Shown: positions 1-64,000 of the stretch, in pieces
Layout: the number at the start of each line of letters is the position of its first letter
Position numbering within the stretch: position 1 is the first letter of the stretch
From: Sphaerochaetaceae bacterium
GTDB lineage: Bacteria; Spirochaetota; Spirochaetia; Sphaerochaetales; Sphaerochaetaceae
NCBI GenBank assembly: GCA_028532765.1
Contig: JAQQAR010000076.1
Location: forward strand, 50,637 to 114,636
DNA: 64,000 nt
Direction: 5' to 3'
Made by a program: the position numbers and the translations under genes
The notes under the pieces: model-generated
Database searches by the model: none
Told to the model about the DNA's origin: nothing
The model's input: only the letters and a program-made list of their open reading frames with translations

Positions 1-319
1 AGGTCAGTTCCTTGAATACTGGAATGGTTACACCGGCAATATTGCCTTTTGCTTTAACCACCTTGTCTATCTTGATGAGCTTTTCAACCTTCAGTTCAGA
101 AGCGAATGCGGTATTTTCATGATACACAGCAATCCACGTCTGCATGTCCTGAACGAGCGCCTCCTGCTTTTTCTTCAGTGAAGCCACCTCAGCAGAAATT
201 TGCCTGATAACCATTTGCAACTGTTGTTTTTTCAGTTGCAGGGTCGGCAGATAACGCTGGTATTGCTTCAATCTGTCCTTCTGGAGTTTCTGTTCGTTCT
301 TGGTCAGTTTGACGGCCAT
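1..319 (-). CDS. atpD: V-type ATP synthase subunit D (partial, 3' end outside window)
   Basis: Central-stalk subunit of the A/V-type rotary ATPase, linking the catalytic head to the membrane ring. Only the first 106 residues are present. They begin MAVKLTKNEQKLQKDR and continue as a long charged helix (KKKQEALVQDMQTW), typical of the subunit D coiled coil. AAGGAG lies five bases before the ATG. It follows atpB by nine bases in the same operon. The rest of the gene, and any I and K subunit genes, would lie to the left of the window. Confidence 0.9.
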   Translation of the reverse strand, partial: MAVKLTKNEQKLQKDRLKQYQRYLPTLQLKKQQLQMVIRQISAEVASLKKKQEALVQDMQTWIAVYHENTAFASELKVEKLIKIDKVVKAKGNIAGVTIPVFKELT

Positions 320-328
320 CTCGACTCC

Positions 329-1633
329 TTAGTCATTCATCTTCTTGGGCCAGCGACTCAGGATCAAATCACTCTTCAATCCTGTTTCATTTGGCTCGAA
401 ACAGTCACTGAGAATCTCCCATCCCAAGTCCAGCGCTCCCTCAAGGGGGATATTCACACTCAAATCCATCAATTTGCTTTCAAACAATCGACCATATTTG
501 AGCAATTTCTCATCCCAATCGGTCATATTGAAGCCCATCGATTTCTTTTCCAGTGACTCCTTGTATGATGCATACAGTTTGATCATACCATCCATCAAAG
601 CACGATGGTCATCCCTGGTATCCTTGTTGACCTGTTGCTTGAGTCTACTCAACGACCCAAATGGCTCAATCCTTCCACCCTTCAGATAGTACTGACCTTC
701 GGTGATATACCCGGTATTATCAGGAACCGGATGGGTAACATCATCACCAGGCATGGTAGTTACCGCAAGAATGGTTACAGAGCCTGCCCCCTCAAAGTCA
801 ACAGCCTTCTCATATCGGGAAGCAAGGGAACTGTAAAGATCCCCAGGATATCCTCGGTTTGAAGGCACCTGGTCCATGGTAATGGCCATCTCTTTCATGG
901 AGTCAGCAAAGTTGGTCATATCAGTTAGCAGTACAAGTACCTTCTTGCCATCCTGTGCAAAACGCTCAGCAACAGCAAGGGCCATATCAGGGACCAACAT
1001 ACATTCAACGGTTGGGTCACTTGCAGTATGGATGAACATAATCGTTCGACTCATTGCACCACTACTCTCAAGGGTATCCTTGAAGAAGAGATAGTCATCA
1101 TACTTGAGACCCATACCTCCAAGTACGATCAGGTCAACTTCTGCCTGCATGGCAATTCTCGCAAGCAGTGGGTTGTAAGGCTCACCACTGACACTGAAAA
1201 TGGGAAGTTTCTGACTCTCAACCAAGGTATTGAATACATCAATCATCGGGATACCCGTTCTGATCATGTTACGAGGAATGATACGCTTTGCAGGATTTAC
1301 CGCAGGACCACCGATATCAATCATATTGTCTGACAGTGAAGGCCCATTGTCACGGGGATTGCCGGTACCATCAAATACACGACCGAGAAGGTTCTCTGTA
1401 TACGAGACACGCATCGGAACGCCAAGGAATCGCACCTGATCACCGGTGGATATGCCCTGTGCTCCGCTGAATACCTGCAAAGAGACCAGATCATCATCAA
1501 GCTTGATGACACTCGCATAGCTCTGCTCACCTTCAGAGGTGACAATGGCAAGCTCACTGTTGCTTACCCCGGCGGCACGCACGGTGATGACGTTTCCTAC
1601 AATGGATTCAATTTTTGAATAGACTTTCTGCAT
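329..1633 (-). CDS. atpB: V-type ATP synthase subunit B
   Basis: Non-catalytic nucleotide-binding subunit of the A3B3 head, 434 residues. Recognised from family signatures: beta-barrel N terminus ([16 protein letters not shown]), [13 protein letters not shown] where the catalytic subunit would have a P-loop, and [17 protein letters not shown] near residue 265. The ATG at 1633 is preferred over a TTG two codons upstream because AAGGGG sits six bases before it. It lies ten bases after the atpA stop and is clearly co-transcribed with atpA and atpD. Confidence 0.96.
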
Positions 1634-1643
1634 CTGCAACCCC

Positions 1644-3401
1644 TTAGATCAACTGCTCAGCGTCAGGATCAACACTACGTTGTTTCCCCTGGTACAGGGC
1701 AAGAATCTCCCCTTCTATCTGTGTGAAGCGCTCGCTCTTCGTTTCAACATTGTTCCAGTCAAGGAACTTCTGCCTAAGCGTGTTAAAGAAGGAACGCACA
1801 TGTTTCTTATCTTCTAGATCAAACTCAGTCGCAAGTACCTTGAACAGTACCTCAAAGGTATGTTTCTGTCTTTCCGGTGGGACCGAAGCATCAACTGGGT
1901 CAAAGGAGTTCTGCTGTAGGTAAAAAGCATCAATCAACTCACTCTTCTGGTAGGTGATATAGTCTGAAACCGAGGTTCCCTCTTCACCGACAACCTTCAT
2001 CATCTGATTGACCTCATTACCCCTTCTCAGGATATTGCGTGCATACTCGACCTTTGCCTGTTTGATGATACCCTCATATTTCGACCAGGAAGTGAGCGGA
2101 TCGATTGCAGGATATTTACGTGCATCACTGCGTTCCCTACTCAATCCGTGGAAAGCTCCAACAACCTTGAGTGTAGCCTGTGTTACCGGCTCCTCAAAGT
2201 TACCACCAGCAGGACTGACAGTTCCTCCGATGGTTACCGAACCAATACGACCATCACGCAGACGAACCTTTCCAGCTCTCTCATAGAACTCTGCAATACG
2301 GCTCTCAAGATAGGCTGGGAATGCCTCTTCACCAGGAATCTCTTCAAGACGACCACTCATCTCACGCATTGCCTGTGCCCAACGGCTGGTGGAGTCAGCC
2401 AAGAGCAGGACACTGAGTCCCATTTGCCTGTAGTACTCAGCAAGTGTCACAGCGGTGTATACAGAAGCCTCACGGCTTGCTACCGGCATGGAAGAGGTAT
2501 TACAGATGATGATGGTACGTTCCATCAATGAACGACCGGTCTTCGGGTCAACAAGCTCAGGGAACTCCTTGAGAACCTCAACTACCTCACCGGCTCTCTC
2601 ACCACATGCAGCAATAATTACGATATCCACATCTGCATTACGGCTGGTCATATGCTGGAGAACAGTCTTTCCTGCACCAAACGGGCCAGGGGTACAGTAG
2701 GTACCACCCTTGGCAACAGGGAGGAAGGTATCGATGATCCTGATTTTGGTCACCAAGGTCTCATCGGGGCGTAGACGCTCCTCATAGAGTTTGATGGCTT
2801 TCTTGACTGGCCAGGTGAAGATCATGGAAAGGTCTTTCTTGTTACCTTTTGCATCCTCTACGGTACAAATGGTATCACGAACGCCATAGCTACCCTTTTC
2901 CTTGATGCTTACAACCTTCCAATCTGTATCTGCTAGATTAAATGGAATCATGATCTGGTGGGTGAACAGACCTTCTGGGACAGTACCGAATGTATCGCCG
3001 GGGCGGAGCTTGTCTCCCACCTTTGCTACAGGGGTAAACTCCCAATCATTGTTGGGGATTGCATCAAGGTACACACCACGTTGGAGAAAGAACCCACACT
3101 GTTTTGCGAGTTCAGGAAGGGGGTTCTGCAAACCATCATAGATCTGCTGCAAGAGCCCGGGCCCCAAGGCAACACTCAACATCTCGCCGGAGAACTCTAC
3201 TGTATCCCCAACGCGGATTCCACCAGTCATTTCGAAGACCTGCAGGGAAGCCGTATTCCCATTGATACGGATTACCTCACCCTTGAGGCGATCATCACCA
3301 ACATGGATATATCCGACTTCATTCTTTGCAATAGCACTGTCGAACTCGACTGTTACCATATTCCCGTTGACGCCTAAGACACGCCCACTTGTATTTGCCA
3401 T
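1644..3401 (-). CDS. atpA: V-type ATP synthase subunit A (catalytic)
   Basis: Catalytic subunit of the V-type ATPase head, 585 residues, of normal length for the family. A P-loop (GPFGAGKT) lies near residue 235, the Walker B region is [28 protein letters not shown] near residue 325, and the family insertion domain precedes the P-loop. An in-frame GTG at 3413 overlaps the upstream stop, but GGAG six bases before the ATG at 3401 makes that the likelier start (MANTSGRV). In this organism class the complex may work as an ion pump or an ATP synthase; the direction cannot be read from this sequence. Confidence 0.96.
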
Positions 3402-3412
3402 ATCCAACTCCA

Positions 3413-3946
3413 CTAATTGTTCTCAATCTCAGTCTGAATATTGGAAAAGAGACGCTTGAACTCAGCGTTTCCTTCCTCTCGGGTAAAAAGACTTTTTCTT
3501 TGCAACATTTTCAGTTTCAACGCATACGAAAGAAGCCCTTCAATATCAAATGTATGAAGAGCACTCAAATCATCCAGATAGTTCCAATGCAGCCTTATCA
3601 GCAACATTTCAGCCTGTAGTACGTCATCACTGGAAAGAGCCTGACGCACAGTATCACTGATTTTGGCTTCTTTATCCCCATCATTTCGGTAGGAAGGATC
3701 AGAGAGAGAAAGTTTCCTACTTCTTGCCTCAGTCAACTCCTTCTTTACCATGCCAGCAAAATGTTGGTACTGGAAAAGAAAATGATGTGAGGATGCAACA
3801 CCACTTACCGCCTGCTCCAAAAGTAGGTAGTGAGCCTTGCTTACCTGCTCTTTGCAGAGCGACAGAAAGGTATCAGTTGTGAAGGGAAGCACTCCGTCAT
3901 ACCGTAAGGAAGGTAACGTTGCTACCAAATAATAGTAGGAAGCCAC
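3413..3946 (-). CDS. DUF2764 family protein of the V-ATPase operon
   Basis: A 177-residue protein starting at GTG with AAGGAG five bases upstream. It begins MASYYYLVATLPSLRYDG, characteristic of the DUF2764 proteins found between atpE and atpA in spirochaete V-ATPase operons such as that of Borrelia. It is mostly helical and has no membrane segment. Its position between the E and A genes, where other lineages carry C and F subunit genes, suggests a stalk or assembly role, but no biochemical function is known to me. Confidence 0.85.
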   Translation of the reverse strand: MASYYYLVATLPSLRYDGVLPFTTDTFLSLCKEQVSKAHYLLLEQAVSGVASSHHFLFQYQHFAGMVKKELTEARSRKLSLSDPSYRNDGDKEAKISDTVRQALSSDDVLQAEMLLIRLHWNYLDDLSALHTFDIEGLLSYALKLKMLQRKSLFTREEGNAEFKRLFSNIQTEIENN

Positions 3947-3955
3947 GACAACTCC

Positions 3956-4558
3956 TTATTGTTCCGCTTTGAAAACGATGTCCTGGATGGAAGGAGAAAG
4001 GAACGGACGAAGCAGTTCCGCAGTCTCCTCTGCACTGAAATCATAGAATGCCGAACCATCCTTCTCACTCACCCTGAAACCAGATCTTGCAGAAGGCACT
4101 GCCTTGATCTCAAGACCTTTCTTGAGTTCATCACCAAGCTCCTTTTTCAGGGATGTTGCGAGCTGATCGAAATCTTTCTTGCTCAGCTGCAGTTCCTTTC
4201 CCCCGATATCTGAAAGGGAAGAAACAACCTTGATAATTACATTGACAAGGTCCTTGCTGGAATAGGCTTTCTCTATATCAGCTGTAAGAATCCTGTCCAG
4301 TTCAGCCTGTATGGCCTTCTTCAGGGAGAGTAGTACATCCCTGCTTGCCTGCTGAAGACTGCTGATTGCACTCTGGTCCCGCGTCTGGATCTCTTTGTGA
4401 GCTTTCTCGATTTCCCGAGCAGCCTCTTTGCGGGCTTTCTCTACCAATGTTGCGGCCTCAGCCTTTGCATCAGCAATAATCTGATCAGCCTCTTTCTGGG
4501 CAGCCTCAATTCCATCCCTGCGGATGGAAGCAACCAAATCTTGAATCTGTTGAGCCAT
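3956..4558 (-). CDS. atpE: V-type ATP synthase subunit E
   Basis: Peripheral-stalk subunit, 200 residues. The N-terminal half is a long alanine/lysine/glutamate-rich coiled coil (AQKEADQIIADAKAEAATL), and the C-terminal half is a compact domain ending near FLSPSIQDIVFKAEQ, the standard layout of subunit E. TAGGA precedes the ATG by six bases. It is the first gene of the minus-strand ATPase operon seen here, with a gap of about 220 bases upstream. Confidence 0.9.
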   Translation of the reverse strand: MAQQIQDLVASIRRDGIEAAQKEADQIIADAKAEAATLVEKARKEAAREIEKAHKEIQTRDQSAISSLQQASRDVLLSLKKAIQAELDRILTADIEKAYSSKDLVNVIIKVVSSLSDIGGKELQLSKKDFDQLATSLKKELGDELKKGLEIKAVPSARSGFRVSEKDGSAFYDFSAEETAELLRPFLSPSIQDIVFKAEQ

Positions 4559-4680
4559 CTGAATTCCTACCTTGTCCTAGAGTTCCAATAGGTCACGAAA
4601 TATTTGGATTCTGCCTATATACGCAAAATTTGCCAAACTGTAGGGAATTATCGTGCAATGAACATAAAATTTCAACCTAT

Positions 4681-4709
4681 TTGTCAATTTTTGTCCATTT
4701 GGCTATATC
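4681..4709 (+). promoter_or_regulatory. Candidate promoter with overlapping inverted repeat
   Basis: TTGTCA at 4681-4686 and TATATC at 4704-4709 are separated by 17 bases and point toward the gene at 4780. A 9-bp inverted repeat (TTTGGCTAT at 4698-4706, ATAGCCAAA at 4719-4727) overlaps the -10 and could be an operator or a hairpin. The rest of the 4559-4779 gap is AT-rich, and I found no convincing promoter for the ATPase operon in it. Confidence 0.4.
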
Positions 4710-4779
4710 TATTCCCCAATAGCCAAAAGAAATCACCGGAATTCTATACCCTTCCCGATATTTTTGCTAGGATGTTCCC

Positions 4780-5094
4780 ATGAATATGCTTGCTAGACAT
4801 GCCCATCTCTATACCAACGATAGTAAACGAGGGATTCTCTGTATTGAAAATCTTCACGATGGGATGGTCCACCTTCTTATCAGTGAAAATATGGCAAAAG
4901 ACATACAAGCTATACGGTTCCGTCTTGATCTTGGGACATTTGCGCATACAGCTCTCCAGGATGCATATGAGCATATTGGTCTGGAAGTATTTTCCATCAG
5001 GGTATTGGTAACCGCTGATGAGGATGAAGACTTGGATGAACTGCTCGCTGCACAAGAGACTTTACTGCTATCGCAGGGCAAATTACTTTATTGA
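4780..5094 (+). CDS. Small protein resembling a degenerate GIY-YIG domain
   Basis: A 104-residue soluble protein. The pattern RGILCIENLHDGMVHLLIS, then NMAKDI, then RLDLGTFAHTALQDAYEHIG and an acidic tail, follows the layout of GIY-YIG nuclease domains (GIY, YIG, SxN, long helix, NxxLQxAWxKYG). The GIY reads GIL, the YIG reads LLI and the catalytic Arg is not evident, so nuclease activity is unlikely. The similarity is from pattern memory, not a search. AGGA lies seven bases before the ATG; the same bases could form a -10 (TAGGAT). An additional in-frame ATG lies at the third codon. Confidence 0.6.
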   Translation: MNMLARHAHLYTNDSKRGILCIENLHDGMVHLLISENMAKDIQAIRFRLDLGTFAHTALQDAYEHIGLEVFSIRVLVTADEDEDLDELLAAQETLLLSQGKLLY

Positions 5095-5105
5095 AGCATA
5101 TATGT

Positions 5106-5142
5106 TGATATTCCTCTTACAGATGTACAAGGAGGAATATCA
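5106..5142 (+). promoter_or_regulatory. Stem-loop that occludes a Shine-Dalgarno site
   Basis: TGATATTCCTC (5106-5116) pairs exactly with GAGGAATATCA (5132-5142). The 3' arm contains the GGAGG ribosome-binding site and the A of the ATG of the downstream ORF. The 11-bp stem, with a 15-nt loop, would hide the start site. There is no T-run, so it is not an ordinary terminator. Confidence 0.6.
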
Positions 5143-5543
5143 TGTACGGGAGAATCCAGAAACATAGTACGGTAAGGCTCTTCAGTAATGCACAGGAGGC
5201 CTATCGACTGCTTGCACACTATTATCTGAAAGTTACAAATGCGGGTGGGTGTATTCTTGATTACCTATTACTGCCCCATTCAATTGACTTGTTGCTCTCC
5301 TTTCCCAATACCATGAATAATCTTATTGCAGTGGATTCCGCCCATTTGCTTCCACTCTTTGGTACATTGGGAGCCAGGGGGAAACACTACCCTTTCTCTG
5401 GTACCTATGAACTCTACCATGCAAGTCACTGTTTCTGTGAATTGGGAAAGGCAGGAACAAATGTCCTGCCTTTCAGCTTGGAATCAATTTTGCAGGAAAA
5501 GAAACGTGCTAGGATTTGTTCGCCTTCGCCTTGTCTTTTTTGA
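5142..5543 (+). CDS. Hypothetical protein of unknown family
   Basis: A 133-residue ORF with a very strong ribosome-binding site (AAGGAGG) ahead of its ATG, although that site lies in a stem-loop. I do not recognise the protein. It has no evident signal peptide or strong membrane segment and contains several Cys and His residues in its second half. The last 35 bases overlap the convergent udp gene, and a strong hairpin lies inside the 3' part. The C terminus may therefore be frameshifted or the ORF decayed. Confidence 0.5.
5446..5474. terminator. Strong hairpin, possible bidirectional terminator
   Basis: GAAAGGCAGGA (5446-5456) and TCCTGCCTTTC (5464-5474) form a perfect 11-bp stem with a 7-nt loop. 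It lies between two convergent genes but inside the 3' end of the plus-strand ORF. Neither side has a long T-run, so terminator function is likely but not certain. Confidence 0.5.
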
Positions 5544-6300
5544 TAAGATTACGAACCCCTTGGATTGTTACTCGTATGGCATCCTCGGTATCGTGGAGCT
5601 TTGGGTTCTCCATACCCAGGAGTTCACGCTCCTGGTTACCCACCACAAAGAAATCACTACCACAGCGAACACCCAAGTGTGCAGCAACCACAAAGAGAGC
5701 AGCACTCTCCATCTCGCTTGCCAAGACACCAAGTCGTTTCCAAGCCTCCCACTTATTAATCAGATCATAGCTGACCGGCATCAGGGAAGGATCATGCTGA
5801 CCGTAAAAAGAGTCCTTGCATTGTACGACACCCAGGTGACTTCTTTTTTCAAGTTGGTCGGCAGCCTCTTTCAATGCTGATACAACCTCAAAGTTAGCTA
5901 CAGCAGGAAATTCTATAGGTGCATACTCCCTGCTGGTTCCTTCCATTCTTACAGCACCGGTAGCAATCACGACATCACCGCCCATCACTTCCAAGGCGAT
6001 ACCACCACAGGTACCCATGCGGATGAATGTATCACTTCCACATTTGAAGAGTTCTTCCATTGCAATGGAGGCCGAAGGGCCACCAATACCAGTGGAGGTA
6101 ACCGATACCTTCTCCCCATCCAGGAACCCTGTATAGGTAACATATTCCCTGCTATCAGCCACCAGAGACGCATCATCAAGATACTTAGCAATCAGTGGCA
6201 CCCGCTTCGGATCACCAGGAAGAATGACATATCTACCTACATCGCCCTCTTTGATATGCAAATGGTATTGAATACCTGTTCCGTTCATATAGTCTGACAT
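5509..6300 (-). CDS. udp: Uridine phosphorylase
   Basis: Converts uridine and phosphate to uracil and ribose-1-phosphate in pyrimidine salvage; cytosolic. The 263 residues carry the nucleoside phosphorylase signatures [11 protein letters not shown] near residue 23, [14 protein letters not shown] near 72, RMGTCGG near 94 and the nucleoside-binding SEMESAALF near 195. GGAGG precedes the ATG by five bases. A UPRT-like gene at 27795 could use the uracil released. The 3' end overlaps a convergent ORF. Confidence 0.93.
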
Positions 6301-6355
6301 AGATCCTCCCTCACCATTTCATGGTATCACCCACTGTATCTGGGTGCAAGCTATC

Positions 6356-6835
6356 TCAGTACCCCATCTGCTTCAACATATCTGCAAGCACACGAAACCG
6401 CTCACCAAGTCGTTCCCCTTCCTGGGATAGGGCATCATTGAGCAGTCGAATATCGGTATCAATCATTGGATTATCTGTGCAAACCTCGACGCTCATAGCA
6501 TCCCCTTGCAGTCCAATACGGTCAATGGTCTCTTGATCTGGATCATAGAACTTAGGAAATCGATAGGCATCCTGAAAATACAGATTGGTCCTACATATCA
6601 GGATTGCCAAGTCAAGTGCACGGGTAAGGGGAAGTTCTTCACTCTGGCGTGACCACTTCTCGCCAGTATAACGCCACACCTTTGCTGATGCTTCCACACT
6701 GCCCCGATCATTCCACTGAGCCAATCCAATCGAGAGACCTTTGGCATCACTTTCATTTGCCTGTTTTCCATCAACGTGTTCATAGTTCGGTACCACGATA
6801 ACGGGCTTGTGTTTCAAACTTGTAGGTATCTTCAT
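6356..6835 (-). CDS. DUF6530 family protein
   Basis: A 159-residue soluble protein that I recognise as DUF6530, from motifs such as LKHKPVIVVPNYEHVDG, SIGLAQWNDRG, RYTGEKWSRQSEELPL and DRIGLQGDAMSVEVCT. The family is widely conserved but uncharacterised. GGAGA lies eight bases before the ATG. It overlaps the upstream GIY-YIG-like gene by four bases (ATGA), so the two are translationally coupled and probably act together. Confidence 0.8.
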   Translation of the reverse strand: MKIPTSLKHKPVIVVPNYEHVDGKQANESDAKGLSIGLAQWNDRGSVEASAKVWRYTGEKWSRQSEELPLTRALDLAILICRTNLYFQDAYRFPKFYDPDQETIDRIGLQGDAMSVEVCTDNPMIDTDIRLLNDALSQEGERLGERFRVLADMLKQMGY

Positions 6836-7170
6836 ACATGTATCTCCTTTGCGTGTATATAGGTTTGTTTCATCATGGAGAGCAGGGTATCCAGTTCTGC
6901 ACGATAATCCGAAACATCCTCTTGATAATCCAGCTCTTCTAAAACGGAAAAATCCATAATGGAAGGCCCATGCTTGCTATAGCTATCCTGTAATGATGGA
7001 TAGTTTGCAAGTGCCCCAACAGAGAGACGGAAAAAGAGAGAGTTCTTGGTTGCCTGAAAATTTTTGCTTACACCCAGGTACTCTTGTGAAGTACTGGCAT
7101 CAACCAAAAGAAATACACCCATTGGTGGTTTTTGCTCCTCATAAAGGGCTCTAAGATGTTTCTTGTTCAT
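6832..7170 (-). CDS. GIY-YIG-like small protein
   Basis: A 112-residue protein with the GIY-YIG domain layout: MGVFLLVD (for GVY), EYLGVSKNF (for YIG-S-N) and LQDSYSKHGPSIMDFSVLEEL (for the LQxDWxKYGxxxFxFEVLE helix). The canonical Arg after the SxN motif is replaced, so cleavage activity is doubtful. AAGGA precedes the ATG by six bases. It heads a two-gene operon with the DUF6530 gene and has a strong promoter with dyad repeats. Confidence 0.7.
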   Translation of the reverse strand: MNKKHLRALYEEQKPPMGVFLLVDASTSQEYLGVSKNFQATKNSLFFRLSVGALANYPSLQDSYSKHGPSIMDFSVLEELDYQEDVSDYRAELDTLLSMMKQTYIHAKEIHV

Positions 7171-7179
7171 ACTGAATCC

Positions 7180-7227
7180 TTTAGTAAATTACTAAATTAG
7201 TATACTTAGTAAAAAGCCCTCTGTAAA
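7180..7227 (-). promoter_or_regulatory. Promoter with dyad operator for the GIY-YIG-like/DUF6530 operon
   Basis: On the minus strand TTTACA (7222-7227) and TATACT (7199-7204) are separated by 17 bases. Downstream, TTTAGTA and TACTAAA (7180-7196) form a dyad, and ACTAA/TTAGT (7191-7201) forms a second. AGTA units recur, resembling binding sites of MarR/HxlR-type regulators; no such regulator is in the window. The -35 lies inside the mutS2 terminator hairpin. Confidence 0.6.
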
Positions 7228-7233
7228 GAGGGC
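7211..7233 (-). terminator. Terminator of mutS2
   Basis: GCCCTCT/AGAGGGC stem with a 4-nt loop, followed on the minus strand by TTTTT, 14 bases after the mutS2 stop. A textbook intrinsic terminator. Confidence 0.85.
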
Positions 7234-7246
7234 ATGATCAATATTT

Positions 7247-9595
7247 CTAAAGTTGCACGTATGTTTTTCCCATACCTCCATCCTCTGGTGTGGCAAATCG
7301 GAATCCTTGTATCGAGCGATGCTTCTCCAGATACGAGGAAATCCCCTTGGAGAGAATTCCGTCCCCATACCCATGGATGACGGAAAATTGAGAAACACCA
7401 TGAACCAAACAGCTTTCAATCTGTTGCTCAAGGGAAGAGAGAGCTTCCTCCAGGGTATACCCTCTCAGGTCAAGCATCAGTCTAGGCCGCGGAGTACTGC
7501 TATGGTAGGACACCAATACTTTCTTCTGTTGCTCCTTGATTGCTTGCAATTGCTTGCCCTCGAGTGTCATTCGCATTGAGCCAATCGCGACAAGATATTT
7601 ATTCCTTCCCTGCTGTTTTAGGATTTTTCCCAATCGTTTTGCAGTTCCACAGAGCACTTCCATGCCTTCACTGAACTCCTGTGGATTTTGGACCTCCAGA
7701 TCTGAAAGCTCCTCTTCACTCTGTTCCAGCAGAGCTTGTTCATCTTGCACCCTGTCCTCAAGGCTTTGTACATACGCTTTCACCTGTTTGCGTTTAGCCT
7801 TATCCAGTTCACCTTCCCTCATGGTCTTTACAAGGTTTTCCAACTCTTTTCGTTTTGCACTCATGAATCGGGCAAGCTCAGTTGTTTGTTCATCCTTGAG
7901 CTGTGCTTCTCTTTGACGTACACGAAGCTCCTTGAGCTGAAGTTGTTTCACCTCTTGCTGAAGCGTGTAATACCGTTTTTGGGTTTTCTCTTCCTGCTTC
8001 TCAAGCTCTTTCCGTTTTTCCTCAAGATCCTTGATGATGGAAGCAATCTGGACCGCTTCACTGCCAAGGTACTGTTCAGCACGAGATATGACTTCCTCAG
8101 GAAGTTTCATATAGCGGGCAGTATCGATCGCGTGGCTCTCTCCCGGCAATCCTTGTATGACCCTGAAGGTTGGCATATGTGAGTGCTCATTGAACTCCAT
8201 AGAGGCATTGATCACTTCCTTCTTTGCATAGGCAAACTGCTTGAGCACTCCATGATGACTCGTTACCAAAGTCAGTTTTGCCTTCTCCAAACAGAATTCA
8301 AGGACAGAGCGGGCAATTGCAGAACCTTCCACTGGATCGGTGCCACTACCAAGTTCATCGAGAATAACCAAACTTCTCTCACTCATGTTTCTGAGAATGT
8401 AACCAATCTGTTTCATATGGCCGCTGAAGGTGGAAAGCTCTTCCTCAATCGATTGTTCGTCACCAATATCAGTAAACAGATTGTCAAATAAGGGCAGGCT
8501 GCTCCCCTCTTTTGCGGGAATGAATCCACAGTATTGATTAAGCAGTGCAAACAACCCCACAGTCTTGATCGTAACAGTCTTTCCTCCAGCATTCGGACCG
8601 CTGATGACTACTGCCCGTACACCTTCTTCGAGTGCAATGGAGATAGGAACAGCTTTTCTGCCCAACAATGGATGTCGGGCCAGCTCAAGGTTGCATCGTT
8701 TTGTCTTCAGGTCTGTGGCGGTACAGTGTGTTTCCAGAGCCCAAAGAGCGATAGAGAATATGGCATCAAGCATGCCAATACGAGTGGATAAAGCGTTCAG
8801 CTGCGTTCTGAGTGCTCTTGCACTGCTGTTCAGTTCCCTGAGAATCTTCGCTATTTCCACGAATATCTGGTTCTGTGCGATCATCACCGAATTGTTCATC
8901 TCTACAAGGGTATAGGGTTCCATGAATACGGTATTCCCTGAACTGGAACTGCTGGATACAAATCCTTGTACCTGACTTCTCCGGTCACTTCTTACGGGAA
9001 TGACCAATCTTCCATCCCTCATTGCTTCCTGGTCCGTTTGCACTGCAGTGGGATTGCTCCTGATGAACTGGGCACAGAAGCGGGATCGTTCGCTCTTGGC
9101 TGCCTCCACCTGGCGGAAGAGAGCACTTATCCTTGGATGGGTATTTCTTACCTGACCACTCTCATCGAGCGTGTTCTCAGCTTGGTCAGCGAAAGCCACC
9201 AGTTCATGTGGCAACCCTTCTCCCAAGAGCGGGTGCAACACCGAGAAGTAACCATCAGGATCCTGCACAGACTCCATATGCTTATACAGATGCTCAGCAC
9301 TACGGATATACCGGGCAAGGTCGAGCAGTTCATACCCTTCTGCTCCTTGGGTAGGATCATCAAGAGATGAGAGCGTTTCCTGGATTGCAGGGAATGAGTG
9401 GATGATGAGCCTATCGGCTCCTGAGAGCAGTTTCATTGCTGCTGAAACTTGTCTCTGACGTACGGTAAGCTCATCCTGTGTATCTAAAAAAGGAAGCGTT
9501 TTAAGAACTTGCACACCTTCTGGTGCGTGACTCATGCTCTGTATCTGTTGTAAAACCTGGAAGAACCCCAGCTCTTCAATACTCTTGTGATTCAT
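7247..9595 (-). CDS. mutS2: Endonuclease MutS2
   Basis: DNA- or ribosome-associated ATPase of the MutS2 family, 782 residues. It has the core and clamp helices, Walker A GPNAGGKTVTIKT near residue 335, Walker B LVILDELGSGTDPVEGSA near 412, a long coiled coil around 510-640, and a C-terminal Smr domain with LDLRGY and HGYGDG. The family suppresses recombination or splits collided ribosomes. The ORF opens further upstream, but MNHKSIEELGF at 9595 follows GGAGAGAG and matches family N termini. Its start lies 20 bases inside the rsgA 3' end. Confidence 0.94.
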   Translation of the reverse strand: MNHKSIEELGFFQVLQQIQSMSHAPEGVQVLKTLPFLDTQDELTVRQRQVSAAMKLLSGADRLIIHSFPAIQETLSSLDDPTQGAEGYELLDLARYIRSAEHLYKHMESVQDPDGYFSVLHPLLGEGLPHELVAFADQAENTLDESGQVRNTHPRISALFRQVEAAKSERSRFCAQFIRSNPTAVQTDQEAMRDGRLVIPVRSDRRSQVQGFVSSSSSSGNTVFMEPYTLVEMNNSVMIAQNQIFVEIAKILRELNSSARALRTQLNALSTRIGMLDAIFSIALWALETHCTATDLKTKRCNLELARHPLLGRKAVPISIALEEGVRAVVISGPNAGGKTVTIKTVGLFALLNQYCGFIPAKEGSSLPLFDNLFTDIGDEQSIEEELSTFSGHMKQIGYILRNMSERSLVILDELGSGTDPVEGSAIARSVLEFCLEKAKLTLVTSHHGVLKQFAYAKKEVINASMEFNEHSHMPTFRVIQGLPGESHAIDTARYMKLPEEVISRAEQYLGSEAVQIASIIKDLEEKRKELEKQEEKTQKRYYTLQQEVKQLQLKELRVRQREAQLKDEQTTELARFMSAKRKELENLVKTMREGELDKAKRKQVKAYVQSLEDRVQDEQALLEQSEEELSDLEVQNPQEFSEGMEVLCGTAKRLGKILKQQGRNKYLVAIGSMRMTLEGKQLQAIKEQQKKVLVSYHSSTPRPRLMLDLRGYTLEEALSSLEQQIESCLVHGVSQFSVIHGYGDGILSKGISSYLEKHRSIQGFRFATPEDGGMGKTYVQL

Positions 9596-10544
9596 CTCTC
9601 TCCATTCGTTTGACCCAGGATTTTGAACGGTCATTCTTTCCCATCCATTCAGGTTTCTTTTCATCAAGGGAAGCAAGCATCCTGAGATAGCTCTCATATC
9701 TATCGTAGTGAATGAGATCCTGTTCCACTGCTTCCATCACCTTGCATCCAGGTTCTCCCTGATGCAGGCATCCTTCATACGTACATGAGCCTGCAAACTC
9801 CGCAAACTCAGGAAAAGCATCGCTTAATTCGTGGGGATCGGTGTGTGGTACGAGAAACTCCCTTACCCCAGGCGTATCTGCAATCGTAAAATCAGGACCA
9901 TGCAACAACAGAGCATGATTGGTGGTATGCCGACCACGATTATACTTATGGGAGATTTCCCCTGTCTTTTGCTCTACTCCCAGCAATCGGTTGATCAACG
10001 TTGATTTTCCAACCCCACTCTGTCCGACAAATGCCACTGTCTTACCCTTAAGAACCTCATGCAATCGATCAAGATTCTCTCCATTGGCAGCACTGACCGC
10101 CATCGTCTGATACCCAAGTTTACCGTAAAGGGAAAAGCGCTCATGTTCTTCCTCTGTGAGAAGGATGTCACTCTTGTTCAGGATAATCATAACCGGTGCT
10201 TTACGGGAGCAAGCTATTACCCGGTCGATGAATCGTGGCCTGAAAGGAGGACTTTCAACACTGCTTACACAGACGACCAAATCCATGTTGGCTACCACGG
10301 TCTGATTACATCCTTTCTTCGCATTCCAGCGCTGGAAACAGTTACGTCTCTCGAGCCGTTCCGTGATCAAACCCTCTCCCTCATTGGTAAGGACAAAAAA
10401 TACCTGGTCCCCTACGGCAAGTGGATTGTACTCATCGGTAACTTGGAACAACTGTTTTCCCTTGATACGGCAAAGATAGGAGTTCCCTTGAGACTCCACC
10501 GTATAAATGTTGTTGATCCCTCTGGTTATCAGGCCTGTTTGCAT
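9576..10544 (-). CDS. rsgA: Ribosome small-subunit-dependent GTPase RsgA
   Basis: Late-stage 30S ribosome assembly GTPase, 322 residues. An N-terminal OB fold is followed by a circularly permuted GTPase with G4 (NKSDIL) near residue 125, then G1 (GQSGVGKST) near 174 and G3 (DTPGVREF) near 222. The C-terminal zinc knuckle is CTYEGCLHQGEPGC. The ribosome-binding site is weak (GGGAG ten bases from the ATG). It overlaps mutS2 and is probably co-transcribed with it. Confidence 0.95.
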   Translation of the reverse strand: MQTGLITRGINNIYTVESQGNSYLCRIKGKQLFQVTDEYNPLAVGDQVFFVLTNEGEGLITERLERRNCFQRWNAKKGCNQTVVANMDLVVCVSSVESPPFRPRFIDRVIACSRKAPVMIILNKSDILLTEEEHERFSLYGKLGYQTMAVSAANGENLDRLHEVLKGKTVAFVGQSGVGKSTLINRLLGVEQKTGEISHKYNRGRHTTNHALLLHGPDFTIADTPGVREFLVPHTDPHELSDAFPEFAEFAGSCTYEGCLHQGEPGCKVMEAVEQDLIHYDRYESYLRMLASLDEKKPEWMGKNDRSKSWVKRMERDESQEY

Positions 10545-10588
10545 CTCTTTCTAGCTCCCAGGAAGTACTGTATCTGCAAACGGGGCTC

Positions 10589-10616
10589 TTGACAACCAGA
10601 TGGTATTTGATACTGT
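10589..10616 (+). promoter_or_regulatory. Promoter predicting a leaderless transcript
   Basis: A perfect TTGACA at 10589-10594 and TACTGT at 10611-10616, separated by 16 bases. Six bases then precede the ATG at 10623, and no Shine-Dalgarno sequence is present. The predicted transcription start coincides with the start codon. Confidence 0.55.
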
Positions 10617-10622
10617 AATGCT

Positions 10623-11201
10623 ATGTTCAGTTTTAAAACGTGCTCTCACCCACTCTGCCATACCTATGTATGCAATGAAGGCAGCCATTGTTATCGCCAC
10701 AGCGAGAACCAAGACGAACTCTACCAGGATTGTCTTGATCGGCTAACCGGCAGCAACGATATTGTTGACTATTCTTTGACTGGTAGTGAGTTTGACAACC
10801 TAACCTTGGGCAAGAAAACCATTTCTGCCTCCAACATGGCTTGGTGCACTTTTCGAGGTGTGGATTTCTCACAAGTCACCTTACTCAACAGTTTTTTCGA
10901 TTTTTGTCTCTTCGAAAAGTGCAAATTCAACAGTATCATCTCCCGCTACAGTGTATTTTCCGGTAGTAAGATGATCGACTGTGATTTCTCAGGTAGCATG
11001 ATCATGCATACCAATTTCAGTGGAATTGACACACTTCGTTGTTCATTCGGAGACTGTGACCTCTACTTTTCGACCTTCAATTCAAGTTTCCTCAGGGATA
11101 CTGATTTTGAGGATTGCAACTTGAAGAAAGCCGACTTTGTCTATACTGACAGGAGACGCGTCTCCTTCCGCTACTCCAATTGGGAGGAGGCACGCTTTTG
11201 A
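10623..11201 (+). CDS. Pentapeptide-repeat protein
   Basis: A 192-residue protein. The N terminus carries a Cys/His cluster (CSHPLCHTYVCNEGSHCYRH) that could bind zinc. From about residue 50 the chain follows A(D/N)LXX-like pentapeptide spacing (CTFRG VDFSQ VTLLN, CDFSG, TNFSG, TDFED CNLKK ADFVY), predicting a right-handed beta-helix. The function is unknown; some relatives mimic DNA. The last bases encode the ribosome-binding site and overlap the start of the MBL-fold gene. Confidence 0.8.
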   Translation: MFSFKTCSHPLCHTYVCNEGSHCYRHSENQDELYQDCLDRLTGSNDIVDYSLTGSEFDNLTLGKKTISASNMAWCTFRGVDFSQVTLLNSFFDFCLFEKCKFNSIISRYSVFSGSKMIDCDFSGSMIMHTNFSGIDTLRCSFGDCDLYFSTFNSSFLRDTDFEDCNLKKADFVYTDRRRVSFRYSNWEEARF

Positions 11202-11806
11202 ATATCTATCAGCATTTCTCAGTCGTAGGTTTCTGTAATACCTATTTGGTTGCCCGTAAGGAGGGCAGTGATGCCCTCTTGATCGACCCTGGACATGTGG
11301 ATACGGAGTTGATCAACTTGATTGAGGCAAATAGGTACAAATTGAAACATGTACTGCTTACCCATCGACACCCTTCCCATACAGAGGGACTTGGCACCCT
11401 GAAGAAGATCTACGATGTGGAGGTCCATGCCTCAGCCTTTAGTAGCTATGAATTTCTCTATCATCCAATTGAGGATGCAGAAGTTCTTAATCTCTGTGGT
11501 TTGGAAATTGAGGTCATCCATATACCGGGTCACAGTTTGGACAGCATGGTATATAAAATCGACCATGCATTATTTACTGGTGATACGCTGCTTTGTGGTA
11601 GAATAGGGTCAACACCCGGATACCGGGAGCAGGCTCTGCTTATCTCATCCATCAATCAGAAACTAATGACACTCGATGAGAACATACTTCTCTTCCCAGG
11701 ACATGGCACGGCAAGCAAGTTGAGAATCGAGCGTATGTTCAACCACGATCTTTTGCAGTTGGGCAAGATTGAGACCGAGCGCCAGAATTGGAGAGAGGAT
11801 GAGTAG
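11198..11806 (+). CDS. MBL-fold metallohydrolase
   Basis: Metallo-beta-lactamase-fold hydrolase of glyoxalase II-like size, 202 residues. The metal motif reads THRHPSHTEG, so the Asp of HxHxDH is Ser; GHSLDSM, TGDTLLCGRIG and FPGHG supply the remaining ligands. The start is taken as TTG at 11198 because GGAGGAGG lies seven bases before it; the TTG overlaps the TGA of the pentapeptide gene, implying coupling. The substrate is unknown. The tail overlaps the convergent pseudouridine synthase by 68 bases. Confidence 0.8.
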   Translation: MNIYQHFSVVGFCNTYLVARKEGSDALLIDPGHVDTELINLIEANRYKLKHVLLTHRHPSHTEGLGTLKKIYDVEVHASAFSSYEFLYHPIEDAEVLNLCGLEIEVIHIPGHSLDSMVYKIDHALFTGDTLLCGRIGSTPGYREQALLISSINQKLMTLDENILLFPGHGTASKLRIERMFNHDLLQLGKIETERQNWREDE

Positions 11807-12746
11807 AGCGTACATAAGAGAGAAATCGTTCAGGCATTGCGGCAACAAAACGTAATCTCTTTCCTTTTGATGGGCTGTCAAGTTCAAGAATCAAGGCGTG
11901 CAACATCAAGGTCTGACCATCATCCTTCCCATAGATAGGATCGCCAATGATCGGGTGACCTTCCTTGCTTAAATGCACCCTGATCTGGTGGGTTCGTCCT
12001 GTGTGGAGGGTAATCCTCAAGAGTGCAAACCCACGGTACTGTCTCAAAACCTGATATTCTGTCTTGGCATATCTTCCTTCATCATCAGCACATGTGGTGA
12101 ATTTCTTTCGGTCCTTGGGATCACGTTTCAGATGTTTCTCTATGATACCGTGTCTCTGCTTAAAAACTCCTCTTACCAAGGCAATATAGATTTTCTTCGT
12201 CGTTCGGTCCTTGAACTGTGCAGAAAGATGCCTGTGGCTTGTCCTGTTTCGGGCAATTACCAAGACTCCACTGGTATCCTTGTCCAAGCGATGCACTATA
12301 CCGGGACGAACTGCAGGACTGGAGAGGTCTACTTCATCCTCACCTTCATCTTCATCCTGCAGTTCCTCACAGAACTGTTTGCCGTAGCGATGGACCAATG
12401 CATTGACCAGGGTATGTTCCATATTTCCATTTGCAGGGTGTACCACCATCCCTTGTTCCTTGTTGATAGCAAGAAGATCCTCATCCTCATACAGGACAGT
12501 GAGCGGAATGTCTTCACCTTCAATTCCTTCAAAGAATGACTGACTGAAGTGGATGCATATGCGGTCACCTTCCCTGACAAGCTTGCTTTTCTTGCTTGCC
12601 TTGCCATTAAGCTGAATCGTAGTATCTGCCTCACTCAAGGTAGAACGGGAGATGAGGTCACTATGGTTTGCAACATAGACATCCAAACGAAGGGGATGTT
12701 CCAAGGATTCTACAACGAGGTCTACCCTACCTTCCTTAACGCCCAT
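11739..12746 (-). CDS. RluA-family pseudouridine synthase
   Basis: RNA modification enzyme converting uridine to pseudouridine, 335 residues. An N-terminal S4-like domain (RLDVYVANHSDLISRSTL) precedes the catalytic RluA domain, with GIVHRLDKDTSG (catalytic Asp) near residue 150 and HTGRTHQIRVHL near 255. An acidic insert (DEDEGEDEVD) precedes the catalytic motif. The ATG at 12746 is chosen because GGGGA lies six bases upstream; it overlaps the upstream gene by 11 bases. Whether it is RluC- or RluD-like cannot be settled by eye. Confidence 0.92.
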   Translation of the reverse strand: MGVKEGRVDLVVESLEHPLRLDVYVANHSDLISRSTLSEADTTIQLNGKASKKSKLVREGDRICIHFSQSFFEGIEGEDIPLTVLYEDEDLLAINKEQGMVVHPANGNMEHTLVNALVHRYGKQFCEELQDEDEGEDEVDLSSPAVRPGIVHRLDKDTSGVLVIARNRTSHRHLSAQFKDRTTKKIYIALVRGVFKQRHGIIEKHLKRDPKDRKKFTTCADDEGRYAKTEYQVLRQYRGFALLRITLHTGRTHQIRVHLSKEGHPIIGDPIYGKDDGQTLMLHALILELDSPSKGKRLRFVAAMPERFLSYVRSTHPLSNSGARSQSCPTAKDRG

Positions 12747-13077
12747 CAGCATTCCCCACTTCACCGATGATATAATCGGCAATCGATATTCCCAGTGAAA
12801 GACCGGCAGCAATAGAACCTTGCATGAGGAAGCCTTGCAAGTCAGTCGATGGTGTTCCAATAAGATGGGAATCCACTGCAACACGGTACAGCAATGCAGC
12901 CACCGGGATCGTGATTACCATAGAGCCAAAGAAAAGCGTTTCAGCTCTCCTGATCTTATAACTCCAGAGAGGAAACTCTTCTTCCTCATAGGGCTCATAC
13001 CCCTTGAGCTGGTCAGCTGAAAGCTGCAAGGGGAAGATCATGAGCAGCAGCAATAGGATTACCATGACTCGGCGCAT
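12736..13077 (-). CDS. Small exported/membrane protein, unknown
   Basis: A 113-residue protein with a cleavable-looking signal (MRRVMVILLLLLMIFPLQLSA), an acidic stretch (YEPYEEEEFPL) and two further hydrophobic segments near residues 48-65 and 88-105. I do not recognise a family. It sits between the yggS-like and pseudouridine synthase genes, with a two-base gap and an 11-base overlap, so it is probably part of that operon. Confidence 0.65.
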   Translation of the reverse strand: MRRVMVILLLLLMIFPLQLSADQLKGYEPYEEEEFPLWSYKIRRAETLFFGSMVITIPVAALLYRVAVDSHLIGTPSTDLQGFLMQGSIAAGLSLGISIADYIIGEVGNADGR

Positions 13078-13079
13078 GA

Positions 13080-13763
13080 TTACCCCCGTTTCCCGAACAG
13101 CTTTGTCCCAATCCTTACCAGATTGGAACCTTCCTCAATTGCCAGGCGGTAGTCACCACTCATACCCATGCTTAGGGTATCGAATGATGGTGGGGCAAAT
13201 CGCTTTTGCACCGCATCATAAGCCTTTCTCAGTCGTGAGAACGCTGTTCTTACCATCTTCTCATCTCCATCCAAGGGACCAATGGTCATCAACCCACGTA
13301 CCTGGAGATAGGTACTTTGCATGATGACATCAAGTGCGGAGAAGAGCTCATCCTCACAAGTGAACCCACTTTTGGACTCTTCTTGTGCTGTCTTGAGTTC
13401 AAGCAGGATGGGAAATGGACGGGAAAGATATCCTTCAATTTTCTTGGCAAGTTTCAGGGAATCCACACTATCAATACCGTCAAAGAGCTCTACCGCCTTT
13501 TTTGCTTTATTCGATTGCAGGTGTCCTATCAGGTGCAGTCTCATCCCTTCCGGCCTAACTTGAGGTACCTTCTCCTGTACTTCCTGTACGCGATTTTCCC
13601 CATAGAGGAGCTGTCCGCACGAATACAGGTCCAGCATCTCCTGGTAGGTACGGGTCTTGCTTACTGCCATCAGCGTAATATCATTTGGGTCTCTCCCGGC
13701 AATCTTTGCAGCTTCGCCCAGGCTATCCAATATTTCCTGATAGTGTTCCCGTAACTCAATCAT
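13080..13763 (-). CDS. YggS-family PLP-binding protein
   Basis: PLP homeostasis protein of the YggS/PROSC family, 227 residues, a single TIM-barrel domain. VSKTRTYQEM holds the PLP lysine near residue 36; GENRVQEVQEK, HLIGHLQSNKAKK and SMGMSGDYRLAIEEGSNLVRIG are family signatures. It overlaps the stop of the upstream membrane-protein gene by eight bases. Confidence 0.94.
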   Translation of the reverse strand: MIELREHYQEILDSLGEAAKIAGRDPNDITLMAVSKTRTYQEMLDLYSCGQLLYGENRVQEVQEKVPQVRPEGMRLHLIGHLQSNKAKKAVELFDGIDSVDSLKLAKKIEGYLSRPFPILLELKTAQEESKSGFTCEDELFSALDVIMQSTYLQVRGLMTIGPLDGDEKMVRTAFSRLRKAYDAVQKRFAPPSFDTLSMGMSGDYRLAIEEGSNLVRIGTKLFGKRG

Positions 13764-14565
13764 CTCTCTTGTCGCTCCTATGCTTGTTGTTATGCAACTT
13801 CTTGTGCAAAGCAGTCTCCCGTATGGTCTTTCTCAATGTTTCCAGCAACAACCGTTTTTCCTCGTTGTTGCTTGTCAGCGAGGGAAATGCATGCAAGATT
13901 CGTTTGGCAGAAATACTGAGACGCATCTTCAATTCATCCAATTCAGTATCCAACTTTACACGCAAACCTTCAAGCATCTTATTCTCTCTGAATTCGCGAA
14001 GTACCTTCAGGCGACTTTCAATCTCCCTTTTCTTCTCCTTGAAATCTGCAAGTTGCTTCTGGAAGGCGCTCATTCGCAGTACCGAGCTGGTGGTATCAAC
14101 ACTAAGCAATACGATGATGATTTTTGCCCCATGCTCCATGAAAGCTGGAGTGAAATGACCGAACAATGCTGACAGATGGGGATGAACGCCATAGGTGACA
14201 AAAAGCGAGAGCACTCCAAAGAGGGTTGAGTTGAGGAGACAGACCCTTCCCTTGAGATTGAAGCGTGCAGAGGAGTAATCCCATAATCTGATGGAAAACA
14301 GTGTCTCAGCAAGATATCCTGAAGCATATTCCAGGATGCTGGTACCAATAACAGCGATGAAAAAAAGGATAAGTGGATTGTTGGATAATCTTGCAAAGAC
14401 GAAAATGACCAACACCGCTCCAAACCCATAGATGGGAAGATAGGGTCCATGAAGAAATCCACGGTTTACGAGCGTGCCCTGTCTTATGGAACAATACAGA
14501 ACCTCAACTATATAACCAAGAATAGAATAACAGAAAAAATACCAGATCAACAACGTCAGATCCAT
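13756..14565 (-). CDS. CmpB-like (PF06541) membrane protein with coiled-coil tail
   Basis: A 269-residue protein with four to five transmembrane segments in the first 150 residues. Family features include YSILGYIVEVLYCS, RGFLHGPYLPIYGFGA and LWDYSSARFNLKGRVCL, typical of the group annotated as putative ABC transporter permease (CmpB). The C-terminal 120 residues are a charged coiled coil. No ATPase is adjacent, so a transport role is not supported by context. GAGG lies seven bases before the ATG. Confidence 0.75.
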   Translation of the reverse strand: MDLTLLIWYFFCYSILGYIVEVLYCSIRQGTLVNRGFLHGPYLPIYGFGAVLVIFVFARLSNNPLILFFIAVIGTSILEYASGYLAETLFSIRLWDYSSARFNLKGRVCLLNSTLFGVLSLFVTYGVHPHLSALFGHFTPAFMEHGAKIIIVLLSVDTTSSVLRMSAFQKQLADFKEKKREIESRLKVLREFRENKMLEGLRVKLDTELDELKMRLSISAKRILHAFPSLTSNNEEKRLLLETLRKTIRETALHKKLHNNKHRSDKRDD

Positions 14566-14636
14566 ACCATAACCTCATTGTCAGATACTACTATACTCAC
14601 AACCATTTTGAGCGGCAATAGTACCCCTATCAAAGC

Positions 14637-14661
14637 AAAAACGCACTCTGTGAAGAGTGCG
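14637..14661 (-). terminator. Terminator of tRNA-Val
   Basis: CGCACTC (14642-14648) and GAGTGCG (14655-14661) form a stem with a 6-nt loop, followed on the minus strand by TTTTTGCTTT. It lies five bases past the tRNA 3' end. Confidence 0.85.
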
Positions 14662-14665
14662 TCTA

Positions 14666-14737
14666 TGACCGGAGAGGGATTTGAACCCCCGACCAGTTGC
14701 GTGTAAGGCAACCGCTCTCCCGCTGAGCTATCCGGCC
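14666..14737 (-). tRNA. tRNA-Val (anticodon UAC)
   Basis: A full cloverleaf is visible on the minus strand: acceptor GGCCGGA/TCCGGTC, D-arm GCTC...GAGC, anticodon arm GTTGC with loop CTTACAC, TTCAAAT T-loop and discriminator A. The CCA end is not encoded. Length 72 nt. Confidence 0.93.
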
Positions 14738-14747
14738 GTTGAAACAG

Positions 14748-14777
14748 AACGTATCACAAAGAGAGGAAAACTGTCAA
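14748..14777 (-). promoter_or_regulatory. Promoter of tRNA-Val
   Basis: TTGACA (14772-14777, minus strand) and TACGTT (14748-14753), separated by 18 bases, end ten bases before the mature tRNA. The -35 overlaps the last bases of the upstream GGDEF/EAL gene. Confidence 0.6.
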
Positions 14778-17700
14778 CCATGTATGAGCAACTTAAGGAA
14801 AGCTTCTCTCTCCATGGGTCGTTGATAATAGAAACCTTGTCCAAAGAGAGCCCCGGCTTCACTCAGGAATTCATGATGTTTCTCATTCTCCACTCCCTCT
14901 ACCACCATATCCATCCCCAGTTCTTTTCCCATCTGTATGATGGAGGAAAGCACAGCTTTAGAGCGATTATTCTCACCAATCTCATAGATAAAGGAACGGT
15001 CAACCTTGATGATGTCCATCGGCAAAGTGGAGAGCATATGCAGAGAGGAGTAACCACTGCCGAAGTCATCCATCAAGATGGTAAAACCATGGCTCTTCAG
15101 TTCACTGACCAACTCAGACATCTGCACAGGATTGTCTATGTAGGCACTCTCGGTAATCTCAAACTGAATGTACGAGTGGTCTACAGCATATGATTCTGTG
15201 GTTTGCAGGATGAACTTCACGATATTCTTGTTATTTACATCGATCCTGCTGAGATTGATAGAGATAGGAATATCGATCTTTTGCTCAGCTATGAATGCAC
15301 ATACACTGGAGAGAACTGACATATCCAGTGCAGTAATAAAACCATATTTCTCGAAAACGGGAATGAATTGTTTTGGCGGAATTACCCCTCTTGTCGGATG
15401 CACCCAGCGAGATAGCGCCTCTGCAGAGTGTATGTGCATTCCCTGGATATCATAAATGGGTTGTAGGAAGAAGGTGAACTGCCCGCCATCCAAAGCACCC
15501 TGCATCTCATTGAGTACATCCTGTTCATTGAACGTATCACTCCGAATGGAAGGTTCATAGAACGCATACCCTTCCCTATTACGAAATCGTGAAATCTTTG
15601 AAGCACTGTGCGCTTTATCCAGTAAGGAGGGAATACCTTGACTGGGATCTTCAATCTCATACATACCGAAAACCATTGAAAGATGTAATCCAATATCCTG
15701 TCCGATATGTTCAATATCGATGGCTTGTTTCAGTTTGTTCGCGCTGCTCATTTCCTTGGGTATGCAAGCAGCAAAATGGTCTGCCCCAACATGTCCATAC
15801 ACGCCATGGTTCTTGATGAAATCCCTAAGTGATCGAGCAACGAGTTGCAGAACCTGGTTCCCACGATCAAATCCCAGCAACTCATTCAAGACTGAGAACC
15901 GTTCAATGTTCCAGTACACCATTACAAAGGAGGTATTGGTATGGGTATCAAGGAATTCACGACAAGCCTCATAAAATCTCTGACGAGTATATAAACCTGT
16001 TACCAGATTGTGGTTTAAGGCAAATGACAGTTGTTCCTGTACTTGCTGCAGTACCTTTTCATCATGCATCGATTCAGAGAGGTCTTCTATTAGCAAGCTG
16101 AAAGGCTCACCTCTCCCCTGAATCCCCATCTGGCGGAACGTCATCTTGCACCAAATGATATCACCATCTTTCTTGACAAGTCGGAGATTGAAAGGATCCG
16201 ATGTGATGCTCGTCATGCTTTGTCGCTCCACATGACGCAGTAGCAGGGTTCTATCCTCAGGATAGAAGAGTTGCATTGCATTGTTCTTGAGTTGCGCTAT
16301 CAAATCTTCACGTTGATACCCCAGGAGAACTGCAAGTGTCTCATTGGCATACTGCAACTCCAGGGAGTAAGACTCCATGGAGAATACAGCAATACCTTCC
16401 CTGCTCTGTTCTATATAGGGAAGCATACGCTTGTTCAGTTGTTGCAATTTATGTTCACGACTGACATCCTGAAGGGTTAAGGTAACCATCTGGACATAAC
16501 CGTAACAGGTTCCAAGTTGACAGGTGAGCGAGAAGTATCGGTTGTCATGCCCCCCTACCATGAACGTTTCTCCCCTTTGGTGATTCTCCTGCAAGCTTCT
16601 CATACGTGAGAATACATTGCTCCTTTCTGAGGCCAAGAGCCATCCGAGAGGGTCTTTTTCCAATGTTGCATCCTCACTATTGAACAGCTCATGGAATTTC
16701 CTATTTGCCATGAGTAAGGTGAGAGTATCACGCTCCCATGCAAGATGAAGCAGAGCAACGTTGAAATTCTGTAAAATCTCCTTGAGAGGACATTCTGGGG
16801 AAATATATCCAGAAGGAGAAAACCGAACAACGTTTCCTCCTATACGATGGTCCATGTAGTAGTAAGAGAATAATACAGGAATGAAAGAACCTGATGATAC
16901 TGTAAGGCGAACCTGTGTAGGCCTGCCATCTGGTTCAGCGACACGTTTTCTCAGTGCTTCCCGAAATAGTGGGCGGTCTTCTGCAAGCATTGCTTTAACA
17001 CCAGCATTTCGTTTAAGAAAACCATGAACCTGTTCCCTATATGGTTGCCCATCAATAAACACAAAGAGCGAAAGTACATCATGATTGACATCATAATCCC
17101 AGGAGGAGTCACCTCGCTGCAATAACTTGAAATAGCTTGACCGGGAAAGATGCAATTTCATCGGTTGCGTAGCCGATTTCTCTGCAATTTGCTTGGCCTG
17201 TTTCAGTTGATCCACCAGAATGGACAGCTTCGCAGGCTTTTCGTTGAATAGTATCAACTTCTCCTTGCAGAGCCATATGCTCCCAAACTCATCGGCTTCT
17301 TGCCAAAAACTGTAGCTATCATAGCTGAGTGAATGAAAACGACAATGCTCACATACCTGATCTCTGTGAAAAATCACCTCATAGCATTTCTTACCGATAT
17401 AATTAGCATCAGGAGAATGAGCCTCTCTGCCAGCTTTATTCAAGAAGAGTAGATCATAGCTCTGCATATCGCTCAAGTAGACCGTGTCAGGGAGATTGTC
17501 CAACATCCACTCATGATTGGTCCAACAGAGTGTCTTATGCATTCCCATCTCAGAGACATAGTGGGTACACTGGTTTCTTCCATGATTTTTTGAATGGTAC
17601 AAGGCAAGGTCTGCATGTTGATACAGTTCGTTGAATGTAGTTCCATCCTCAGGGCTTAGGCAGTAGCCAAGGGAACAGGTAATGAGAATCCCAAGCGTCC

Positions 17701-19189
17701 TGTCCTCGGCAACAAGACTGCAGAACTCATCTCCGGCATGTAGAAGTGCTTCTGTAAAATGCGGGACATATGCAACAAACTCATCTCCCCCAAGCCTGCC
17801 AATAATCGTTCCCTGCGGAAACACCTCTCTCATCAGGAAGGCAATTCGCTTAAGTACACGGTCCCCAAGGTCATGGCCATAGGTATCATTTATTAATTTG
17901 AATCGATCAATATCAATCAGGAAAAGAACACTGTTACCACCATCCCTAAGATATCGAGTAACGAGCTCTTCAAGGGAAAATCGGTTATATACACCGGTAA
18001 GGCTGTCGCTATGTGCCCGCTTTTCCAAGGCTTGTTCCTGAACCTTGCTTGCCTCGATGTCCTTGATTGCGATATATCCAATAGTAGTATTGTTGGCAAC
18101 AGAAACATTGAAATGAAACCTAACCCATCGATACCCATCCTCCCTGTGGAAAGGGTGTATCATTTTTGCTTCTATGGTGAGTTCTTTATTCCCGGCCTCT
18201 ACAAAAAGCTTTAGCTTCTCACTGGTGTCAATTTCATGGAATACAGGAAGATATTCTTTTTGAATTGCTTCTTGCAGGACTGAATCGTACATAGTGTAGA
18301 AATCATCACAGCCATTCATCATCTTCCAAACACGATTGTCTGCAAGTACCGGGGTACCAGAATCAAGATTAAACCCTCCAAAAAAGGCTTTATCCTGCCC
18401 TAATGCCTGCAGTCGCATTGCTATCTCATCATGGACATCCTGAAAAATTCCTATCGCTCTACGATGTTCCTCTTCCGCATCTGAAAGAAAAGCATAACTC
18501 AATCTCAGCCATCGGAAAGAGCCTGCTTCACTCCGCACTGAAAGAATAGAATCTGGTTCATTACCAGCTTGTAATTGAGCAAAATCATAGTTAAGAGTCA
18601 CTGAGAAGTCAGGATGAATATACCCTTCTTCAAGCAAGAAAGCAGCAGGGTTGTCAATCTCAAGGGGAGCATGGCCACCAAGAATGGTTCTTGAGAGCGC
18701 TACAAGATGATCTTCATCAAGATGATACTCCCACATTTCCAAGGTAGAGTGAGAAAATGCAAACTGGAGCCTGGTATTCTGTCTTTCCAATGCAAGGGCA
18801 TTTTGGTGAGCTTCTGAAACGTCACTTGCCACGAGGTAGTATACCGGGAATTGTCCATGGTGACGGCTGTACCTTCCAAGCAGCCTGATGAAACGATCTT
18901 CCTTACGATGTAATCGAAAGGATACATCCAATTCCTTGTGGCTGTTTTTCAGTTTCTGGAATACTGCCTTAATGCGTTTTCGCTCTCTCTCATGTACGGA
19001 ATCCAACAAATCCAGTTCATTGTAGTTGTGAAACTCTTTTGGAGAGTATGCGAGCAGTTTGGACAGCCCTCTGCTGAGATAGGTTGCACGTATCTCGTCG
19101 CCAAGCTCATATACCCCCACTCCACCGGGAAGGTTGTTGATGGAAAGCATTCGCTCTTTATTAGGGCCGATGTGCCCAACCTCGTTCAT
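14774..19189 (-). CDS. Multi-PAS GGDEF/EAL protein (cyclic-di-GMP turnover)
   Basis: A very large signalling protein of 1471 residues with no membrane segment. PAS-like segments fill residues 1-380. The first GGDEF domain (about 392-545) keeps RLGGDEF at 467-471 and DIDRFKLIND, so it looks active. PAS-like regions follow, one with a Cys pair in RDQVCEHC near residue 612. The second GGDEF (about 1055-1220) reads GHVGADHF and is degenerate. The EAL domain (1225-1471) keeps AEALSRW, EITESAY, DDFGSGYSS and KVDRSF, consistent with phosphodiesterase activity. AAGGTG lies about eight bases before the ATG. Confidence 0.93.
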   Translation of the reverse strand: MNEVGHIGPNKERMLSINNLPGGVGVYELGDEIRATYLSRGLSKLLAYSPKEFHNYNELDLLDSVHERERKRIKAVFQKLKNSHKELDVSFRLHRKEDRFIRLLGRYSRHHGQFPVYYLVASDVSEAHQNALALERQNTRLQFAFSHSTLEMWEYHLDEDHLVALSRTILGGHAPLEIDNPAAFLLEEGYIHPDFSVTLNYDFAQLQAGNEPDSILSVRSEAGSFRWLRLSYAFLSDAEEEHRRAIGIFQDVHDEIAMRLQALGQDKAFFGGFNLDSGTPVLADNRVWKMMNGCDDFYTMYDSVLQEAIQKEYLPVFHEIDTSEKLKLFVEAGNKELTIEAKMIHPFHREDGYRWVRFHFNVSVANNTTIGYIAIKDIEASKVQEQALEKRAHSDSLTGVYNRFSLEELVTRYLRDGGNSVLFLIDIDRFKLINDTYGHDLGDRVLKRIAFLMREVFPQGTIIGRLGGDEFVAYVPHFTEALLHAGDEFCSLVAEDRTLGILITCSLGYCLSPEDGTTFNELYQHADLALYHSKNHGRNQCTHYVSEMGMHKTLCWTNHEWMLDNLPDTVYLSDMQSYDLLFLNKAGREAHSPDANYIGKKCYEVIFHRDQVCEHCRFHSLSYDSYSFWQEADEFGSIWLCKEKLILFNEKPAKLSILVDQLKQAKQIAEKSATQPMKLHLSRSSYFKLLQRGDSSWDYDVNHDVLSLFVFIDGQPYREQVHGFLKRNAGVKAMLAEDRPLFREALRKRVAEPDGRPTQVRLTVSSGSFIPVLFSYYYMDHRIGGNVVRFSPSGYISPECPLKEILQNFNVALLHLAWERDTLTLLMANRKFHELFNSEDATLEKDPLGWLLASERSNVFSRMRSLQENHQRGETFMVGGHDNRYFSLTCQLGTCYGYVQMVTLTLQDVSREHKLQQLNKRMLPYIEQSREGIAVFSMESYSLELQYANETLAVLLGYQREDLIAQLKNNAMQLFYPEDRTLLLRHVERQSMTSITSDPFNLRLVKKDGDIIWCKMTFRQMGIQGRGEPFSLLIEDLSESMHDEKVLQQVQEQLSFALNHNLVTGLYTRQRFYEACREFLDTHTNTSFVMVYWNIERFSVLNELLGFDRGNQVLQLVARSLRDFIKNHGVYGHVGADHFAACIPKEMSSANKLKQAIDIEHIGQDIGLHLSMVFGMYEIEDPSQGIPSLLDKAHSASKISRFRNREGYAFYEPSIRSDTFNEQDVLNEMQGALDGGQFTFFLQPIYDIQGMHIHSAEALSRWVHPTRGVIPPKQFIPVFEKYGFITALDMSVLSSVCAFIAEQKIDIPISINLSRIDVNNKNIVKFILQTTESYAVDHSYIQFEITESAYIDNPVQMSELVSELKSHGFTILMDDFGSGYSSLHMLSTLPMDIIKVDRSFIYEIGENNRSKAVLSSIIQMGKELGMDMVVEGVENEKHHEFLSEAGALFGQGFYYQRPMEREAFLKLLIHG

Positions 19190-19260
19190 ACTTCTTACAC
19201 CTTATTCCACAAAAAGTAACTCATTGTAGCACATATCATGTAAGAAGTATGATAAAACAC

Positions 19261-20769
19261 CTATTTTTTCACCGAGTCCTGGGAATCTTTAAGCAACACA
19301 TCATGCGCTCCACCTTCTATGATGGAAGTGGAACTGACAACGGTTAATCGAGCCTTCTGTTGTAATTCGGGAATGCTGAGCGCTCCACAGTTGCACATGG
19401 TTGATTTTATCTTGCTCAAACTCAAGTTGAGATTGTCTTTCAATGGTCCTGCATAGGGTACGTAGGAATCGACTCCTTCCACAAAGCTCAACTTTCCATC
19501 CCCCCCAAGGTCATATCGTTGCCAGTTTCGTGCGCGGGAAGATCCCTCTCCCCAATATTCCTTCATGTAGGAACCTTTGACATTCACTTTCTCTGTCGGA
19601 GACTCATCGAATCGTGCAAAATAGCGTCCCAACATCAGGAAGTCGGCACCCATTGCCAATGCGATGGTCATATGGTAGTCGAGGACAATTCCCCCATCAG
19701 AGCAGATGGGAATATAAACACCCTTTTCTTTGAAGTATTCGTCACGGGCTTTTGCGACCTCAAGCAAGGCAGTTGCCTGTCCCCTTCCAATTCCTTTCGT
19801 CTCTCTGGTTATGCAGATTGATCCTCCTCCTATGCCGACCTTCACGAAGTCAGCACCGCTTTCAGCGAGGAAGAGGAATCCTTCTCTATCCACAATGTTA
19901 CCGGCACCCACCTTCACGCTCTCCCCATACTGCTCCTTGATCCAGGAGAGTGTCAGGCGTTGCCATTCACTGTACCCTTCAGAAGAATCGATACAGAGAA
20001 CGTCGGCACCGCTGTGAACCAAGGCCGGAACCCGTTCCTTGAAGTCTCTGGTATTGATACCCGCTCCAACACAATAACGTTTCTTCTCATCAAGCAACTC
20101 ATCAGGATTATCCTTATGGCAGTCATAATCCTTCCTGAAAACGAAATACTTGAGTCGATTCTTCTCATCCACGATGGGAAGACTGTTGAGTTTGTGTTCC
20201 CAGATAATGTCATTTGCCTCACTGAGTGTTATTCCTTCACGGGCGTACACCAAATTTGCAAATGGCGTCATGATCTGGTTGATCGGGGTATCGAGAGAGG
20301 TCCTACTTGGCCTCCAATCACGTGAAGAGACCACGCCAAGCAGTCTTCCTGAGCTGCTGCCATCCTCTGTCACGGCAATGGTAGAGTGTCCTTTCTTTTC
20401 TTTGAGTTCTATCAGATCCTTAAGCGTATCCTCAGCCCTGAGATTGGAATCACTGGGAACAAAACCAGCCTTGAACGCTTTTACCCGGGCTACCATTGCA
20501 CACTGTGCATCGATAGGCTGTGAGCCATAGATGAAACTGATACCACCTTCCCTTGAGAGAACCTTGGCCATTTCCTCACCACTCACGGATTGCATGATGG
20601 CACTACTCATGGGAATATTGAGGGTGATGGAGGGTTCTTTCCCCTTCTTGAACTTAACCAAGGGTGTCTTCAAGGACACATTTGCTGGAATGCATTCGGT
20701 GCTGGAATATCCTGGGATTAGCAGATATTCACTGAATGTTCGGGAAGGTTCTTCATAGAGGTAGGCCAT
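19261..20769 (-). CDS. guaB: IMP dehydrogenase, Tritrichomonas-like type
   Basis: Oxidises IMP to XMP in GMP synthesis, 502 residues. The catalytic loop reads [20 protein letters not shown], with the active-site Cys near residue 315. A pair of CBS domains lies around residues 110-230, followed by YVFRKDYD. The flap has [19 protein letters not shown] instead of the usual bacterial YRGMGS form. From memory this matches the unusual IMPDH of the protist Tritrichomonas foetus along most of its length. AAGGAG lies seven bases before the ATG. Confidence 0.95.
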
Positions 20770-20835
20770 AACGCAACTCCTTAGAGGGTTTTGGCACCAT
20801 ATTGTGCACAGATACCTTAACTATTGCAAGCATAT

Positions 20836-20863
20836 TGCAACAAAAATCAGCCAATTTGTTGCA
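20836..20863. promoter_or_regulatory. Inverted repeat upstream of guaB
   Basis: TGCAACAAA (20836-20844) and TTTGTTGCA (20855-20863) form a 9-bp dyad in the 111-base gap between the GH13 gene and guaB. It has no T-run. It could be the end of the GH13 transcript or an operator of guaB; I cannot tell which. Confidence 0.4.
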
Positions 20864-20880
20864 TACTATCTATAGACAGC

Positions 20881-22743
20881 TTACCGCTTACCAACCAAAA
20901 GCAAAGAATCTTTTTCCTTCAGAGCAACCTCAATATAATCATCATGAATTGTTGCTCTCTCAGCATCACAACCTTCGAAGTGTGTTATTTGCAACAGGGT
21001 ATTGTCGAATGTAATGGTTGTTGGCTTCTCATGCTTTCCCAAGATACAGAGAATTGCTTCATGGTTCGTATATCGAACAAAGCAAAGAGAGTATTCATCG
21101 CTATAGAGTAGCTTCCAAGCACCATTGGCAAAGGTCTCAGCATGAGCTGAGCGGAACTGTCCAAGCCGTGTATAGAGTGAGAAGAAATCCTTGTTCCACT
21201 TTTCTTGGTCCCACTGCATGGCATATCGAGCTGATTCAACTGATCCGTACGGGCCAGGAAGCGCAATTTCCTCCCCATAATAGATATTTGGCATACCGGG
21301 AAGCACATACAACAACTTTACAATTCCAGCATAAAGAGAAAAGTCAAAGATCTCCTGATGGGCATAGAGACGAGGGGTATCATGGCTGTTGATAAGATTC
21401 ATTTGCATGCTAAGCATCTGTTGTGGCATTGACTGCAGATGGCTTTGCAGCGCTTGTGCGAACTCAATCCCATTGAAGGCTCTCGTCGTCCCAGGATTCT
21501 GTCCCCAGCCATCAGCCATGTAACGGTCTTTCTCCCCCATCCAGCTTCTCATTGGCCGGCTGCTTCCCAAGTAGTTCATGGTTGCATCCCACATATCACC
21601 TTTCAGGAATGGGGTGGAATCCACCCAGTCCTCTCCTACCAAGTATGCTTGATTATTCTCTTTCTTGACCGCTTGTCGTACTTCCCTCCAGATCTCCTCG
21701 CACAACTGATCATCGCCCCTCCTTCCGACTTCACTTGCAACATCAAGCCTCCAACCGTCCTGGTGGTAGGGCTTCCTGAGAAAAGAACGCAATACGGAAT
21801 CAGGGCTACGGAAGATCAAATCACGTAGTTCTTCGCTGTTGTAATTAAGCTGAGGTAGCGTCTCGACATCTTGCCAGAACGCTACAGAGCCATCCTCATT
21901 GATGTAATAATAAGTGGCTTCCTTGCTTGATGGATCAGAGAGAGCTTTCTTGTACCAGGGATGTTCAGTTCCTGTATGATTGATTGAAATATCGACCACC
22001 ACGCGAATCCCTTCCTGATGGAGCGCCTCACAGAGGTGGGCAAACGCCTCATCTCCCCCGAGCTTCTCATCTACATGAAAGAAATCGGTGCAGTCATAGC
22101 GATGGGTGGTTCTGCTCATCCCAATGGGATTAAGGTAGAGAACCGTTACGCCAAGGCTCTTGAAATGGTCAATGGCATCCTCAATACCTTTCAGGTCACC
22201 ATTGAAGAAATCAAGGCATCGGCCTTTCTCGAACTCAAGGGGGATTTCATCAAAACCGTGTACGGTGACCTCTCCCCCATCAAACCTGTATTGTCCTTCT
22301 TTCGCACCAACAGCCAGATCTCCTTTACGGAATCGATCAGGAAACACTTGGTAACAGAGGCCACTACCTACCCACGTTACTGGGACCAGATCACTGACCA
22401 AATGGAAACATTCTGCAAGAGGTGGAACAGAAGCCTTCACTCCCACCTTGCTATAGGAATACGCTCTTTCATCCGTCAACAGGAAGAAATACCAATAGGC
22501 TGCAGTATCCACCAGCTTGAAGGAGCCTTTGTACAATGTGCGAGACCCTTCCTGCACTTTATCCAGTACAATCTGCATTTCACGGCCAAGCTGGAAACTC
22601 ACCAATCTGACTTGTTTGATTGTATTGGAGGAATCTACCTGTATTGAAACGCTCACCATCTCACCCTTTTTTGGGTAGAGCGGCTTGACATACAGGGCGG
22701 AGACATTACTATCGACGGATTGCTTCCAGGTTGTACTGACCAT
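20881..22743 (-). CDS. GH13 alpha-glycosidase (cyclomaltodextrinase/neopullulanase type)
   Basis: Cytosolic maltodextrin-degrading enzyme of family GH13, 620 residues, without a signal peptide. An N-terminal beta domain (about 1-115) precedes the barrel: YLNPIG near 202, nucleophile in DGWRLDVASEVG near 322, acid/base Glu in LVGEDW near 358, and NSHDT near 435. An N-terminal domain of this kind suggests the cyclomaltodextrinase/neopullulanase group. AAGGAAG precedes the ATG by four bases. It is divergent from a LacI-type regulator, with an operator between them. Confidence 0.88.
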   Translation of the reverse strand: MVSTTWKQSVDSNVSALYVKPLYPKKGEMVSVSIQVDSSNTIKQVRLVSFQLGREMQIVLDKVQEGSRTLYKGSFKLVDTAAYWYFFLLTDERAYSYSKVGVKASVPPLAECFHLVSDLVPVTWVGSGLCYQVFPDRFRKGDLAVGAKEGQYRFDGGEVTVHGFDEIPLEFEKGRCLDFFNGDLKGIEDAIDHFKSLGVTVLYLNPIGMSRTTHRYDCTDFFHVDEKLGGDEAFAHLCEALHQEGIRVVVDISINHTGTEHPWYKKALSDPSSKEATYYYINEDGSVAFWQDVETLPQLNYNSEELRDLIFRSPDSVLRSFLRKPYHQDGWRLDVASEVGRRGDDQLCEEIWREVRQAVKKENNQAYLVGEDWVDSTPFLKGDMWDATMNYLGSSRPMRSWMGEKDRYMADGWGQNPGTTRAFNGIEFAQALQSHLQSMPQQMLSMQMNLINSHDTPRLYAHQEIFDFSLYAGIVKLLYVLPGMPNIYYGEEIALPGPYGSVESARYAMQWDQEKWNKDFFSLYTRLGQFRSAHAETFANGAWKLLYSDEYSLCFVRYTNHEAILCILGKHEKPTTITFDNTLLQITHFEGCDAERATIHDDYIEVALKEKDSLLLVGKR

Positions 22744-22764
22744 ATTACTTCCTTATATTGTTTG

Positions 22765-22793
22765 TTGACTGTACTACAAAACCGGTTTAGTAT
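22765..22793 (+). promoter_or_regulatory. lacI-type promoter with AAACCGGTTT operator
   Basis: TTGACT (22765-22770) and TAGTAT (22788-22793) with a 17-bp spacer. The palindrome AAACCGGTTT (22779-22788) fills the spacer and touches the -10. The same layout occurs at 59465-59493 ahead of the maltodextrin importer. It lies between the divergent GH13 gene and regulator and could repress both; the minus-strand promoter is weaker (TTGTTA, 16 bp, TAGTAC). Confidence 0.7.
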
Positions 22794-22887
22794 AACAATA
22801 TACTAAGTTTTGCGGCTGTGCAACCTGCATTGTTCCCCTTCAATACAACATTGTGGTAGGATATCGGCCGAAGTTGAGGATTGCACC

Positions 22888-23949
22888 ATGGCAGAGCAAA
22901 CAACCAGAATAAAACGACCTACGATCAAGGATATCGCCCGTGAGAGCGGATACTCCAAGACTGCAGTCTCCTTTGCATTCAATGATCCATCGAGGATCAG
23001 CGAGAAGGCATGCAACCAGATTCTTGAGACCGCTGAACGGCTTGGATACATACCTGATCCAATGGCACGCAATTTCTCACTCCGTAGACATCTTTCCATA
23101 GGCTTCCTGCTTCCACAGGAAATTCGGTACTCACTACAGAACCCGTATGCACAACAAGTACTACTAGGCATTGGGGGTGTCTGTGAAAAATATGGCTATA
23201 CGCTTACCCTGATCCCACCATTGAATGAAAGTGTAACAGAAGCTGTACGCAATGCTGCAGTAGATGGTCTGATTTCCATGGGCATGCAGGTAGGCATGGA
23301 CATTGTCTCGGTCATGAAAACCCGCTTGATCCCTTATGTGACCCTTGATGGGACTCCTGATGAAGATATGCCCAGTGTAAACATCGATGATGAGTTGGCT
23401 TCCTATGAATTGATGAAAACAGTACTCGAATCGGGACACCGTAACATCTGCATTATTTCTCTTGGACAAGACATTTTTGCTGAGAAGGCAACAAAGATGG
23501 GCCTTCCTCAACGAAGAATGGAGGGTTTCAGGAAAGCATTGAAGGAAGTTGGAATCTCACTGCAAGATGTACCGGTTCTGGTGAGTGAACCTACGCTTGC
23601 AGATGGAAAACTGCGAGGCAAGGAAATTTTGGCTTTCGAAAAGAGGCCCACCTGTGTTGTCTCAATGTGTGATATTGTGGCAATCGGATGCATTGTCAGT
23701 TGGAATGAAGAGGGATTGTCTGTCCCTGAAGATATTTCTATTGCAGGATTCGACAATATTGATGAAGCTACCTGTGTCATTCCCCACCTAACAACCGTAG
23801 ACCAGCCAGCACAGGAAAAAGGACGCCTTGCTGCTGAAGCCCTGTTTAACATGATAAACAAGGAGACTTTGCAAAGCGTCCATATTCAAATTCCCTACAC
23901 GTTGATCAAACGTGATTCCGTAAAGGAACTTACTTCTGAACAGCCTTGA
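22888..23949 (+). CDS. LacI-family transcriptional regulator
   Basis: A 353-residue repressor-type protein. The N-terminal helix-turn-helix is [22 protein letters not shown], with hinge helix region [14 protein letters not shown]; a periplasmic-binding-like sensor domain follows, ending in [21 protein letters not shown]. The ATG at 22888 follows GAGG by eight bases; an upstream GTG/ATG extension lacks family similarity. Context with a GH13 enzyme and the shared operator points to maltodextrin control, probably with autoregulation. The effector is inferred, not shown. Confidence 0.92.
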
Positions 23950-24559
23950 TCAGAGCAGAGAGAACTTTATCGGGAGCTGAGGAAGCATCAATATCGACTA
24001 GCAATCCTTTTTCACGATAGTAGGCAATAAGGGGCTCTGTCTGCTGCTCATAGACACTCAAACGATTCAGGATTGCTTCAGGTTTGTCATCATCACGTTG
24101 AATGAGAGGCTCTCCTGTCTCATCATCGATACCTTCCACCTTAGGTGGGTTGTAGTGGATATGATAGGTTCTTCCTGTGGATTTACACACTCTTCTTCCA
24201 CTCAATCGTTTGACAATCTGTTCCCGATCAAGGACAAAATTCACAACTGCATCAAGCTTTTTCATCTCAGCGAGTGCGTCGGCTTGGGCGATGGTGCGTG
24301 GGAATCCATCAAGGATGAAACCATTCTTTGCATCAGATTCAAGGAAACGCTGTTTTACCATCTCAATGGTTACAGAGTCTGGAACCAAATCACCAGCAGC
24401 CAAAATGGCTTTTACCTGCTTTCCTAGGTCTGTGTCCCCTTTTATATGACTGCGAAACAGGTCGCCGGTCGAGATATGGGGAATGCCAAAATGATTTTTT
24501 GCTTCGGACGCGATGGTCCCCTTACCAGCACCCGGAGGGCCGAGAAAAACTAAATTCAT
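23930..24559 (-). CDS. adk: Adenylate kinase
   Basis: Interconverts AMP + ATP and 2 ADP; cytosolic, 209 residues. [10 protein letters not shown]-loop at residues 7-15, STGDLFR AMP-binding motif, DGFPRTIAQ near 84, and a long-form LID domain starting [13 protein letters not shown] that lacks the four zinc Cys. The ATG at 24559 ([10 protein letters not shown]) follows GAGGTG; the longer ORF start is rejected. The 3' end overlaps the convergent LacI gene by 20 bases. Confidence 0.96.
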
Positions 24560-24703
24560 GTTACACCTCACAACAGAAGAATAGTTGCATCCTATCACAA
24601 TGACCCTATTTTGTCCTCCCCTTGTAAAGAAGTAGAAAATTTACAAACATCAGTTTATTTAATGCTATACTATAACAAAATTTCACTAAAGAAGGAGTAT
24701 TGT

Positions 24704-25936
24704 ATGAAACGAGTGCACGTTCTTCTACCTATGCTGTTGCTTCTTTGTGTATTGCTTCCTGTTTCCGCCCAAGGATCAAAGGCTGAGGCCTCTGATGAGG
24801 TGGTGCTCACCATGGGTTCCTGGAGAACCGATGATGTAGAGCAGATGAATCGCTTGCTTGCTGCTTACAAAAAGCTTGCCCCTGAGGTAACGATCAAGTT
24901 CCAACCGACAAATCCTCCAGACTACAACGCTACCCTGCGTCTGCAACTGGACAGTGGAACCGGCCCAGATTTGATGTACGCCCGTTCCTATGCAGCAGGT
25001 CAGGAGTTGTTCAATGCCGGATATTTTGCCGATTGCACAGATATTCCAGGACTCATGGATAACTTTTCCGCCAGTAATCTTGCTCCATGGCAGATGAATG
25101 ACGGTACCATGTTTGCTGTTCCTTTTGCGGCTGTAAGTCATGCGGTATATTACAACAAGGATATTTTCGCGAAGGAAGGACTTACCATTCCAGAAGACTG
25201 GGAATCATTCCTCTCACTTTGCAACACCCTTGAAAACAGAGGATATACTCCCCTTGCCAATGGATTGGCTGATGAGTGGGATATTCTTGAGACCTTTTTC
25301 TTCGGTCTGCTCCCCAATTATATCGGAGGAGCTGACATGCGGGTAAAATATGAGAATAAAGAACTTCCTCTCAATGATAAAAACTTTGTAGCAGCTTACC
25401 AGGCCATGGCAGATGTTGCCCGATACTGTCCTGATGGTTTTGAGTCAGTTACCTACAATGACAGCCAGGTACTGTTCAACAGCCAGAAAGCGGTCATGTT
25501 CGTTGACGGCAGCTGGACCGCCGGTGTCTATAAGGATGCCTCCTTTAAATGGGGCTTGTTTGCCATTCCTGCTCCAAAGGGAAAGAACACGGCTATCTGC
25601 TTCCACCCCGATATGGCTATCACAATGAATAGGGCAACCAAACATCCTGAAGAGGCGAAAGCCTTCCTTGTATGGCTTTGCACTGAGGAAGGAGCAACCA
25701 CAGCAAGCCAGAATCTGCCCAGTGGATACTTCCCGATGATCAGCTTCCCCATCGAGCTCGAGGATCCCCATGCAAATGAGTTCCTTTCACTCAATGTAGG
25801 AAAGGAAACTGATGCACGATTTGTCTGGCCCAAGCTGATGAATCTCTATTCACCTATGAACCAAGCGGTTATCAAGGTGATGAAGGGAGATATTACCGCC
25901 AAGCAGGCTGCTGACTCTGTTTGGGCGTTGATGTAA
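24704..25936 (+). CDS. Sugar ABC transporter substrate-binding protein
   Basis: Exported solute-binding protein of the extracellular family 1 type, 410 residues, with signal peptide MKRVHVLLPMLLLLCVLLPVS. Family features include MGSWRTDDVEQMNRLLAAY, GTGPDLMYAR, VYYNKDIFAKEGL and a late MAITMNRATKHPEEAKAFL. The start follows GGAG by six bases; a -10-like TATACT lies at 24667-24672. First gene of a binding protein/permease/permease operon. The substrate is unknown. Confidence 0.9.
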   Translation: MKRVHVLLPMLLLLCVLLPVSAQGSKAEASDEVVLTMGSWRTDDVEQMNRLLAAYKKLAPEVTIKFQPTNPPDYNATLRLQLDSGTGPDLMYARSYAAGQELFNAGYFADCTDIPGLMDNFSASNLAPWQMNDGTMFAVPFAAVSHAVYYNKDIFAKEGLTIPEDWESFLSLCNTLENRGYTPLANGLADEWDILETFFFGLLPNYIGGADMRVKYENKELPLNDKNFVAAYQAMADVARYCPDGFESVTYNDSQVLFNSQKAVMFVDGSWTAGVYKDASFKWGLFAIPAPKGKNTAICFHPDMAITMNRATKHPEEAKAFLVWLCTEEGATTASQNLPSGYFPMISFPIELEDPHANEFLSLNVGKETDARFVWPKLMNLYSPMNQAVIKVMKGDITAKQAADSVWALM

Positions 25937-25957
25937 TCAACCGTCACAGAATCTTAC

Positions 25958-25979
25958 TTCCCGGGCATATGCCCGGGAA
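25958..25979 (+). terminator. Intercistronic GC-rich hairpin
   Basis: TTCCCGGGCAT (25958-25968) and ATGCCCGGGAA (25969-25979) form a perfect 22-nt palindrome between the binding-protein and permease genes. With no T-run it is more likely an mRNA-stabilising or attenuating hairpin, giving higher binding-protein than permease levels, than a full terminator. Confidence 0.65.
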
Positions 25980-25995
25980 ATCTCTGAGGTAGCGT

Positions 25996-26901
25996 ATGCG
26001 TCCAAAACACGCCCATCATCTTCCCTGGTTGCTTTATCTGGCTCCAGCGTTGCTTGTGTATACCCTCTTTATGGCCTTTCCTCTCATTGACTCATTACGT
26101 TTGAGTTTTTTCAGTGGAAACAGCCAAGCGACCAGAATCTTTGTGGGTCTGGATAATTTCAAACGACTGTTTACTGACCCAGAAATTTCAACACGATATT
26201 GGGGAGCTTTTTTCAATACCTGGAAATTCTTTTTTGTGCATCTCATTGTCCAGAATGGGCTGGGTATCTTTTTTGCCGTTCTGCTTACTCATGAAACCAT
26301 GAAAGGAAGACACCTATACCAGACCATCATCTTCATTCCTACTACGTTTGCTGTTCTTATCACAGGATACTTATGGAAACTGATGCTCAACCCTGTATGG
26401 GCAGGCGACTTTCTTGTTTCCATCGGATTACCGTTTCTCAAACACCCCTATCTAGGCGATACCAATACAGCTCTCTGGGCTGTCTCTCTTGTCTCTTGTT
26501 GGCAGTGGCTTGGTATCCCTACCATGATGTTTGTTGCAGCATTGAGAAATATCAGTACCGAATTGCTGGAGGCAGCACGACTTGAAGGAGCTGGCAATGG
26601 AAAGACATTCTGGTACATCAAGCTTCCCCTTATCAAACCAGTTGTCGGAATCATCGCAGTGCTTACATTTGTGAACAACTTCAATGCATTTGATATCGTC
26701 TTCGCTATGGAGAACGTGAATGGAGCCCCAGAGTACTCTACAGACCTTATTGGAACACTTTTCTACCGGTATGGTATTGCAGGACAACATCCAATCGGGA
26801 TTCCTGATGCAGGGCTGGGAGCTGCCATTTCAACAATCACCTTTCTCTTACTTTTGGTATTGGTCATTCCAACCCTGAAAAACACACAGAGGAGTGCCTA
26901 G
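25996..26901 (+). CDS. Sugar ABC transporter permease (MalF type)
   Basis: Inner-membrane permease with six predicted membrane segments, 301 residues. The EAA loop is ELLEAARLEGAGNGKTFWYIKLPLIKP-like around residues 190-215, the docking site for the ATPase. GAGG lies seven bases before the ATG. Pairs with the downstream permease; no ATPase gene is nearby. Confidence 0.9.
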   Translation: MRPKHAHHLPWLLYLAPALLVYTLFMAFPLIDSLRLSFFSGNSQATRIFVGLDNFKRLFTDPEISTRYWGAFFNTWKFFFVHLIVQNGLGIFFAVLLTHETMKGRHLYQTIIFIPTTFAVLITGYLWKLMLNPVWAGDFLVSIGLPFLKHPYLGDTNTALWAVSLVSCWQWLGIPTMMFVAALRNISTELLEAARLEGAGNGKTFWYIKLPLIKPVVGIIAVLTFVNNFNAFDIVFAMENVNGAPEYSTDLIGTLFYRYGIAGQHPIGIPDAGLGAAISTITFLLLLVLVIPTLKNTQRSA

Positions 26902-26902
26902 C

Positions 26903-27739
26903 ATGAGTGGATCGTTACGAAAAGAAAACAGGCATGTACTCTCTCATATTGTGTTGCTGACATGGACTTTTATTGTGCTTTTTCCTATATGGACATTGGT
27001 GATCAACTCATTCAAGACACGATTGACCATCTATGAGAACCCTTTTTGGATACCCAGGACATGGAATTTCTCCAACTACACCACGGTTATTCGTGATGGT
27101 GATTTCTTTACATATTTCAAGAACAGTTTCCTTGTGGTTTCAATCTCTCTTTTGCTGGTAACCCTGCTTGCAAGTCTCGCCGGCTATGCATTGGCACGCT
27201 ACAATAGCCGTATTGCGAAGGTTATCTATTTCTTTTTTATTGCAGGGATGATGATTCCCATCAAGATAGCCTCAATAAAATTGCTGGAAATTGTAAGAAC
27301 TCTTGGTCTACTCAACACCATCTATGCACTCCCCCCCATTTATGTAGCCATGGGACTTCCGGTTGGGGTGTTCATCCTTACCACATTCATCAAGGAACTG
27401 CCTGAGGATCTCTATGAGGCAGCTATCATTGACGGTGCTACCAGTGGAAGAATCTATACCTTGGTGATTCTCCCCCTGATCCGCCCTGCCCTTGCCACAA
27501 CGGCAATCTACAACCTTATCCCATTTTGGAACGACCTGTGGTTTCCTCTGATCTTTATCAATGATGAACGGCACAAGACATTGCTACTCGGAGTAACCCG
27601 TCTCTTTGGGCAGTACCAGACTGACTGGTCTAAGGTACTGGCAGTTCTCACTCTTTCTGCAATTCCAGTCCTTGTTCTCTATCTAGCGATGAGCACTCAA
27701 TTCATTAAAGGGGTTACTGCAGGCTCTGTAAAGGGGTGA
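26903..27739 (+). CDS. Sugar ABC transporter permease (MalG type)
   Basis: Second permease of the importer, 278 residues, with six membrane segments and the EAA loop DLYEAAIIDGATSGRIYTLVILPLI-like around residues 173-198. The ATG at 26903 is preferred over a GTG at 26894 because GAGGAG lies eight bases upstream of it. It begins one base after the first permease ends. The operon stops here without an ATPase gene. Confidence 0.9.
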   Translation: MSGSLRKENRHVLSHIVLLTWTFIVLFPIWTLVINSFKTRLTIYENPFWIPRTWNFSNYTTVIRDGDFFTYFKNSFLVVSISLLLVTLLASLAGYALARYNSRIAKVIYFFFIAGMMIPIKIASIKLLEIVRTLGLLNTIYALPPIYVAMGLPVGVFILTTFIKELPEDLYEAAIIDGATSGRIYTLVILPLIRPALATTAIYNLIPFWNDLWFPLIFINDERHKTLLLGVTRLFGQYQTDWSKVLAVLTLSAIPVLVLYLAMSTQFIKGVTAGSVKG

Positions 27740-27764
27740 CAGACTCACTATCTTGGGGTAGAAT
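27736..27764 (+). promoter_or_regulatory. Promoter of the UPRT-like gene
   Basis: GTGACA (27736-27741), 17 bases, TAGAAT (27759-27764). It overlaps the stop of the preceding permease gene, so the UPRT-like gene can be transcribed separately from the importer. Confidence 0.6.
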
Positions 27765-27794
27765 CAGAGGCCATTACTGAGGAGAAATAGCTAC

Positions 27795-28859
27795 ATGAAT
27801 AAAATCGTATTACATGCAACCGATCTTGATGGATATCTCAAGGATTCGGACAAGGATAAAATCGCCCATGTTGATGAGTTGTACAAGCAGTCGCTTCATC
27901 ATTGTTCTGTGCTCGAAACAGCAAGTGATGTGGGAAGGCTTGAGACCTCTCGCAAAGGTTTGGTCGAGAGTGCCAAGGAGATTGGACGGTATCTCAAGGA
28001 TGTCTGTGCAGAGGAACCTTCCATTCACGTCTACTCATTCGAAACCCCTCAGGAACAGCATGGACAGGCAAGTCGATTGATTGCAAAACTTCGCGATCCC
28101 AGTACCGGCCATGAGGAATTTCTCTACTATATCCAACGTGCTTACGAGATGCTCTTCTCCCACGTATTTGCTGATGCTGCACTGCCTACCAAACGATCGA
28201 TCATCACCAAGACACCAGTCACCAGCCCAGTTAGGAACTATGCGGTACACAGAATCCCAGACGTAGACTCCTTGATCAAGAACAGTGTCATGTGTGTTAT
28301 GCTGCGAGGTGCTCTCCTTCCCAGCATGATCCTCAGCAAGGAGATCCAAGAATATTCAACTGACAAGTTTGTCACTCCTTTTGCCTTGTTCAAGATCAAG
28401 CGGGATGACTCAAAGAAAGAGGCAAATATGGATTACATCCTGGATTTGGATAAATCCTATTTTGATCTCGAATCACTTGACGGGAAGGATCTGATTTTTG
28501 CCGATCCCATGAATGCAACCGGAGGAAGTCTGGTTACCATTGTGAAATACCTGAAGGACAACGGGGTAAAGCCCAAGTCAGTCAAGTTCATCAATGTAAT
28601 CAGTGCACTCAAGGGTTCCCTGCGAATCGCCCGTGCCATTGAAGGAGCGGAAGTCTATACGCTTTGGATGGATCCGGTACTCAACGATGCAGCCTATATC
28701 CTCCCTGGATTGGGAGATGCAGGTGACAGACTCAATGGTATGGATAATAGCGATACTCCAAGGAATATCATCCAGCTTATTGCAGATTATGGTTCTGCCA
28801 TCACCAATCTCTATCGTGCACAGGTGAGGGAAATAGAACAAACAGTTCTGGAGCGCTGA
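27795..28859 (+). CDS. Uracil phosphoribosyltransferase-like protein with N-terminal extension
   Basis: A 354-residue protein. The C-terminal 210 residues show uracil phosphoribosyltransferase motifs: MLRGALLPSM near 173, the PRPP-binding DPMNATGGSL near 237, and the uracil-binding YILPGLGDAGDRLNG near 297. UPRT uses uracil and PRPP to make UMP. The first 140 residues are an extra helical region unlike standard UPRT (about 210 residues); its role is unknown. GAGGAG precedes the ATG. It overlaps the next gene at the stop (TGATG). Confidence 0.85.
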   Translation: MNKIVLHATDLDGYLKDSDKDKIAHVDELYKQSLHHCSVLETASDVGRLETSRKGLVESAKEIGRYLKDVCAEEPSIHVYSFETPQEQHGQASRLIAKLRDPSTGHEEFLYYIQRAYEMLFSHVFADAALPTKRSIITKTPVTSPVRNYAVHRIPDVDSLIKNSVMCVMLRGALLPSMILSKEIQEYSTDKFVTPFALFKIKRDDSKKEANMDYILDLDKSYFDLESLDGKDLIFADPMNATGGSLVTIVKYLKDNGVKPKSVKFINVISALKGSLRIARAIEGAEVYTLWMDPVLNDAAYILPGLGDAGDRLNGMDNSDTPRNIIQLIADYGSAITNLYRAQVREIEQTVLER

Positions 28860-29539
28860 TGCAAAGGATACTGACTGTCTTACTGCTGTCCAGTACGTTG
28901 CTTCTCTTCTCTTGCACCTCAATGGGTAGCGGGAAGCGGGCAGCCTTGGCAACAGAAAAGGCAAGTCAGCTTTTCCAGGATCAAGAGTATGCAGCTTCTG
29001 CGCAGTTATACAAGGAAGCGGTTCTCCTCGACCCCAGTCAGGCTTCCTATCAATACAATGAACAGTTGGCTCTTTTTCATCTTGGTGAGTACGAACAGGT
29101 TCTGGAAAAAAGCGATGCTTCTTTCCAGAACTTCCCTACCCACCTCTCGTTTCTTTTTCTCAAGGCCAAGGCCTTTGCTGGGCAGAACCAGTATGAACAA
29201 GCCTTAGGGGTGTATCAGAGCATATTCAGCTTGAATCCAACCCTCTACGCTGAACAGCTCGAGGTAGCTACCCAAGCTGCAAACTGGGGTTTCAAGGAAC
29301 AGGCAAAAGAGCTTGCCCTCTCTTTGGTAAAGAAACACCAGAAGGAAAAGGATGCATTTACCTTACTCGCTTCAATCGAAGGAGACGGGAGTTGGTATGC
29401 TTCCATGGTCCAGTATCTTACGAGGGGAGACGCAACACAATCCCAAGAACCGCTCCCAGAAGAATCCAGTACAGTGGATGAATCTTCTTCAGACGAAGCA
29501 CAAGGAAAACCAGCAGAAGATAGAGAATCGTCTCCTTGA
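28859..29539 (+). CDS. Lipoprotein with TPR-like repeats
   Basis: A 226-residue lipoprotein: signal LTVLLLSSTLLLFSC gives a lipobox with Cys at residue 19. Residues 30-160 contain TPR-like helices (YAASAQLYKEAVLLDPSQ, YEQALGVYQSIFSLNP). The final 35 residues are a Ser/Glu-rich disordered tail. Coupled to the UPRT-like gene by stop-start overlap. The tail is encoded antisense to the end of a chromate transporter gene over 122 bases. Possibly a scaffold in the envelope; the function is unknown. Confidence 0.8.
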   Translation: MQRILTVLLLSSTLLLFSCTSMGSGKRAALATEKASQLFQDQEYAASAQLYKEAVLLDPSQASYQYNEQLALFHLGEYEQVLEKSDASFQNFPTHLSFLFLKAKAFAGQNQYEQALGVYQSIFSLNPTLYAEQLEVATQAANWGFKEQAKELALSLVKKHQKEKDAFTLLASIEGDGSWYASMVQYLTRGDATQSQEPLPEESSTVDESSSDEAQGKPAEDRESSP

Positions 29540-29963
29540 TCCGGATGCTTTCTCCATCTAGCAAAGTAGTTCCAAACAATTTCAAGCCAGCGTAACTGAT
29601 AAGTCCTACAACAGCAGCCCTCAATCCATAGAGACCATCCTTCACATACGGATTCTTGTCGAACTGACCAAGAAAGCGTGCAATGAAAATGATGATGATC
29701 AGCGATGGGGTTATCTCTCCCAATGTTGCCACCAAGCCTCCCAAGGGACCTGCTGCCTGATAACCGGCAAACGTTGCCATGTTTATGCCTATAGGCCCCG
29801 GTGTTGATTCACTAATGGCGATCATATCGGCAATATCGCTTGAGGTAATCCAGTGGCTATGGGTCTCGGCAAGTGTATACAAGAAAGGCAGGGTTGCAAG
29901 CCCACCCCCAATTGCGAAGAGTCCTATCTTGAAAAACTCCCAGTAGAGTTCCAAATAGATCAT
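29418..29963 (-). CDS. Chromate transporter half-subunit (second gene)
   Basis: A 181-residue membrane protein of the chromate ion transporter family, short (single-domain) type. Motifs FFKIGLFAIGGGLATLPF near residue 9, ISESTPGPIGINMATFAGY near 55 and LGEITPSLIIIIFIA near 88. The ATG at 29963 overlaps the stop of the partner gene (ATGA). A much longer ORF upstream is the wrong frame of the partner gene. Its last helix is antisense to the lipoprotein tail. Confidence 0.9.
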   Translation of the reverse strand: MIYLELYWEFFKIGLFAIGGGLATLPFLYTLAETHSHWITSSDIADMIAISESTPGPIGINMATFAGYQAAGPLGGLVATLGEITPSLIIIIFIARFLGQFDKNPYVKDGLYGLRAAVVGLISYAGLKLFGTTLLDGESIRIKETILYLLLVFLVLRLKKIHPLYWILLGAVLGIVLRLPS

Positions 29964-30514
29964 GCTTTCCACCGCTTTATTCTCTGTACGGCTAGTCCCC
30001 AGAGGATGGCAAAGGGAACAACAACCAGAGGAGAGAGGGAGAATGCCAGTGTGAGAGATACTGTGGCAAGGTAGAGCAATACGGTTGGAAGATCGATTAG
30101 GCTTTTCTTTGAGAGGGTAATCACCGATTGGGTGATGAGTGCACACACTGCTACACGTATACCGCCAAATGCACGTTGGACCCATTGATTGTCCTGTACC
30201 TGCAATAATATGGTTGCCAGCAAAGTGATAATAACCAGAGAGGGGGTAATCTCTCCCAACGTTGCTGCTATGGCACCAGGAATACCACGCTTTCGGTAAC
30301 CGATCATGGTGGCCGTATTCACTGCAATGATACCGGGACTGCATTGCCCGATTGCATAGATGTCCAATACCTCTTCCTCAGTCACCCAGTGATGGATATC
30401 TATTACTTCCCGCTGGAGCATGGGAAGCATTGCATACCCCCCGCCAAAGGTAAGTCCACCGATCTTCAAGAACGTGAGATATAGTTGCCAGATTGATGCT
30501 TCTCTTCGTTTCAT
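29960..30514 (-). CDS. Chromate transporter half-subunit (first gene)
   Basis: A 184-residue membrane protein, partner of the previous entry. Motifs FLKIGGLTFGGGYAMLPML near residue 15, IGQCSPGIIAVNTATMIGY near 54 and LGEITPSLVIITLLA near 85. Paired short ChrA halves are thought to assemble into one antiparallel carrier; the true substrate may not be chromate. The start overlaps the rnhA stop by four bases, so all three genes form one transcript. Confidence 0.9.
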   Translation of the reverse strand: MKRREASIWQLYLTFLKIGGLTFGGGYAMLPMLQREVIDIHHWVTEEEVLDIYAIGQCSPGIIAVNTATMIGYRKRGIPGAIAATLGEITPSLVIITLLATILLQVQDNQWVQRAFGGIRVAVCALITQSVITLSKKSLIDLPTVLLYLATVSLTLAFSLSPLVVVPFAILWGLAVQRIKRWKA

Positions 30515-30963
30515 GCTCCGTTTTCCATTGCCTGTCTTACCAGCTGGTCACACCGTTCATTGTCTGCAATACCGGCATGTCCTTTTACCCAGTTCCACTG
30601 AACCGGTAACTGTTCATTGAGTGCATCAAGTGCAACCCAGTACTCCTTATTCTTGACTGGGCTTTTACTGGCGGTTCGCCATCCATTGACTTTCCACTTC
30701 TTGATCCAGCTTGTTATACCGTTTTTCACATACTGGCTGTCTGTATTGATGACAATCCGTTCAGGATCATACTGTTTGCAAGCCTGCAAGGCTTCAATAA
30801 CAGCCCTTAGTTCCATTCGGTTGTTTGTGGTGGCAGCCTCAAATCCACTTGCTTCCTTCTCAAACTTCCCATTATCGGCCCTGAGTACAAAAGCCCAACC
30901 ACCGGGCCCAGGATTCCCAAGACACCCACCATCTGTATAGATCTCAATTTCTGCATGATTCAT
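30511..30963 (-). CDS. rnhA: Ribonuclease HI
   Basis: Degrades RNA in RNA-DNA hybrids, 150 residues. Catalytic residues are visible: IYTDGGCLGNPGPGGW (first Asp), NNRMELRAVIEAL (Glu), NTDSQYVKNGI (second Asp), and NWVKGHAGIADNERCD (His and last Asp). The ATG at 30963 (MNHAEIEIYTDG) lacks a Shine-Dalgarno sequence, but a promoter ends seven bases before it, so leaderless initiation is likely. The longer TTG start would fall inside that promoter. Confidence 0.93.
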   Translation of the reverse strand: MNHAEIEIYTDGGCLGNPGPGGWAFVLRADNGKFEKEASGFEAATTNNRMELRAVIEALQACKQYDPERIVINTDSQYVKNGITSWIKKWKVNGWRTASKSPVKNKEYWVALDALNEQLPVQWNWVKGHAGIADNERCDQLVRQAMENGA

Positions 30964-30970
30964 AGACCGG

Positions 30971-30999
30971 ATAGTAATATAGCTGGCCCCTCCGGTCAA
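30971..30999 (-). promoter_or_regulatory. Promoter of rnhA, leaderless type
   Basis: Minus strand TTGACC (30994-30999), 17 bases, TACTAT (30971-30976), then seven bases to the ATG. Confidence 0.55.
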
Positions 31000-31101
31000 C
31001 TACAGGAATGGGATACAGGCAGGAAATAACGATTGAAAAACATTGGAATCTTGGCCTGCAGTACGCTACAGTATTACTATCCAGTAGATAAGGAGCGATG
31101 T

Positions 31102-32109
31102 GTGCAACGCCATACAAATGCTATCTATCTTATTTTTCTTATCCTTCTACTCATCAGCCTGGGGACCATTGGGTATATGGCTCTCCTTGATGTTGCCTTC
31201 GTTGATGCTCTGTATATGACCATTATCACGGTATCCACTGTAGGTTTCAGGGAAATTGAAAATCTTGATGCTGCAGGCAAACTTTTCACCATTCTTATCA
31301 TCATCAGTGGGCTTGGTTTGGTTGCCTATGCCTTTTCACAGCTGGCTGCATTCTTGGCTGAGGGCGAGTTCAGACGGATTCTACTCAACAGACGTGTACA
31401 AAGGAGACTTCAGAACATGAAGAACCATTATATTATTTGTGGAGCTGGCCAGACGAGTGTCAGCCTATTCGAGCAGTTCAAACGAAGTCACGCAGAATTC
31501 GTCATCATCGAGAAGGATCCTATACGCTTCGAAGAGCTTCTAAATCAAGGTTTTTCTGTCATTCATGGTGATGCAACAGATGAAGACATCTTGATGCAGG
31601 CAGGGATCAAGGAGGCGAAAGGCCTGGTTTCCACCCTAGGCAATGATGCTGAGAATGTATTTACCGTTCTCACGGCAAGAGAGATAAACAAGAATCTCCA
31701 AATAGTTGCACGCGCCATAGAACCTTCTGCTGCACAGAAACTCAGGAAAGCTGGCGCGGACAGTACCATCAACCCGAATGAATTGGGAGGGAACCGTATG
31801 GCGGTCCTTATGCTCCGTCCACAGATCATCTCATTCCTTGATGCCATTACCCGTATCGGGGAAGATACGCTTGATCTGGGAGAAATTGAAGTAACAAAAT
31901 CCTCGCCCCTGGCTGGTAAAAACTTACTGGAGGCCCGTATTCCGGAAAAAACAGGATTGATTGTTCTTGCCACAAAAGAGAGTGATGGGTCTACTACTTA
32001 CAACCCCAGTTCAAGCACTGTACTGCATGAAGGATTGAGCATGTTGGTACTTGGAAGGCAGGAACAGATACTCAAACTCCAACGAATAGTCTCTCCGGGC
32101 TGCAATTAG
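31102..32109 (+). CDS. Two-TM potassium channel with TrkA (RCK) domains
   Basis: Ion-channel protein, 335 residues from the GTG at 31102. Two membrane helices flank a pore loop with TVSTVGFRE (filter TVGF, usual TVGYG). A Rossmann TrkA-N domain begins YIICGAGQTS near residue 113, and a TrkA-C-like domain ends the protein. AAGGAG six bases before the GTG supports this start; a TTG at 31033 is possible, but a likely promoter (TTGGCC, 18 bp, TACTAT) lies between the two. Related channels are K+-selective, gated by nucleotide or Ca2+. Confidence 0.85.
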   Translation: MQRHTNAIYLIFLILLLISLGTIGYMALLDVAFVDALYMTIITVSTVGFREIENLDAAGKLFTILIIISGLGLVAYAFSQLAAFLAEGEFRRILLNRRVQRRLQNMKNHYIICGAGQTSVSLFEQFKRSHAEFVIIEKDPIRFEELLNQGFSVIHGDATDEDILMQAGIKEAKGLVSTLGNDAENVFTVLTAREINKNLQIVARAIEPSAAQKLRKAGADSTINPNELGGNRMAVLMLRPQIISFLDAITRIGEDTLDLGEIEVTKSSPLAGKNLLEARIPEKTGLIVLATKESDGSTTYNPSSSTVLHEGLSMLVLGRQEQILKLQRIVSPGCN

Positions 32110-32168
32110 TCAATACAAATCACTCCTCTTATTCCAAAGCCAAAGATCATAAGCCCCTATGGCATGGC

Positions 32169-32197
32169 TTGACAGCCCCTGCCCTACTTCGTAGGAT
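32169..32197 (+). promoter_or_regulatory. Promoter of the cobalamin-uptake operon
   Basis: Perfect TTGACA (32169-32174), 17 bases, TAGGAT (32192-32197). The expected transcription start, about 32203, coincides with the 5' strand of riboswitch helix P1. Confidence 0.7.
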
Positions 32198-32200
32198 AGA

Positions 32201-32400
32201 TTGTCCATGCCAAGGGAAAGGGGTTGAAGCCCCTGCGGTCCCGCCACTGTAGAGGCTGGGAATCTGCACCAAGACACTGTTAAGTAATGGGAAGTCGCAG
32301 ATTCTGAGCATGCCTGAGCCAGGAGACCTGACATGGATAAATTCCGACGGCCTACGGAGTATAGGTCAGGGTATGTTACATGCCCGTGCAAAGGGGCGTT
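32201..32400 (+). ncRNA. Cobalamin riboswitch (aptamer 32201-32340 plus expression platform)
   Basis: Conserved core AAGGGAA, then GAAGCCCCTGCGGTCCCGCC and ACTGTAG, then the B12 box GAGCCAGGAGACCTGAC near 32315-32331. P1 pairs TTGTCCATG (32201-32209) with CATGGATAA (32332-32340). In the platform, GCCC (about 32383) can pair with the GGGC that contains the AGGGG ribosome-binding site of the next gene, suggesting translational repression when adenosylcobalamin binds. It leads a B12-type ABC importer. Confidence 0.92.
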
Positions 32401-33276
32401 ATGCACAATCGAACCGCTAAACACTATCTCCTATTCATTGCTTCTTTTCTGCTTCTTACATTCTCCCGTATTGGTGCACAACCAGTACTTGAGATTGGGA
32501 CCCAGAAGCAAGCTGAGGAAATCCGTATTGTAAGTCTTTCCCCAAACGTCACCGAGACACTCCATGCCCTGGATGCAGGGTCTTACTTGGTGGGAAGAAG
32601 CGACTACTGCAATTACCCTGAAGAAGTTGTTGAGTTGCCGTCGGTAGGAACCTTGTACAACCCTAGCCTCGAAACCTTGCTTTCTCTTGAGCCTAGTGTA
32701 GTTATCAGCAGTGCTTTTGTTTCTGATGATTTTCTCGCCTCCGTGGAAAAAGCTGGTATTGAAGTAGTCCAACTTGAAACACAGCAAACCTTTCAAGGGA
32801 CCTATGAGTTGATACGCAAAATAGCTGAGGTGGTGGGAAAGCAGAGTGAAGCAGAACTTATCATCCTTTCGATGCAGAATACCGTGCGGGAAGTTGTAAA
32901 CACTTACCAGAACAAGAGTAGGCCCTCAGTGTACATGGTTATCGACTTCGGAGGTTTTGATGCTACCGCCACCGGCGATACCTTCCTTGGGGAGATGATA
33001 GAACTCGCAGGGGCAACAAACGTGGCAAAGAGTGCCAAGAACTGGACATTCAGCAAGGAACTTCTGATGGCAGCCGATCCTGAGATTCTCCTGCTCAATC
33101 CCCGCTGGGGAGAAAGCGCAGAAGCAACAATTCAGGAATTTACGACCACAAAGCCTTATAACGATTTGACTGGTACAATCATAAGCTTTGATGCAGATTC
33201 TACCAGCAGGCAAGGACCAAGGAGTGCTGATGCATTGAAAGCACTTGCTGAGTTGATCCATCAGGAAACGAACTAA
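32401..33276 (+). CDS. btuF: Cobalamin ABC transporter substrate-binding protein (BtuF-like)
   Basis: Exported binding protein of the FepB/BtuF class, 291 residues. Signal peptide region HYLLFIASFLLLTFSRIGA, then IRIVSLSPNVTETLHAL near residue 43 and VGRSDYCNYPEEV near 65, typical of BtuF. The ATG at 32401 follows AGGGG by about four bases. B12 specificity is inferred from the riboswitch. It overlaps the permease start. Confidence 0.88.
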   Translation: MHNRTAKHYLLFIASFLLLTFSRIGAQPVLEIGTQKQAEEIRIVSLSPNVTETLHALDAGSYLVGRSDYCNYPEEVVELPSVGTLYNPSLETLLSLEPSVVISSAFVSDDFLASVEKAGIEVVQLETQQTFQGTYELIRKIAEVVGKQSEAELIILSMQNTVREVVNTYQNKSRPSVYMVIDFGGFDATATGDTFLGEMIELAGATNVAKSAKNWTFSKELLMAADPEILLLNPRWGESAEATIQEFTTTKPYNDLTGTIISFDADSTSRQGPRSADALKALAELIHQETN

Positions 33277-34256
33277 TGAAAAAAGGGCTGTCTGCAACAC
33301 TTGCGCTCAGCAGTGTGCTATTGATGTTGCTCTCCCTTACCTTGGGCCCTTCCAATATCTCCCTTGCGAATACAATCGCAGTACTCACAGGCCAGGAGAC
33401 TGGAGGCAACCAAGGATATATCATTTGGCAGCTCCGGTTGCCGAGGATACTTGCGTCATTTTTTTCTGGTGCAATCCTTGGTTGTGCTGGTACGGTGTTC
33501 CAAGCGGCACTGCGCAATCCCATGGCCGATCCCTTTATTCTGGGCATCAGCAGTGGGGCATCCTTCGGGGTTGCCCTTGCACTGTTCATTGGGCTTGCCC
33601 CACTTCTGGGATTTCCCTTGAGTGCACTCCTTGGAGCTACCCTTACCACGCTTTTCATTGTAGGAATGGCCCTTAAGCGAAAGAGCAGTAATACGACACT
33701 TCTACTGACCGGAGTGGCGGTAAATTACATACTCAGTGCGGCGATGACACTGTTGATGTTTCTGCATCGTGAGCAATACCAACGTATTCTCTACTGGACA
33801 CTTGGAAGTTTTTCCACCAGCACCTATACACAGGTCATCGCGCTTATATTCACGTTTTTCCTCCTCTTTGTGCTGTTACGGGCAAACCATCAGAACATGG
33901 ATATGTTGCTCCTTGATGAGGCTTCTGCACATGCAGGGGGGTTGGCTGTTGGAAAAACCAGGCTTGTTCTTTTGCTTGCTGGTTCGGCAGCAAGTGCAAT
34001 CTGTGTTTCCTATTTTGGTGTCATTGGATTTATCGGTTTGATGGCTCCACATGTAACACGATTGCTGGTTGGCCCCAAGCATAACAGGCTCCTGCTTCCT
34101 TCAAGTCTCTTCGGTGGTTTTCTTCTTCTCGCCAGTGATACTGTCTCCAGGGTTATGCTTCCCAGCGGTGAATTGCCTGTGGGTATTATCACTAGCTTAC
34201 TTGGTGTTCCCCTGTTCATTTACCTGCTTCGAAAGGGACGGTACCGCTATGGATAG
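33276..34256 (+). CDS. btuC: Cobalamin ABC transporter permease (FecCD/BtuC family)
   Basis: Inner-membrane permease of the FecCD family, 326 residues, about nine to ten membrane segments. Motifs RLPRILASFFSGAILGCAGTVFQAALRNPMADP (split here in family terms: RLPR, GxxFQ and NPMADP) and FIGLMAPHVTRLLVGPKH, the ATPase-coupling loop. Overlaps both neighbours by a few bases. Confidence 0.92.
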   Translation: MKKGLSATLALSSVLLMLLSLTLGPSNISLANTIAVLTGQETGGNQGYIIWQLRLPRILASFFSGAILGCAGTVFQAALRNPMADPFILGISSGASFGVALALFIGLAPLLGFPLSALLGATLTTLFIVGMALKRKSSNTTLLLTGVAVNYILSAAMTLLMFLHREQYQRILYWTLGSFSTSTYTQVIALIFTFFLLFVLLRANHQNMDMLLLDEASAHAGGLAVGKTRLVLLLAGSAASAICVSYFGVIGFIGLMAPHVTRLLVGPKHNRLLLPSSLFGGFLLLASDTVSRVMLPSGELPVGIITSLLGVPLFIYLLRKGRYRYG

Positions 34257-35004
34257 TCTCAAGATAAGTCACCTCAGTGGAGGGTATGACAAACACCAAA
34301 TATTTCATGAGCTGGACCTTACCCTTCCCAAGGGAAAGTTCATTGCACTTACCGGCCCGAATGGAAGCGGCAAAAGCACACTCCTGAAATTCATATATAA
34401 ACAGCTTAAACCCGATTCTGGTGCAGTCTATGTAGATGGTCAGGATATTCAGCACCTCAAGCAGAAAGAGCTTGCAACCAAGTTGGGTTTTGTTGCCCAG
34501 AATGGCAAGCTTGACTATGCATTCACCGTCCGTGAGGCGGTCTCCATGGGACGATATGCACATGGGGGAGAGGATGATGGGCATGCAATAGAATCTGCAA
34601 TGGATTCCTGTGATATTTTGCATTTGCAGCACAAGGTAGTAACTGAGCTAAGCGGTGGAGAGATGCAACGAGTGCTGCTGGCAAGGGCATTGAGTCAGGA
34701 TGGGCGACTGTTGTTACTCGATGAGCCAGTGAATCATCTCGATGTACGCCACCAGAGGGCAATAATGGGCTTGCTCACTGATCTGGTAAATAAAGGGTAT
34801 ACCGTCATTTGTGTACTGCATGATATGTTGCTTGTACAGGTCTACAGCCAACTTGCACTGGTCCTCAAGGAAGGGAATATTGTTTCCCAGGGACCTACTG
34901 AAACAGTATTCAATGATGCATTACTCAATGAGGTATATCAAATAAGGGCACATCAGGTATATGATGGTGAACTAGGTCGTAAGGTATGGCTACCAACATG
35001 GTAG
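34249..35004 (+). CDS. btuD: Cobalamin ABC transporter ATPase (BtuD-like)
   Basis: ATP-binding subunit, 251 residues. Walker A GPNGSGKST near residue 35, Q-loop FVAQNGKLDY, signature ELSGGEMQRVLLARAL near 135, Walker B LLLLDEPVNHLDV. The ATG at 34249 overlaps the permease end by eight bases; longer upstream ORF sequence is the permease in another frame. Completes a binding protein/permease/ATPase importer. No TonB receptor gene is present. Confidence 0.92.
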   Translation: MDSLKISHLSGGYDKHQIFHELDLTLPKGKFIALTGPNGSGKSTLLKFIYKQLKPDSGAVYVDGQDIQHLKQKELATKLGFVAQNGKLDYAFTVREAVSMGRYAHGGEDDGHAIESAMDSCDILHLQHKVVTELSGGEMQRVLLARALSQDGRLLLLDEPVNHLDVRHQRAIMGLLTDLVNKGYTVICVLHDMLLVQVYSQLALVLKEGNIVSQGPTETVFNDALLNEVYQIRAHQVYDGELGRKVWLPTW

Positions 35005-35023
35005 CATTTAGGAATGTGGATGC

Positions 35024-35695
35024 ATGAAACCTCTGAGCTTGTTCCTACATCGAATTTACCGTACCGTCGTCAAGGTTGGTTTGGCTCTCAATTATGACTT
35101 CTTTACTTGGCAGGAAGAAGATCTGCCCAAAGGCCCCAAAATATTCTGTTCCAACCATTTCAGTTCCAGTGATGTGCATTTTGTCACCACCCTTACTGAT
35201 GAACCGTTACATATGGTCATTGGCCCTGCCTTCGGTATTCCAGTCATTGGATCCTTTCTTGGTTGGACGGAACAAATAAAAGCCCTAAGCAAGGAAGACC
35301 GCAGACATGTTGTTGACCAGGCAGTCTCTTACCTCAAGAAAGGAGATAGTATATATATCTTTCCTGAAGGGGGTTTGAACACCCAGGAAGAGATGATGCC
35401 CTTCAAGCAGGGAATTGCTGAGATGTACCTCTCCTACCCTGTTCCTATTGTTCCCATTGGCTTGATCGCACCAAGAAGAAGAGTGAGAAACAAGATCAGT
35501 AAAACGGCAAGGCGAGAAATGCGAGTCGTAAGTAGGAACTACTATGCTAATATTGGGAAGGCGATGGAATTCCCTGAGGCCTTGGAAGCAGCCAAGGATG
35601 ATAGAGTCGCTGCACGAGAGATGATCCTGACTGAGCTTAGGAAATCCATTGATTCATTGATTGTCGAGATTAAGACAGATAAGTTCTGGAGTTGA
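35024..35695 (+). CDS. 1-acylglycerol-3-phosphate acyltransferase family protein
   Basis: PlsC-type membrane-associated acyltransferase, 223 residues. FCSNHFSSSDVHFV contains the catalytic HX4D, FPEGGLNTQEEMMPFKQG the EGT-like substrate motif, and PVPIVPIGL the third block. Probably adds an acyl chain in phospholipid synthesis; exact acceptor unknown. It begins 20 bases after the BtuD-like gene and may share its transcript. Confidence 0.85.
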   Translation: MKPLSLFLHRIYRTVVKVGLALNYDFFTWQEEDLPKGPKIFCSNHFSSSDVHFVTTLTDEPLHMVIGPAFGIPVIGSFLGWTEQIKALSKEDRRHVVDQAVSYLKKGDSIYIFPEGGLNTQEEMMPFKQGIAEMYLSYPVPIVPIGLIAPRRRVRNKISKTARREMRVVSRNYYANIGKAMEFPEALEAAKDDRVAAREMILTELRKSIDSLIVEIKTDKFWS

Positions 35696-35698
35696 AAT

Positions 35699-36451
35699 AT
35701 GGATGATGTACATAAGATCTTTACAGATTTCAAGAACCGGGTTGATGAGATAGCTGAACACGCTGAGCATGTGCATTCAGTTTCATTCAAGGCGGATTTG
35801 AAGAATGGAACCTCATTCAACTTCTCTTTCAATGCAGAGAAGTTTGCAAAAGCAAAGGACCCGAAAGGGGCCTTCAAGTCCTACAGCATTTTCAACGGGA
35901 TTGTTGATATCGTTGCTTCTCTCTCCAGTATTGCAATCATCATCTACCTCATAAACCAGATGGTAGAGGGTCAGGGTGTCAGTCTGCTGGTCGTCCTCAC
36001 CTACTCACTGTTTATCATCAGCTTCATCTGTTCTGCTCTTTTTCATTTCTTTTCAACTGAACAGAGAGCTCATCTCATCTTCTCGTATATCAAGGAGAGT
36101 GCAAAGATTTTTGCCTTGGCAGTGGTAAATCTTCTCTGGGCACATTTACAGGAGCCCTCAAGCCTTACCATGGTCAGGAGTCTTGTATTGGTGTTGATCG
36201 CCCTTGCATTTCTCTTTCTCTCCGGTAGAACACATCTTTCCTTGCAGGTAAGTCTGGCAATTACCGCTCTCTTGCCCTTTGTTTCCTTGGCTGTTGATAT
36301 GAGCCTGGATTCCATTCTTCGTTGCATACTTTTCAGTCTCTGGTCAGTCGCAACCTTGGTATTCAAGCCAGAGTCTCGTATGAAAACCAATTCAGCTTTT
36401 GCCTTGATAGGCGTCCTTTCGCTCTCCACAGCACTTGGAGCTTTGCTTTAG
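35699..36451 (+). CDS. Integral membrane protein, unknown
   Basis: A 250-residue protein. The first 70 residues are soluble (MDDVHKIFTDFKNRVDEI), followed by about six to seven hydrophobic segments from residue 70 onward. No family recognised. GGAG lies seven bases before the ATG, and only three bases separate it from the acyltransferase gene, suggesting co-expression. Confidence 0.75.
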   Translation: MDDVHKIFTDFKNRVDEIAEHAEHVHSVSFKADLKNGTSFNFSFNAEKFAKAKDPKGAFKSYSIFNGIVDIVASLSSIAIIIYLINQMVEGQGVSLLVVLTYSLFIISFICSALFHFFSTEQRAHLIFSYIKESAKIFALAVVNLLWAHLQEPSSLTMVRSLVLVLIALAFLFLSGRTHLSLQVSLAITALLPFVSLAVDMSLDSILRCILFSLWSVATLVFKPESRMKTNSAFALIGVLSLSTALGALL

Positions 36452-36515
36452 CGGTATAGATTGCACTTTTCTTTCCGACTGGTTGCCTCTATACTGAGTA
36501 CATCAGGAGGACGGT

Positions 36516-37487
36516 ATGATGAGAATGGGAATCTTGGGTGCTGGAAACATCGCCCGCAAGATGGCTGCAACGATAGCAGAGATGGAACAGGTGGAAGCCT
36601 ATGCTGTTGCATCTAGAGACCTACAGAAAGCGCGTGACTTCGCAAAGAAGTGGAATGTCCGTAAAGCGTACGGTTCCTATGAGGAAATGCTGGGTGACCC
36701 CGATGTTGATCTGGTATATGTTTGCACCCCACACTCCTTGCACTATGAACATATGATGCTCTCCTTGGAGCATGGGAAACCAGTACTTGGCGAAAAGGCT
36801 TTCACGATGAATGCAAAGCAAGCCAGGGAAGTCATAGCACTTGGGAAAAAGAAAAAGCTTCTGGTAGCTGAGGCAATTTGGACACGATATTTACCTATGC
36901 GTTTGGTTCTTGAACAGATTCTTGAACGCAGGGTTATCGGTGAACCACATTCACTAACCGCAAATCTCTGCTATCCCATCAAGGGCGTGAAACGCATGAT
37001 GGACCCGGAGCTTGCAGGAGGTGCTCTTCTGGATCTGGGAGTGTACCCGATCAACTTCGCCATGATGGTGTTTGGAAATGAGATAGAGTCCATTGAATCT
37101 TCGTGCATCAAGACCGACAGTGGTGTCGATGAGTCCAACTCCATCACCCTCTCGTTCAAGGGTGGCAAGATGGCTATCCTTCACTCTTCCATGCTGAGTA
37201 CCAGTGACAGACGTGGTGCTATATTCGGCAGCAGGGGGTTTATTGAGTTCCTCAACATCAATAACTGTGAAGGGATCAATGTATACGACCGTGATTACAA
37301 CTTGGTTGAGACCTATAAGCCTTTCAAGAACATCACAGGGTTCGAACATCAGGTTGAAGCATGCAGGAAGGCACTTGAGGAGGGCGAAATCGAGCTTAAG
37401 CAGATGCCTCACAGTGAAATCATCAAGGTAATGGAAGTAATGGATACCCTGAGAGGCCAATGGGGTGTACACTTCCCGGGAGAATAA
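36516..37487 (+). CDS. Gfo/Idh/MocA family oxidoreductase
   Basis: NAD(P)-dependent sugar or polyol dehydrogenase-like protein, 323 residues. Rossmann motif GILGAGNIARKMA at the N terminus, VYVCTPHSLHYEHM near residue 67, GEKAFTMNAKQA (the EKP-like catalytic Lys region, with KA instead of KP) near 91, and GGALLDLGVYPINFA near 166 with the conserved Asp-Gly-Tyr. AGGAGG lies five bases before the ATG. The substrate is unknown. Confidence 0.88.
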   Translation: MMRMGILGAGNIARKMAATIAEMEQVEAYAVASRDLQKARDFAKKWNVRKAYGSYEEMLGDPDVDLVYVCTPHSLHYEHMMLSLEHGKPVLGEKAFTMNAKQAREVIALGKKKKLLVAEAIWTRYLPMRLVLEQILERRVIGEPHSLTANLCYPIKGVKRMMDPELAGGALLDLGVYPINFAMMVFGNEIESIESSCIKTDSGVDESNSITLSFKGGKMAILHSSMLSTSDRRGAIFGSRGFIEFLNINNCEGINVYDRDYNLVETYKPFKNITGFEHQVEACRKALEEGEIELKQMPHSEIIKVMEVMDTLRGQWGVHFPGE

Positions 37488-37491
37488 GCAT

Positions 37492-37992
37492 ATGGAACTT
37501 TCACAACAGATTGCACTGGTAGAAAGCCAGGAAGAACTACTGCAGTTCGATCATTTCTCAAATCGTGATGCATGGGAACTGGGAAAGATCTTTGCAGAGG
37601 AAGCTTTGGGCAAAGAGATTCCCATCGCCATATGCATCAGGACAATGAGTGGCAAGACACTGTTTCATTTTACCGCTGAAGGTTCAAATCGCGGCTCACA
37701 GGACTGGATCGACCGAAAGTTCAATACGGTCCAGCACTTTGAAACCAGTACCTTGGCATACTCATTATTCCTGAAGAAACGAGTGAAGACGTTGAGTGAA
37801 CGTGGTTTGGATCCAACCAGGTTTGTGGATTGTGGTGGAGGATTCCCCATTGTTGTCAGATCAGCTGGATTGGTAGGAGCTGTAATGGTAAGCGGTCTTA
37901 CCGATCTTGAGGATCATGATGTACTGGTGAGATGCATCAGCAAGTATTTGGGTTTGGAGAATGTTCCTCACTACCCTACGAAAAATCCTTGA
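37492..37992 (+). CDS. UPF0303 / heme-degrading-domain-like protein
   Basis: A 166-residue protein of the UPF0303 family (related to the GlcG/HbpS domain). Family features: AWELGKIFAEEAL, IAICIRTMSGKTLFHF, GSNRGSQDWIDRKFNTV and CGGGFPIVV. The ATG at 37492 follows GGGAG; it begins four bases after the oxidoreductase gene. The annotation as heme-degrading is by domain name only. The 3' end overlaps the convergent CYTH gene by 17 bases. Confidence 0.8.
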   Translation: MELSQQIALVESQEELLQFDHFSNRDAWELGKIFAEEALGKEIPIAICIRTMSGKTLFHFTAEGSNRGSQDWIDRKFNTVQHFETSTLAYSLFLKKRVKTLSERGLDPTRFVDCGGGFPIVVRSAGLVGAVMVSGLTDLEDHDVLVRCISKYLGLENVPHYPTKNP

Positions 37993-38551
37993 GTAGATGC
38001 ATATAATAGCGTTCCTCGATACGTTCTTGGGGAACGCCCAACAATGAGAGTACTTCTAGTAGACGGGTCCTGGCATACGGGACCCGTTCTGCTGTTTCCA
38101 ACACAAATTCCATCTCCAAGAACCAGCCAAGAGAGGCAATCTCCACCAGTTCTATATGAAGGGGTGAGAGCGTCTCATCGAATACCCAATCGTATGAGTA
38201 TCCCCGCTTGGTTTTCCTGATATACACCTCATATCCAAGACTGAGGAAGAAGGCATGAGCTTGCTGTGCCTGGTCGGAGGATGAGAGAAACTCAACTTCC
38301 TCATTGACCTCAATCCCATCCTTCAGGCTCTTGTATTTTCTTGTAAACCGTACATTCCCTGATAGATTCTGAAAAGAAGGTCCAAAGCGCTCCATCCGTA
38401 GGCGGAAGAGAGGCTCCTGTCCCGCCAAAGCATAGTAGATGTCATCTTTCTCTTCACAACACACCTCTCCAATGCCAGGTTGCTGCTCGATATCATGCTT
38501 GAGCGTAATAGGATCATCTACATGGGCTTTCAGTTCAACTTCATAGGACAT
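37976..38551 (-). CDS. CYTH-domain protein (class IV adenylate cyclase/triphosphatase-like)
   Basis: A 191-residue protein with the CYTH tunnel-fold signature: YEVELKAHV (ExExK) at residues 3-8, FRLRMERF, RFTRKYK, EVEFLSS and a late ELVEIASLGWFLEMEFVLE. These acidic and basic residues bind triphosphate and metal. It could be an adenylate cyclase, thiamine or inorganic triphosphatase; sequence alone does not decide. Starts one base after the upstream membrane-protein gene. Confidence 0.85.
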   Translation of the reverse strand: MSYEVELKAHVDDPITLKHDIEQQPGIGEVCCEEKDDIYYALAGQEPLFRLRMERFGPSFQNLSGNVRFTRKYKSLKDGIEVNEEVEFLSSSDQAQQAHAFFLSLGYEVYIRKTKRGYSYDWVFDETLSPLHIELVEIASLGWFLEMEFVLETAERVPYARTRLLEVLSLLGVPQERIEERYYMHLLKDFS

Positions 38552-38552
38552 A

Positions 38553-39329
38553 TCAGTCTTTCCAAGGGAAAATCATATTCTTCAAGGAACGGTGTCCAAC
38601 ACTCTCGCGTTCTTCATAAAGCAGTTCATCCCAAGGGATATGCTTCCTGTCAGCCTCCGGTTCCTCTTCAAGATAGTCATACTTGTACATCATCAGTTTG
38701 ACGGCATCACTGCTGGCAAGCAACATGCCGGTCACTCCAGGGGCTAGGCCTGCAAGGAGTGCCGATAACACAAAATTCACTATCTGGTACACAGCAAAGA
38801 ACAAGGTAAAGAAGAGGTTGTCAAATACAATGAGAAAGCTCTTTTTCAGAGTCTTGATCGGACGGTCCCCAGGCATCGAACGAAAGAGTGCCCAGTAATA
38901 CAGAAGGGCGAAACTCAACCCCATGAACAACCAGAAAAGTATGACACTGAGCAGAGTTCCTACCGCATTGCCATAGCTTAGGTAAAAGGGAATGACAAAC
39001 AGGATGAGTGAGACATCAAGCACGGAAAGCAGCCAGTAAAAAAGGCTATGTCTCCATGAGTCCCTGATGCCATGCTTGAATCCTTCCCAGCCAGGCCGTT
39101 CATATTTTGCATATGCCCAGGTAGAGGCTGAAGTGCCTGCTGTGAAGAAGGCAAACAGGCCTACTGAAAGAATCATGGCAACTACGGATAGCAATCCATG
39201 TATTTCCATGAGGCTCATGCTTCCCATGAAGGCAAGCAAGATCAAGAGGAACCCAAGGTTGTGGACAACCATCGAAATGAGGTTGTCCCAGCCATCGAAA
39301 AACGCTTTTTTAATGAAGAATCCAGTCAT
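38553..39329 (-). CDS. Six-TM membrane protein, unknown
   Basis: A 258-residue protein with five to six hydrophobic segments, a central WAYAKYERPGWEGFKHGIRDSWRHS loop and a charged C-terminal tail (EEEPEADRKHIPWDEL). It resembles uncharacterised spirochaetal membrane proteins of the YesL-like type, but this is a weak impression. No Shine-Dalgarno sequence; a promoter (TTGCTT, 17 bp, TACTCT) ends six bases before the ATG. Confidence 0.75.
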   Translation of the reverse strand: MTGFFIKKAFFDGWDNLISMVVHNLGFLLILLAFMGSMSLMEIHGLLSVVAMILSVGLFAFFTAGTSASTWAYAKYERPGWEGFKHGIRDSWRHSLFYWLLSVLDVSLILFVIPFYLSYGNAVGTLLSVILFWLFMGLSFALLYYWALFRSMPGDRPIKTLKKSFLIVFDNLFFTLFFAVYQIVNFVLSALLAGLAPGVTGMLLASSDAVKLMMYKYDYLEEEPEADRKHIPWDELLYEERESVGHRSLKNMIFPWKD

Positions 39330-39335
39330 GCTACA

Positions 39336-39364
39336 AGAGTACTCATACGATTGCAGGAAAGCAA
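39336..39364 (-). promoter_or_regulatory. Promoter, leaderless type
   Basis: Minus strand TTGCTT (39359-39364), 17 bases, TACTCT (39336-39341), then six bases to the ATG at 39329. Confidence 0.5.
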
Positions 39365-39370
39365 GAGGTT

Positions 39371-40210
39371 TTAGAAGGAGGTTTCATCCGGATTCTGCGT
39401 TGGTCCACAGATATTCTCCATTTCATCGAGCCTTGCCATTTGTTCTTCATTCAACGTGAAATCAAAGATATCCTTGTTCTGGAGAATAGAGGAAGGTGTA
39501 ACTGATTTGGGAAGCACTACATGCCCCTTCTGGATATCATAACGAAGACATACCTGAGCGGGACTCTTCCCTACCTCTTCAGCAATGCTCTTGATCAGGG
39601 GACTACTAAGCAGGCCTCCTGTGCCTAATGGACTATATGCTTCCAGAACCATCTGCTTGTCCTTGCAATATCGGACCAATCTCTCCTGTTGTTCACCAGC
39701 ATAGAGCCGGATCTGATTGACCTGCGGCTTGATCTCAGCTCTCTCGAGCAAGGATTCAATATGATGTTCACGGAAGTTGCTGATACCGATACTCTTGATC
39801 AGGCCTTGCCCGACAAACTCCTCCATGGCCTTCCAACTCCCCCTATTGGCGTCCTGCCAATGTGAGCGAGATGCAATGGGATTAGGCCAATGGATCAAAT
39901 AGAGGTCAATGTAGTCTGTATCCAGTTTTCTCAAGCTTTCCAGAAATGCTTCCTTAGTCTGTTCATAGCCATGATCATTGTTATGTAGCTTGGTGGTTAG
40001 GAAAATCTCCTCCCGTTCAATCCCACTCTCTCGTATGGCGCGTCCAACACTCGCCTCATTGCCATAGGCAGCTGCAGTATCTATATGACGATACCCAACC
40101 TCCAATGCATAGCGAACACTCACATATGCTGCTTTTCCTTCAGGGATCTGCCAAGTGCCAAATCCAAGTTGCGGAATCTCATGATTGTTGTTCATCGTAA
40201 CTGTCTGCAT
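39371..40210 (-). CDS. Aldo/keto reductase
   Basis: NADPH-dependent carbonyl reductase of the AKR5-like group, 279 residues. Catalytic tetrad visible: Asp and Tyr in HIDTAAAYGNE near residues 45-50, Lys in FLTTKLHN, His in DLYLIHWPNP. LEAYSPLGTGGLLSS and VVLPKSVTPS form the cofactor site. The ATG at 40210 follows AGGAGGTGCT; the extended ORF is rejected. Endogenous substrate unknown. Confidence 0.93.
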   Translation of the reverse strand: MQTVTMNNNHEIPQLGFGTWQIPEGKAAYVSVRYALEVGYRHIDTAAAYGNEASVGRAIRESGIEREEIFLTTKLHNNDHGYEQTKEAFLESLRKLDTDYIDLYLIHWPNPIASRSHWQDANRGSWKAMEEFVGQGLIKSIGISNFREHHIESLLERAEIKPQVNQIRLYAGEQQERLVRYCKDKQMVLEAYSPLGTGGLLSSPLIKSIAEEVGKSPAQVCLRYDIQKGHVVLPKSVTPSSILQNKDIFDFTLNEEQMARLDEMENICGPTQNPDETSF

Positions 40211-40221
40211 AGCACCTCCTG

Positions 40222-40431
40222 TTAATTCAAGAAGAAGTCCAAAATATTCCATCCTGTCTGTTCATTTTGTTTGAACAATTCAGTGTACCCACAATTGGTA
40301 CAAGTGACGGTGATGAACCGTTTGTTTTGGACATCGAAAATCTTGGCGAAATTGCCACCCGTTGCCTGGAACCGGTCGCTCTCATAATGAGTGCCGCCAC
40401 ATTTTGGACATATATATCGTTTCTTATCCAT
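40222..40431 (-). CDS. Small zinc-ribbon protein
   Basis: A 69-residue protein with two Cys pairs, YICPKCG at the start and CTNCGYTELFK near residue 50, predicting one zinc ribbon. Widely distributed small nucleic-acid-binding-like proteins of this form are uncharacterised. The ATG at 40431 (MDKKRYICPKCG) fits family starts and may be leaderless (TATGCT seven bases upstream); an ATG at 40443 is the alternative. It lies 11 bases ahead of the reductase gene, on the same strand. Confidence 0.75.
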   Translation of the reverse strand: MDKKRYICPKCGGTHYESDRFQATGGNFAKIFDVQNKRFITVTCTNCGYTELFKQNEQTGWNILDFFLN

Positions 40432-40482
40432 GAACTTAAGCATATCATGGTTTTCCCCAACCAAAAAGTGACAAAAACCCTC

Positions 40483-40512
40483 TTGACTAACTGTTTGGGC
40501 ATTGGCTATAGT
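40483..40512 (+). promoter_or_regulatory. Promoter of tRNA-Met
   Basis: TTGACT (40483-40488), 18 bases, TATAGT (40507-40512), 14 bases before the mature tRNA. A strong match. Confidence 0.75.
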
Positions 40513-40526
40513 GTGGGAGTTGTTAC

Positions 40527-40599
40527 GGCGGCATAGCTCAGTTGGTAGAGCAAACGGCTCATATCCGTTCGGTCAGGGGTCCGAGTCCCTTTGCCGCTA
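40527..40599 (+). tRNA. tRNA-Met (anticodon CAU)
   Basis: Acceptor GGCGGCA/TGCCGCT with a G1:U72 pair, D-arm GCTC...GAGC, anticodon stem AACGG/CCGTT with loop CTCATAT, T-loop GGTCCGAGTCC and discriminator A. CCA not encoded. Elongator Met is preferred over initiator because the stem lacks three G:C pairs; a lysidine-type tRNA-Ile cannot be excluded. 73 nt. Confidence 0.92.
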
Positions 40600-40602
40600 T
40601 AG

Positions 40603-40638
40603 AGACCTCCTTGGAATTACCAGGGAGGTCTTGTTATT
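40603..40638 (+). terminator. Terminator of tRNA-Met
   Basis: AGACCTCC (40603-40610) pairs with GGAGGTCT (40624-40631), the inner TTGG/CCAG extending the stem, followed by TGTTATTT. It also lies next to the 3' end of the convergent GH4 gene. Confidence 0.8.
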
Positions 40639-41997
40639 TCAACGCAAATACCCCAACCACTTACACTGACGCTCTATCATCACATCAACAAGCTCAGGAA
40701 TATTTCTCATGGTATGTACCACTGGATTGGCCAGCAAGGCTTGGATTACATACTCCTTCTTTCCTTGCAGCACAGCCTCAGCTGTCAGGTCATATACACC
40801 ACAGTAGTTTCTCAGGAGGGCGGCGAACCCTTTGGGGAAACTGTCAAAAGCAACACCTTTCATGCCCTTGCTGTATACTTTCGCCGGCACCTCAACTGCA
40901 ATCCAAGGGGGAAGATCTTTAATCAATCCATTATTCAGTATGTTTACAGCCAGTTCCTCATATCCGCTATTCTCTTCAATGCCTTCAAGGATATAGACCA
41001 AACGTTCGGTTACTTTCAGTTCAATCTTTGGTTCCAAACGCGATAGCATCTTTTGATATAAGAAATAAAAATCCTTTATCCCCTTATGGTCAACAACCTC
41101 TTGTGCCCAACTGATATACTCCCCAAAATGACTGTCAACAGTGATTGGCAACAAGTGGTAATGATCGAGAATTTCCTTGAACAGTGTCCTATCCGCCCAG
41201 GGCTTCTTGCTTCTGGTTCCCTCTGGTAGTGGACGATGAGTGGATCCCTCTGTGATGAACGCCTCTCCATGCTGCTGCATGTAGGAGAGAATATCGGAGT
41301 ACCCTGGTTCTTTTTCAAAGAAGGCAGGAGCTCTGTTCAGAATATCTGGATAGGCATCCTTGCCGCTGTCCCGGTAGTACGCTTCCAGAAGCACGCTGAA
41401 ATGATTCAAACCAGCACTCCGGGTTTGCAGATTGGAGAATGGCGTTTCAAGAATTGAGGGGAGATACCGTTCCAGTGATGCAATCTCATGGCAGATTCCC
41501 ACGAATTTGAGCGATGGATACTTCCTGAGCACAGTCGTGACTATGGAGGTCATTGGGTTGGAATAGTTGAAAATCCAGGCATCTGGACAGAGAGAAACTA
41601 CATCTTCACAGATTTCCATGATGACAGGAATAATCCTCAATGAATGGAATACCCCTCCAGGTCCACCATTCTCCCCATACACCTGGGCAATGCCGTACTG
41701 TTGGGCTAAGGTCCAATCCTCATCCCAGAGCTGAAAACGATTTCCCACTTCGATGGAAATGACCACTACATCACAACCCTGCAGTGCTTCCTTACGGTCA
41801 GTGGTTGCCTCAATGGTAAAAGGGAGATTATTCTCTTCAACAAAAGCTGTGGCCTTGCTGTACACGTTCTGCAATGCATGGTCATTGATATCCACCAAGC
41901 TGATGGTGCTTCCCACCAATGTTTTACTTTGCATAATATCACCAAGGGTACCAAGCCCAAACTGTGCACTACCTGCCCCAATAAGAACGATCTTCAT
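40639..41997 (-). CDS. GH4 family glycosidase (alpha-glucosidase/galactosidase type)
   Basis: NAD+- and metal-dependent glycosidase, 452 residues. N-terminal Rossmann GAGSAQFGLGTLGD; NYSNPMTSIV binds metal and substrate; the metal-ligand motif reads CHEI near residue 170, and GLNHFSVL supplies the next His. A CHE-type motif is associated with alpha-glucosidases such as AglA rather than 6-phospho-beta-glucosidases (CNxP). GAGGAG precedes the ATG. Stands alone, divergent from thpR. Substrate assignment is tentative. Confidence 0.88.
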   Translation of the reverse strand: MKIVLIGAGSAQFGLGTLGDIMQSKTLVGSTISLVDINDHALQNVYSKATAFVEENNLPFTIEATTDRKEALQGCDVVVISIEVGNRFQLWDEDWTLAQQYGIAQVYGENGGPGGVFHSLRIIPVIMEICEDVVSLCPDAWIFNYSNPMTSIVTTVLRKYPSLKFVGICHEIASLERYLPSILETPFSNLQTRSAGLNHFSVLLEAYYRDSGKDAYPDILNRAPAFFEKEPGYSDILSYMQQHGEAFITEGSTHRPLPEGTRSKKPWADRTLFKEILDHYHLLPITVDSHFGEYISWAQEVVDHKGIKDFYFLYQKMLSRLEPKIELKVTERLVYILEGIEENSGYEELAVNILNNGLIKDLPPWIAVEVPAKVYSKGMKGVAFDSFPKGFAALLRNYCGVYDLTAEAVLQGKKEYVIQALLANPVVHTMRNIPELVDVMIERQCKWLGYLR

Positions 41998-42014
41998 GAT
42001 TATCTCCTCACAAC

Positions 42015-42064
42015 ACTATACTATGCTTTTTTCTGGCTACAAAGACTTTGTTTCATAGTATACT
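42015..42064. promoter_or_regulatory. Symmetrical divergent promoter region of GH4 gene and thpR
   Basis: TATACTATG (42017-42025) and CATAGTATA (42054-42062) form a wide dyad. Each arm contains a -10: TATAGT (minus, 42015-42020, with TTGTAG 16 bases upstream) and TATACT (plus, 42059-42064). The plus -10 ends six bases before the thpR ATG. Confidence 0.5.
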
Positions 42065-42070
42065 GTCTGC

Positions 42071-42586
42071 ATGAGACTCTTTTATGCACTGCTCTTTCCT
42101 GAGAGCACTTTGCAACAGCTTACATCCATCCAGAACACCATTGTTCCTTATCTCTCTAAAGGAAAACCAACGAGCAAAGGGAATCTCCATCTCACCCTCG
42201 CTTTTCTCGGAGAGCAGGACGAGAAGATCCTACCTTTGCTTAGTGATATCCTTGAGGCAATGCCTAAAAGAAAGATGGAAGTCCTGTTCAATCATGTAGG
42301 GACATTTCCCAAACAGGGAGGTGACATCATCTACAGTGGAATAACCCATCATACAGGATTGTTTCAATTACAGAAAACACTTGTTACCCTGTTGCAAGAG
42401 TATCATGTGGTCTTCAAAGATACCCGTTTTAAAGCACATATTACGCTCTTTCGAAGAGCGAGGTATACAGAGCTTCCCGAGATTGCATGTTTTACCAGCA
42501 AGGCAAAAAGTATTGCCCTGATGCAGTCCCACCGCGTACAAGGAATCCTTACCTACACTCCTCTCATTTCTAAAACAATACAATAA
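42071..42586 (+). CDS. thpR: RNA 2',3'-cyclic phosphodiesterase
   Basis: Two-histidine (2H) phosphoesterase of the LigT/ThpR family, 171 residues. The two catalytic motifs are NLHLTLAFLGE near residue 38 and KAHITLFRRARY near 121. It hydrolyses 2',3'-cyclic phosphate RNA ends. No Shine-Dalgarno sequence; the -10 TATACT ends six bases before the ATG, predicting a leaderless mRNA. Confidence 0.9.
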   Translation: MRLFYALLFPESTLQQLTSIQNTIVPYLSKGKPTSKGNLHLTLAFLGEQDEKILPLLSDILEAMPKRKMEVLFNHVGTFPKQGGDIIYSGITHHTGLFQLQKTLVTLLQEYHVVFKDTRFKAHITLFRRARYTELPEIACFTSKAKSIALMQSHRVQGILTYTPLISKTIQ

Positions 42587-42642
42587 ATACAGTTGTATTT
42601 TAGCTCATTGCAAACTATTCCCTTCCATGGTACCCTCCACAC

Positions 42643-43419
42643 ATGGATACATATGTTGAGCACAATGCACGAGCCTGGGATAGTGAAGTTGAAAAACACA
42701 CTATTTGGACAGATGGTTGCACTGAAGAACAGATAGAGAAAGCACGCAGAGGGGAATTGGATATGGTTCTCTCTCCGTTCAAGCAGGTCCCTCCTTCCTG
42801 GGTTAGTGATGTAAAAGGGAGAAAGATCCTTGCCCTTGCCTGTGGTGGTGGACAGCAAGCGGTTCTCCTTGCCCTCGCTGGCGCTGAGGTTACCCTGTAT
42901 GATATTTCGGAAAAACAACTCGCACAGGATGCCTCCTATGCTGAGCGACTCCAACTGGAAATGGAATTCGTCAAGGGAGATATGCGTGACCTCTCCTGTT
43001 TTGCAGACTCTACATTTGACCTGATATACAACCCAACCTCCACATGTTTCATTGATGAAGTACACAGCATGTATCATCACTGCTACAGAATCTTGAAGAA
43101 AGGTGGGAGATTGCTTACCAGCATCACCAACCCGGTGCTCTATCTCTTTGACGAAAAGAAAGCCTTGAGAAACCACCTCCATGTGAAATACACCATCCCC
43201 TACTCTGACCTAAAAAGCCTTGGGAAAAAGGAGTTGGAAAAGCGAATGAGAAAACATGATACCATTGAATTTTCCCATACCTTGCAAGACTTGCTTGGGG
43301 GGCTTACGGACTCTGGGTTTCATATAACTGGTATCTACACCGATACTGCAGGATTCATGATGATCGACAGTTATATCCATGACTGCTATCTTGCAGTTCG
43401 TGCAGAGAAGAGCTTGTAG
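42643..43419 (+). CDS. SAM-dependent methyltransferase
   Basis: Class I methyltransferase, 258 residues. SAM-binding ILALACGGGQQAVLLALAGAEV near residue 65, acidic YDIS after strand 2, KGDMRDLSCF and YNPTSTCFIDEV for motifs III-IV. Small-molecule acceptor likely; identity unknown. No Shine-Dalgarno sequence: TTGCAA (42608-42613), 17 bases, TACCCT (42631-42636) and six bases to the ATG predict a leaderless mRNA. Confidence 0.87.
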   Translation: MDTYVEHNARAWDSEVEKHTIWTDGCTEEQIEKARRGELDMVLSPFKQVPPSWVSDVKGRKILALACGGGQQAVLLALAGAEVTLYDISEKQLAQDASYAERLQLEMEFVKGDMRDLSCFADSTFDLIYNPTSTCFIDEVHSMYHHCYRILKKGGRLLTSITNPVLYLFDEKKALRNHLHVKYTIPYSDLKSLGKKELEKRMRKHDTIEFSHTLQDLLGGLTDSGFHITGIYTDTAGFMMIDSYIHDCYLAVRAEKSL

Positions 43420-43449
43420 GGTACAAACCCATCTGTGTATACTAAGGAT

Positions 43450-44277
43450 ATGGAAAACTATTTTGCACGATTACTACTCTCCAGTGAACTTGATGACCCG
43501 CTCTACTTTGCACGGGTACATCAGAATATTGCCGATCTGGAGAAGAAGCGAGTAGCTCACTTCAACGAATATGGCCCCATGAATCAAGAATATGTACTCC
43601 TGATGGGGGATTTGAACATGGCCTACTACCGTGCAGGAGAGACCCATAAAGAGTTGGAGGTTGCTCAACAGATTTATCAGACAAGTCAGATCCTTCATGG
43701 TGATGATGATGAATCAACCATAGAGGCCATGATCGCCTTAGGCAACTCATATCTTGATGATGGACAAAGCGCTGAGGCACAATCCATTGTTGAGGATCTG
43801 CTTAATCGTGATTACACCAAAGAGAATGGCCCCTCCTATGATCTCTATATCGATTCACTCTGCCTACAGGCAGACATCTACCATATCCAAAAGAAGTTTG
43901 ATGAGGAGCTTCTGCTCCGTCAGCAGGTACTCACCATCCTTATCTCATTCCAAGGATCTACGAGCAGTCAGAGTATCATGGCTCGCTGTGCACTTGGGGT
44001 ATGCCTTGAGAGGAGATACGCCTGGAGAGAAGCCCTTGAACAGTACAGGATTATCCGGTCCTACCTTGATATAGAATCGGATTTTGCCTCTGAAGCAGAG
44101 AAAATTGGACTGCTTGTTCATATTGCGCGCTGCTATCGCAAGCTCGGTGAAGTTGAGGATGCAAGGACTCTCTACCGGTGGGCTCACCGTAAAGCCCACG
44201 TCTATTTTGGTCCTGCCTCTCCATTGGCTTTGAAAATGCAACGGCTTCTCAAGGCAGCTGAGCACAACAACCGATAA
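43450..44277 (+). CDS. TPR-type tetratricopeptide protein
   Basis: A 275-residue helical protein. Repeats such as GDLNMAYYRAGETHKELEVAQQIYQTS, ALGNSYLDDGQSAEAQSIVEDLL and IARCYRKLGEVEDARTLYRWAHRKA follow the TPR/kinesin-light-chain pattern. Probably a protein-interaction scaffold. No signal peptide. The ATG at 43450 is preceded by TTGTAG, 18 bases, TATACT and six bases; AAGGA is too close to be a normal ribosome-binding site, so it is probably leaderless. A GTG at 43435 is the alternative start. Confidence 0.8.
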   Translation: MENYFARLLLSSELDDPLYFARVHQNIADLEKKRVAHFNEYGPMNQEYVLLMGDLNMAYYRAGETHKELEVAQQIYQTSQILHGDDDESTIEAMIALGNSYLDDGQSAEAQSIVEDLLNRDYTKENGPSYDLYIDSLCLQADIYHIQKKFDEELLLRQQVLTILISFQGSTSSQSIMARCALGVCLERRYAWREALEQYRIIRSYLDIESDFASEAEKIGLLVHIARCYRKLGEVEDARTLYRWAHRKAHVYFGPASPLALKMQRLLKAAEHNNR

Positions 44278-44285
44278 TCTCATTC

Positions 44286-44326
44286 TTGACATGCTTCCCT
44301 ACAATGGTGTAGTACTTATCATAAGT
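44286..44326 (+). promoter_or_regulatory. Promoter with dyad operator for the flavodoxin gene
   Basis: TTGACA (44286-44291), 18 bases, TAGTAC (44310-44315). ACTTAT and ATAAGT (44314-44326) form a dyad at the transcription start, and CTTAT/ATAAG half-sites recur downstream before the ATG. This suggests a repressor, possibly metal- or stress-responsive; the identity is unknown. Confidence 0.55.
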
Positions 44327-44382
44327 GTTAGCAACGTCTAACCCTTATAAAATAACTAGTAATAAGCTCCGATGGAGGAACT

Positions 44383-44808
44383 ATGAAACGTATTGCAATT
44401 GTATATTACAGTGGAACGGGAAATACCGAAGCCTTGGCTCAAGCGGTGGCAAAAGGTGCCAAGGAAGCCGGTGCAGAAATAAAGGTGATCAAGGCCGGTC
44501 TCTTCTCTGCCGATTTGCTTGATAGCTATAATGCGGTAGCTTTTGGGTGTCCTGCAATGGGCTCTGAAAGCTTGGAGGATGAAGTATTCGAACCAATGTT
44601 CAATGCACTCCTTCCCCATCTAGAAGGAAAACCGGTTGGGCTCTTCGGCTCATACGGATGGGGAGATGGAGAGTGGATGGAAGACTGGGCTGAAGTCACC
44701 AAGGAAGCAGGAGCAGTATTGGTTGCCGATCCTGTTATCGCCTTGGACACCCCTGAAGAAGAAGCGTTGAATGCAGCCTTTTCACTGGGAACAGCGCTTG
44801 CTGGCTAA
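44383..44808 (+). CDS. Flavodoxin
   Basis: FMN-binding electron carrier, 141 residues. The phosphate loop YYSGTGNTEALAQAVAKGA lies at residues 8-26; FGCPAMGSESLEDEVFEP and FGSYGWGDGEWMEDW form the isoalloxazine loops. Typical short-chain flavodoxin length. A GGAGGAACT-like ribosome-binding site precedes the ATG. It has its own promoter with a dyad, consistent with regulated, perhaps low-iron, expression. Overlaps the convergent speB gene by 27 bases. Confidence 0.93.
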   Translation: MKRIAIVYYSGTGNTEALAQAVAKGAKEAGAEIKVIKAGLFSADLLDSYNAVAFGCPAMGSESLEDEVFEPMFNALLPHLEGKPVGLFGSYGWGDGEWMEDWAEVTKEAGAVLVADPVIALDTPEEEALNAAFSLGTALAG

Positions 44809-45660
44809 TCCCATCAGGAAATACGTAAGCTTGCTTGCAGTATAGGAGGGGTGATGTAAGGCATTGGGAGCCAATTCCACTACATCGCATCCAATAATCG
44901 TCCTATCCTTGGTAAGAACGGTTAGTAACGTAATTGCATCCCACCATGAGAGTCCACCTGGATCGGGGGTTCCGGTGGCACTCATCAACCCACAATCGAA
45001 TGCATCGACATCGAAGGTAATGTATAGTTTTTTTGGAAAAGAAGACGGAAGGTCAAGTGCTTCCAATGAGTGCAAATTCTTTTGGCTATACAGGAACGAT
45101 GCATCATAGTGGCCAACATCATAGCGTTCACGTGCTTCAAGGTCTTCCTCACTATAATTCCGTATCCCTACCTGAAAAAGTGGGATGCCTGCCTCTACGG
45201 CACGTCTCATGACCGATGCATGGCTCAGTTTACTACCTTCATAGGCATCTCTCAGGTCCATGTGTGCATCGAACTGCAGGATACCGACCTCCCCTTGGGG
45301 AAATCGGTCCCTCAAGAGAGGGATTGCAGCATTGGTAACTGAATGCTCACCCCCGAGAAGTACAGGGATGGAGCCATGGTCATACGCCTGGAGGATAGCT
45401 TCAGCTGCCGCGGCAATAGACTGGGCGACCATGCCTTCTGTCCCAAGCGGTTCCCTGGTATGAATTCCCAAGGCACCGGGATTCCCGAATCCCTCAACAA
45501 GTTGTTCCAGTTGGGAAGAAGCTTCTATGATGGCCTCTGGTCCATCCGCTGTGCCTCCCATGTAGGAGACTGTATCCTCCAAGGGAAAAGGGATTACATG
45601 AAATCTTGCTGTTTCCTTGTCACAGTTGGGAAACTCTGAATCTAAAAACCAGTGTTCCAT
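44782..45660 (-). CDS. speB: Agmatinase-type ureohydrolase
   Basis: Converts agmatine to putrescine and urea, 292 residues. Mn-binding motifs GGEHSVTNAAIP, LQFDAHMDLRD, and ITFDVDAFDCG followed by TGTPDPGGLSWWD. The ATG at 45660 (MEHWFLDSEF) follows AGGAGAGAGAGA. Last gene of the polyamine operon; its position after speA, CASDH and nspC makes agmatine, rather than arginine, the likely substrate. Confidence 0.9.
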   Translation of the reverse strand: MEHWFLDSEFPNCDKETARFHVIPFPLEDTVSYMGGTADGPEAIIEASSQLEQLVEGFGNPGALGIHTREPLGTEGMVAQSIAAAAEAILQAYDHGSIPVLLGGEHSVTNAAIPLLRDRFPQGEVGILQFDAHMDLRDAYEGSKLSHASVMRRAVEAGIPLFQVGIRNYSEEDLEARERYDVGHYDASFLYSQKNLHSLEALDLPSSFPKKLYITFDVDAFDCGLMSATGTPDPGGLSWWDAITLLTVLTKDRTIIGCDVVELAPNALHHPSYTASKLTYFLMGLASKRCSQ

Positions 45661-45670
45661 TCTCTCTCTC

Positions 45671-46786
45671 CTACGACAAGCGTCGTTGATAATCATCAAA
45701 TCCGAAGGTTTTCACCACTGTATAGGTATTATCGCGATAGATGCCGATATCCGGTAAGGCGATACCATTGAACATGGTGGTCTTGACCATGGTGTAGTGC
45801 ATCATGTCACAAAGTACCAGATGGTCCCCAATCTTAGGTGCTTTCTCAAAGGTGTAACTACCCACCCAGTCCCCTGCCAAGCAGGATGATCCACCAAGAC
45901 GGTAGACACCATTCTCTTCCAGTTGCGCTCCGATTACATTTGGGGAGTACGGCATTTCCAGACAGTCCGGCATATGGGCAGCAAAGGAGGCGTCGATCAT
46001 CAGTGTCTTGATACCACCATTTTCAACAATATCAAGAATTTCGGTTACCAGATACCCAGTTTCCCAAACAAAGGCTGCACCAGGTTCCAATATAAGTTTG
46101 ATGTGGGGATATCGATCGTGGAAATCCATGATCGTCTTCCTGAAAAGATCCAGGTCATACCCTTTTCTGGTTACCAGGTGTCCACCACCAAGATTCAACC
46201 ACGCTATATCACCAAGTAAATGCCCCCAATGCTTTTCGATCGATGAGAGCGTATGGGCCAGCTCTTGGGCACCACTCTCGCAGAGGTTGTGGGAGTGCAA
46301 TCCACTCACCCCCTCTGGGAGTTGTGGAAGATCCTTGGGAAGTATACCCAAACGGCTCCCGTAGCTACAGGGATCATACAAGGCAGTAGAGACTGTCGAG
46401 TACATGGCATTGATGCGAAGTCCCAATTGAGCATTGCTACTTCTGTCACGATATGTTTCCAGCTGGGAAACAGAGTTGAACGTAATGTGTGTTGCCATCG
46501 AGGCAATGGTTTCAAATTCGTTCTTCTGATACACCGGAGCATATGCGTGGATTTCATCAAAATAGGGAGATGCAAGAAGTGCCTCATTCAGTGAGGATGC
46601 AGTTGCCCCGCTCGCAACGGAGGCCAAGTCCGGGAATACCGCGTGCATCGCAAACCCTTTAAGGGCGAAGAGGAATGAGAGGGGAAGATCCTTCTGCAAC
46701 TGTTCAATGATGGAAAGGTTCTTTTTCAGAAGCTCATACTCCAACACAAAGGCTGGAGTATGGCTAATCTTTTTCAAATCGATCAT
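45671..46786 (-). CDS. nspC: Carboxynorspermidine/carboxyspermidine decarboxylase
   Basis: PLP enzyme of the alanine-racemase fold, 371 residues. PLP lysine in FALKGFAMHAVF near residue 43, GLHSHNLCES and LNLGGGHLVTRKGYD for phosphate binding, LILEPGAAFVWETGYLV, and GSSCLAGDWVG with the catalytic Cys. It removes CO2 from carboxyspermidine to give spermidine. Three bases separate it from the CASDH gene. Confidence 0.93.
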   Translation of the reverse strand: MIDLKKISHTPAFVLEYELLKKNLSIIEQLQKDLPLSFLFALKGFAMHAVFPDLASVASGATASSLNEALLASPYFDEIHAYAPVYQKNEFETIASMATHITFNSVSQLETYRDRSSNAQLGLRINAMYSTVSTALYDPCSYGSRLGILPKDLPQLPEGVSGLHSHNLCESGAQELAHTLSSIEKHWGHLLGDIAWLNLGGGHLVTRKGYDLDLFRKTIMDFHDRYPHIKLILEPGAAFVWETGYLVTEILDIVENGGIKTLMIDASFAAHMPDCLEMPYSPNVIGAQLEENGVYRLGGSSCLAGDWVGSYTFEKAPKIGDHLVLCDMMHYTMVKTTMFNGIALPDIGIYRDNTYTVVKTFGFDDYQRRLS

Positions 46787-46789
46787 GAG

Positions 46790-47995
46790 CTACTCACCAA
46801 AGGCAAGCTTGCCATCGACAACCACTTCCCAGGGAAGGCCCAATGGCCCAAGTTCCTCAAGGAATGGATCAGGGTCGAACTGTTCCATATTGTTTACCCC
46901 AGGCTCCTTCCAGATGCCACGGGCAACCAAACTGGTGCCGAGTGCTGCAGGAACACCTGTTGTATAACTTACTGCCTGTGCTTTGGTATCCTGGTACGCC
47001 ATCTGATGGCTGCAGTTGTTGAATATGTAGAGAGTCCTCTCCTTGCCGTCCTTGATACCCTTGATCTGGCAACCAATGGAGGTTTGCCCCTTGTAGTTTT
47101 CACCAAGGGAGGAAGGCTCGGGAAGTACAGCCTTGAGGAACTGTAGCGGTTGGATTTCCATTCCCTGGAACATGACCGGTTCAATACTGGTCATCCCAAT
47201 ATCCTCCAGCACCTTCAGATGGGTGATGTATTGCTGGCTGAAGGTCATCCAGAAACGTGCACGTTTCAGACTCGGGTAGTGTTTCACCAAAGATTCCAAC
47301 TCCTCATGGAAGAGCAAATAGCTCTCTTTCCCCCCAATTCGTGGATAGTCCACGTTCTGGTGTATTTCCAAGGGCTCCGTGATTTTCCACTCTCCCTCTT
47401 CGTAGTAGCGACCATTTTGCGTAATCTCACGGATATTGATCTCAGGATTGAAGTTGGTAGCAAAGCTCTTTCCATGATCCCCTGCATTACAGTCTACAAT
47501 ATCAAGATAGTGCATTTCATCAAAATAGTGTTTTGCAGCATATGCGGTGAATACATTGGTCACCCCAGGGTCAAACCCACTTCCAAGCAGTGCTGTCAAG
47601 CCAGCCTTTTTGAACTTTTCCTGATAGGCCCACTGGTAGGAGTATTCAAAATGTGCTTCATCCTTTGGTTCGTAATTTGCAGTATCAACATAATCAACAC
47701 CATATTTCAGGCAGGCATCCATGATCGGAAGATCCTGGTAAGGAAGTGCAACATTGAGTACCACATCAGGCTTGAAAGATTCCATGAGGCTGACCAAGGC
47801 CCCAACATCATCAGCATCGACCTGTGCCGTTTCAACAGGAACGGGTCCTGCCTCAGCAGCAATTGCATCACATTTGGCTTTTGTCCTGCTCGCTAGCAAG
47901 ATTACCTCATAGAGGTCTTCCATTCTGGCAGATTTGCGTACGGCAACATTGCCGACACCACCTGCTCCTATGATCATCAAACGTTTCTTATCCAT
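46790..47995 (-). CDS. Carboxyspermidine dehydrogenase (saccharopine dehydrogenase family)
   Basis: A 401-residue NADPH-dependent enzyme of the saccharopine reductase fold. Rossmann motif IIGAGGVGNVAVRKSA; DVVLNVALPYQDLPIMDAC near residue 78; LLGSGFDPGVTNVFTAYAAKH near 136. Adjacent to nspC, it is identified as CASDH (also called carboxynorspermidine synthase), condensing putrescine with aspartate semialdehyde. It follows speA by three bases; GAGGAG lies inside the speA end. Confidence 0.9.
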   Translation of the reverse strand: MDKKRLMIIGAGGVGNVAVRKSARMEDLYEVILLASRTKAKCDAIAAEAGPVPVETAQVDADDVGALVSLMESFKPDVVLNVALPYQDLPIMDACLKYGVDYVDTANYEPKDEAHFEYSYQWAYQEKFKKAGLTALLGSGFDPGVTNVFTAYAAKHYFDEMHYLDIVDCNAGDHGKSFATNFNPEINIREITQNGRYYEEGEWKITEPLEIHQNVDYPRIGGKESYLLFHEELESLVKHYPSLKRARFWMTFSQQYITHLKVLEDIGMTSIEPVMFQGMEIQPLQFLKAVLPEPSSLGENYKGQTSIGCQIKGIKDGKERTLYIFNNCSHQMAYQDTKAQAVSYTTGVPAALGTSLVARGIWKEPGVNNMEQFDPDPFLEELGPLGLPWEVVVDGKLAFGE

Positions 47996-47998
47996 GTT

Positions 47999-49906
47999 TT
48001 ACTCCTCTTGGTCGGTTTCGTAGTAGGTATATCCTCTGAGTCCGGCTGTATAGGCAGCAATGATGCGCCGCCTCTCAAGCGGGGTTATCCTTCCATCCTG
48101 AACTGCACGTTCAGCTTTGTTTCTGATCAGAGCCTCCAAATGTTTAGGCTCATATTCCACGTAGCTTAATACATCAGCCACCGTATCACCTTCCAACTCA
48201 TTATGAAGTCGGAATTTCCCGTCCTCATAGGTTACTGAGGCAACATTGGTATCTCCCAGCAGATTGTGCAGGTCCCCCAGTGTTTCCTGGTAAGCCCCCA
48301 CCAAGAAGACCCCAAGGATGTAGTCATCATTCTCAGGAAGGGTGTGAAGGCTGAGGGTGTTCTCCACCTCCCAGCGACCAATGAATCGATCGATTTTTCC
48401 CTCGCTGTCACAGGTGATGTCACTCAGGATTGCCTTTCTGTCCGGCCTCTTGTCCAGCATATGGATCGGCATGATGGGGAATAATTGATCAATCGCCCAT
48501 ACATCAGGAAGTGATTGGAAGAGACTGAAGTTTCCATAGTAGATATCTGATAATTGCTGCTCCAACTTCTCAAACTCAGGGGACTCAACTTCTCCATAGG
48601 TCTGCTTGATTTCTGCAACAATAGACCAGTAAACATGCTCTGCTGCAGCACGCTCCCTCATATTCACCTTACCATAGAGAAACTTGTTTCTAATCTCCTC
48701 ACGGTAATAGTTCAGGTCGTTCAGGCACTCCTGTGCATTCTTTTCATTGAGCATCTTCCTCACGTAGAGGAGGTTCTCCAATGCTGGAAGTACCTCTGGG
48801 TCGAGATTTGCCTCAACATCTTTCCCGTTCCAGAAAATATTGGTATCCAGGACGTTGAGCAGCAGGACCGAGTAGTAGGAGACCAATGCTCTTCCAGACT
48901 CACTGAGCAAGGTTGGATGGGTAACATTCTCTTCCTTGCAGATGGTCATTACTTCCTCTACAACGTCATCACAATACTCTTTGGTGGAATAATTTCGGCT
49001 GTTTGAGCTATCGGTATGAGAACCATCATAGTCAATTGCCAATCCCCCTCCGATATCCAACAATCCCATAGGGGCACCCTCATGAACCAATCCACAGTAG
49101 AAACGTGCTGCTTCCGTTGCACCCATACGGATATCACGAATGTTGGGAATCTGGCTTCCCAGATGATAGTGTAATAATTTCAGGCTATCGAGCATCTGCT
49201 CTTTCCTGAGCTTATCAACCACCTGGATAACCTGTGTGGTATTCAGGCCGAAGACACTGCGGTCCCCACCACTGTCTGTCCAGTGTCCACTTGCAACGGT
49301 TGAGGGTTTCATTCTCAGTCCAATATTGGGCTTTATACCCATTGCCCTACTCCGTTCCAGAATGATATCCACTTCCCCCGGCATTTCCACCACCAGAACG
49401 GTTTGCACCCCCATGGAGAGGCCTCTCAGGGCCAAGTCAATATATTCCTCATCCTTGTATCCGTTACAGATAACATAGGCTTCCAGATCATCGATATGAG
49501 CAAGGGCAAGCAAGAGCTCAGCCTTGCTGCCGGTTTCCAAGCCATGATGGTACTGTTTACCGTATTTGCATATTTCCTCAACAACCTGTTGCTGTTGGTT
49601 TACCTTGATAGGATAGACGCCCCGGTAGGTACCGGTATAGCCGGCATCCTTCATGGCACCAAGAAAACTCTCATTGATATGTTGGATCCTCGAGTCAAGA
49701 ATATTTGAAAATCGCAGGAGTACAGGCAATTTCATACCTCTCTCTTGCAAACCCTTGACTATGGATAACAAGCTTACTTGACTATTTGGGTCTTTATCTT
49801 TGAGCCGTACTTCCACTTCCCCTTTCTCTGAGACATGAAAATACTCATTTCCCCAGGAATCGATGTGATACAGCTTTCTTGCGTCATCTAGTGTCCAAGT
49901 ATCCAT
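47999..49906 (-). CDS. speA: Biosynthetic arginine decarboxylase
   Basis: PLP-dependent decarboxylase of fold III making agmatine from arginine, 635 residues. N-terminal GVYPIKVNQQQQVVEEI carries the PLP Lys near residue 98; GLEIGSK-like GLETGSKAEL, NGYKDEEYIDLAL and GGGLAIDYDGS are SpeA motifs; LSESGRALVSY is near 345. AGGAG precedes the ATG. First gene of the operon leading to spermidine without S-adenosylmethionine. Confidence 0.95.
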   Translation of the reverse strand: MDTWTLDDARKLYHIDSWGNEYFHVSEKGEVEVRLKDKDPNSQVSLLSIVKGLQERGMKLPVLLRFSNILDSRIQHINESFLGAMKDAGYTGTYRGVYPIKVNQQQQVVEEICKYGKQYHHGLETGSKAELLLALAHIDDLEAYVICNGYKDEEYIDLALRGLSMGVQTVLVVEMPGEVDIILERSRAMGIKPNIGLRMKPSTVASGHWTDSGGDRSVFGLNTTQVIQVVDKLRKEQMLDSLKLLHYHLGSQIPNIRDIRMGATEAARFYCGLVHEGAPMGLLDIGGGLAIDYDGSHTDSSNSRNYSTKEYCDDVVEEVMTICKEENVTHPTLLSESGRALVSYYSVLLLNVLDTNIFWNGKDVEANLDPEVLPALENLLYVRKMLNEKNAQECLNDLNYYREEIRNKFLYGKVNMRERAAAEHVYWSIVAEIKQTYGEVESPEFEKLEQQLSDIYYGNFSLFQSLPDVWAIDQLFPIMPIHMLDKRPDRKAILSDITCDSEGKIDRFIGRWEVENTLSLHTLPENDDYILGVFLVGAYQETLGDLHNLLGDTNVASVTYEDGKFRLHNELEGDTVADVLSYVEYEPKHLEALIRNKAERAVQDGRITPLERRRIIAAYTAGLRGYTYYETDQEE

Positions 49907-49937
49907 TACTTCTCCTCATAGGTCTTTTCGTTTCATC

Positions 49938-49946
49938 AGTATACCA
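49938..49946 (-). promoter_or_regulatory. Extended -10 promoter for speA; surrounding gap 49907-50156
   Basis: On the minus strand TGGTATACT forms an extended -10, 31 bases before the speA start, with no good -35. The rest of the 250-base gap is AT-rich toward the SPFH gene, where TTGACA (about 50096) and TTGATATC repeats could serve its promoter. A 34-codon minus ORF (49916-50020) is probably chance. Confidence 0.45.
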
Positions 49947-50156
49947 GAATTTATAGACAATGCACACAGCAGTAGTGCGATGCCGATAGAGAGTGAGGTG
50001 TCCCTAAGGCTGGGAGGCATAACGCGTATTTGTACAAATATGTTTTGTATTCCAAATTTCTTACAAGTCTTAATCTTGACAATTCTCCTCGATTAGTGAA
50101 TTATCTAATTGATATCATTTTGATATCTTTTACTATCACACCTTGGAGGCATTCGT

Positions 50157-51164
50157 ATGAATGAACCTGTCTACTCAAAAGAAAAAGTCCTGAACCGACC
50201 TTCAATCGGATTGACGATCCTGGTAGTCAATGTGCTGCTTATCCTCTTGTCATTTGCCCTGTTCATCTTTGGCATGGCTGCAGATATTCCAGGAGCCATA
50301 CGCGCAGTTGTCATTACTCTTGGAGCACTCTATGGTTTTATCATTGGACCAATCCTGTTTGGGGGATTGAAGATAATCAAACCGAATGAAGCGTTGGTGC
50401 TTACCTTATTTGGTAAGTATTATGGGACACTCAAGAAAGAAGGATTTTTCTTTGTAAACCCATTTGTAACAGCGGTTAATCCTGCATCTTCATCTGAAAA
50501 CTCTTCAGGATCCTATAAGCTTGAAGGAAAGACTGATGCGAATAAGAGTGGAACCACTGCCTATTCGATACAGATTCCAAAACGTAAGCTATCCCTCAAA
50601 GCAATGACACTGAATAATGAGAAGCAGAAAATCAATGACTCTCAGGGCAATCCAATCATTATCGGTGTTGTCGTTATCTGGAAAGTGGTTGATACTGCGA
50701 AAGCGGTGTTTGACGTTGACAATTATGTGGATTATCTTTCCATACAGTGCGATAGTGCTTTGAGAAATGTGGTACGGCTCTTCCCTTATGATAGTGATGA
50801 TGATGAAAAATCATTGAGAGGAAGCAGCAGGGAGGTAGCAGAGGATCTGCTGAAGGAACTACAAGGCAAGGTTGCCGTTGCCGGCCTGGAAATTCTGGAG
50901 GCAAGAATTACCCACCTCTCTTACGCACCAGAGATTGCTGCAGCAATGTTGCAGCGTCAACAGGCTTCTGCTATTATCGCCGCGAGACAAAAAATTGTGG
51001 AAGGAGCGGTTGGAATGGTCCAGATGGCTCTTGAGCAGTTGAATGAGAGTGAGGTAGTGAACCTGGATGAAGAGCGTAAGGCTTCCATGGTAAGCAATCT
51101 TTTGGTGGTTCTTTGTGGAAACAAGGATGTACAGCCAATCGTAAACAGTGGGTCACTCTATTAG
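50157..51164 (+). CDS. SPFH/Band 7 domain membrane protein
   Basis: A 335-residue protein. Two hydrophobic helices (VVNVLLILLSFALFIFGMA and a second near 55-75) anchor an SPFH domain: IIKPNEALVLTLFGKYYGTLKKEGFFFVNPF near residue 76, VVIWKVVDTAKAVFDVDNY and LEILEARITHLSYAPEIAAAMLQRQQA. Relatives organise membrane microdomains and proteases. GGAGG precedes the ATG by eight bases. Followed directly by a ribbon-helix-helix gene. Confidence 0.9.
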   Translation: MNEPVYSKEKVLNRPSIGLTILVVNVLLILLSFALFIFGMAADIPGAIRAVVITLGALYGFIIGPILFGGLKIIKPNEALVLTLFGKYYGTLKKEGFFFVNPFVTAVNPASSSENSSGSYKLEGKTDANKSGTTAYSIQIPKRKLSLKAMTLNNEKQKINDSQGNPIIIGVVVIWKVVDTAKAVFDVDNYVDYLSIQCDSALRNVVRLFPYDSDDDEKSLRGSSREVAEDLLKELQGKVAVAGLEILEARITHLSYAPEIAAAMLQRQQASAIIAARQKIVEGAVGMVQMALEQLNESEVVNLDEERKASMVSNLLVVLCGNKDVQPIVNSGSLY

Positions 51165-51181
51165 CATAAGGATGATGACGT

Positions 51182-51364
51182 ATGGATGCAAAGGATAAGA
51201 GCAAGAAACAGGTATTGTTGCGTCTTTCGTCATCGCTGTGGAAAGAGCTGGCCGCTTGGGCGGAGGATGACTTCCGCTCCATAAACGGCCAGATTGAGTT
51301 TCTGCTCACCGAGAGCGTACGTTCCCGTAGGAAAGCACTCAAGGATGACGATCAAGAGACATAA
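51182..51364 (+). CDS. Arc-like ribbon-helix-helix protein
   Basis: A 60-residue protein with KKQVLLRLSSSLWKELAAWAEDDFRSINGQIEFLLTESV, the beta strand-helix-helix pattern of Arc-type DNA-binding proteins. Such a small gene downstream of an SPFH gene recurs in many bacteria, so a functional link is likely, but the target is unknown. No toxin gene is adjacent. Confidence 0.8.
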   Translation: MDAKDKSKKQVLLRLSSSLWKELAAWAEDDFRSINGQIEFLLTESVRSRRKALKDDDQET

Positions 51365-51368
51365 TGTT

Positions 51369-51394
51369 GTGGGCTGGCTTGATGACCAGCCCAC
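51369..51394. terminator. Bidirectional terminator
   Basis: GTGGGCTGG (51369-51377) and CCAGCCCAC (51386-51394) form a perfect 9-bp stem with an 8-nt loop, followed by TCTTCTGTTATTT on the plus strand. It separates the convergent RHH and nucleotidase genes. Confidence 0.85.
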
Positions 51395-51401
51395 TCTTCT
51401 G

Positions 51402-53183
51402 TTATTTGATGATTCCCTGTCTCTTCAGCTCGTTAACATTCAATGGATTATTGTAAGGCGATTCAAGTTTCCCCTCATTTACCATCTTGATCACCTGCTT
51501 GCGATAGGGACTATCAAGGTTCACCCCAACGATCTTCCAGTTGTTGTCTACCTTTGGATATATGGTCCCCTTTTCCTTGATATAGGCTACGAGCATATCG
51601 CGAATTGAGTTTGGGCTCTCCCATTCCCGTACCCCAGATACCAGTTTTTGTGCTTTCAGGGCCGAAGAATAGCGGTAGTTGTTCACAGCAAGGGTAAGTT
51701 TCTGTGTATCAGAGAGCGGCTTGCCCTTGAACATGACATTCTTGATCCTCTGCCCTTCAGGTTTGCTCAGGTCGATCTCATAGTCCACACCGCTGAACAT
51801 ATCATAGAGATAACCCGGCTTATCTGGGTTGAAGCTGATGGAGATATCACCAGGCTTCCACTGGTTGTAACAGGTTGCAGACCACTCCATGTAGGCTTTC
51901 AGCTCAGCACCAGTGACTGGTACTCGATAGAGGGTATTGTCGTACTTGTAGATACCAAAGATGGTTCCGTAGTTGATCGGACCCTTGGGGATATCACTGG
52001 TATCGGCAAAGAGCGCAGCTGCTGAAACATCTGCACCACTGTTAAGCAGTTGTACCTCATTGATGAAATCCATGACAGCGGTATCACGAAGTTTTCCCTC
52101 GGGGATACCCATAATCTCATTCTTGGGTTGGAAGTCAACTGCTGCTGTACCAAAGATACCACCACTGGGACTTCCATCAGCAGAAGGTGCTCCACCGGAA
52201 ATAAAGTCTCTGGTAGCTTGATGTGCCTCCTTGATGAAAGCATTCCCCCTGATCAACTCACTCGGTTCATAGTCAGTCATATCAACGATGGTCACTTCCT
52301 GTCCATCAACCTGCTTATTCTCATCAAGACTAAGGTCGATGCGGATAACCTCACGACCGAGGTTCTTTGCCCCGCCGATAGCAATCCCATCCTGTACCTC
52401 TGCGATTGTGGTATGGGCATGCCCAACGATAAGCACATCAATCTCAGGGCAGAGCTCCAGGATAGCAAGGCCTCCATCACTGCCTCCGTCAACATCGTAC
52501 TCAGGGTACAGTCCCACATGAGCTACAACTACCAGGACATCAACTTTATCATCCAAAATATCCACTACCCGTCTTGCAGCAGGGCCTACAGGGGCATAGA
52601 CAAATGGATCAGTCTTTTCACCATCCCATCTTGGTGCATTTGGATTGGTAAGGCCGATGATACCGACCTTTACTCCAGACCTCTCTACTATGGTGTACGG
52701 AAGTGCGGCCATGGTGCCATCCGCTCGCGACATATTTGCCGTAAGTACTGGGAAATTTGCCAGCTCTTGGATTCGTTTGATCAAGTTCTCTCCAAAATTG
52801 AACTCATGATTTCCCAATGTAAGACTGTCATAATCCAAGAGATTCATCGCACGTATGACAGGATGCTCGCCTTCTCTCTTGTTGTAGATATCATCAGTCA
52901 TGATATTCCCTTGGATAACATCACCATTATCTACCAGGATGACAGCTGGATGTTCCTCACGTACCTGCTCCACATAGGTAGCAATGCGGGCCATACCGTT
53001 GTTGTTAGTCTCCTTGTCGTTCTCATAACTGAATCCCCAGACATTTCCATGAATATCTGTGGTAGCCAGGATGACCAGTTCCTCCGCCTGTTCTGGCAGG
53101 GGTTGTGCAAAGAGGAATCCCATTGTGATGCAAAGCATCAAAATGCCGAGCAATACCCGCTTCAAGAGTACTCGTTTCATCAT
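51402..53183 (-). CDS. Exported bifunctional 5'-nucleotidase/2',3'-cyclic phosphodiesterase
   Basis: Exported nucleotide hydrolase, 593 residues. Signal peptide RVLLGILMLCITMGFLFAQ; metallophosphatase motifs ATTDIHGNVWG near residue 40, LVDNGDVIQGN, LGNHEFNFG near 120, VVVAHVG and VGHAHTTI. The C-terminal substrate domain has YKYDNTLYRVPVTGAELKAYME and LAVNNYRYS. It liberates nucleosides outside the cytoplasm. AAGGAG precedes the ATG pair. Confidence 0.92.
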   Translation of the reverse strand: MMKRVLLKRVLLGILMLCITMGFLFAQPLPEQAEELVILATTDIHGNVWGFSYENDKETNNNGMARIATYVEQVREEHPAVILVDNGDVIQGNIMTDDIYNKREGEHPVIRAMNLLDYDSLTLGNHEFNFGENLIKRIQELANFPVLTANMSRADGTMAALPYTIVERSGVKVGIIGLTNPNAPRWDGEKTDPFVYAPVGPAARRVVDILDDKVDVLVVVAHVGLYPEYDVDGGSDGGLAILELCPEIDVLIVGHAHTTIAEVQDGIAIGGAKNLGREVIRIDLSLDENKQVDGQEVTIVDMTDYEPSELIRGNAFIKEAHQATRDFISGGAPSADGSPSGGIFGTAAVDFQPKNEIMGIPEGKLRDTAVMDFINEVQLLNSGADVSAAALFADTSDIPKGPINYGTIFGIYKYDNTLYRVPVTGAELKAYMEWSATCYNQWKPGDISISFNPDKPGYLYDMFSGVDYEIDLSKPEGQRIKNVMFKGKPLSDTQKLTLAVNNYRYSSALKAQKLVSGVREWESPNSIRDMLVAYIKEKGTIYPKVDNNWKIVGVNLDSPYRKQVIKMVNEGKLESPYNNPLNVNELKRQGIIK

Positions 53184-53258
53184 TCTACTCCTTTTCCCCG
53201 ATTCCTAATCGGTTAGTGTGATATCTCTATTCTACCACCGCTTTTCCAGAATCCAATA

Positions 53259-53549
53259 TCAGTGGTACAACCGTTTTGCAATTTCTTTTCCGTCTTCGAA
53301 CTGTGCCTCATACTCAACAGCCCCTACACGGTCATAACGAACCCACGGACCATGTTTTACCCCATGCTTGAAACTCCCTACCTGCCATACAATCCCATTC
53401 TCTCGGTAGTAATGCCAAAGCCCGTCCATAAGGTTATCCTTGATGGGTCCCTCAGCCTTGATGTTTCCATCCTTGAAGAAATAAGTCAGTTTTCCACCCT
53501 GCATTCGCTGTTCAACCTGACCATTTGAATACGTTTTTTCTTCTTTCAT
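53259..53549 (-). CDS. MORN-repeat (YwqK-like) small protein
   Basis: A 96-residue protein with MORN-like repeats: TYSNGQVEQRMQGGKLTYFFKDG, GLWHYYRENGIVWQVGSFKHG, GPWVRYDRVGAVEYEAQFEDG. The ATG at 53549 follows AGGAGGG. The upstream ORF extension is not supported. Related proteins are grouped as toxin-antitoxin YwqK components, but no partner is visible here and the function is unknown. Confidence 0.78.
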   Translation of the reverse strand: MKEEKTYSNGQVEQRMQGGKLTYFFKDGNIKAEGPIKDNLMDGLWHYYRENGIVWQVGSFKHGVKHGPWVRYDRVGAVEYEAQFEDGKEIAKRLYH

Positions 53550-53573
53550 CGGTTCCCTCCTTGTTGATGCACA

Positions 53574-53607
53574 AAGAAAAGAGCAAGAATCGGATTGATC
53601 CTTGCTC
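53574..53607 (-). terminator. Terminator downstream of the DUF72 gene
   Basis: GAGCAAG (53581-53587) and CTTGCTC (53601-53607) form a 7-bp stem; on the minus strand TTTTCTTT follows. It lies upstream of the MORN gene. Confidence 0.65.
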
Positions 53608-53761
53608 CTTGCTCCTTGACTGTGTTTGTTCACAAATGAATTGCTGCAGAGTAGTCCTGCAGAAAGTTCTGGTAGTTTCATGACAGGAAAGCCAACCATT
53701 CTGCTTGCCTCCTGATTACAATTTACCGTAGCACACCTTCCATGATTCGTACATCGTCTGC

Positions 53762-54610
53762 CTATGCCTCTTGGAGATAATCCATCAACTTCCTGATGGT
53801 AAGTGGGGCGCTCCCTTCATAGTGATTGTTCACATTGATGTAAATCACCTTACCCTCCTGTGCAAGCTTTACCAGTCTTGGAGCAATTGCGACCAGTTCA
53901 TGATCATGGCTTTCAAGAATTCGATCCCACCTCCCCCCACTCTCCTTTTCAATTTCTTTCCTATCTTCACCATGTAAACGTACACAGAAAGGTGAATGGA
54001 GATGGGACCCTGCTCTCTGTAATTGTGTGTCAAGATCATCCATCCAGTACCCAGAGAGCAATACAGGACCAATATGCCGTTGCTCCAGGAAGGAGAAGTA
54101 GGAGGAATCCATCCATGCAGGGTTCCTGAGCTCTACGGCATAGGGAAGAGAATCAGGGAGCAAGGAGAAAAACCTGTCAAGGGATTCCATGAACTCATCA
54201 CGATCCTTGAACATACTACGGTTCAGGTATCCAAACTGAAACATGAGCAAGCCTATTTTCGGGATAAGGGGTTCAAGGGTTTCTATGAACCGATAAAACA
54301 CCTCGGCATCAAGAAACCAAGGGTTTGGTTCACTCTTGCTCTGGTAACTGAATGGAAGGGTCAAGGTATTTGGACACTTAATGGTAAACCTAAAGCTGTC
54401 AGGAGTATCCTGGTTATATTCTCTCACATCATGGGGGTCAGGAAGCCCATAGCTCCGCTTTCCCAACGACCAGAACCACCTATCCACTTCCACCGAATCA
54501 TAGGTATTGGCATACTGGGCAAGGTACCGCTCGGTACTACCAGGCTCATACACCAATCCTTCCCAACTCTCATACTTCCACGAACATGTTCCAAAGTGCA
54601 GGGTACTCAT
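53762..54610 (-). CDS. DUF72 family protein
   Basis: A 282-residue TIM-barrel-like protein of the DUF72 (YecE) family, function unknown. Typical motifs: GTCSWKYESWEGLVYEPG at the N terminus, YDSVEVDRWFW near residue 38, FTIKCPNTLTLPF near 78, LLMFQFGYLNRSMF and YAVELRNPAWMDSSYF near 185. No clear Shine-Dalgarno sequence; TTGCTC, 17 bases, TACAGT and five bases precede the ATG. Confidence 0.88.
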   Translation of the reverse strand: MSTLHFGTCSWKYESWEGLVYEPGSTERYLAQYANTYDSVEVDRWFWSLGKRSYGLPDPHDVREYNQDTPDSFRFTIKCPNTLTLPFSYQSKSEPNPWFLDAEVFYRFIETLEPLIPKIGLLMFQFGYLNRSMFKDRDEFMESLDRFFSLLPDSLPYAVELRNPAWMDSSYFSFLEQRHIGPVLLSGYWMDDLDTQLQRAGSHLHSPFCVRLHGEDRKEIEKESGGRWDRILESHDHELVAIAPRLVKLAQEGKVIYINVNNHYEGSAPLTIRKLMDYLQEA

Positions 54611-54641
54611 GCCTTACTGTAGCAAGGCTTAAGAGGCGGAG

Positions 54642-54671
54642 CAAGGCCGGAACCTTGCAGTTCCGGCCTTG
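54642..54671. terminator. Strong hairpin ending the malQ operon
   Basis: CAAGGCCGGAAC (54642-54653) and GTTCCGGCCTTG (54660-54671) form a perfect 12-bp stem with a 6-nt loop, 35 bases after the malQ stop. No long T-run follows on the minus strand, but the stem is very stable. Confidence 0.7.
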
Positions 54672-54706
54672 TCAGGAAGGTATATGAACACCCTAGGGCG
54701 CCACAT

Positions 54707-56239
54707 TCAATTTCCCAGCAGCCCATTTCTGGCAGAAATTGCAACCAGATGGGCCAGCTCATGAGCAATTTCATCAGTAAACTCTTCTGCAGTAGCTCTC
54801 CAACTCCAATTGACATCATTGCAAGTTGAAGGATAGTTCATCCTTGCTTCCTCATCCTTCTCCAAAAGATCTTGCATGGGGATGATGGCTGTACGAGCAC
54901 AGGAGAGCATCAGGGTACGTATCATCTTACGCAACACCTCATTCTCTTTGCAATCAAGATAGGTAAGCACCATCTCCTTATCCTGTACATCCAAGGACTT
55001 GAACCATCCAAGGGTGGTGTTGTTGTCATGGGTACCGGTATACGCTACAAAGTTCTCCTGCCAGTTATGCGGCAGAAAATCATCATAATAATTACTTCTC
55101 CCTTTCTCATCCTTGCTGAATCCAAATTGCAATATTTTCATTCCGGGAAATCCATTGTCATCCCGTAATGCTTCAACTGAGTCAGTCATCAACCCAAGGT
55201 CCTCTGCAATGATGGGAACTGATCCAAAGTGGTCTCTCACCTTCTTGAAAAAGCTTTTGCCGTCAACCGTAATCCATTTCCCACGTTCTGCGGTTTTATC
55301 CCCTGCTGGTATCTCATAATACGCATCGAACCCCCTGAAGTGGTCAATTCTCAGAATGTCTATCATGGCAAACAGTCGTTCCAATCGTTTGATCCACCAC
55401 TGGTACTTTTCTGCTTCAAGAACTTTCCAGTCATAAACAGGATTGCCCCAAAGCTGCCCGGTTGCACTGAAGATATCTGGAGGTACACCACTGACAGCGC
55501 TGAAATGCCCTTCATCATCCGTCTTGAATAGATGTACATTGCTCCAGGTATCTGCACTGTCAGCTGCCACGAAAATGGGAACATCACCTACCAGTTGAAT
55601 ACGCTTTGCATTCACATACTGTTTGAATGCATCCCACTGCAAAGCAAAGAAGTATTGCAACACCTTCCAGATGGCAACCTCTCTCTCATGTTCCATGGAA
55701 AACGCCCTCAACACATTCTTATCACGTTTGGCAAACTTTTCAGGCCATTGGCTGAACCAACGTGCATCCTGGTAGGTCTCATACAGAACCATGAAAAGCG
55801 CGTAGTCATCCAACCAGAACGCTTGATCCTTACAAAACCCTAAGAATGCTCTTTCCTTAATTTTTTTCTCTTCAAGAAAAGCGATGGCAGCTTTTTTCAA
55901 GAGGGGCAGTTTTCTCTCCTGCACCAGTTGAAAGTGTACCCTATCATCCGGGAAAGATGGCATGGATTGCAAATCATCTGAGGAAAGATATCCCTCATGC
56001 ATCAAAGATTCAATGTCAATGAGCAGCTCATTGCCGGCGAACGTGGAACGCGGAGCGTAGGGAGAATTCCCAAATCCTGTTGGATTGAGTGGCAAAAGTT
56101 GCCAGAGGCGGATATCTGCCTTCTCCATCCAATCGGCAACAGCATAAGCATTACGCCCCAAGTCTCCAATTCCGTAAGGAGAAGGAAGACTGGTGATGTG
56201 CAAGAGAATACCGGCATCTCGTTTATGCTTGCTATTCAT
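54707..56239 (-). CDS. malQ: 4-alpha-glucanotransferase
   Basis: GH77 amylomaltase transferring maltodextrin chains, 510 residues. N-terminal GILLHITSLPSPYGIGDLG; WQLLPLNPTGFGNSPY; nucleophile region DILRIDHFRGFD near residue 295; acid/base IIAEDLGLMTDSV near 345; FVAYTGTHDNNTT near 395. AGAGG precedes the ATG by about nine bases. It is the last gene of the importer operon, 41 bases after the second permease, so imported maltodextrins are the expected substrate. Confidence 0.95.
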   Translation of the reverse strand: MNSKHKRDAGILLHITSLPSPYGIGDLGRNAYAVADWMEKADIRLWQLLPLNPTGFGNSPYAPRSTFAGNELLIDIESLMHEGYLSSDDLQSMPSFPDDRVHFQLVQERKLPLLKKAAIAFLEEKKIKERAFLGFCKDQAFWLDDYALFMVLYETYQDARWFSQWPEKFAKRDKNVLRAFSMEHEREVAIWKVLQYFFALQWDAFKQYVNAKRIQLVGDVPIFVAADSADTWSNVHLFKTDDEGHFSAVSGVPPDIFSATGQLWGNPVYDWKVLEAEKYQWWIKRLERLFAMIDILRIDHFRGFDAYYEIPAGDKTAERGKWITVDGKSFFKKVRDHFGSVPIIAEDLGLMTDSVEALRDDNGFPGMKILQFGFSKDEKGRSNYYDDFLPHNWQENFVAYTGTHDNNTTLGWFKSLDVQDKEMVLTYLDCKENEVLRKMIRTLMLSCARTAIIPMQDLLEKDEEARMNYPSTCNDVNWSWRATAEEFTDEIAHELAHLVAISARNGLLGN

Positions 56240-56279
56240 CCTTGCACACCTCTCTCATGATAAGTACTTCTCATTGTCA

Positions 56280-57122
56280 TCAACCCTTCACAGCGCCAGC
56301 AACTACACCACGGATGATGTGCTTCTGTGCTGCAAGATAGAAAGCAATGATTGGAACCATGGCCAAGACCAGCATTGCCATCATAGCCCCCATATCGACG
56401 GCTCCATAGCCACCTCTCAGGTACTGGATGGCAACAGGAATCGTCTTGTACTCTGTTCCAATGGTCAGGTAAGGGAGCAGGTAGTCATTCCATATCCACA
56501 TGGAATTCAGGATGGCAACCGTGATTGCAGTTGGCTTAAGCATCGGAAAGACAATGAGGAAGTACGTTTTTACAGGCCCTGCCCCATCGATCATGGCAGC
56601 CTCTTCAAGGCTAAGGGGAATACTCTTAATGAATCCACTGAACATGAAGGTTCCCAGTCCTGCACCAAAGCCTACATAGAGCACGATAATGCCGACTGGA
56701 TTATCGAGATGGAGTATGTTGGCCGTTTTACTCATCGTAAACATGACCATCTGGAAGGGGACGATCATGGAGAACACCAACAGATAATAGACAAAGTTGG
56801 TGAACTTTGTTTTCACCCTGGTTATATACCATGCCAGCATGCTCGTAACCAATGAGATACTGATTACGGAGAAAACAGTGATGAACAGTGAATAGCCGAA
56901 TGCATCAAAGAACTTTATCTTCTCTGATCCTGTAATGTAGTTCTCCCCTCCTGCATAGGTATCAGGATTGGGAAAGGAGAATGGTTCATTGGAAATGAAC
57001 AGCTTTGATTTAAAAGAGTTCATCAATACAATCAAGATTGGTGAGATGAACAGAATAGCAAGGAGGGAAAGCAGGATGATTAAACCATAGTTGATCCGTT
57101 TCTCTTTGGCTTGTAGGTTCAT
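56280..57122 (-). CDS. Maltodextrin-type ABC permease (MalG type)
   Basis: A 280-residue inner-membrane permease with six membrane segments and EAA loop LEEAAMIDGAGPVKTYFLIVFPML-like around residues 172-196. GGAGGTAGAGG precedes the ATG; start and stop of the two permease genes overlap (ATGA). Sugar type inferred from the adjacent malQ and the operator shared with the GH13/LacI locus. Confidence 0.9.
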   Translation of the reverse strand: MNLQAKEKRINYGLIILLSLLAILFISPILIVLMNSFKSKLFISNEPFSFPNPDTYAGGENYITGSEKIKFFDAFGYSLFITVFSVISISLVTSMLAWYITRVKTKFTNFVYYLLVFSMIVPFQMVMFTMSKTANILHLDNPVGIIVLYVGFGAGLGTFMFSGFIKSIPLSLEEAAMIDGAGPVKTYFLIVFPMLKPTAITVAILNSMWIWNDYLLPYLTIGTEYKTIPVAIQYLRGGYGAVDMGAMMAMLVLAMVPIIAFYLAAQKHIIRGVVAGAVKG

Positions 57123-57961
57123 GCCTCTACCTCCTTGTTACGGGTAAGACGAAGCTGGCTTAGGGCAATGATCGCAACCAAGATGGTGAAGAGCACTGCT
57201 TTTGCCTGACCTACCCCTTCGAAGCCACTGCGGCCATAGAAGGTGTTGAAGATGTTGAGAGCCAACATCTCTGTCTGCTTTCCAGGAGCACCAGCTGTGA
57301 GAGCAAGGTTCTGGTCAAACAACTTGAATCCGTTCGTAAGGGTTAGGAAACTACAAATGGTAATTGATGGCATGATCGAGGGAAGGATGACTGAACGCAA
57401 CATGGTCCATCTTCCGGCTCCATCTATCTGTGCTGCTTCAATGAGATCATGGGAGATATTCTGAATACCAGCTATGTAGATGACCATCATGTATCCGATA
57501 TTCTGCCAATTCATCAGGACAACCAAACCCCAGAATCCATATTTTGGATCACTGACGATGGTAACCCCCTGCCTGAGAAGAATACCATTGATGATTACCT
57601 GCCAGATCCAACCAAGAACAATGCCTCCTATCAGGTTAGGCATAAAGAATACCGTTCTGAAAAGGTTTGTTCCCTTGATACCTCTGGTAAGCAACATTGC
57701 TAGTGCAAACGCTCCAAGGTTGATGGTAATGACTGAAACCACCGTAAAACGGACCGTGAACCATAGTGCGCTGATGAACTCCTTGTCAATGAAGATGTTT
57801 CGGTAGTTTTCCAAGCCATTGAAGGTTGCATTTGTTACGGTACTGAACTTGAAAAAGGAAAGAACCACCCCCATAACCATTGGGATCAGAAACGCAATAG
57901 CGAAGCAGATCAGACCTGGAAGCGCAAATAAAGCAAAATATTTCTGTATGGACTTTTGCAT
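57119..57961 (-). CDS. Maltodextrin-type ABC permease (MalF type)
   Basis: A 280-residue permease, six membrane segments, EAA loop DLIEAAQIDGAGRWTMLRSVILPSI-like around residues 178-202. Its start is 84 bases after the binding-protein stop, with a stable hairpin between. No ATPase gene accompanies the pair. Confidence 0.9.
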   Translation of the reverse strand: MQKSIQKYFALFALPGLICFAIAFLIPMVMGVVLSFFKFSTVTNATFNGLENYRNIFIDKEFISALWFTVRFTVVSVITINLGAFALAMLLTRGIKGTNLFRTVFFMPNLIGGIVLGWIWQVIINGILLRQGVTIVSDPKYGFWGLVVLMNWQNIGYMMVIYIAGIQNISHDLIEAAQIDGAGRWTMLRSVILPSIMPSITICSFLTLTNGFKLFDQNLALTAGAPGKQTEMLALNIFNTFYGRSGFEGVGQAKAVLFTILVAIIALSQLRLTRNKEVEA

Positions 57962-57987
57962 GAGGGACTCCCTTGTAAAACAGGTAA

Positions 57988-58018
57988 ACCGCCTTGCCTT
58001 CCAATGAAGGTAGGCGGT
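57988..58018 (-). terminator. Intercistronic hairpin between binding protein and permease
   Basis: ACCGCCT...CCTTC (57988-58001) pairs with GAAGG...AGGCGGT (58006-58018), one unpaired base, 4-nt loop. Same position in the operon as the hairpin at 25958, pointing to differential expression of binding protein over permeases. Confidence 0.65.
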
Positions 58019-58044
58019 CTATCCTGACATGTTTTCTACGAAAA

Positions 58045-59388
58045 TTAGTTGGTCAAGTCGTACTCAGTCTTCCAAGCATCGACAGCAACCCTCTCAACCT
58101 CGTTCCAATTCATCCTACCAACGCTGTACTCAGCAAGAGCTGCGCCGAACTTGTTCTTCCACTCCTCGCTGGGGATGATGGAGAATGCCCAAGGAACAGA
58201 ATTGACACCAGGCTTGTTCATCCAGCGGATAACTTCCTTGGCCAATGGATCGGTAGGAAGCTCGCTATCCTTGAAGGAGTTGAACGGTGTAATGAACATC
58301 AGGTCATTCTTTACGAACTGCTTGCCTGTTTCGCTGGCAAAAAGCCATGTGAGGAACTGGTCAGCCATTTCCTGCTGTTCTGCACTCACATTGCTGTTGA
58401 TACAGAGATAGTTTTCTGTTCCAACGTTCAATCCTGCATTCTCCTCACCTTCAATCCCGGTGTAGATGGGCAGGAACTTGATGTCGGAATCAGCAACCTT
58501 GTTACCCTTGACACCAAGGATCTGACTGGCACCCCAGTTGCCATTCTGTACCATGGCAGCCTGGCCAAGTGCAAACTCCGCCATTGAATCATCAACACTC
58601 TTGCTTCCAAGCAGGCCAGGAGCAGTGGTGCTGTTGTTCAAATAGAGATCCCAGATGTTCTTCATGTTTTCACTGTAGGTGAATTCAAGTTCAGGAACGC
58701 TCGATCCAGCAGGAATATCCCTTGCAACCATCTCAAAATGGAGAGGAACGTTTACCAAGTGAGTCTGCCATCTCCACTGATTACCTGCAGACAGGCTGGT
58801 GGAAGCGAAAACACCCTTGATACCCAAGGCATCCTTATGCTTGGTCATATCCTCAACGACTGCCTTGAGGGTTGCAAAGTTGTTGATCTCATCTGCACTG
58901 GAGATGGATACAGCCTTGCCAGAAAGGGCAAAGTATTTTCTCATGATTGCATCGTTGTAGATAATTCCATAGCCTTCTACGGCATACGGGATGGCCAGGA
59001 CCTTCTCACCATCAGTAAGAGCCATTGACTTGTCACTGAGAATTTTGTAGTACCCAGTGTCACGAAGGTCAGCGGTATAACTCTTGCTCTCTCTCAATCC
59101 TACAGGTCCATTGGTCTGGAAAATTACCGGAGGATTGCTTTTTGCAATTTCACTCTTGAGTGTCTGAGCATAGGTACCACTTGCCGCAGTAACGACCTTC
59201 AGCTTGATTCCCGTCTCCTCCTCAAAAGCAGGTGCAATCTTGGATTCGTACACATCAGCAATTTCTGGCTTGAAGTTCAAGAAATACACTTCCTTGGCGG
59301 GAGCAGCTTCCTGGGCACCGGCTGCAAATACAAGTGAACCCATTGCCATCATGACAATCAAAAAGGCAATAAACAGATGTTTTTTCAT
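58045..59388 (-). CDS. Maltodextrin-type ABC substrate-binding protein
   Basis: Exported solute-binding protein, 447 residues. Signal peptide KKHLFIAFLIVMMAMGSLVFA with cleavage near AGAQEA. Mature features: EEETGIKLKVVTAASGTY, PVIFQTNGPVGLRESKS, AIPYAVEGYGIIYNDAIM and AEFALGQAAMVQNGNWGAS. The ATG at 59388 follows AGGAG by nine bases; the longer start is rejected. First gene of the operon through malQ. Ligand inferred to be maltose or maltodextrin. Confidence 0.88.
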   Translation of the reverse strand: MKKHLFIAFLIVMMAMGSLVFAAGAQEAAPAKEVYFLNFKPEIADVYESKIAPAFEEETGIKLKVVTAASGTYAQTLKSEIAKSNPPVIFQTNGPVGLRESKSYTADLRDTGYYKILSDKSMALTDGEKVLAIPYAVEGYGIIYNDAIMRKYFALSGKAVSISSADEINNFATLKAVVEDMTKHKDALGIKGVFASTSLSAGNQWRWQTHLVNVPLHFEMVARDIPAGSSVPELEFTYSENMKNIWDLYLNNSTTAPGLLGSKSVDDSMAEFALGQAAMVQNGNWGASQILGVKGNKVADSDIKFLPIYTGIEGEENAGLNVGTENYLCINSNVSAEQQEMADQFLTWLFASETGKQFVKNDLMFITPFNSFKDSELPTDPLAKEVIRWMNKPGVNSVPWAFSIIPSEEWKNKFGAALAEYSVGRMNWNEVERVAVDAWKTEYDLTN

Positions 59389-59423
59389 TGATTCATTCTC
59401 CTTTGGTGTTACCGTAATCATTG

Positions 59424-59441
59424 GGGAGAAACATTTCTCCC
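59424..59441 (-). promoter_or_regulatory. Palindrome in the 5' UTR of the importer operon
   Basis: GGGAGAAA and TTTCTCCC around a 2-nt centre, 36 bases before the ATG. Either an mRNA hairpin or a second regulator site; no assignment possible. Confidence 0.45.
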
Positions 59442-59464
59442 ATCATTTTCTTTGGTACTCCTTT

Positions 59465-59493
59465 ATACTAAACCGGTTTTATAAACCGGTCAA
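59465..59493 (-). promoter_or_regulatory. Promoter with two CCGG operators for the importer operon
   Basis: Minus strand TTGACC (59488-59493), 17 bases, TAGTAT (59465-59470). AAACCGGTTT (59470-59479) lies in the spacer exactly as in the lacI promoter; a second copy (AAACCGGTC, 59483-59491) overlaps the -35, with centres 13 bases apart. Strong evidence of shared control by the LacI protein at 22888. Confidence 0.75.
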
Positions 59494-59687
59494 CTTAATT
59501 CGTATATAACTTTCAGTAGTATATTATTTCTCATAGTACTACCCTTTTCATGTATTCTGTTCTACCGATAACAGAACCAATCTCAAAGAAACAAAGCGTT
59601 CACTTGTATTCAAGATTATTATTTGAGAGACAAGAGGAGTTATATTTTTAGTACATTGGTAATAATAAAGGGTTTGTCTGTTTTTCC
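59494..59687. other. AT-rich intergenic region
   Basis: About 190 bases between the importer promoter and the diguanylate cyclase 3' end. No gene seen. TTCTGTT/AACAGAA forms a weak dyad near 59556-59577; otherwise nothing supported. Confidence 0.5.
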
Positions 59688-60746
59688 TCAGTTGGTGAAC
59701 ACCTCTACCCGGTTTCTCCCCATCTCCTTGGCACGATAGAGGGCCTTATCAACCTGACGGAATATCTTGACCTCGGAATCGTCAGGAAGTACGGGAGAGA
59801 CCCCGAAACTGGCGGTAATCTTTCCCACCTGTTCAAATACGTGGTTCTCAATGTTCTCTCGTAATGATTCTGCGAGAGCCTTTCCATCACGCTTCGTAAG
59901 AATGAGAAACTCCTCCCCTCCCCAACGCGCAAGTGATTCATCTTCCAGCAGTTGGTCTTTTACTAAAGCAGAGATTTCTTTCAGGAGAAGATCCCCCCGT
60001 TGATGACCAAAGGTATCGTTGACCAATTTGAAATGATCCAGATCGAAAAGGATAAGTGCAGATACTGCAGTACCACCTTTCTTGTTCTTCAATAGCTCTG
60101 AAATTATGCTGTCTATCTTGCGTCTGTTGAGTAATCCGGTCAGTGCATCCTGTTCACTGAGCATACGCAGTTGTTGGTTTTGTTCCTCGATAAGACTGAT
60201 ATGCTTCTGTTCCTGTCTATAATAACGATAGTTGAGCGCCGAAACAGTCCAGGCAATACCATTATTTATGACAAAATCGGTACGAAAAGGAACATTGTTT
60301 GCAAGCAGTGAATGCGAGTTCACCATAACAATCGAGGCAATGGTAAACGTACCATAAAGAATACCAGACTGGACATAATCCAGAAGAAAGAAGACAGCTC
60401 CGCCATAGATGAACGCTAGATAAAGCGTGGGAATATTCAAGAGGATTCCTTTATTTGCAAACATCCTATTGAGAGCAATAACCATGCCAAGCGCAAGGGG
60501 CAGCATTTCAAAAAATGGATAACCCATTCCAGAGATGGTTTCTTTAGGCTTGCTTATCACAAGGCTGATGAGACAGAGAAATGAAATAAGAAAGGCACTG
60601 AGGAAGTACTGGGCTCTCACAGGAGTACCTGGCTGTATTAAAAATATACCATAGAGCAACTGTTCTACAGCAAGCAATGCTGAGATTATTCTGGTAGCTT
60701 TCAAGTTTCTGATGAAACGTTTGGTTCTCTGGTCGAGGGGAGTCAT
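59688..60746 (-). CDS. Membrane-bound diguanylate cyclase
   Basis: Makes cyclic di-GMP, 352 residues. About five to six membrane helices in residues 18-165, a short linker coiled coil (HISLIEEQNQQLRML) and a GGDEF domain starting DALTGLLNRRK near 200, with FDLDHFKLVNDTFGHQRGD and active-site ARWGGEEFL near 277. Complete active site, no EAL partner. No Shine-Dalgarno sequence; a promoter ends seven bases before the ATG. Confidence 0.93.
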   Translation of the reverse strand: MTPLDQRTKRFIRNLKATRIISALLAVEQLLYGIFLIQPGTPVRAQYFLSAFLISFLCLISLVISKPKETISGMGYPFFEMLPLALGMVIALNRMFANKGILLNIPTLYLAFIYGGAVFFLLDYVQSGILYGTFTIASIVMVNSHSLLANNVPFRTDFVINNGIAWTVSALNYRYYRQEQKHISLIEEQNQQLRMLSEQDALTGLLNRRKIDSIISELLKNKKGGTAVSALILFDLDHFKLVNDTFGHQRGDLLLKEISALVKDQLLEDESLARWGGEEFLILTKRDGKALAESLRENIENHVFEQVGKITASFGVSPVLPDDSEVKIFRQVDKALYRAKEMGRNRVEVFTN

Positions 60747-60753
60747 AAACTCA

Positions 60754-60782
60754 TATATACCCTATTTCCTCCCACACGTCAG
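60754..60782 (-). promoter_or_regulatory. Promoter, leaderless type, of the diguanylate cyclase
   Basis: Minus strand CTGACG (60777-60782), 17 bases, TATATA (60754-60759), seven bases to the ATG. Confidence 0.5.
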
Positions 60783-60824
60783 CTAAAAAAGATCGACCAA
60801 TGGTGATTAAGTTTACAAAATGGT

Positions 60825-60860
60825 AAAAAAGAGGAGAGAAACTGTATCGGCTCTCCCCTC
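60825..60860 (-). terminator. Terminator of the third sugar ABC operon
   Basis: On the minus strand GAGGGGAGAG pairs with CTCTCCTC across a 12-nt loop, followed by TTTTTT. It lies 18 bases after the binding-protein stop. Confidence 0.85.
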
Positions 60861-60877
60861 TTGGTAAAAGCAAGAGA

Positions 60878-62155
60878 TTACTTGTTGATCAGACGAACCA
60901 ACAAGTCACGAATCTGCTTACCACCCTCGGCAGGTGTGATTTCACCAAATGCAACTCTCTGATAAATCAGGAAGAGTGTGCTATTGAACTCAGTGTCATT
61001 GGGCACATGGTCCGTCTCTGCTGAGGAGTGGGGACCTGCAACCTGCATGTAATCAAGCACTTTCTGATCTGCTGGGGTTGCTGCACCAGCGGCACGAGCA
61101 GTAGCTGAAGCGCTTGCTCCCCTATTGCTTCCAAGAATCAAGGCTGCATCAGGATCATTGACCAAGAAGTTGATAAACTTCACCGTTTCTTCCGGATTCT
61201 TTGAATCCTTGTTTACGGTATAGAACTGACTAGGAGCTTGCCAAAGAGCCTTGGTGGCTGCAGCGCCTGGAAACTCCATGAGCTCAAGCTCATCGGTTGT
61301 TGCTGCTTGATACCCACCAAGTTGGTTGGTATAGAGATACCCAATGGCTACCTTTCCAGCAATCAAGGCAGAAGAGTCTGCATTGTTCTCTGCAAAACCA
61401 GCGGCTACATCAGGGGGCGGTACCAGACCATTCTTACGATAATCAGCGAACAGCTCAAGGTACTTCTGAGCATCATAAGCTGTTACATCAGTACTGGAAG
61501 AAGCTGCATCATAGAGAGGAGTACCATTATATCGGGCCCAGTATCCAAATGGTGTGGAATTGGTAGACATAACACCAATATCCTGCATTGGATAAACACC
61601 ACGAGGCAGTTTGCTCTTGAGCAATACCAAATAGTCACGGAACTCATCGTACGTCAAAGATCTCTTTGGAAGAGGAACCCCTGCTCTCTCAATCATGGAC
61701 TTGTTATAAACCAATGCCGGCATCGTAACACCAGTAGAGACGCCAAGAAGCTTCCCATCAATGGTACCACTAGCAACAGCACTTGGGTCGATAACTGCAG
61801 TATCCAACAAGGTTCCAGCATACTGATCCAATGGGAGAAGCACATCCGCATAGTCGTAAATGTTTCCACCCATCTGGATAATATCAGGACCATTTCCACC
61901 TGCAAGCTGTGTATCTACTTTTACAAAGTGATCACCAGCTCCACCGGAAACCTCAGGGTTTACCTTGACTCCTGGATTTCGGCTCTCGTACAGATCAATG
62001 GCTTCCTGACTGATGGTGACTCTCTCTCCACTGCCCCAATAGGCCCAGCGGACAGTAGTCTCCCCAGTCTCTGCTGCTTGTTCCTTGGTGCCTGCACCAA
62101 AAACCAATGAAGCACTCAGTAAAACGAAAAGCAAAACCAATAAGGTCTTTTTCAT
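60878..62155 (-). CDS. Sugar ABC transporter substrate-binding protein
   Basis: Exported family 1 solute-binding protein, 425 residues, signal peptide KKTLLVLLFVLLSASLVFG. Features: VRWAYWGSGERVTISQEAIDLYE, GNGPDIIQMGG, PALVYNKSMIERAGVPLP and NPEETVKFINFLVNDPDAA. Unlike the other two importers it is the last gene of its operon, after the permeases. The ligand is unknown. Confidence 0.9.
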   Translation of the reverse strand: MKKTLLVLLFVLLSASLVFGAGTKEQAAETGETTVRWAYWGSGERVTISQEAIDLYESRNPGVKVNPEVSGGAGDHFVKVDTQLAGGNGPDIIQMGGNIYDYADVLLPLDQYAGTLLDTAVIDPSAVASGTIDGKLLGVSTGVTMPALVYNKSMIERAGVPLPKRSLTYDEFRDYLVLLKSKLPRGVYPMQDIGVMSTNSTPFGYWARYNGTPLYDAASSSTDVTAYDAQKYLELFADYRKNGLVPPPDVAAGFAENNADSSALIAGKVAIGYLYTNQLGGYQAATTDELELMEFPGAAATKALWQAPSQFYTVNKDSKNPEETVKFINFLVNDPDAALILGSNRGASASATARAAGAATPADQKVLDYMQVAGPHSSAETDHVPNDTEFNSTLFLIYQRVAFGEITPAEGGKQIRDLLVRLINK

Positions 62156-62183
62156 AGAAACCTCCTATGTTTCTGGGATGCTA

Positions 62184-63029
62184 TCATCCCTTGATACCAG
62201 TAGTAGCGATACCTCTGACAAAATACTTCTGCAAGGAGAAAAACAAAATGAATGCAGGAATGAGCGAAAGCACAGACATAGCAAACATCGGCCCCCAGGA
62301 AGACATGCCAGAAGCGTCCAAAAACAGTCTCAGTCCCATGGGGACAGTATATTTATCAGGACTGGTCAAGTAGAGCAACTGGTTGAAGAAATCGTCCCAA
62401 GTCCATAAGAAAGAAAATAATAACGTTGTAATCAAGGCGGGTAACGTGAGCGGCATGATAATCCTTGTATAGATACCGAACTTACTGCATCCATCGATAA
62501 CTGCACTTTCGTCAATATCCTTTGGTAATCCTCTGATGAACTGTACCAACAGGAAGATAAAGAATGCATCAGTAGCAAAGAACTTCGGTACCACAATAGG
62601 CAAGAACGTGTTAATCCAACCAAAGTTGCGAAACATGATATAACGAGGAATTGTTGTAACATGGGATGGCAACATCAGGGTAATCATCATAAGTGCAAAC
62701 CAGTACTTCTTCCCAGCAAACTTCAGTCTGGCGAATGCATAGGCTGTCAACGAACAGAACATTGCGTTGGCTAAAGCACTGAGTAAGCAGATGGTAAAGG
62801 AGTTCTTGAAGAAGGTATCAAATCCTACGATACCTATGCCGTTCCACCCAACTGGATAGTTTTCAGTGGTGAATTCCTTAGGCCAAAGGGATGGATCGGT
62901 AAAGATCATATTACTGGGCTTAAACGAGGCCCCGACCAACCAGAGAATCGGATAAAGCATACTCACCCCAAGGGCGATGATGAATGCATTCAGCAGCAGC
63001 CTGTTGATTTTTTCTTTTCTCTTCAGCAT
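62184..63029 (-). CDS. Sugar ABC transporter permease (MalG type)
   Basis: A 281-residue permease, six membrane segments, EAA loop DIDESAVIDGCSKFGIYTRIIMPLTLPAL-like around residues 172-200. GGGGAG precedes the ATG by six bases. Intact, although its partner permease gene upstream is broken, so the importer may be non-functional or use another partner. Confidence 0.9.
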   Translation of the reverse strand: MLKRKEKINRLLLNAFIIALGVSMLYPILWLVGASFKPSNMIFTDPSLWPKEFTTENYPVGWNGIGIVGFDTFFKNSFTICLLSALANAMFCSLTAYAFARLKFAGKKYWFALMMITLMLPSHVTTIPRYIMFRNFGWINTFLPIVVPKFFATDAFFIFLLVQFIRGLPKDIDESAVIDGCSKFGIYTRIIMPLTLPALITTLLFSFLWTWDDFFNQLLYLTSPDKYTVPMGLRLFLDASGMSSWGPMFAMSVLSLIPAFILFFSLQKYFVRGIATTGIKG

Positions 63030-63032
63030 ACC

Positions 63033-63860
63033 CTACTCCCCTGTTCCATAGGATACCAAGGCACCCGAGAATCTGAACGAAAGTGCAGTAAGCCCAGCAA
63101 TAATAATAAGCAAGACCCAAGCCATTGCCGCCGCATATCCCATTTCAGCAAATCCAAATCCCTTTATATACAGATACAGGCTGTAGAACATCGTTGAGTC
63201 AAGAGGACCTCCCGAACCTCCGCTGACAATAAATGCTTGGGTAAATGATTGAAATGCGCTGATCATTTACATGACAAAATTGAAGAAGATGATAGGTGAG
63301 AGTGAAGGAAGTGTAATGGCGAAGAACTGCCGAATCTTCCCTGCCCCATCAACGCTGGAGGCCTCGTAGAACTCCCTGGGAATTTGTTGCAAGCCTGCTA
63401 GGAATATGATCATGGGTGAACCAAACTGCCAAATTGCAAGAAGAATCAAGGTATAGAGTGCATACTTTGGATTCGATATCCAGGCAGGAAGCATCTCAAG
63501 TCCCAGTGTTCTTTCCAGAATCATGTTCAACACCCCGTCTCCAGCAAAAAGTCGTCTCCACAGGACTGCTATGGCGACACTTCCACCCAAGAGGGTTGGA
63601 ATATAGTAGAGCGCACGGTAGAGCGGAATCAACTTGAGCTTTTTGTTCATAAGCATGGCAACAGCCAATGCGAACACCAACTTCAAGGGCACGGAGATGA
63701 ATACAAACTTGAATGTAACGATCATCGAATTTACGAAGCGATCGTCACGAGGAAGTATATCGGTTCCAGCAAACATGACCAGATAATTCCTCAGCCCAAT
63801 CCATTCAGGAGGTGTGCGGATATTGAACTGGGTAAATGAAAGATAGAGTGAGTAACACAC
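63033..63860 (-). pseudogene. Sugar ABC permease (MalF type), in-frame stop and missing 5' end
   Basis: The reading frame 63860-63267 encodes five-sixths of a permease (YSLYLSFTQFNIRTPPEWIG, EAA loop EFYEASSVDGAGKIRQFF) and stops at TAA after FNFVM; the same frame continues at once as MISAFQSFTQAFIVSGG and the last two membrane helices. In relatives this join is usually VMxxI without a break; CAA to TAA would explain it. The first membrane helix is also absent: a TGA directly precedes the GTG at 63860 and no helix is found upstream in any frame. Confidence 0.75.
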
Positions 63861-63934
63861 TCAAATTCCCGTCTCAGTTGTAACTAGGATTTGAATAATT
63901 CTTTTAAATAGTTGCAGATAATGGCAGAAAGTAC

Positions 63935-63963
63935 GTGACAAAAGCATCAAACATAGATATAAT
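63935..63963 (+). promoter_or_regulatory. Promoter with palindromic operator at the window end
   Basis: GTGACA (63935-63940), 17 bases, TATAAT (63958-63963). CATAGATA (63952-63959) and TATCTATG (63966-63973) form an 8-bp dyad spanning the -10 and the ATG at 63971. Binding there would block both transcription and the start. Confidence 0.6.
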
Positions 63964-63970
63964 TGTATCT

Positions 63971-64000
63971 ATGAAAGATGCCAATGCAAAACCGATGAAA
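63971..64000 (+). CDS. Start of a plus-strand gene (partial)
   Basis: Ten codons (MKDANAKPMK) at the right window edge after a strong promoter whose -10 ends seven bases before the ATG. Too short to identify. Next to a sugar ABC operon, a transcriptional regulator would be a reasonable guess only. Confidence 0.35.
   Translation, partial: MKDANAKPMK

Follow-up and report, generated by a model that had tools for sequence, protein, structure and literature searches.

Candidate leaderless genes in the window

The window, by which we mean the whole 64,000-nucleotide stretch of contig JAQQAR010000076.1 analysed here, from a Sphaerochaetaceae bacterium, contains nine genes in which a pair of promoter-like hexamers lies just before an ATG start codon (Table 1). 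An earlier note on this DNA had proposed these nine sites as leaderless starts, and all of them are present in the sequence, with AGGA, GGAG and GAGG absent 4-20 bases before the ATG at every site. The spacings that it gave, a -35 hexamer at 16-18 bases from a -10 hexamer that itself ends 6-7 bases before the ATG, are borne out. The weak -35 of thpR is not of the TTG type, and the -10 of the GGDEF gene, TATATA, does not end in T. The DUF72 gene, set apart in the note as a weaker case, has a spacer of 5 and a posterior of 0.52 in the EM model described below.

Table 1. Promoter-ATG sites of the window, with EM posteriors and family matches of the products.
Gene	CDS	Promoter and start	Strand	-35/gap/-10/spacer to ATG	EM posterior	Family match
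Pentapeptide-repeat protein	10623-11201	10589..10625	+	TTGACA/16/TACTGT/6		Pfam Pentapeptide
rnhA, ribonuclease HI	30963-30511	30961..30999	-	TTGACC/17/TACTAT/7	1.00	NF001236, ribonuclease HI
'Membrane protein' of the earlier note	39329-38553	39327..39364	-	TTGCTT/17/TACTCT/6	1.00	no Pfam or NCBIfam match
thpR, RNA 2',3'-cyclic phosphodiesterase	42071-42586	42036..42073	+	GCTACA/17/TATACT/6	0.93	TIGR02258
SAM methyltransferase	42643-43419	42608..42645	+	TTGCAA/17/TACCCT/6	0.98	Pfam Methyltransf_11
TPR protein	43450-44277	43414..43452	+	TTGTAG/18/TATACT/6	1.00	
DUF72 protein	54610-53762	54608..54644	-	TTGCTC/17/TACAGT/5	0.52	
GGDEF protein/diguanylate cyclase	60746-59688	60744..60782	-	CTGACG/17/TATATA/7	0.93	
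Edge gene 63971, IS1634-family transposase		63935..64000	+	GTGACA/17/TATAAT/7		

The -35 hexamer of the TPR gene overlaps the stop codon of the methyltransferase gene. Both the window and the contig end inside the edge gene, of which only the first 10 codons are present. A copy of it in a relative (L198) matches NF033559 (transpos_IS1634, E 1.9e-71) and also PF01609, and each relative holds up to 4 matches; by these matches the edge gene is a multi-copy IS1634 transposase. Its boxes and start are kept in 9 of the 11 loci read, the other two being partial matches.

A spacing signal across the genome

The earlier note had asked for the distance from -10 hexamer to ATG over all genes, expecting a peak at 6-7 among those without Shine-Dalgarno (SD) sites, and that peak is found in the 1.07 Mb scanned, about a third of a Sphaerochaeta-like genome. 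Among 285 SD-less ATG genes, TANNNT occurs 33 times at spacer 6 and 15 times at spacer 7, the next-highest count over spacers 0-44 being 11, at spacer 0. The 447 SD genes have it 3 and 4 times at the same two spacers, so that 48/285 SD-less genes stand against 7/447 SD genes (Fisher p ~2e-14), and the 63 genes with non-ATG starts have it at neither (0 and 0; p 0.017). An EM model seeded with the consensus hexamers, with the spacer and gap distributions flat at the outset, converges on a -35/-10 gap of 17-18 and a spacer of 6-7 to the start codon; on shuffled upstream sequences it produces no peak at those spacings.

As TANNNT is short, some matches will arise by chance, but an origin of the whole signal in background matches is as good as out of the question. 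At a strict score of at least 6, 41/733 ATG starts (5.6%) pass compared with 35/6534 internal ATGs (0.54%), leaving a share of about 5% when about 4 starts are expected from the internal-ATG background, and the spacing-specific excess over the whole genome is 221 vs 127. Moving the boxes 12-15 bases away still lets 17-18 starts through the cut-off, presumably because of ordinary promoters of leadered genes. Chance matches are thus ruled out by position and, as described below, by conservation.

The EM model puts 80/805 genes in a leaderless-type class and 80% of genes in the SD class, shares that are inflated because its 'no signal' class fell to zero and because the same procedure assigns 19.1/329 genes to the class in a genome that has no sharp peak (G101). 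From the strict and model counts together we estimate the leaderless-type share at 5-10% of genes. A search for the 3' end of 16S rRNA, with its anti-SD, gave no 16S match in the draft assembly; the existence of an SD class, 80% of genes by EM, implies a working anti-SD.

Members of the class share the features of TA-led or promoter-proximal genes: a fixed -10 distance of about 6-7 bases, no SD and an ATG start, which 76/80 members have (ATG is also high overall, in 739/806 genes). They are preferentially first in their transcription unit, only 9/80 following a same-strand gene at a distance of up to 40 nt compared with 279/694 others (p < 1e-6), and 42/80 have an opposite-strand gene upstream compared with 158/694 other genes (p < 1e-6). 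This arrangement bears on whether the near-ATG boxes serve another transcript, with the proteins made from longer, upstream-started messages that are translated SD-free through S1 or an unstructured leader. Some members, such as 42643 and 43450, do closely follow a same-strand gene, and read-through is possible there, but the opposite-strand neighbours of 42 members argue against this reading. So does the conservation of the box-to-ATG distance in orthologues, since a promoter that has nothing to do with the start codon could do without it. We therefore consider longer messages improbable.

Conservation of boxes and starts between relatives

Among orthologues in the genus, the spacing survives down to 30-40% protein identity while the flanking bases differ. 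TANNNT stands at spacer 6 of thpR in 14/14 loci with a readable start, and the box is kept in 15/17 readable loci of the methyltransferase and 18/19 of the TPR gene, the window's own locus being counted in all three. Both exceptions for the methyltransferase carry AGGAG, and each of the three genus loci without the box carries an SD-like word (AGGAG twice, AGGA once). Among named relatives the box is kept in 3/3 with rnhA in reach, in 4/5 for the 39329 gene (the fifth has GAGG), in 11/11 loci for the TPR gene and in 21/34 for the methyltransferase, where 7/34 are without box or SD, another 4 count as SD and the start is unreadable in 2. DUF72 orthologues have TANNNT in 10/10, at spacer 5 (8) or 6 (2); for 2 of the 10, the ATG used lies two codons downstream of the start given by the alignment. 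The pentapeptide gene has the same boxes and frame in its orthologue in a second species (G202), the sole relative in which the DNA of this gene was read. The GGDEF gene keeps its box in 4 close relatives; of two relatives at 44-46% identity, one is without TANNNT and the other without a start codon in reach, and we regard this gene as likely to be leaderless, although it is the weakest of the cases.

Scoring across species gave the same picture, with G202 as the second species. The model of this genome passes 19/276 starts vs 12/2393 internal ATGs in G202, and the G202 model passes 32/733 starts vs 58/6534 internal ATGs here; the excess persists in both directions. For 18 class members G202 holds a reciprocal best hit, and 13 of these belong to the class there too, 12 at matching starts and 1 at unrelated starts. 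Among the 5 misses, the TPR and DUF72 genes nonetheless have the box in G202, and 4 genes are class members in G202 and absent from the class here. The spacer peak is also present in G202 and in one 70% GC genome of the class Spirochaetia.

These comparisons also speak to the placement of the start codons. An alternative is that the starts are misplaced, with the true ones lying downstream behind SD sites, and it is true that coding score alone is uncertain (it chose 39272 rather than 39329 for the 'membrane protein') and that some class members were reached only after moving the start. However, a coding-only caller that uses no promoter signal itself picked 30963, 42071, 42643, 43450, 54610 and 60746, and for six genes of the window the alignment with orthologues from the genus begins at residue 1, at these ATGs, which makes misplacement very improbable. 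The pentapeptide gene was missed by the gene caller used here; its product is matched from residue 1 in 11/11 genus genomes. The expectation that start annotation would be affected was justified in the case of the 'membrane protein', where the EM model moved the start from 39272 to 39329.

Distribution in the class and phylum

We compared the count of the pattern in each genome with that of a shifted pattern, and used the pattern read backwards as a second control. With two small-genome groups excluded, the pattern is enriched in 42/42 genomes of the class. The EM result of one assembly of short contigs (G138, 57 kb; 21 genes) was left out of account. In other classes of the phylum, sampled by 10 genomes hand-picked from 159, the ratio is 1.18 over the four that belong to one family (f18) and 1.31 over the remaining six, and 6/10 reach a ratio of 1.2, the highest being 2.1 (G147). 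The trait is therefore weaker outside the class, yet not confined to it.

One small-genome group (f5; 7 genomes of 1.0-1.8 Mb), which we take to be Borrelia-like, shows no excess over the shifted pattern (ratio 1.00), the method being noisy at its 29% GC. Its member G101 has no sharp peak, with counts of 15, 4, 10 and 12 at spacers 5, 6, 7 and 8 in 151 SD-less genes. Against the backward-read pattern the group does show an excess (1011 vs 758, summed), which we attribute to the order of bases and codons. Since a paper on the Borrelia ribosome (PMC10618245) calls leaderless transcripts frequent in Borrelia burgdorferi, the negative result may reflect what the motif can detect, and it raises the question of why the spacing signal is missing there.

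Interpretation

The earlier suggestion of two initiation classes in one genome is supported by the peak at 6-7 and by orthologue conservation. The hexamers, their fixed distance, the absence of SD sites, the near-exclusive use of ATG, the preference for the first place in a unit and the conserved distance in orthologues are all observed. Taken together, they point with high confidence to a genome in which most genes start from SD sites and 5-10% have a sigma-70-type promoter 6-7 bases before the ATG, with a message that is likely leaderless. Because RNA polymerase would start some 7 bases downstream of the -10 box, transcription would begin on the A of the ATG or 1-2 bases before it. Leaderless mRNAs are read at their 5'-terminal AUG by ribosomes that already carry initiator tRNA, with no need for SD pairing, and the messages predicted here would be recognised directly in this manner.

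An alternative concerns very short leaders in place of none. A -10 box 5-7 bases away permits starts just before the ATG and hence very short leaders of 1-5 bases, and by sequence a leader of 1-3 bases is indistinguishable from none. Spacer 7 is common, DUF72 holds spacer 5 in 8/10 orthologues, and RNA polymerase start-site choice varies by a base or two. With the commonest spacer, 6, however, a polymerase starting at its usual distance would begin precisely at the A of the ATG, and TANNNT is not enriched at spacers 8-11 in SD-less genes (3, 6, 9 and 9), so we hold short leaders to be a minority possibility. We offer only as a doubtful speculation the wider idea that selection throughout the Spirochaetia may maintain class membership as a heritable trait of individual genes, ancestral and lost only in reduced genomes, which would form a translational regulon for 70S or IF2-rich ribosomes when SD initiation is held back.

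The leaderless start is a known kind, and leaderless genes have already been reported in spirochaetes (PMC3160421, PMC5243855); what is added here is the gene-by-gene conservation of the spacing across related species. Zheng et al. 2011 found leaderless genes in 6/18 spirochaete genomes, with a mean of 3.9% (1.8-6.9%), and their TA-led genes are defined as ours are, by TANNNT roughly 12 bp ahead of the start (PMC3160421). Our share (about 5% strict, 10% by the model) is within or above their range, and the present analysis adds orthologue-level conservation inside Sphaerochaeta. Leptospira interrogans is also a spirochaete with leaderless mRNAs, where differential RNA-seq mapped transcription starts no more than 10 nt from the start codon in 430-450 genes, and exactly on it in 184 and 170 genes at two temperatures (PMC5243855). 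That set was measured by RNA whereas ours is predicted, and motifs other than sigma-54 were reportedly not identified there, whereas a clear -35/-10 pair is present here. The sets of Mycobacterium tuberculosis (505) and Deinococcus deserti (1174), as cited in PMC5243855, resemble ours in having leaderless messages at genome scale, but are larger and RNA-measured. GeneMarkS-2 predicts leaderless transcription in 21.6% of bacterial species, with up to 40% of transcripts (PMC9581028); the text of that paper contains the spelling 'spirochaet' 0 times. Our literature search found no paper pairing 'leaderless' with 'Sphaerochaeta'.

Gene starts across a spirochaete class may need correcting, because gene finders trained on SD sites can miss them. 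The sites also offer clean promoter-to-ATG landmarks for mapping, and orthologue sets that have apparently switched between leaderless and SD starts make the evolution of the switch testable.

Functional make-up of the class

A lean towards regulatory or RNA-related genes, to which the earlier note had counted several of its candidates, is not supported. Pfam families were compared between 78/80 class members (two spanning stretch borders were left out) and 80 first-in-unit genes drawn from 277. The class is a mixed set, its commonest families being HATPase_c (4/78), GGDEF (3/78) and GNAT (3/78), and the controls have solute-binding proteins (5/80), AraC-type HTH (3/80) and GGDEF (2/80). No functional bias is seen in the families compared, which are the 25 commonest, so that small biases could escape. 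NCBIfam, run on class members alone, was uninformative on function. Class members have a slightly reduced coding score per codon (0.139 vs 0.159, p 0.001).

Results

The earlier note had proposed that a class of genes in this genome lacks a Shine-Dalgarno (SD) sequence and carries instead a promoter -10 hexamer a few bases before the ATG, and it suggested looking for a peak in the -10-to-ATG distance (the spacer) at 6-7 bases. Our sample, which includes the window (G000:C76:50637-114636), comprises 1,066,924 bases, about one third of the draft assembly (3.16 Mb, 93 contigs), with 806 called genes, 795 of which have sufficient upstream sequence, and in this third of the genome the peak is seen. 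Among 285 SD-less ATG genes, TANNNT lies at a spacer of 6 in 33 and of 7 in 15, while spacers of 3, 4, 5 and 8 give 5, 6, 7 and 3 and the highest count at any other spacer from 0 to 44 is 11. The corresponding counts at spacers 6 and 7 are 3 and 4 for the 447 genes with an SD sequence, and 0 and 0 for the 63 genes starting at GTG or TTG.

A mixture model of promoter and SD sites, seeded with the consensus AGGAGG, TATAAT and TTGACA and given flat priors for the spacer (0-40) and the -35/-10 gap (14-21), arrived at TATACT and TTGACA with a gap of 17 (72%) or 18 (19%) and a spacer of 6 (29%) or 7 (16%); minor shares at spacers of 20-30 are consistent with normal promoters of genes that have a leader. 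With shuffled upstream sequences the model gave no peak at spacer 6-7. A box score of at least 6 was reached by 41 of 733 ATG starts versus 35 of 6534 internal in-frame ATGs. Shifting the boxes by 3 or 6 bases in either direction left 2-7 passing starts, by 9 bases 6 and by 18 bases 8; shifts of 12 and 15 bases left 17 and 18. The model also transfers between species: applied to a second species (G202) it passed 19 of 276 starts versus 12 of 2393 internal ATGs, and the G202 model passed 32 of 733 starts versus 58 of 6534 internal ATGs in the genome studied.

The model posterior exceeds 0.5 for 80 of 805 genes and 0.9 for 49, and the strict score less background leaves about 5% of genes; we therefore give the share as 5-10%, with the upper end regarded as an overestimate. 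Of these 80, 76 start with ATG. An opposite-strand gene lies upstream of 42 of the 80 (158 of 694 other genes), and a same-strand gene ends no more than 40 nt upstream of 9 (279 of 694); 7 of the 80 sit at the edge of a stretch. In five divergent pairs, 63-94 bases apart, both genes score as leaderless; in one of these pairs a member reaches only 0.51. The suggestion that the class leans towards regulatory or RNA-related genes did not hold up: judged by the families listed, the class has mixed functions.

Divergent gene pairs predicted to be leaderless on both sides, and a riboswitch in the window
Feature	Location	Strand	Remarks
Divergent leaderless pair	L014:704-3222		FGE-sulfatase domain protein and signal peptidase S26; leaderless also in G202
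Divergent leaderless pair	L028:2763-4892
Divergent leaderless pair	L031:4475-6885
Divergent leaderless pair	L044:16264-18555
Divergent leaderless pair	L022:11805-13218		marginal
Cobalamin riboswitch	32191-32349	+	RF00174, 70.5 bits; just upstream of gene called at 32401

In the window, the nine SD-less genes with a -10 hexamer ending 5-7 bases before the ATG are all present and largely as first described; the soft spots are thpR (42071), without a TTG-type -35, and the diguanylate cyclase (60746), with TATATA. A gene caller using coding score and start-codon type and nothing else independently picked the starts at 30963, 42071, 42643, 43450, 54610 and 60746; it placed the membrane protein start at 39272 instead of 39329 and did not call the pentapeptide gene (10623).

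The best named match of the methyltransferase (42643) is Sphaerochaeta halotolerans (L148, 89%), and we infer that the host genus is Sphaerochaeta. In G200, a genome classed in the same genus, the methyltransferase match has contig coordinates (90079-90852) identical to those in the L148 record. Within the genus, 19 loci around the methyltransferase (18 relatives and the window's own) were compared. In 18 of 19 loci TANNNT precedes the ATG of the TPR gene by exactly 6 bases; the remaining locus has AGGA. For thpR the box is at spacer 6 in 14 of 14 readable loci, at protein identities as low as 30% (of 17 rows three were excluded, two because no start lay in reach and one because its alignment began at residue 76; two loci have no row). 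Of 19 methyltransferase rows two are truncated; 15 of the 17 readable ones show the box at spacer 6 or 7, and the remaining two have AGGAG. A comparison of 34 named loci, partly from the same genomes and out of reach of the pentapeptide protein, gave the box in 11/11 for the TPR gene, 6/7 for thpR (one without a start), 3/3 for rnhA, 4/5 for the membrane protein and 21/34 for the methyltransferase (SD in 4, neither in 7, no start in 2). DUF72, the weak case of the earlier note, has TANNNT at spacer 5 (8) or 6 (2) in 10 of 10 orthologues; for two of them the start was taken as an ATG two codons downstream of the aligned one. Boxes of the diguanylate cyclase (GGDEF) gene are kept in four close relatives; of two relatives at 44-46% identity, one has no TANNNT there and one no start in reach.

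Among 185 reciprocal best hits with G202, 18 are class members in the genome studied, of which 13 are class members in G202 (one at unrelated starts), 3 are 'other' and 2 have SD; two of these five misses, TPR and DUF72, nonetheless carry the box in G202. A further four genes are class members in G202 but not in the genome studied.

Two side observations concern individual promoters. The methyltransferase gene ahead of the TPR gene has its stop codon inside the TPR -35, TTGTAG (43414-43419), and most relatives retain the TTG of this box, with varying bases after it. In the GGDEF gene (59688-60746; L182-L187), whose -10 is TATATA, the window shows an out-of-frame ATG 8 bases ahead of the start codon; the arrangement is different in distant relatives.

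Five of 11 relatives match the segment 63861-64000, which holds the edge gene start (63971); there are 12 matches, with a maximum of four in a single genome. Eleven loci were extracted: nine extend across the start codon and keep GTGACA, 17 bases, TATAAT and ATG in register, and two are partial. In eight of the nine copies no stop codon interrupts the frame before the retrieved sequence ends (510 codons; 337 in one). A family match run on the L198 copy identifies the predicted product as a multi-copy IS1634-family transposase. Because the contig ends within this IS1634-family repeat, so does the window.

The pattern TTGNNN-N17,18-TANNNT-N6,7-ATG, with spacer 9-10 as control, was counted in 60 genomes: the genome studied, 11 of its 23 relatives in the same genus, the draw's full set of 38 same-class genomes, and 10 hand-picked ones out of 159 from other classes. 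The pattern/control ratio is at least 1.2 in 42 of 42 class genomes besides two small-genome groups, f5 and g4, and in 6 of 10 other-class genomes. The sole g4 genome has 1.13, and the seven small f5 genomes (G076, G101, G106, G134, G161, G180, G188) together have 1.00, with no spacing-specific enrichment. At the gene level the peak is present in G202 (31 of 303 genes expected in the class) and in G063 (70% GC; 20 of 134). The f5 member G101 has no sharp peak, yet 19 of 329 genes were assigned, which measures the noise of the model.

Discussion

The spacing peak and the gene-level conservation agree with the earlier reading of these genes as a second initiation class, with the leaderless state itself predicted. 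The usual distance from a -10 box to the start site would place transcription on the A of the ATG at spacer 6. Transcription of these genes would thus begin at the start codon, the message would have no leader, and initiation would proceed via ribosomes carrying initiator tRNA.

Leaderless genes of spirochaetes are already in print; the predicted set described here shows clear conservation gene by gene. Zheng et al. 2011 (PMC3160421) give them in 6 of 18 spirochaete genomes (mean 3.9%), a Leptospira start-mapping study (PMC5243855) reports transcription starts no more than 10 nt from the start codon for 430-450 genes, and GeneMarkS-2, as described in PMC9581028, predicted leaderless use for 21.6% of bacterial species. 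Our literature search found no publication pairing 'leaderless' with 'Sphaerochaeta'. A Borrelia ribosome paper (PMC10618245) describes leaderless messages as frequent, in contrast to the absent enrichment in f5.

Read by eye, an inverted repeat with 11-base arms (54643-54670) upstream of DUF72 touches the upstream side of the predicted leaderless promoter and takes altered forms in relatives. It is possibly the terminator of the upstream gene, insulating the promoter.
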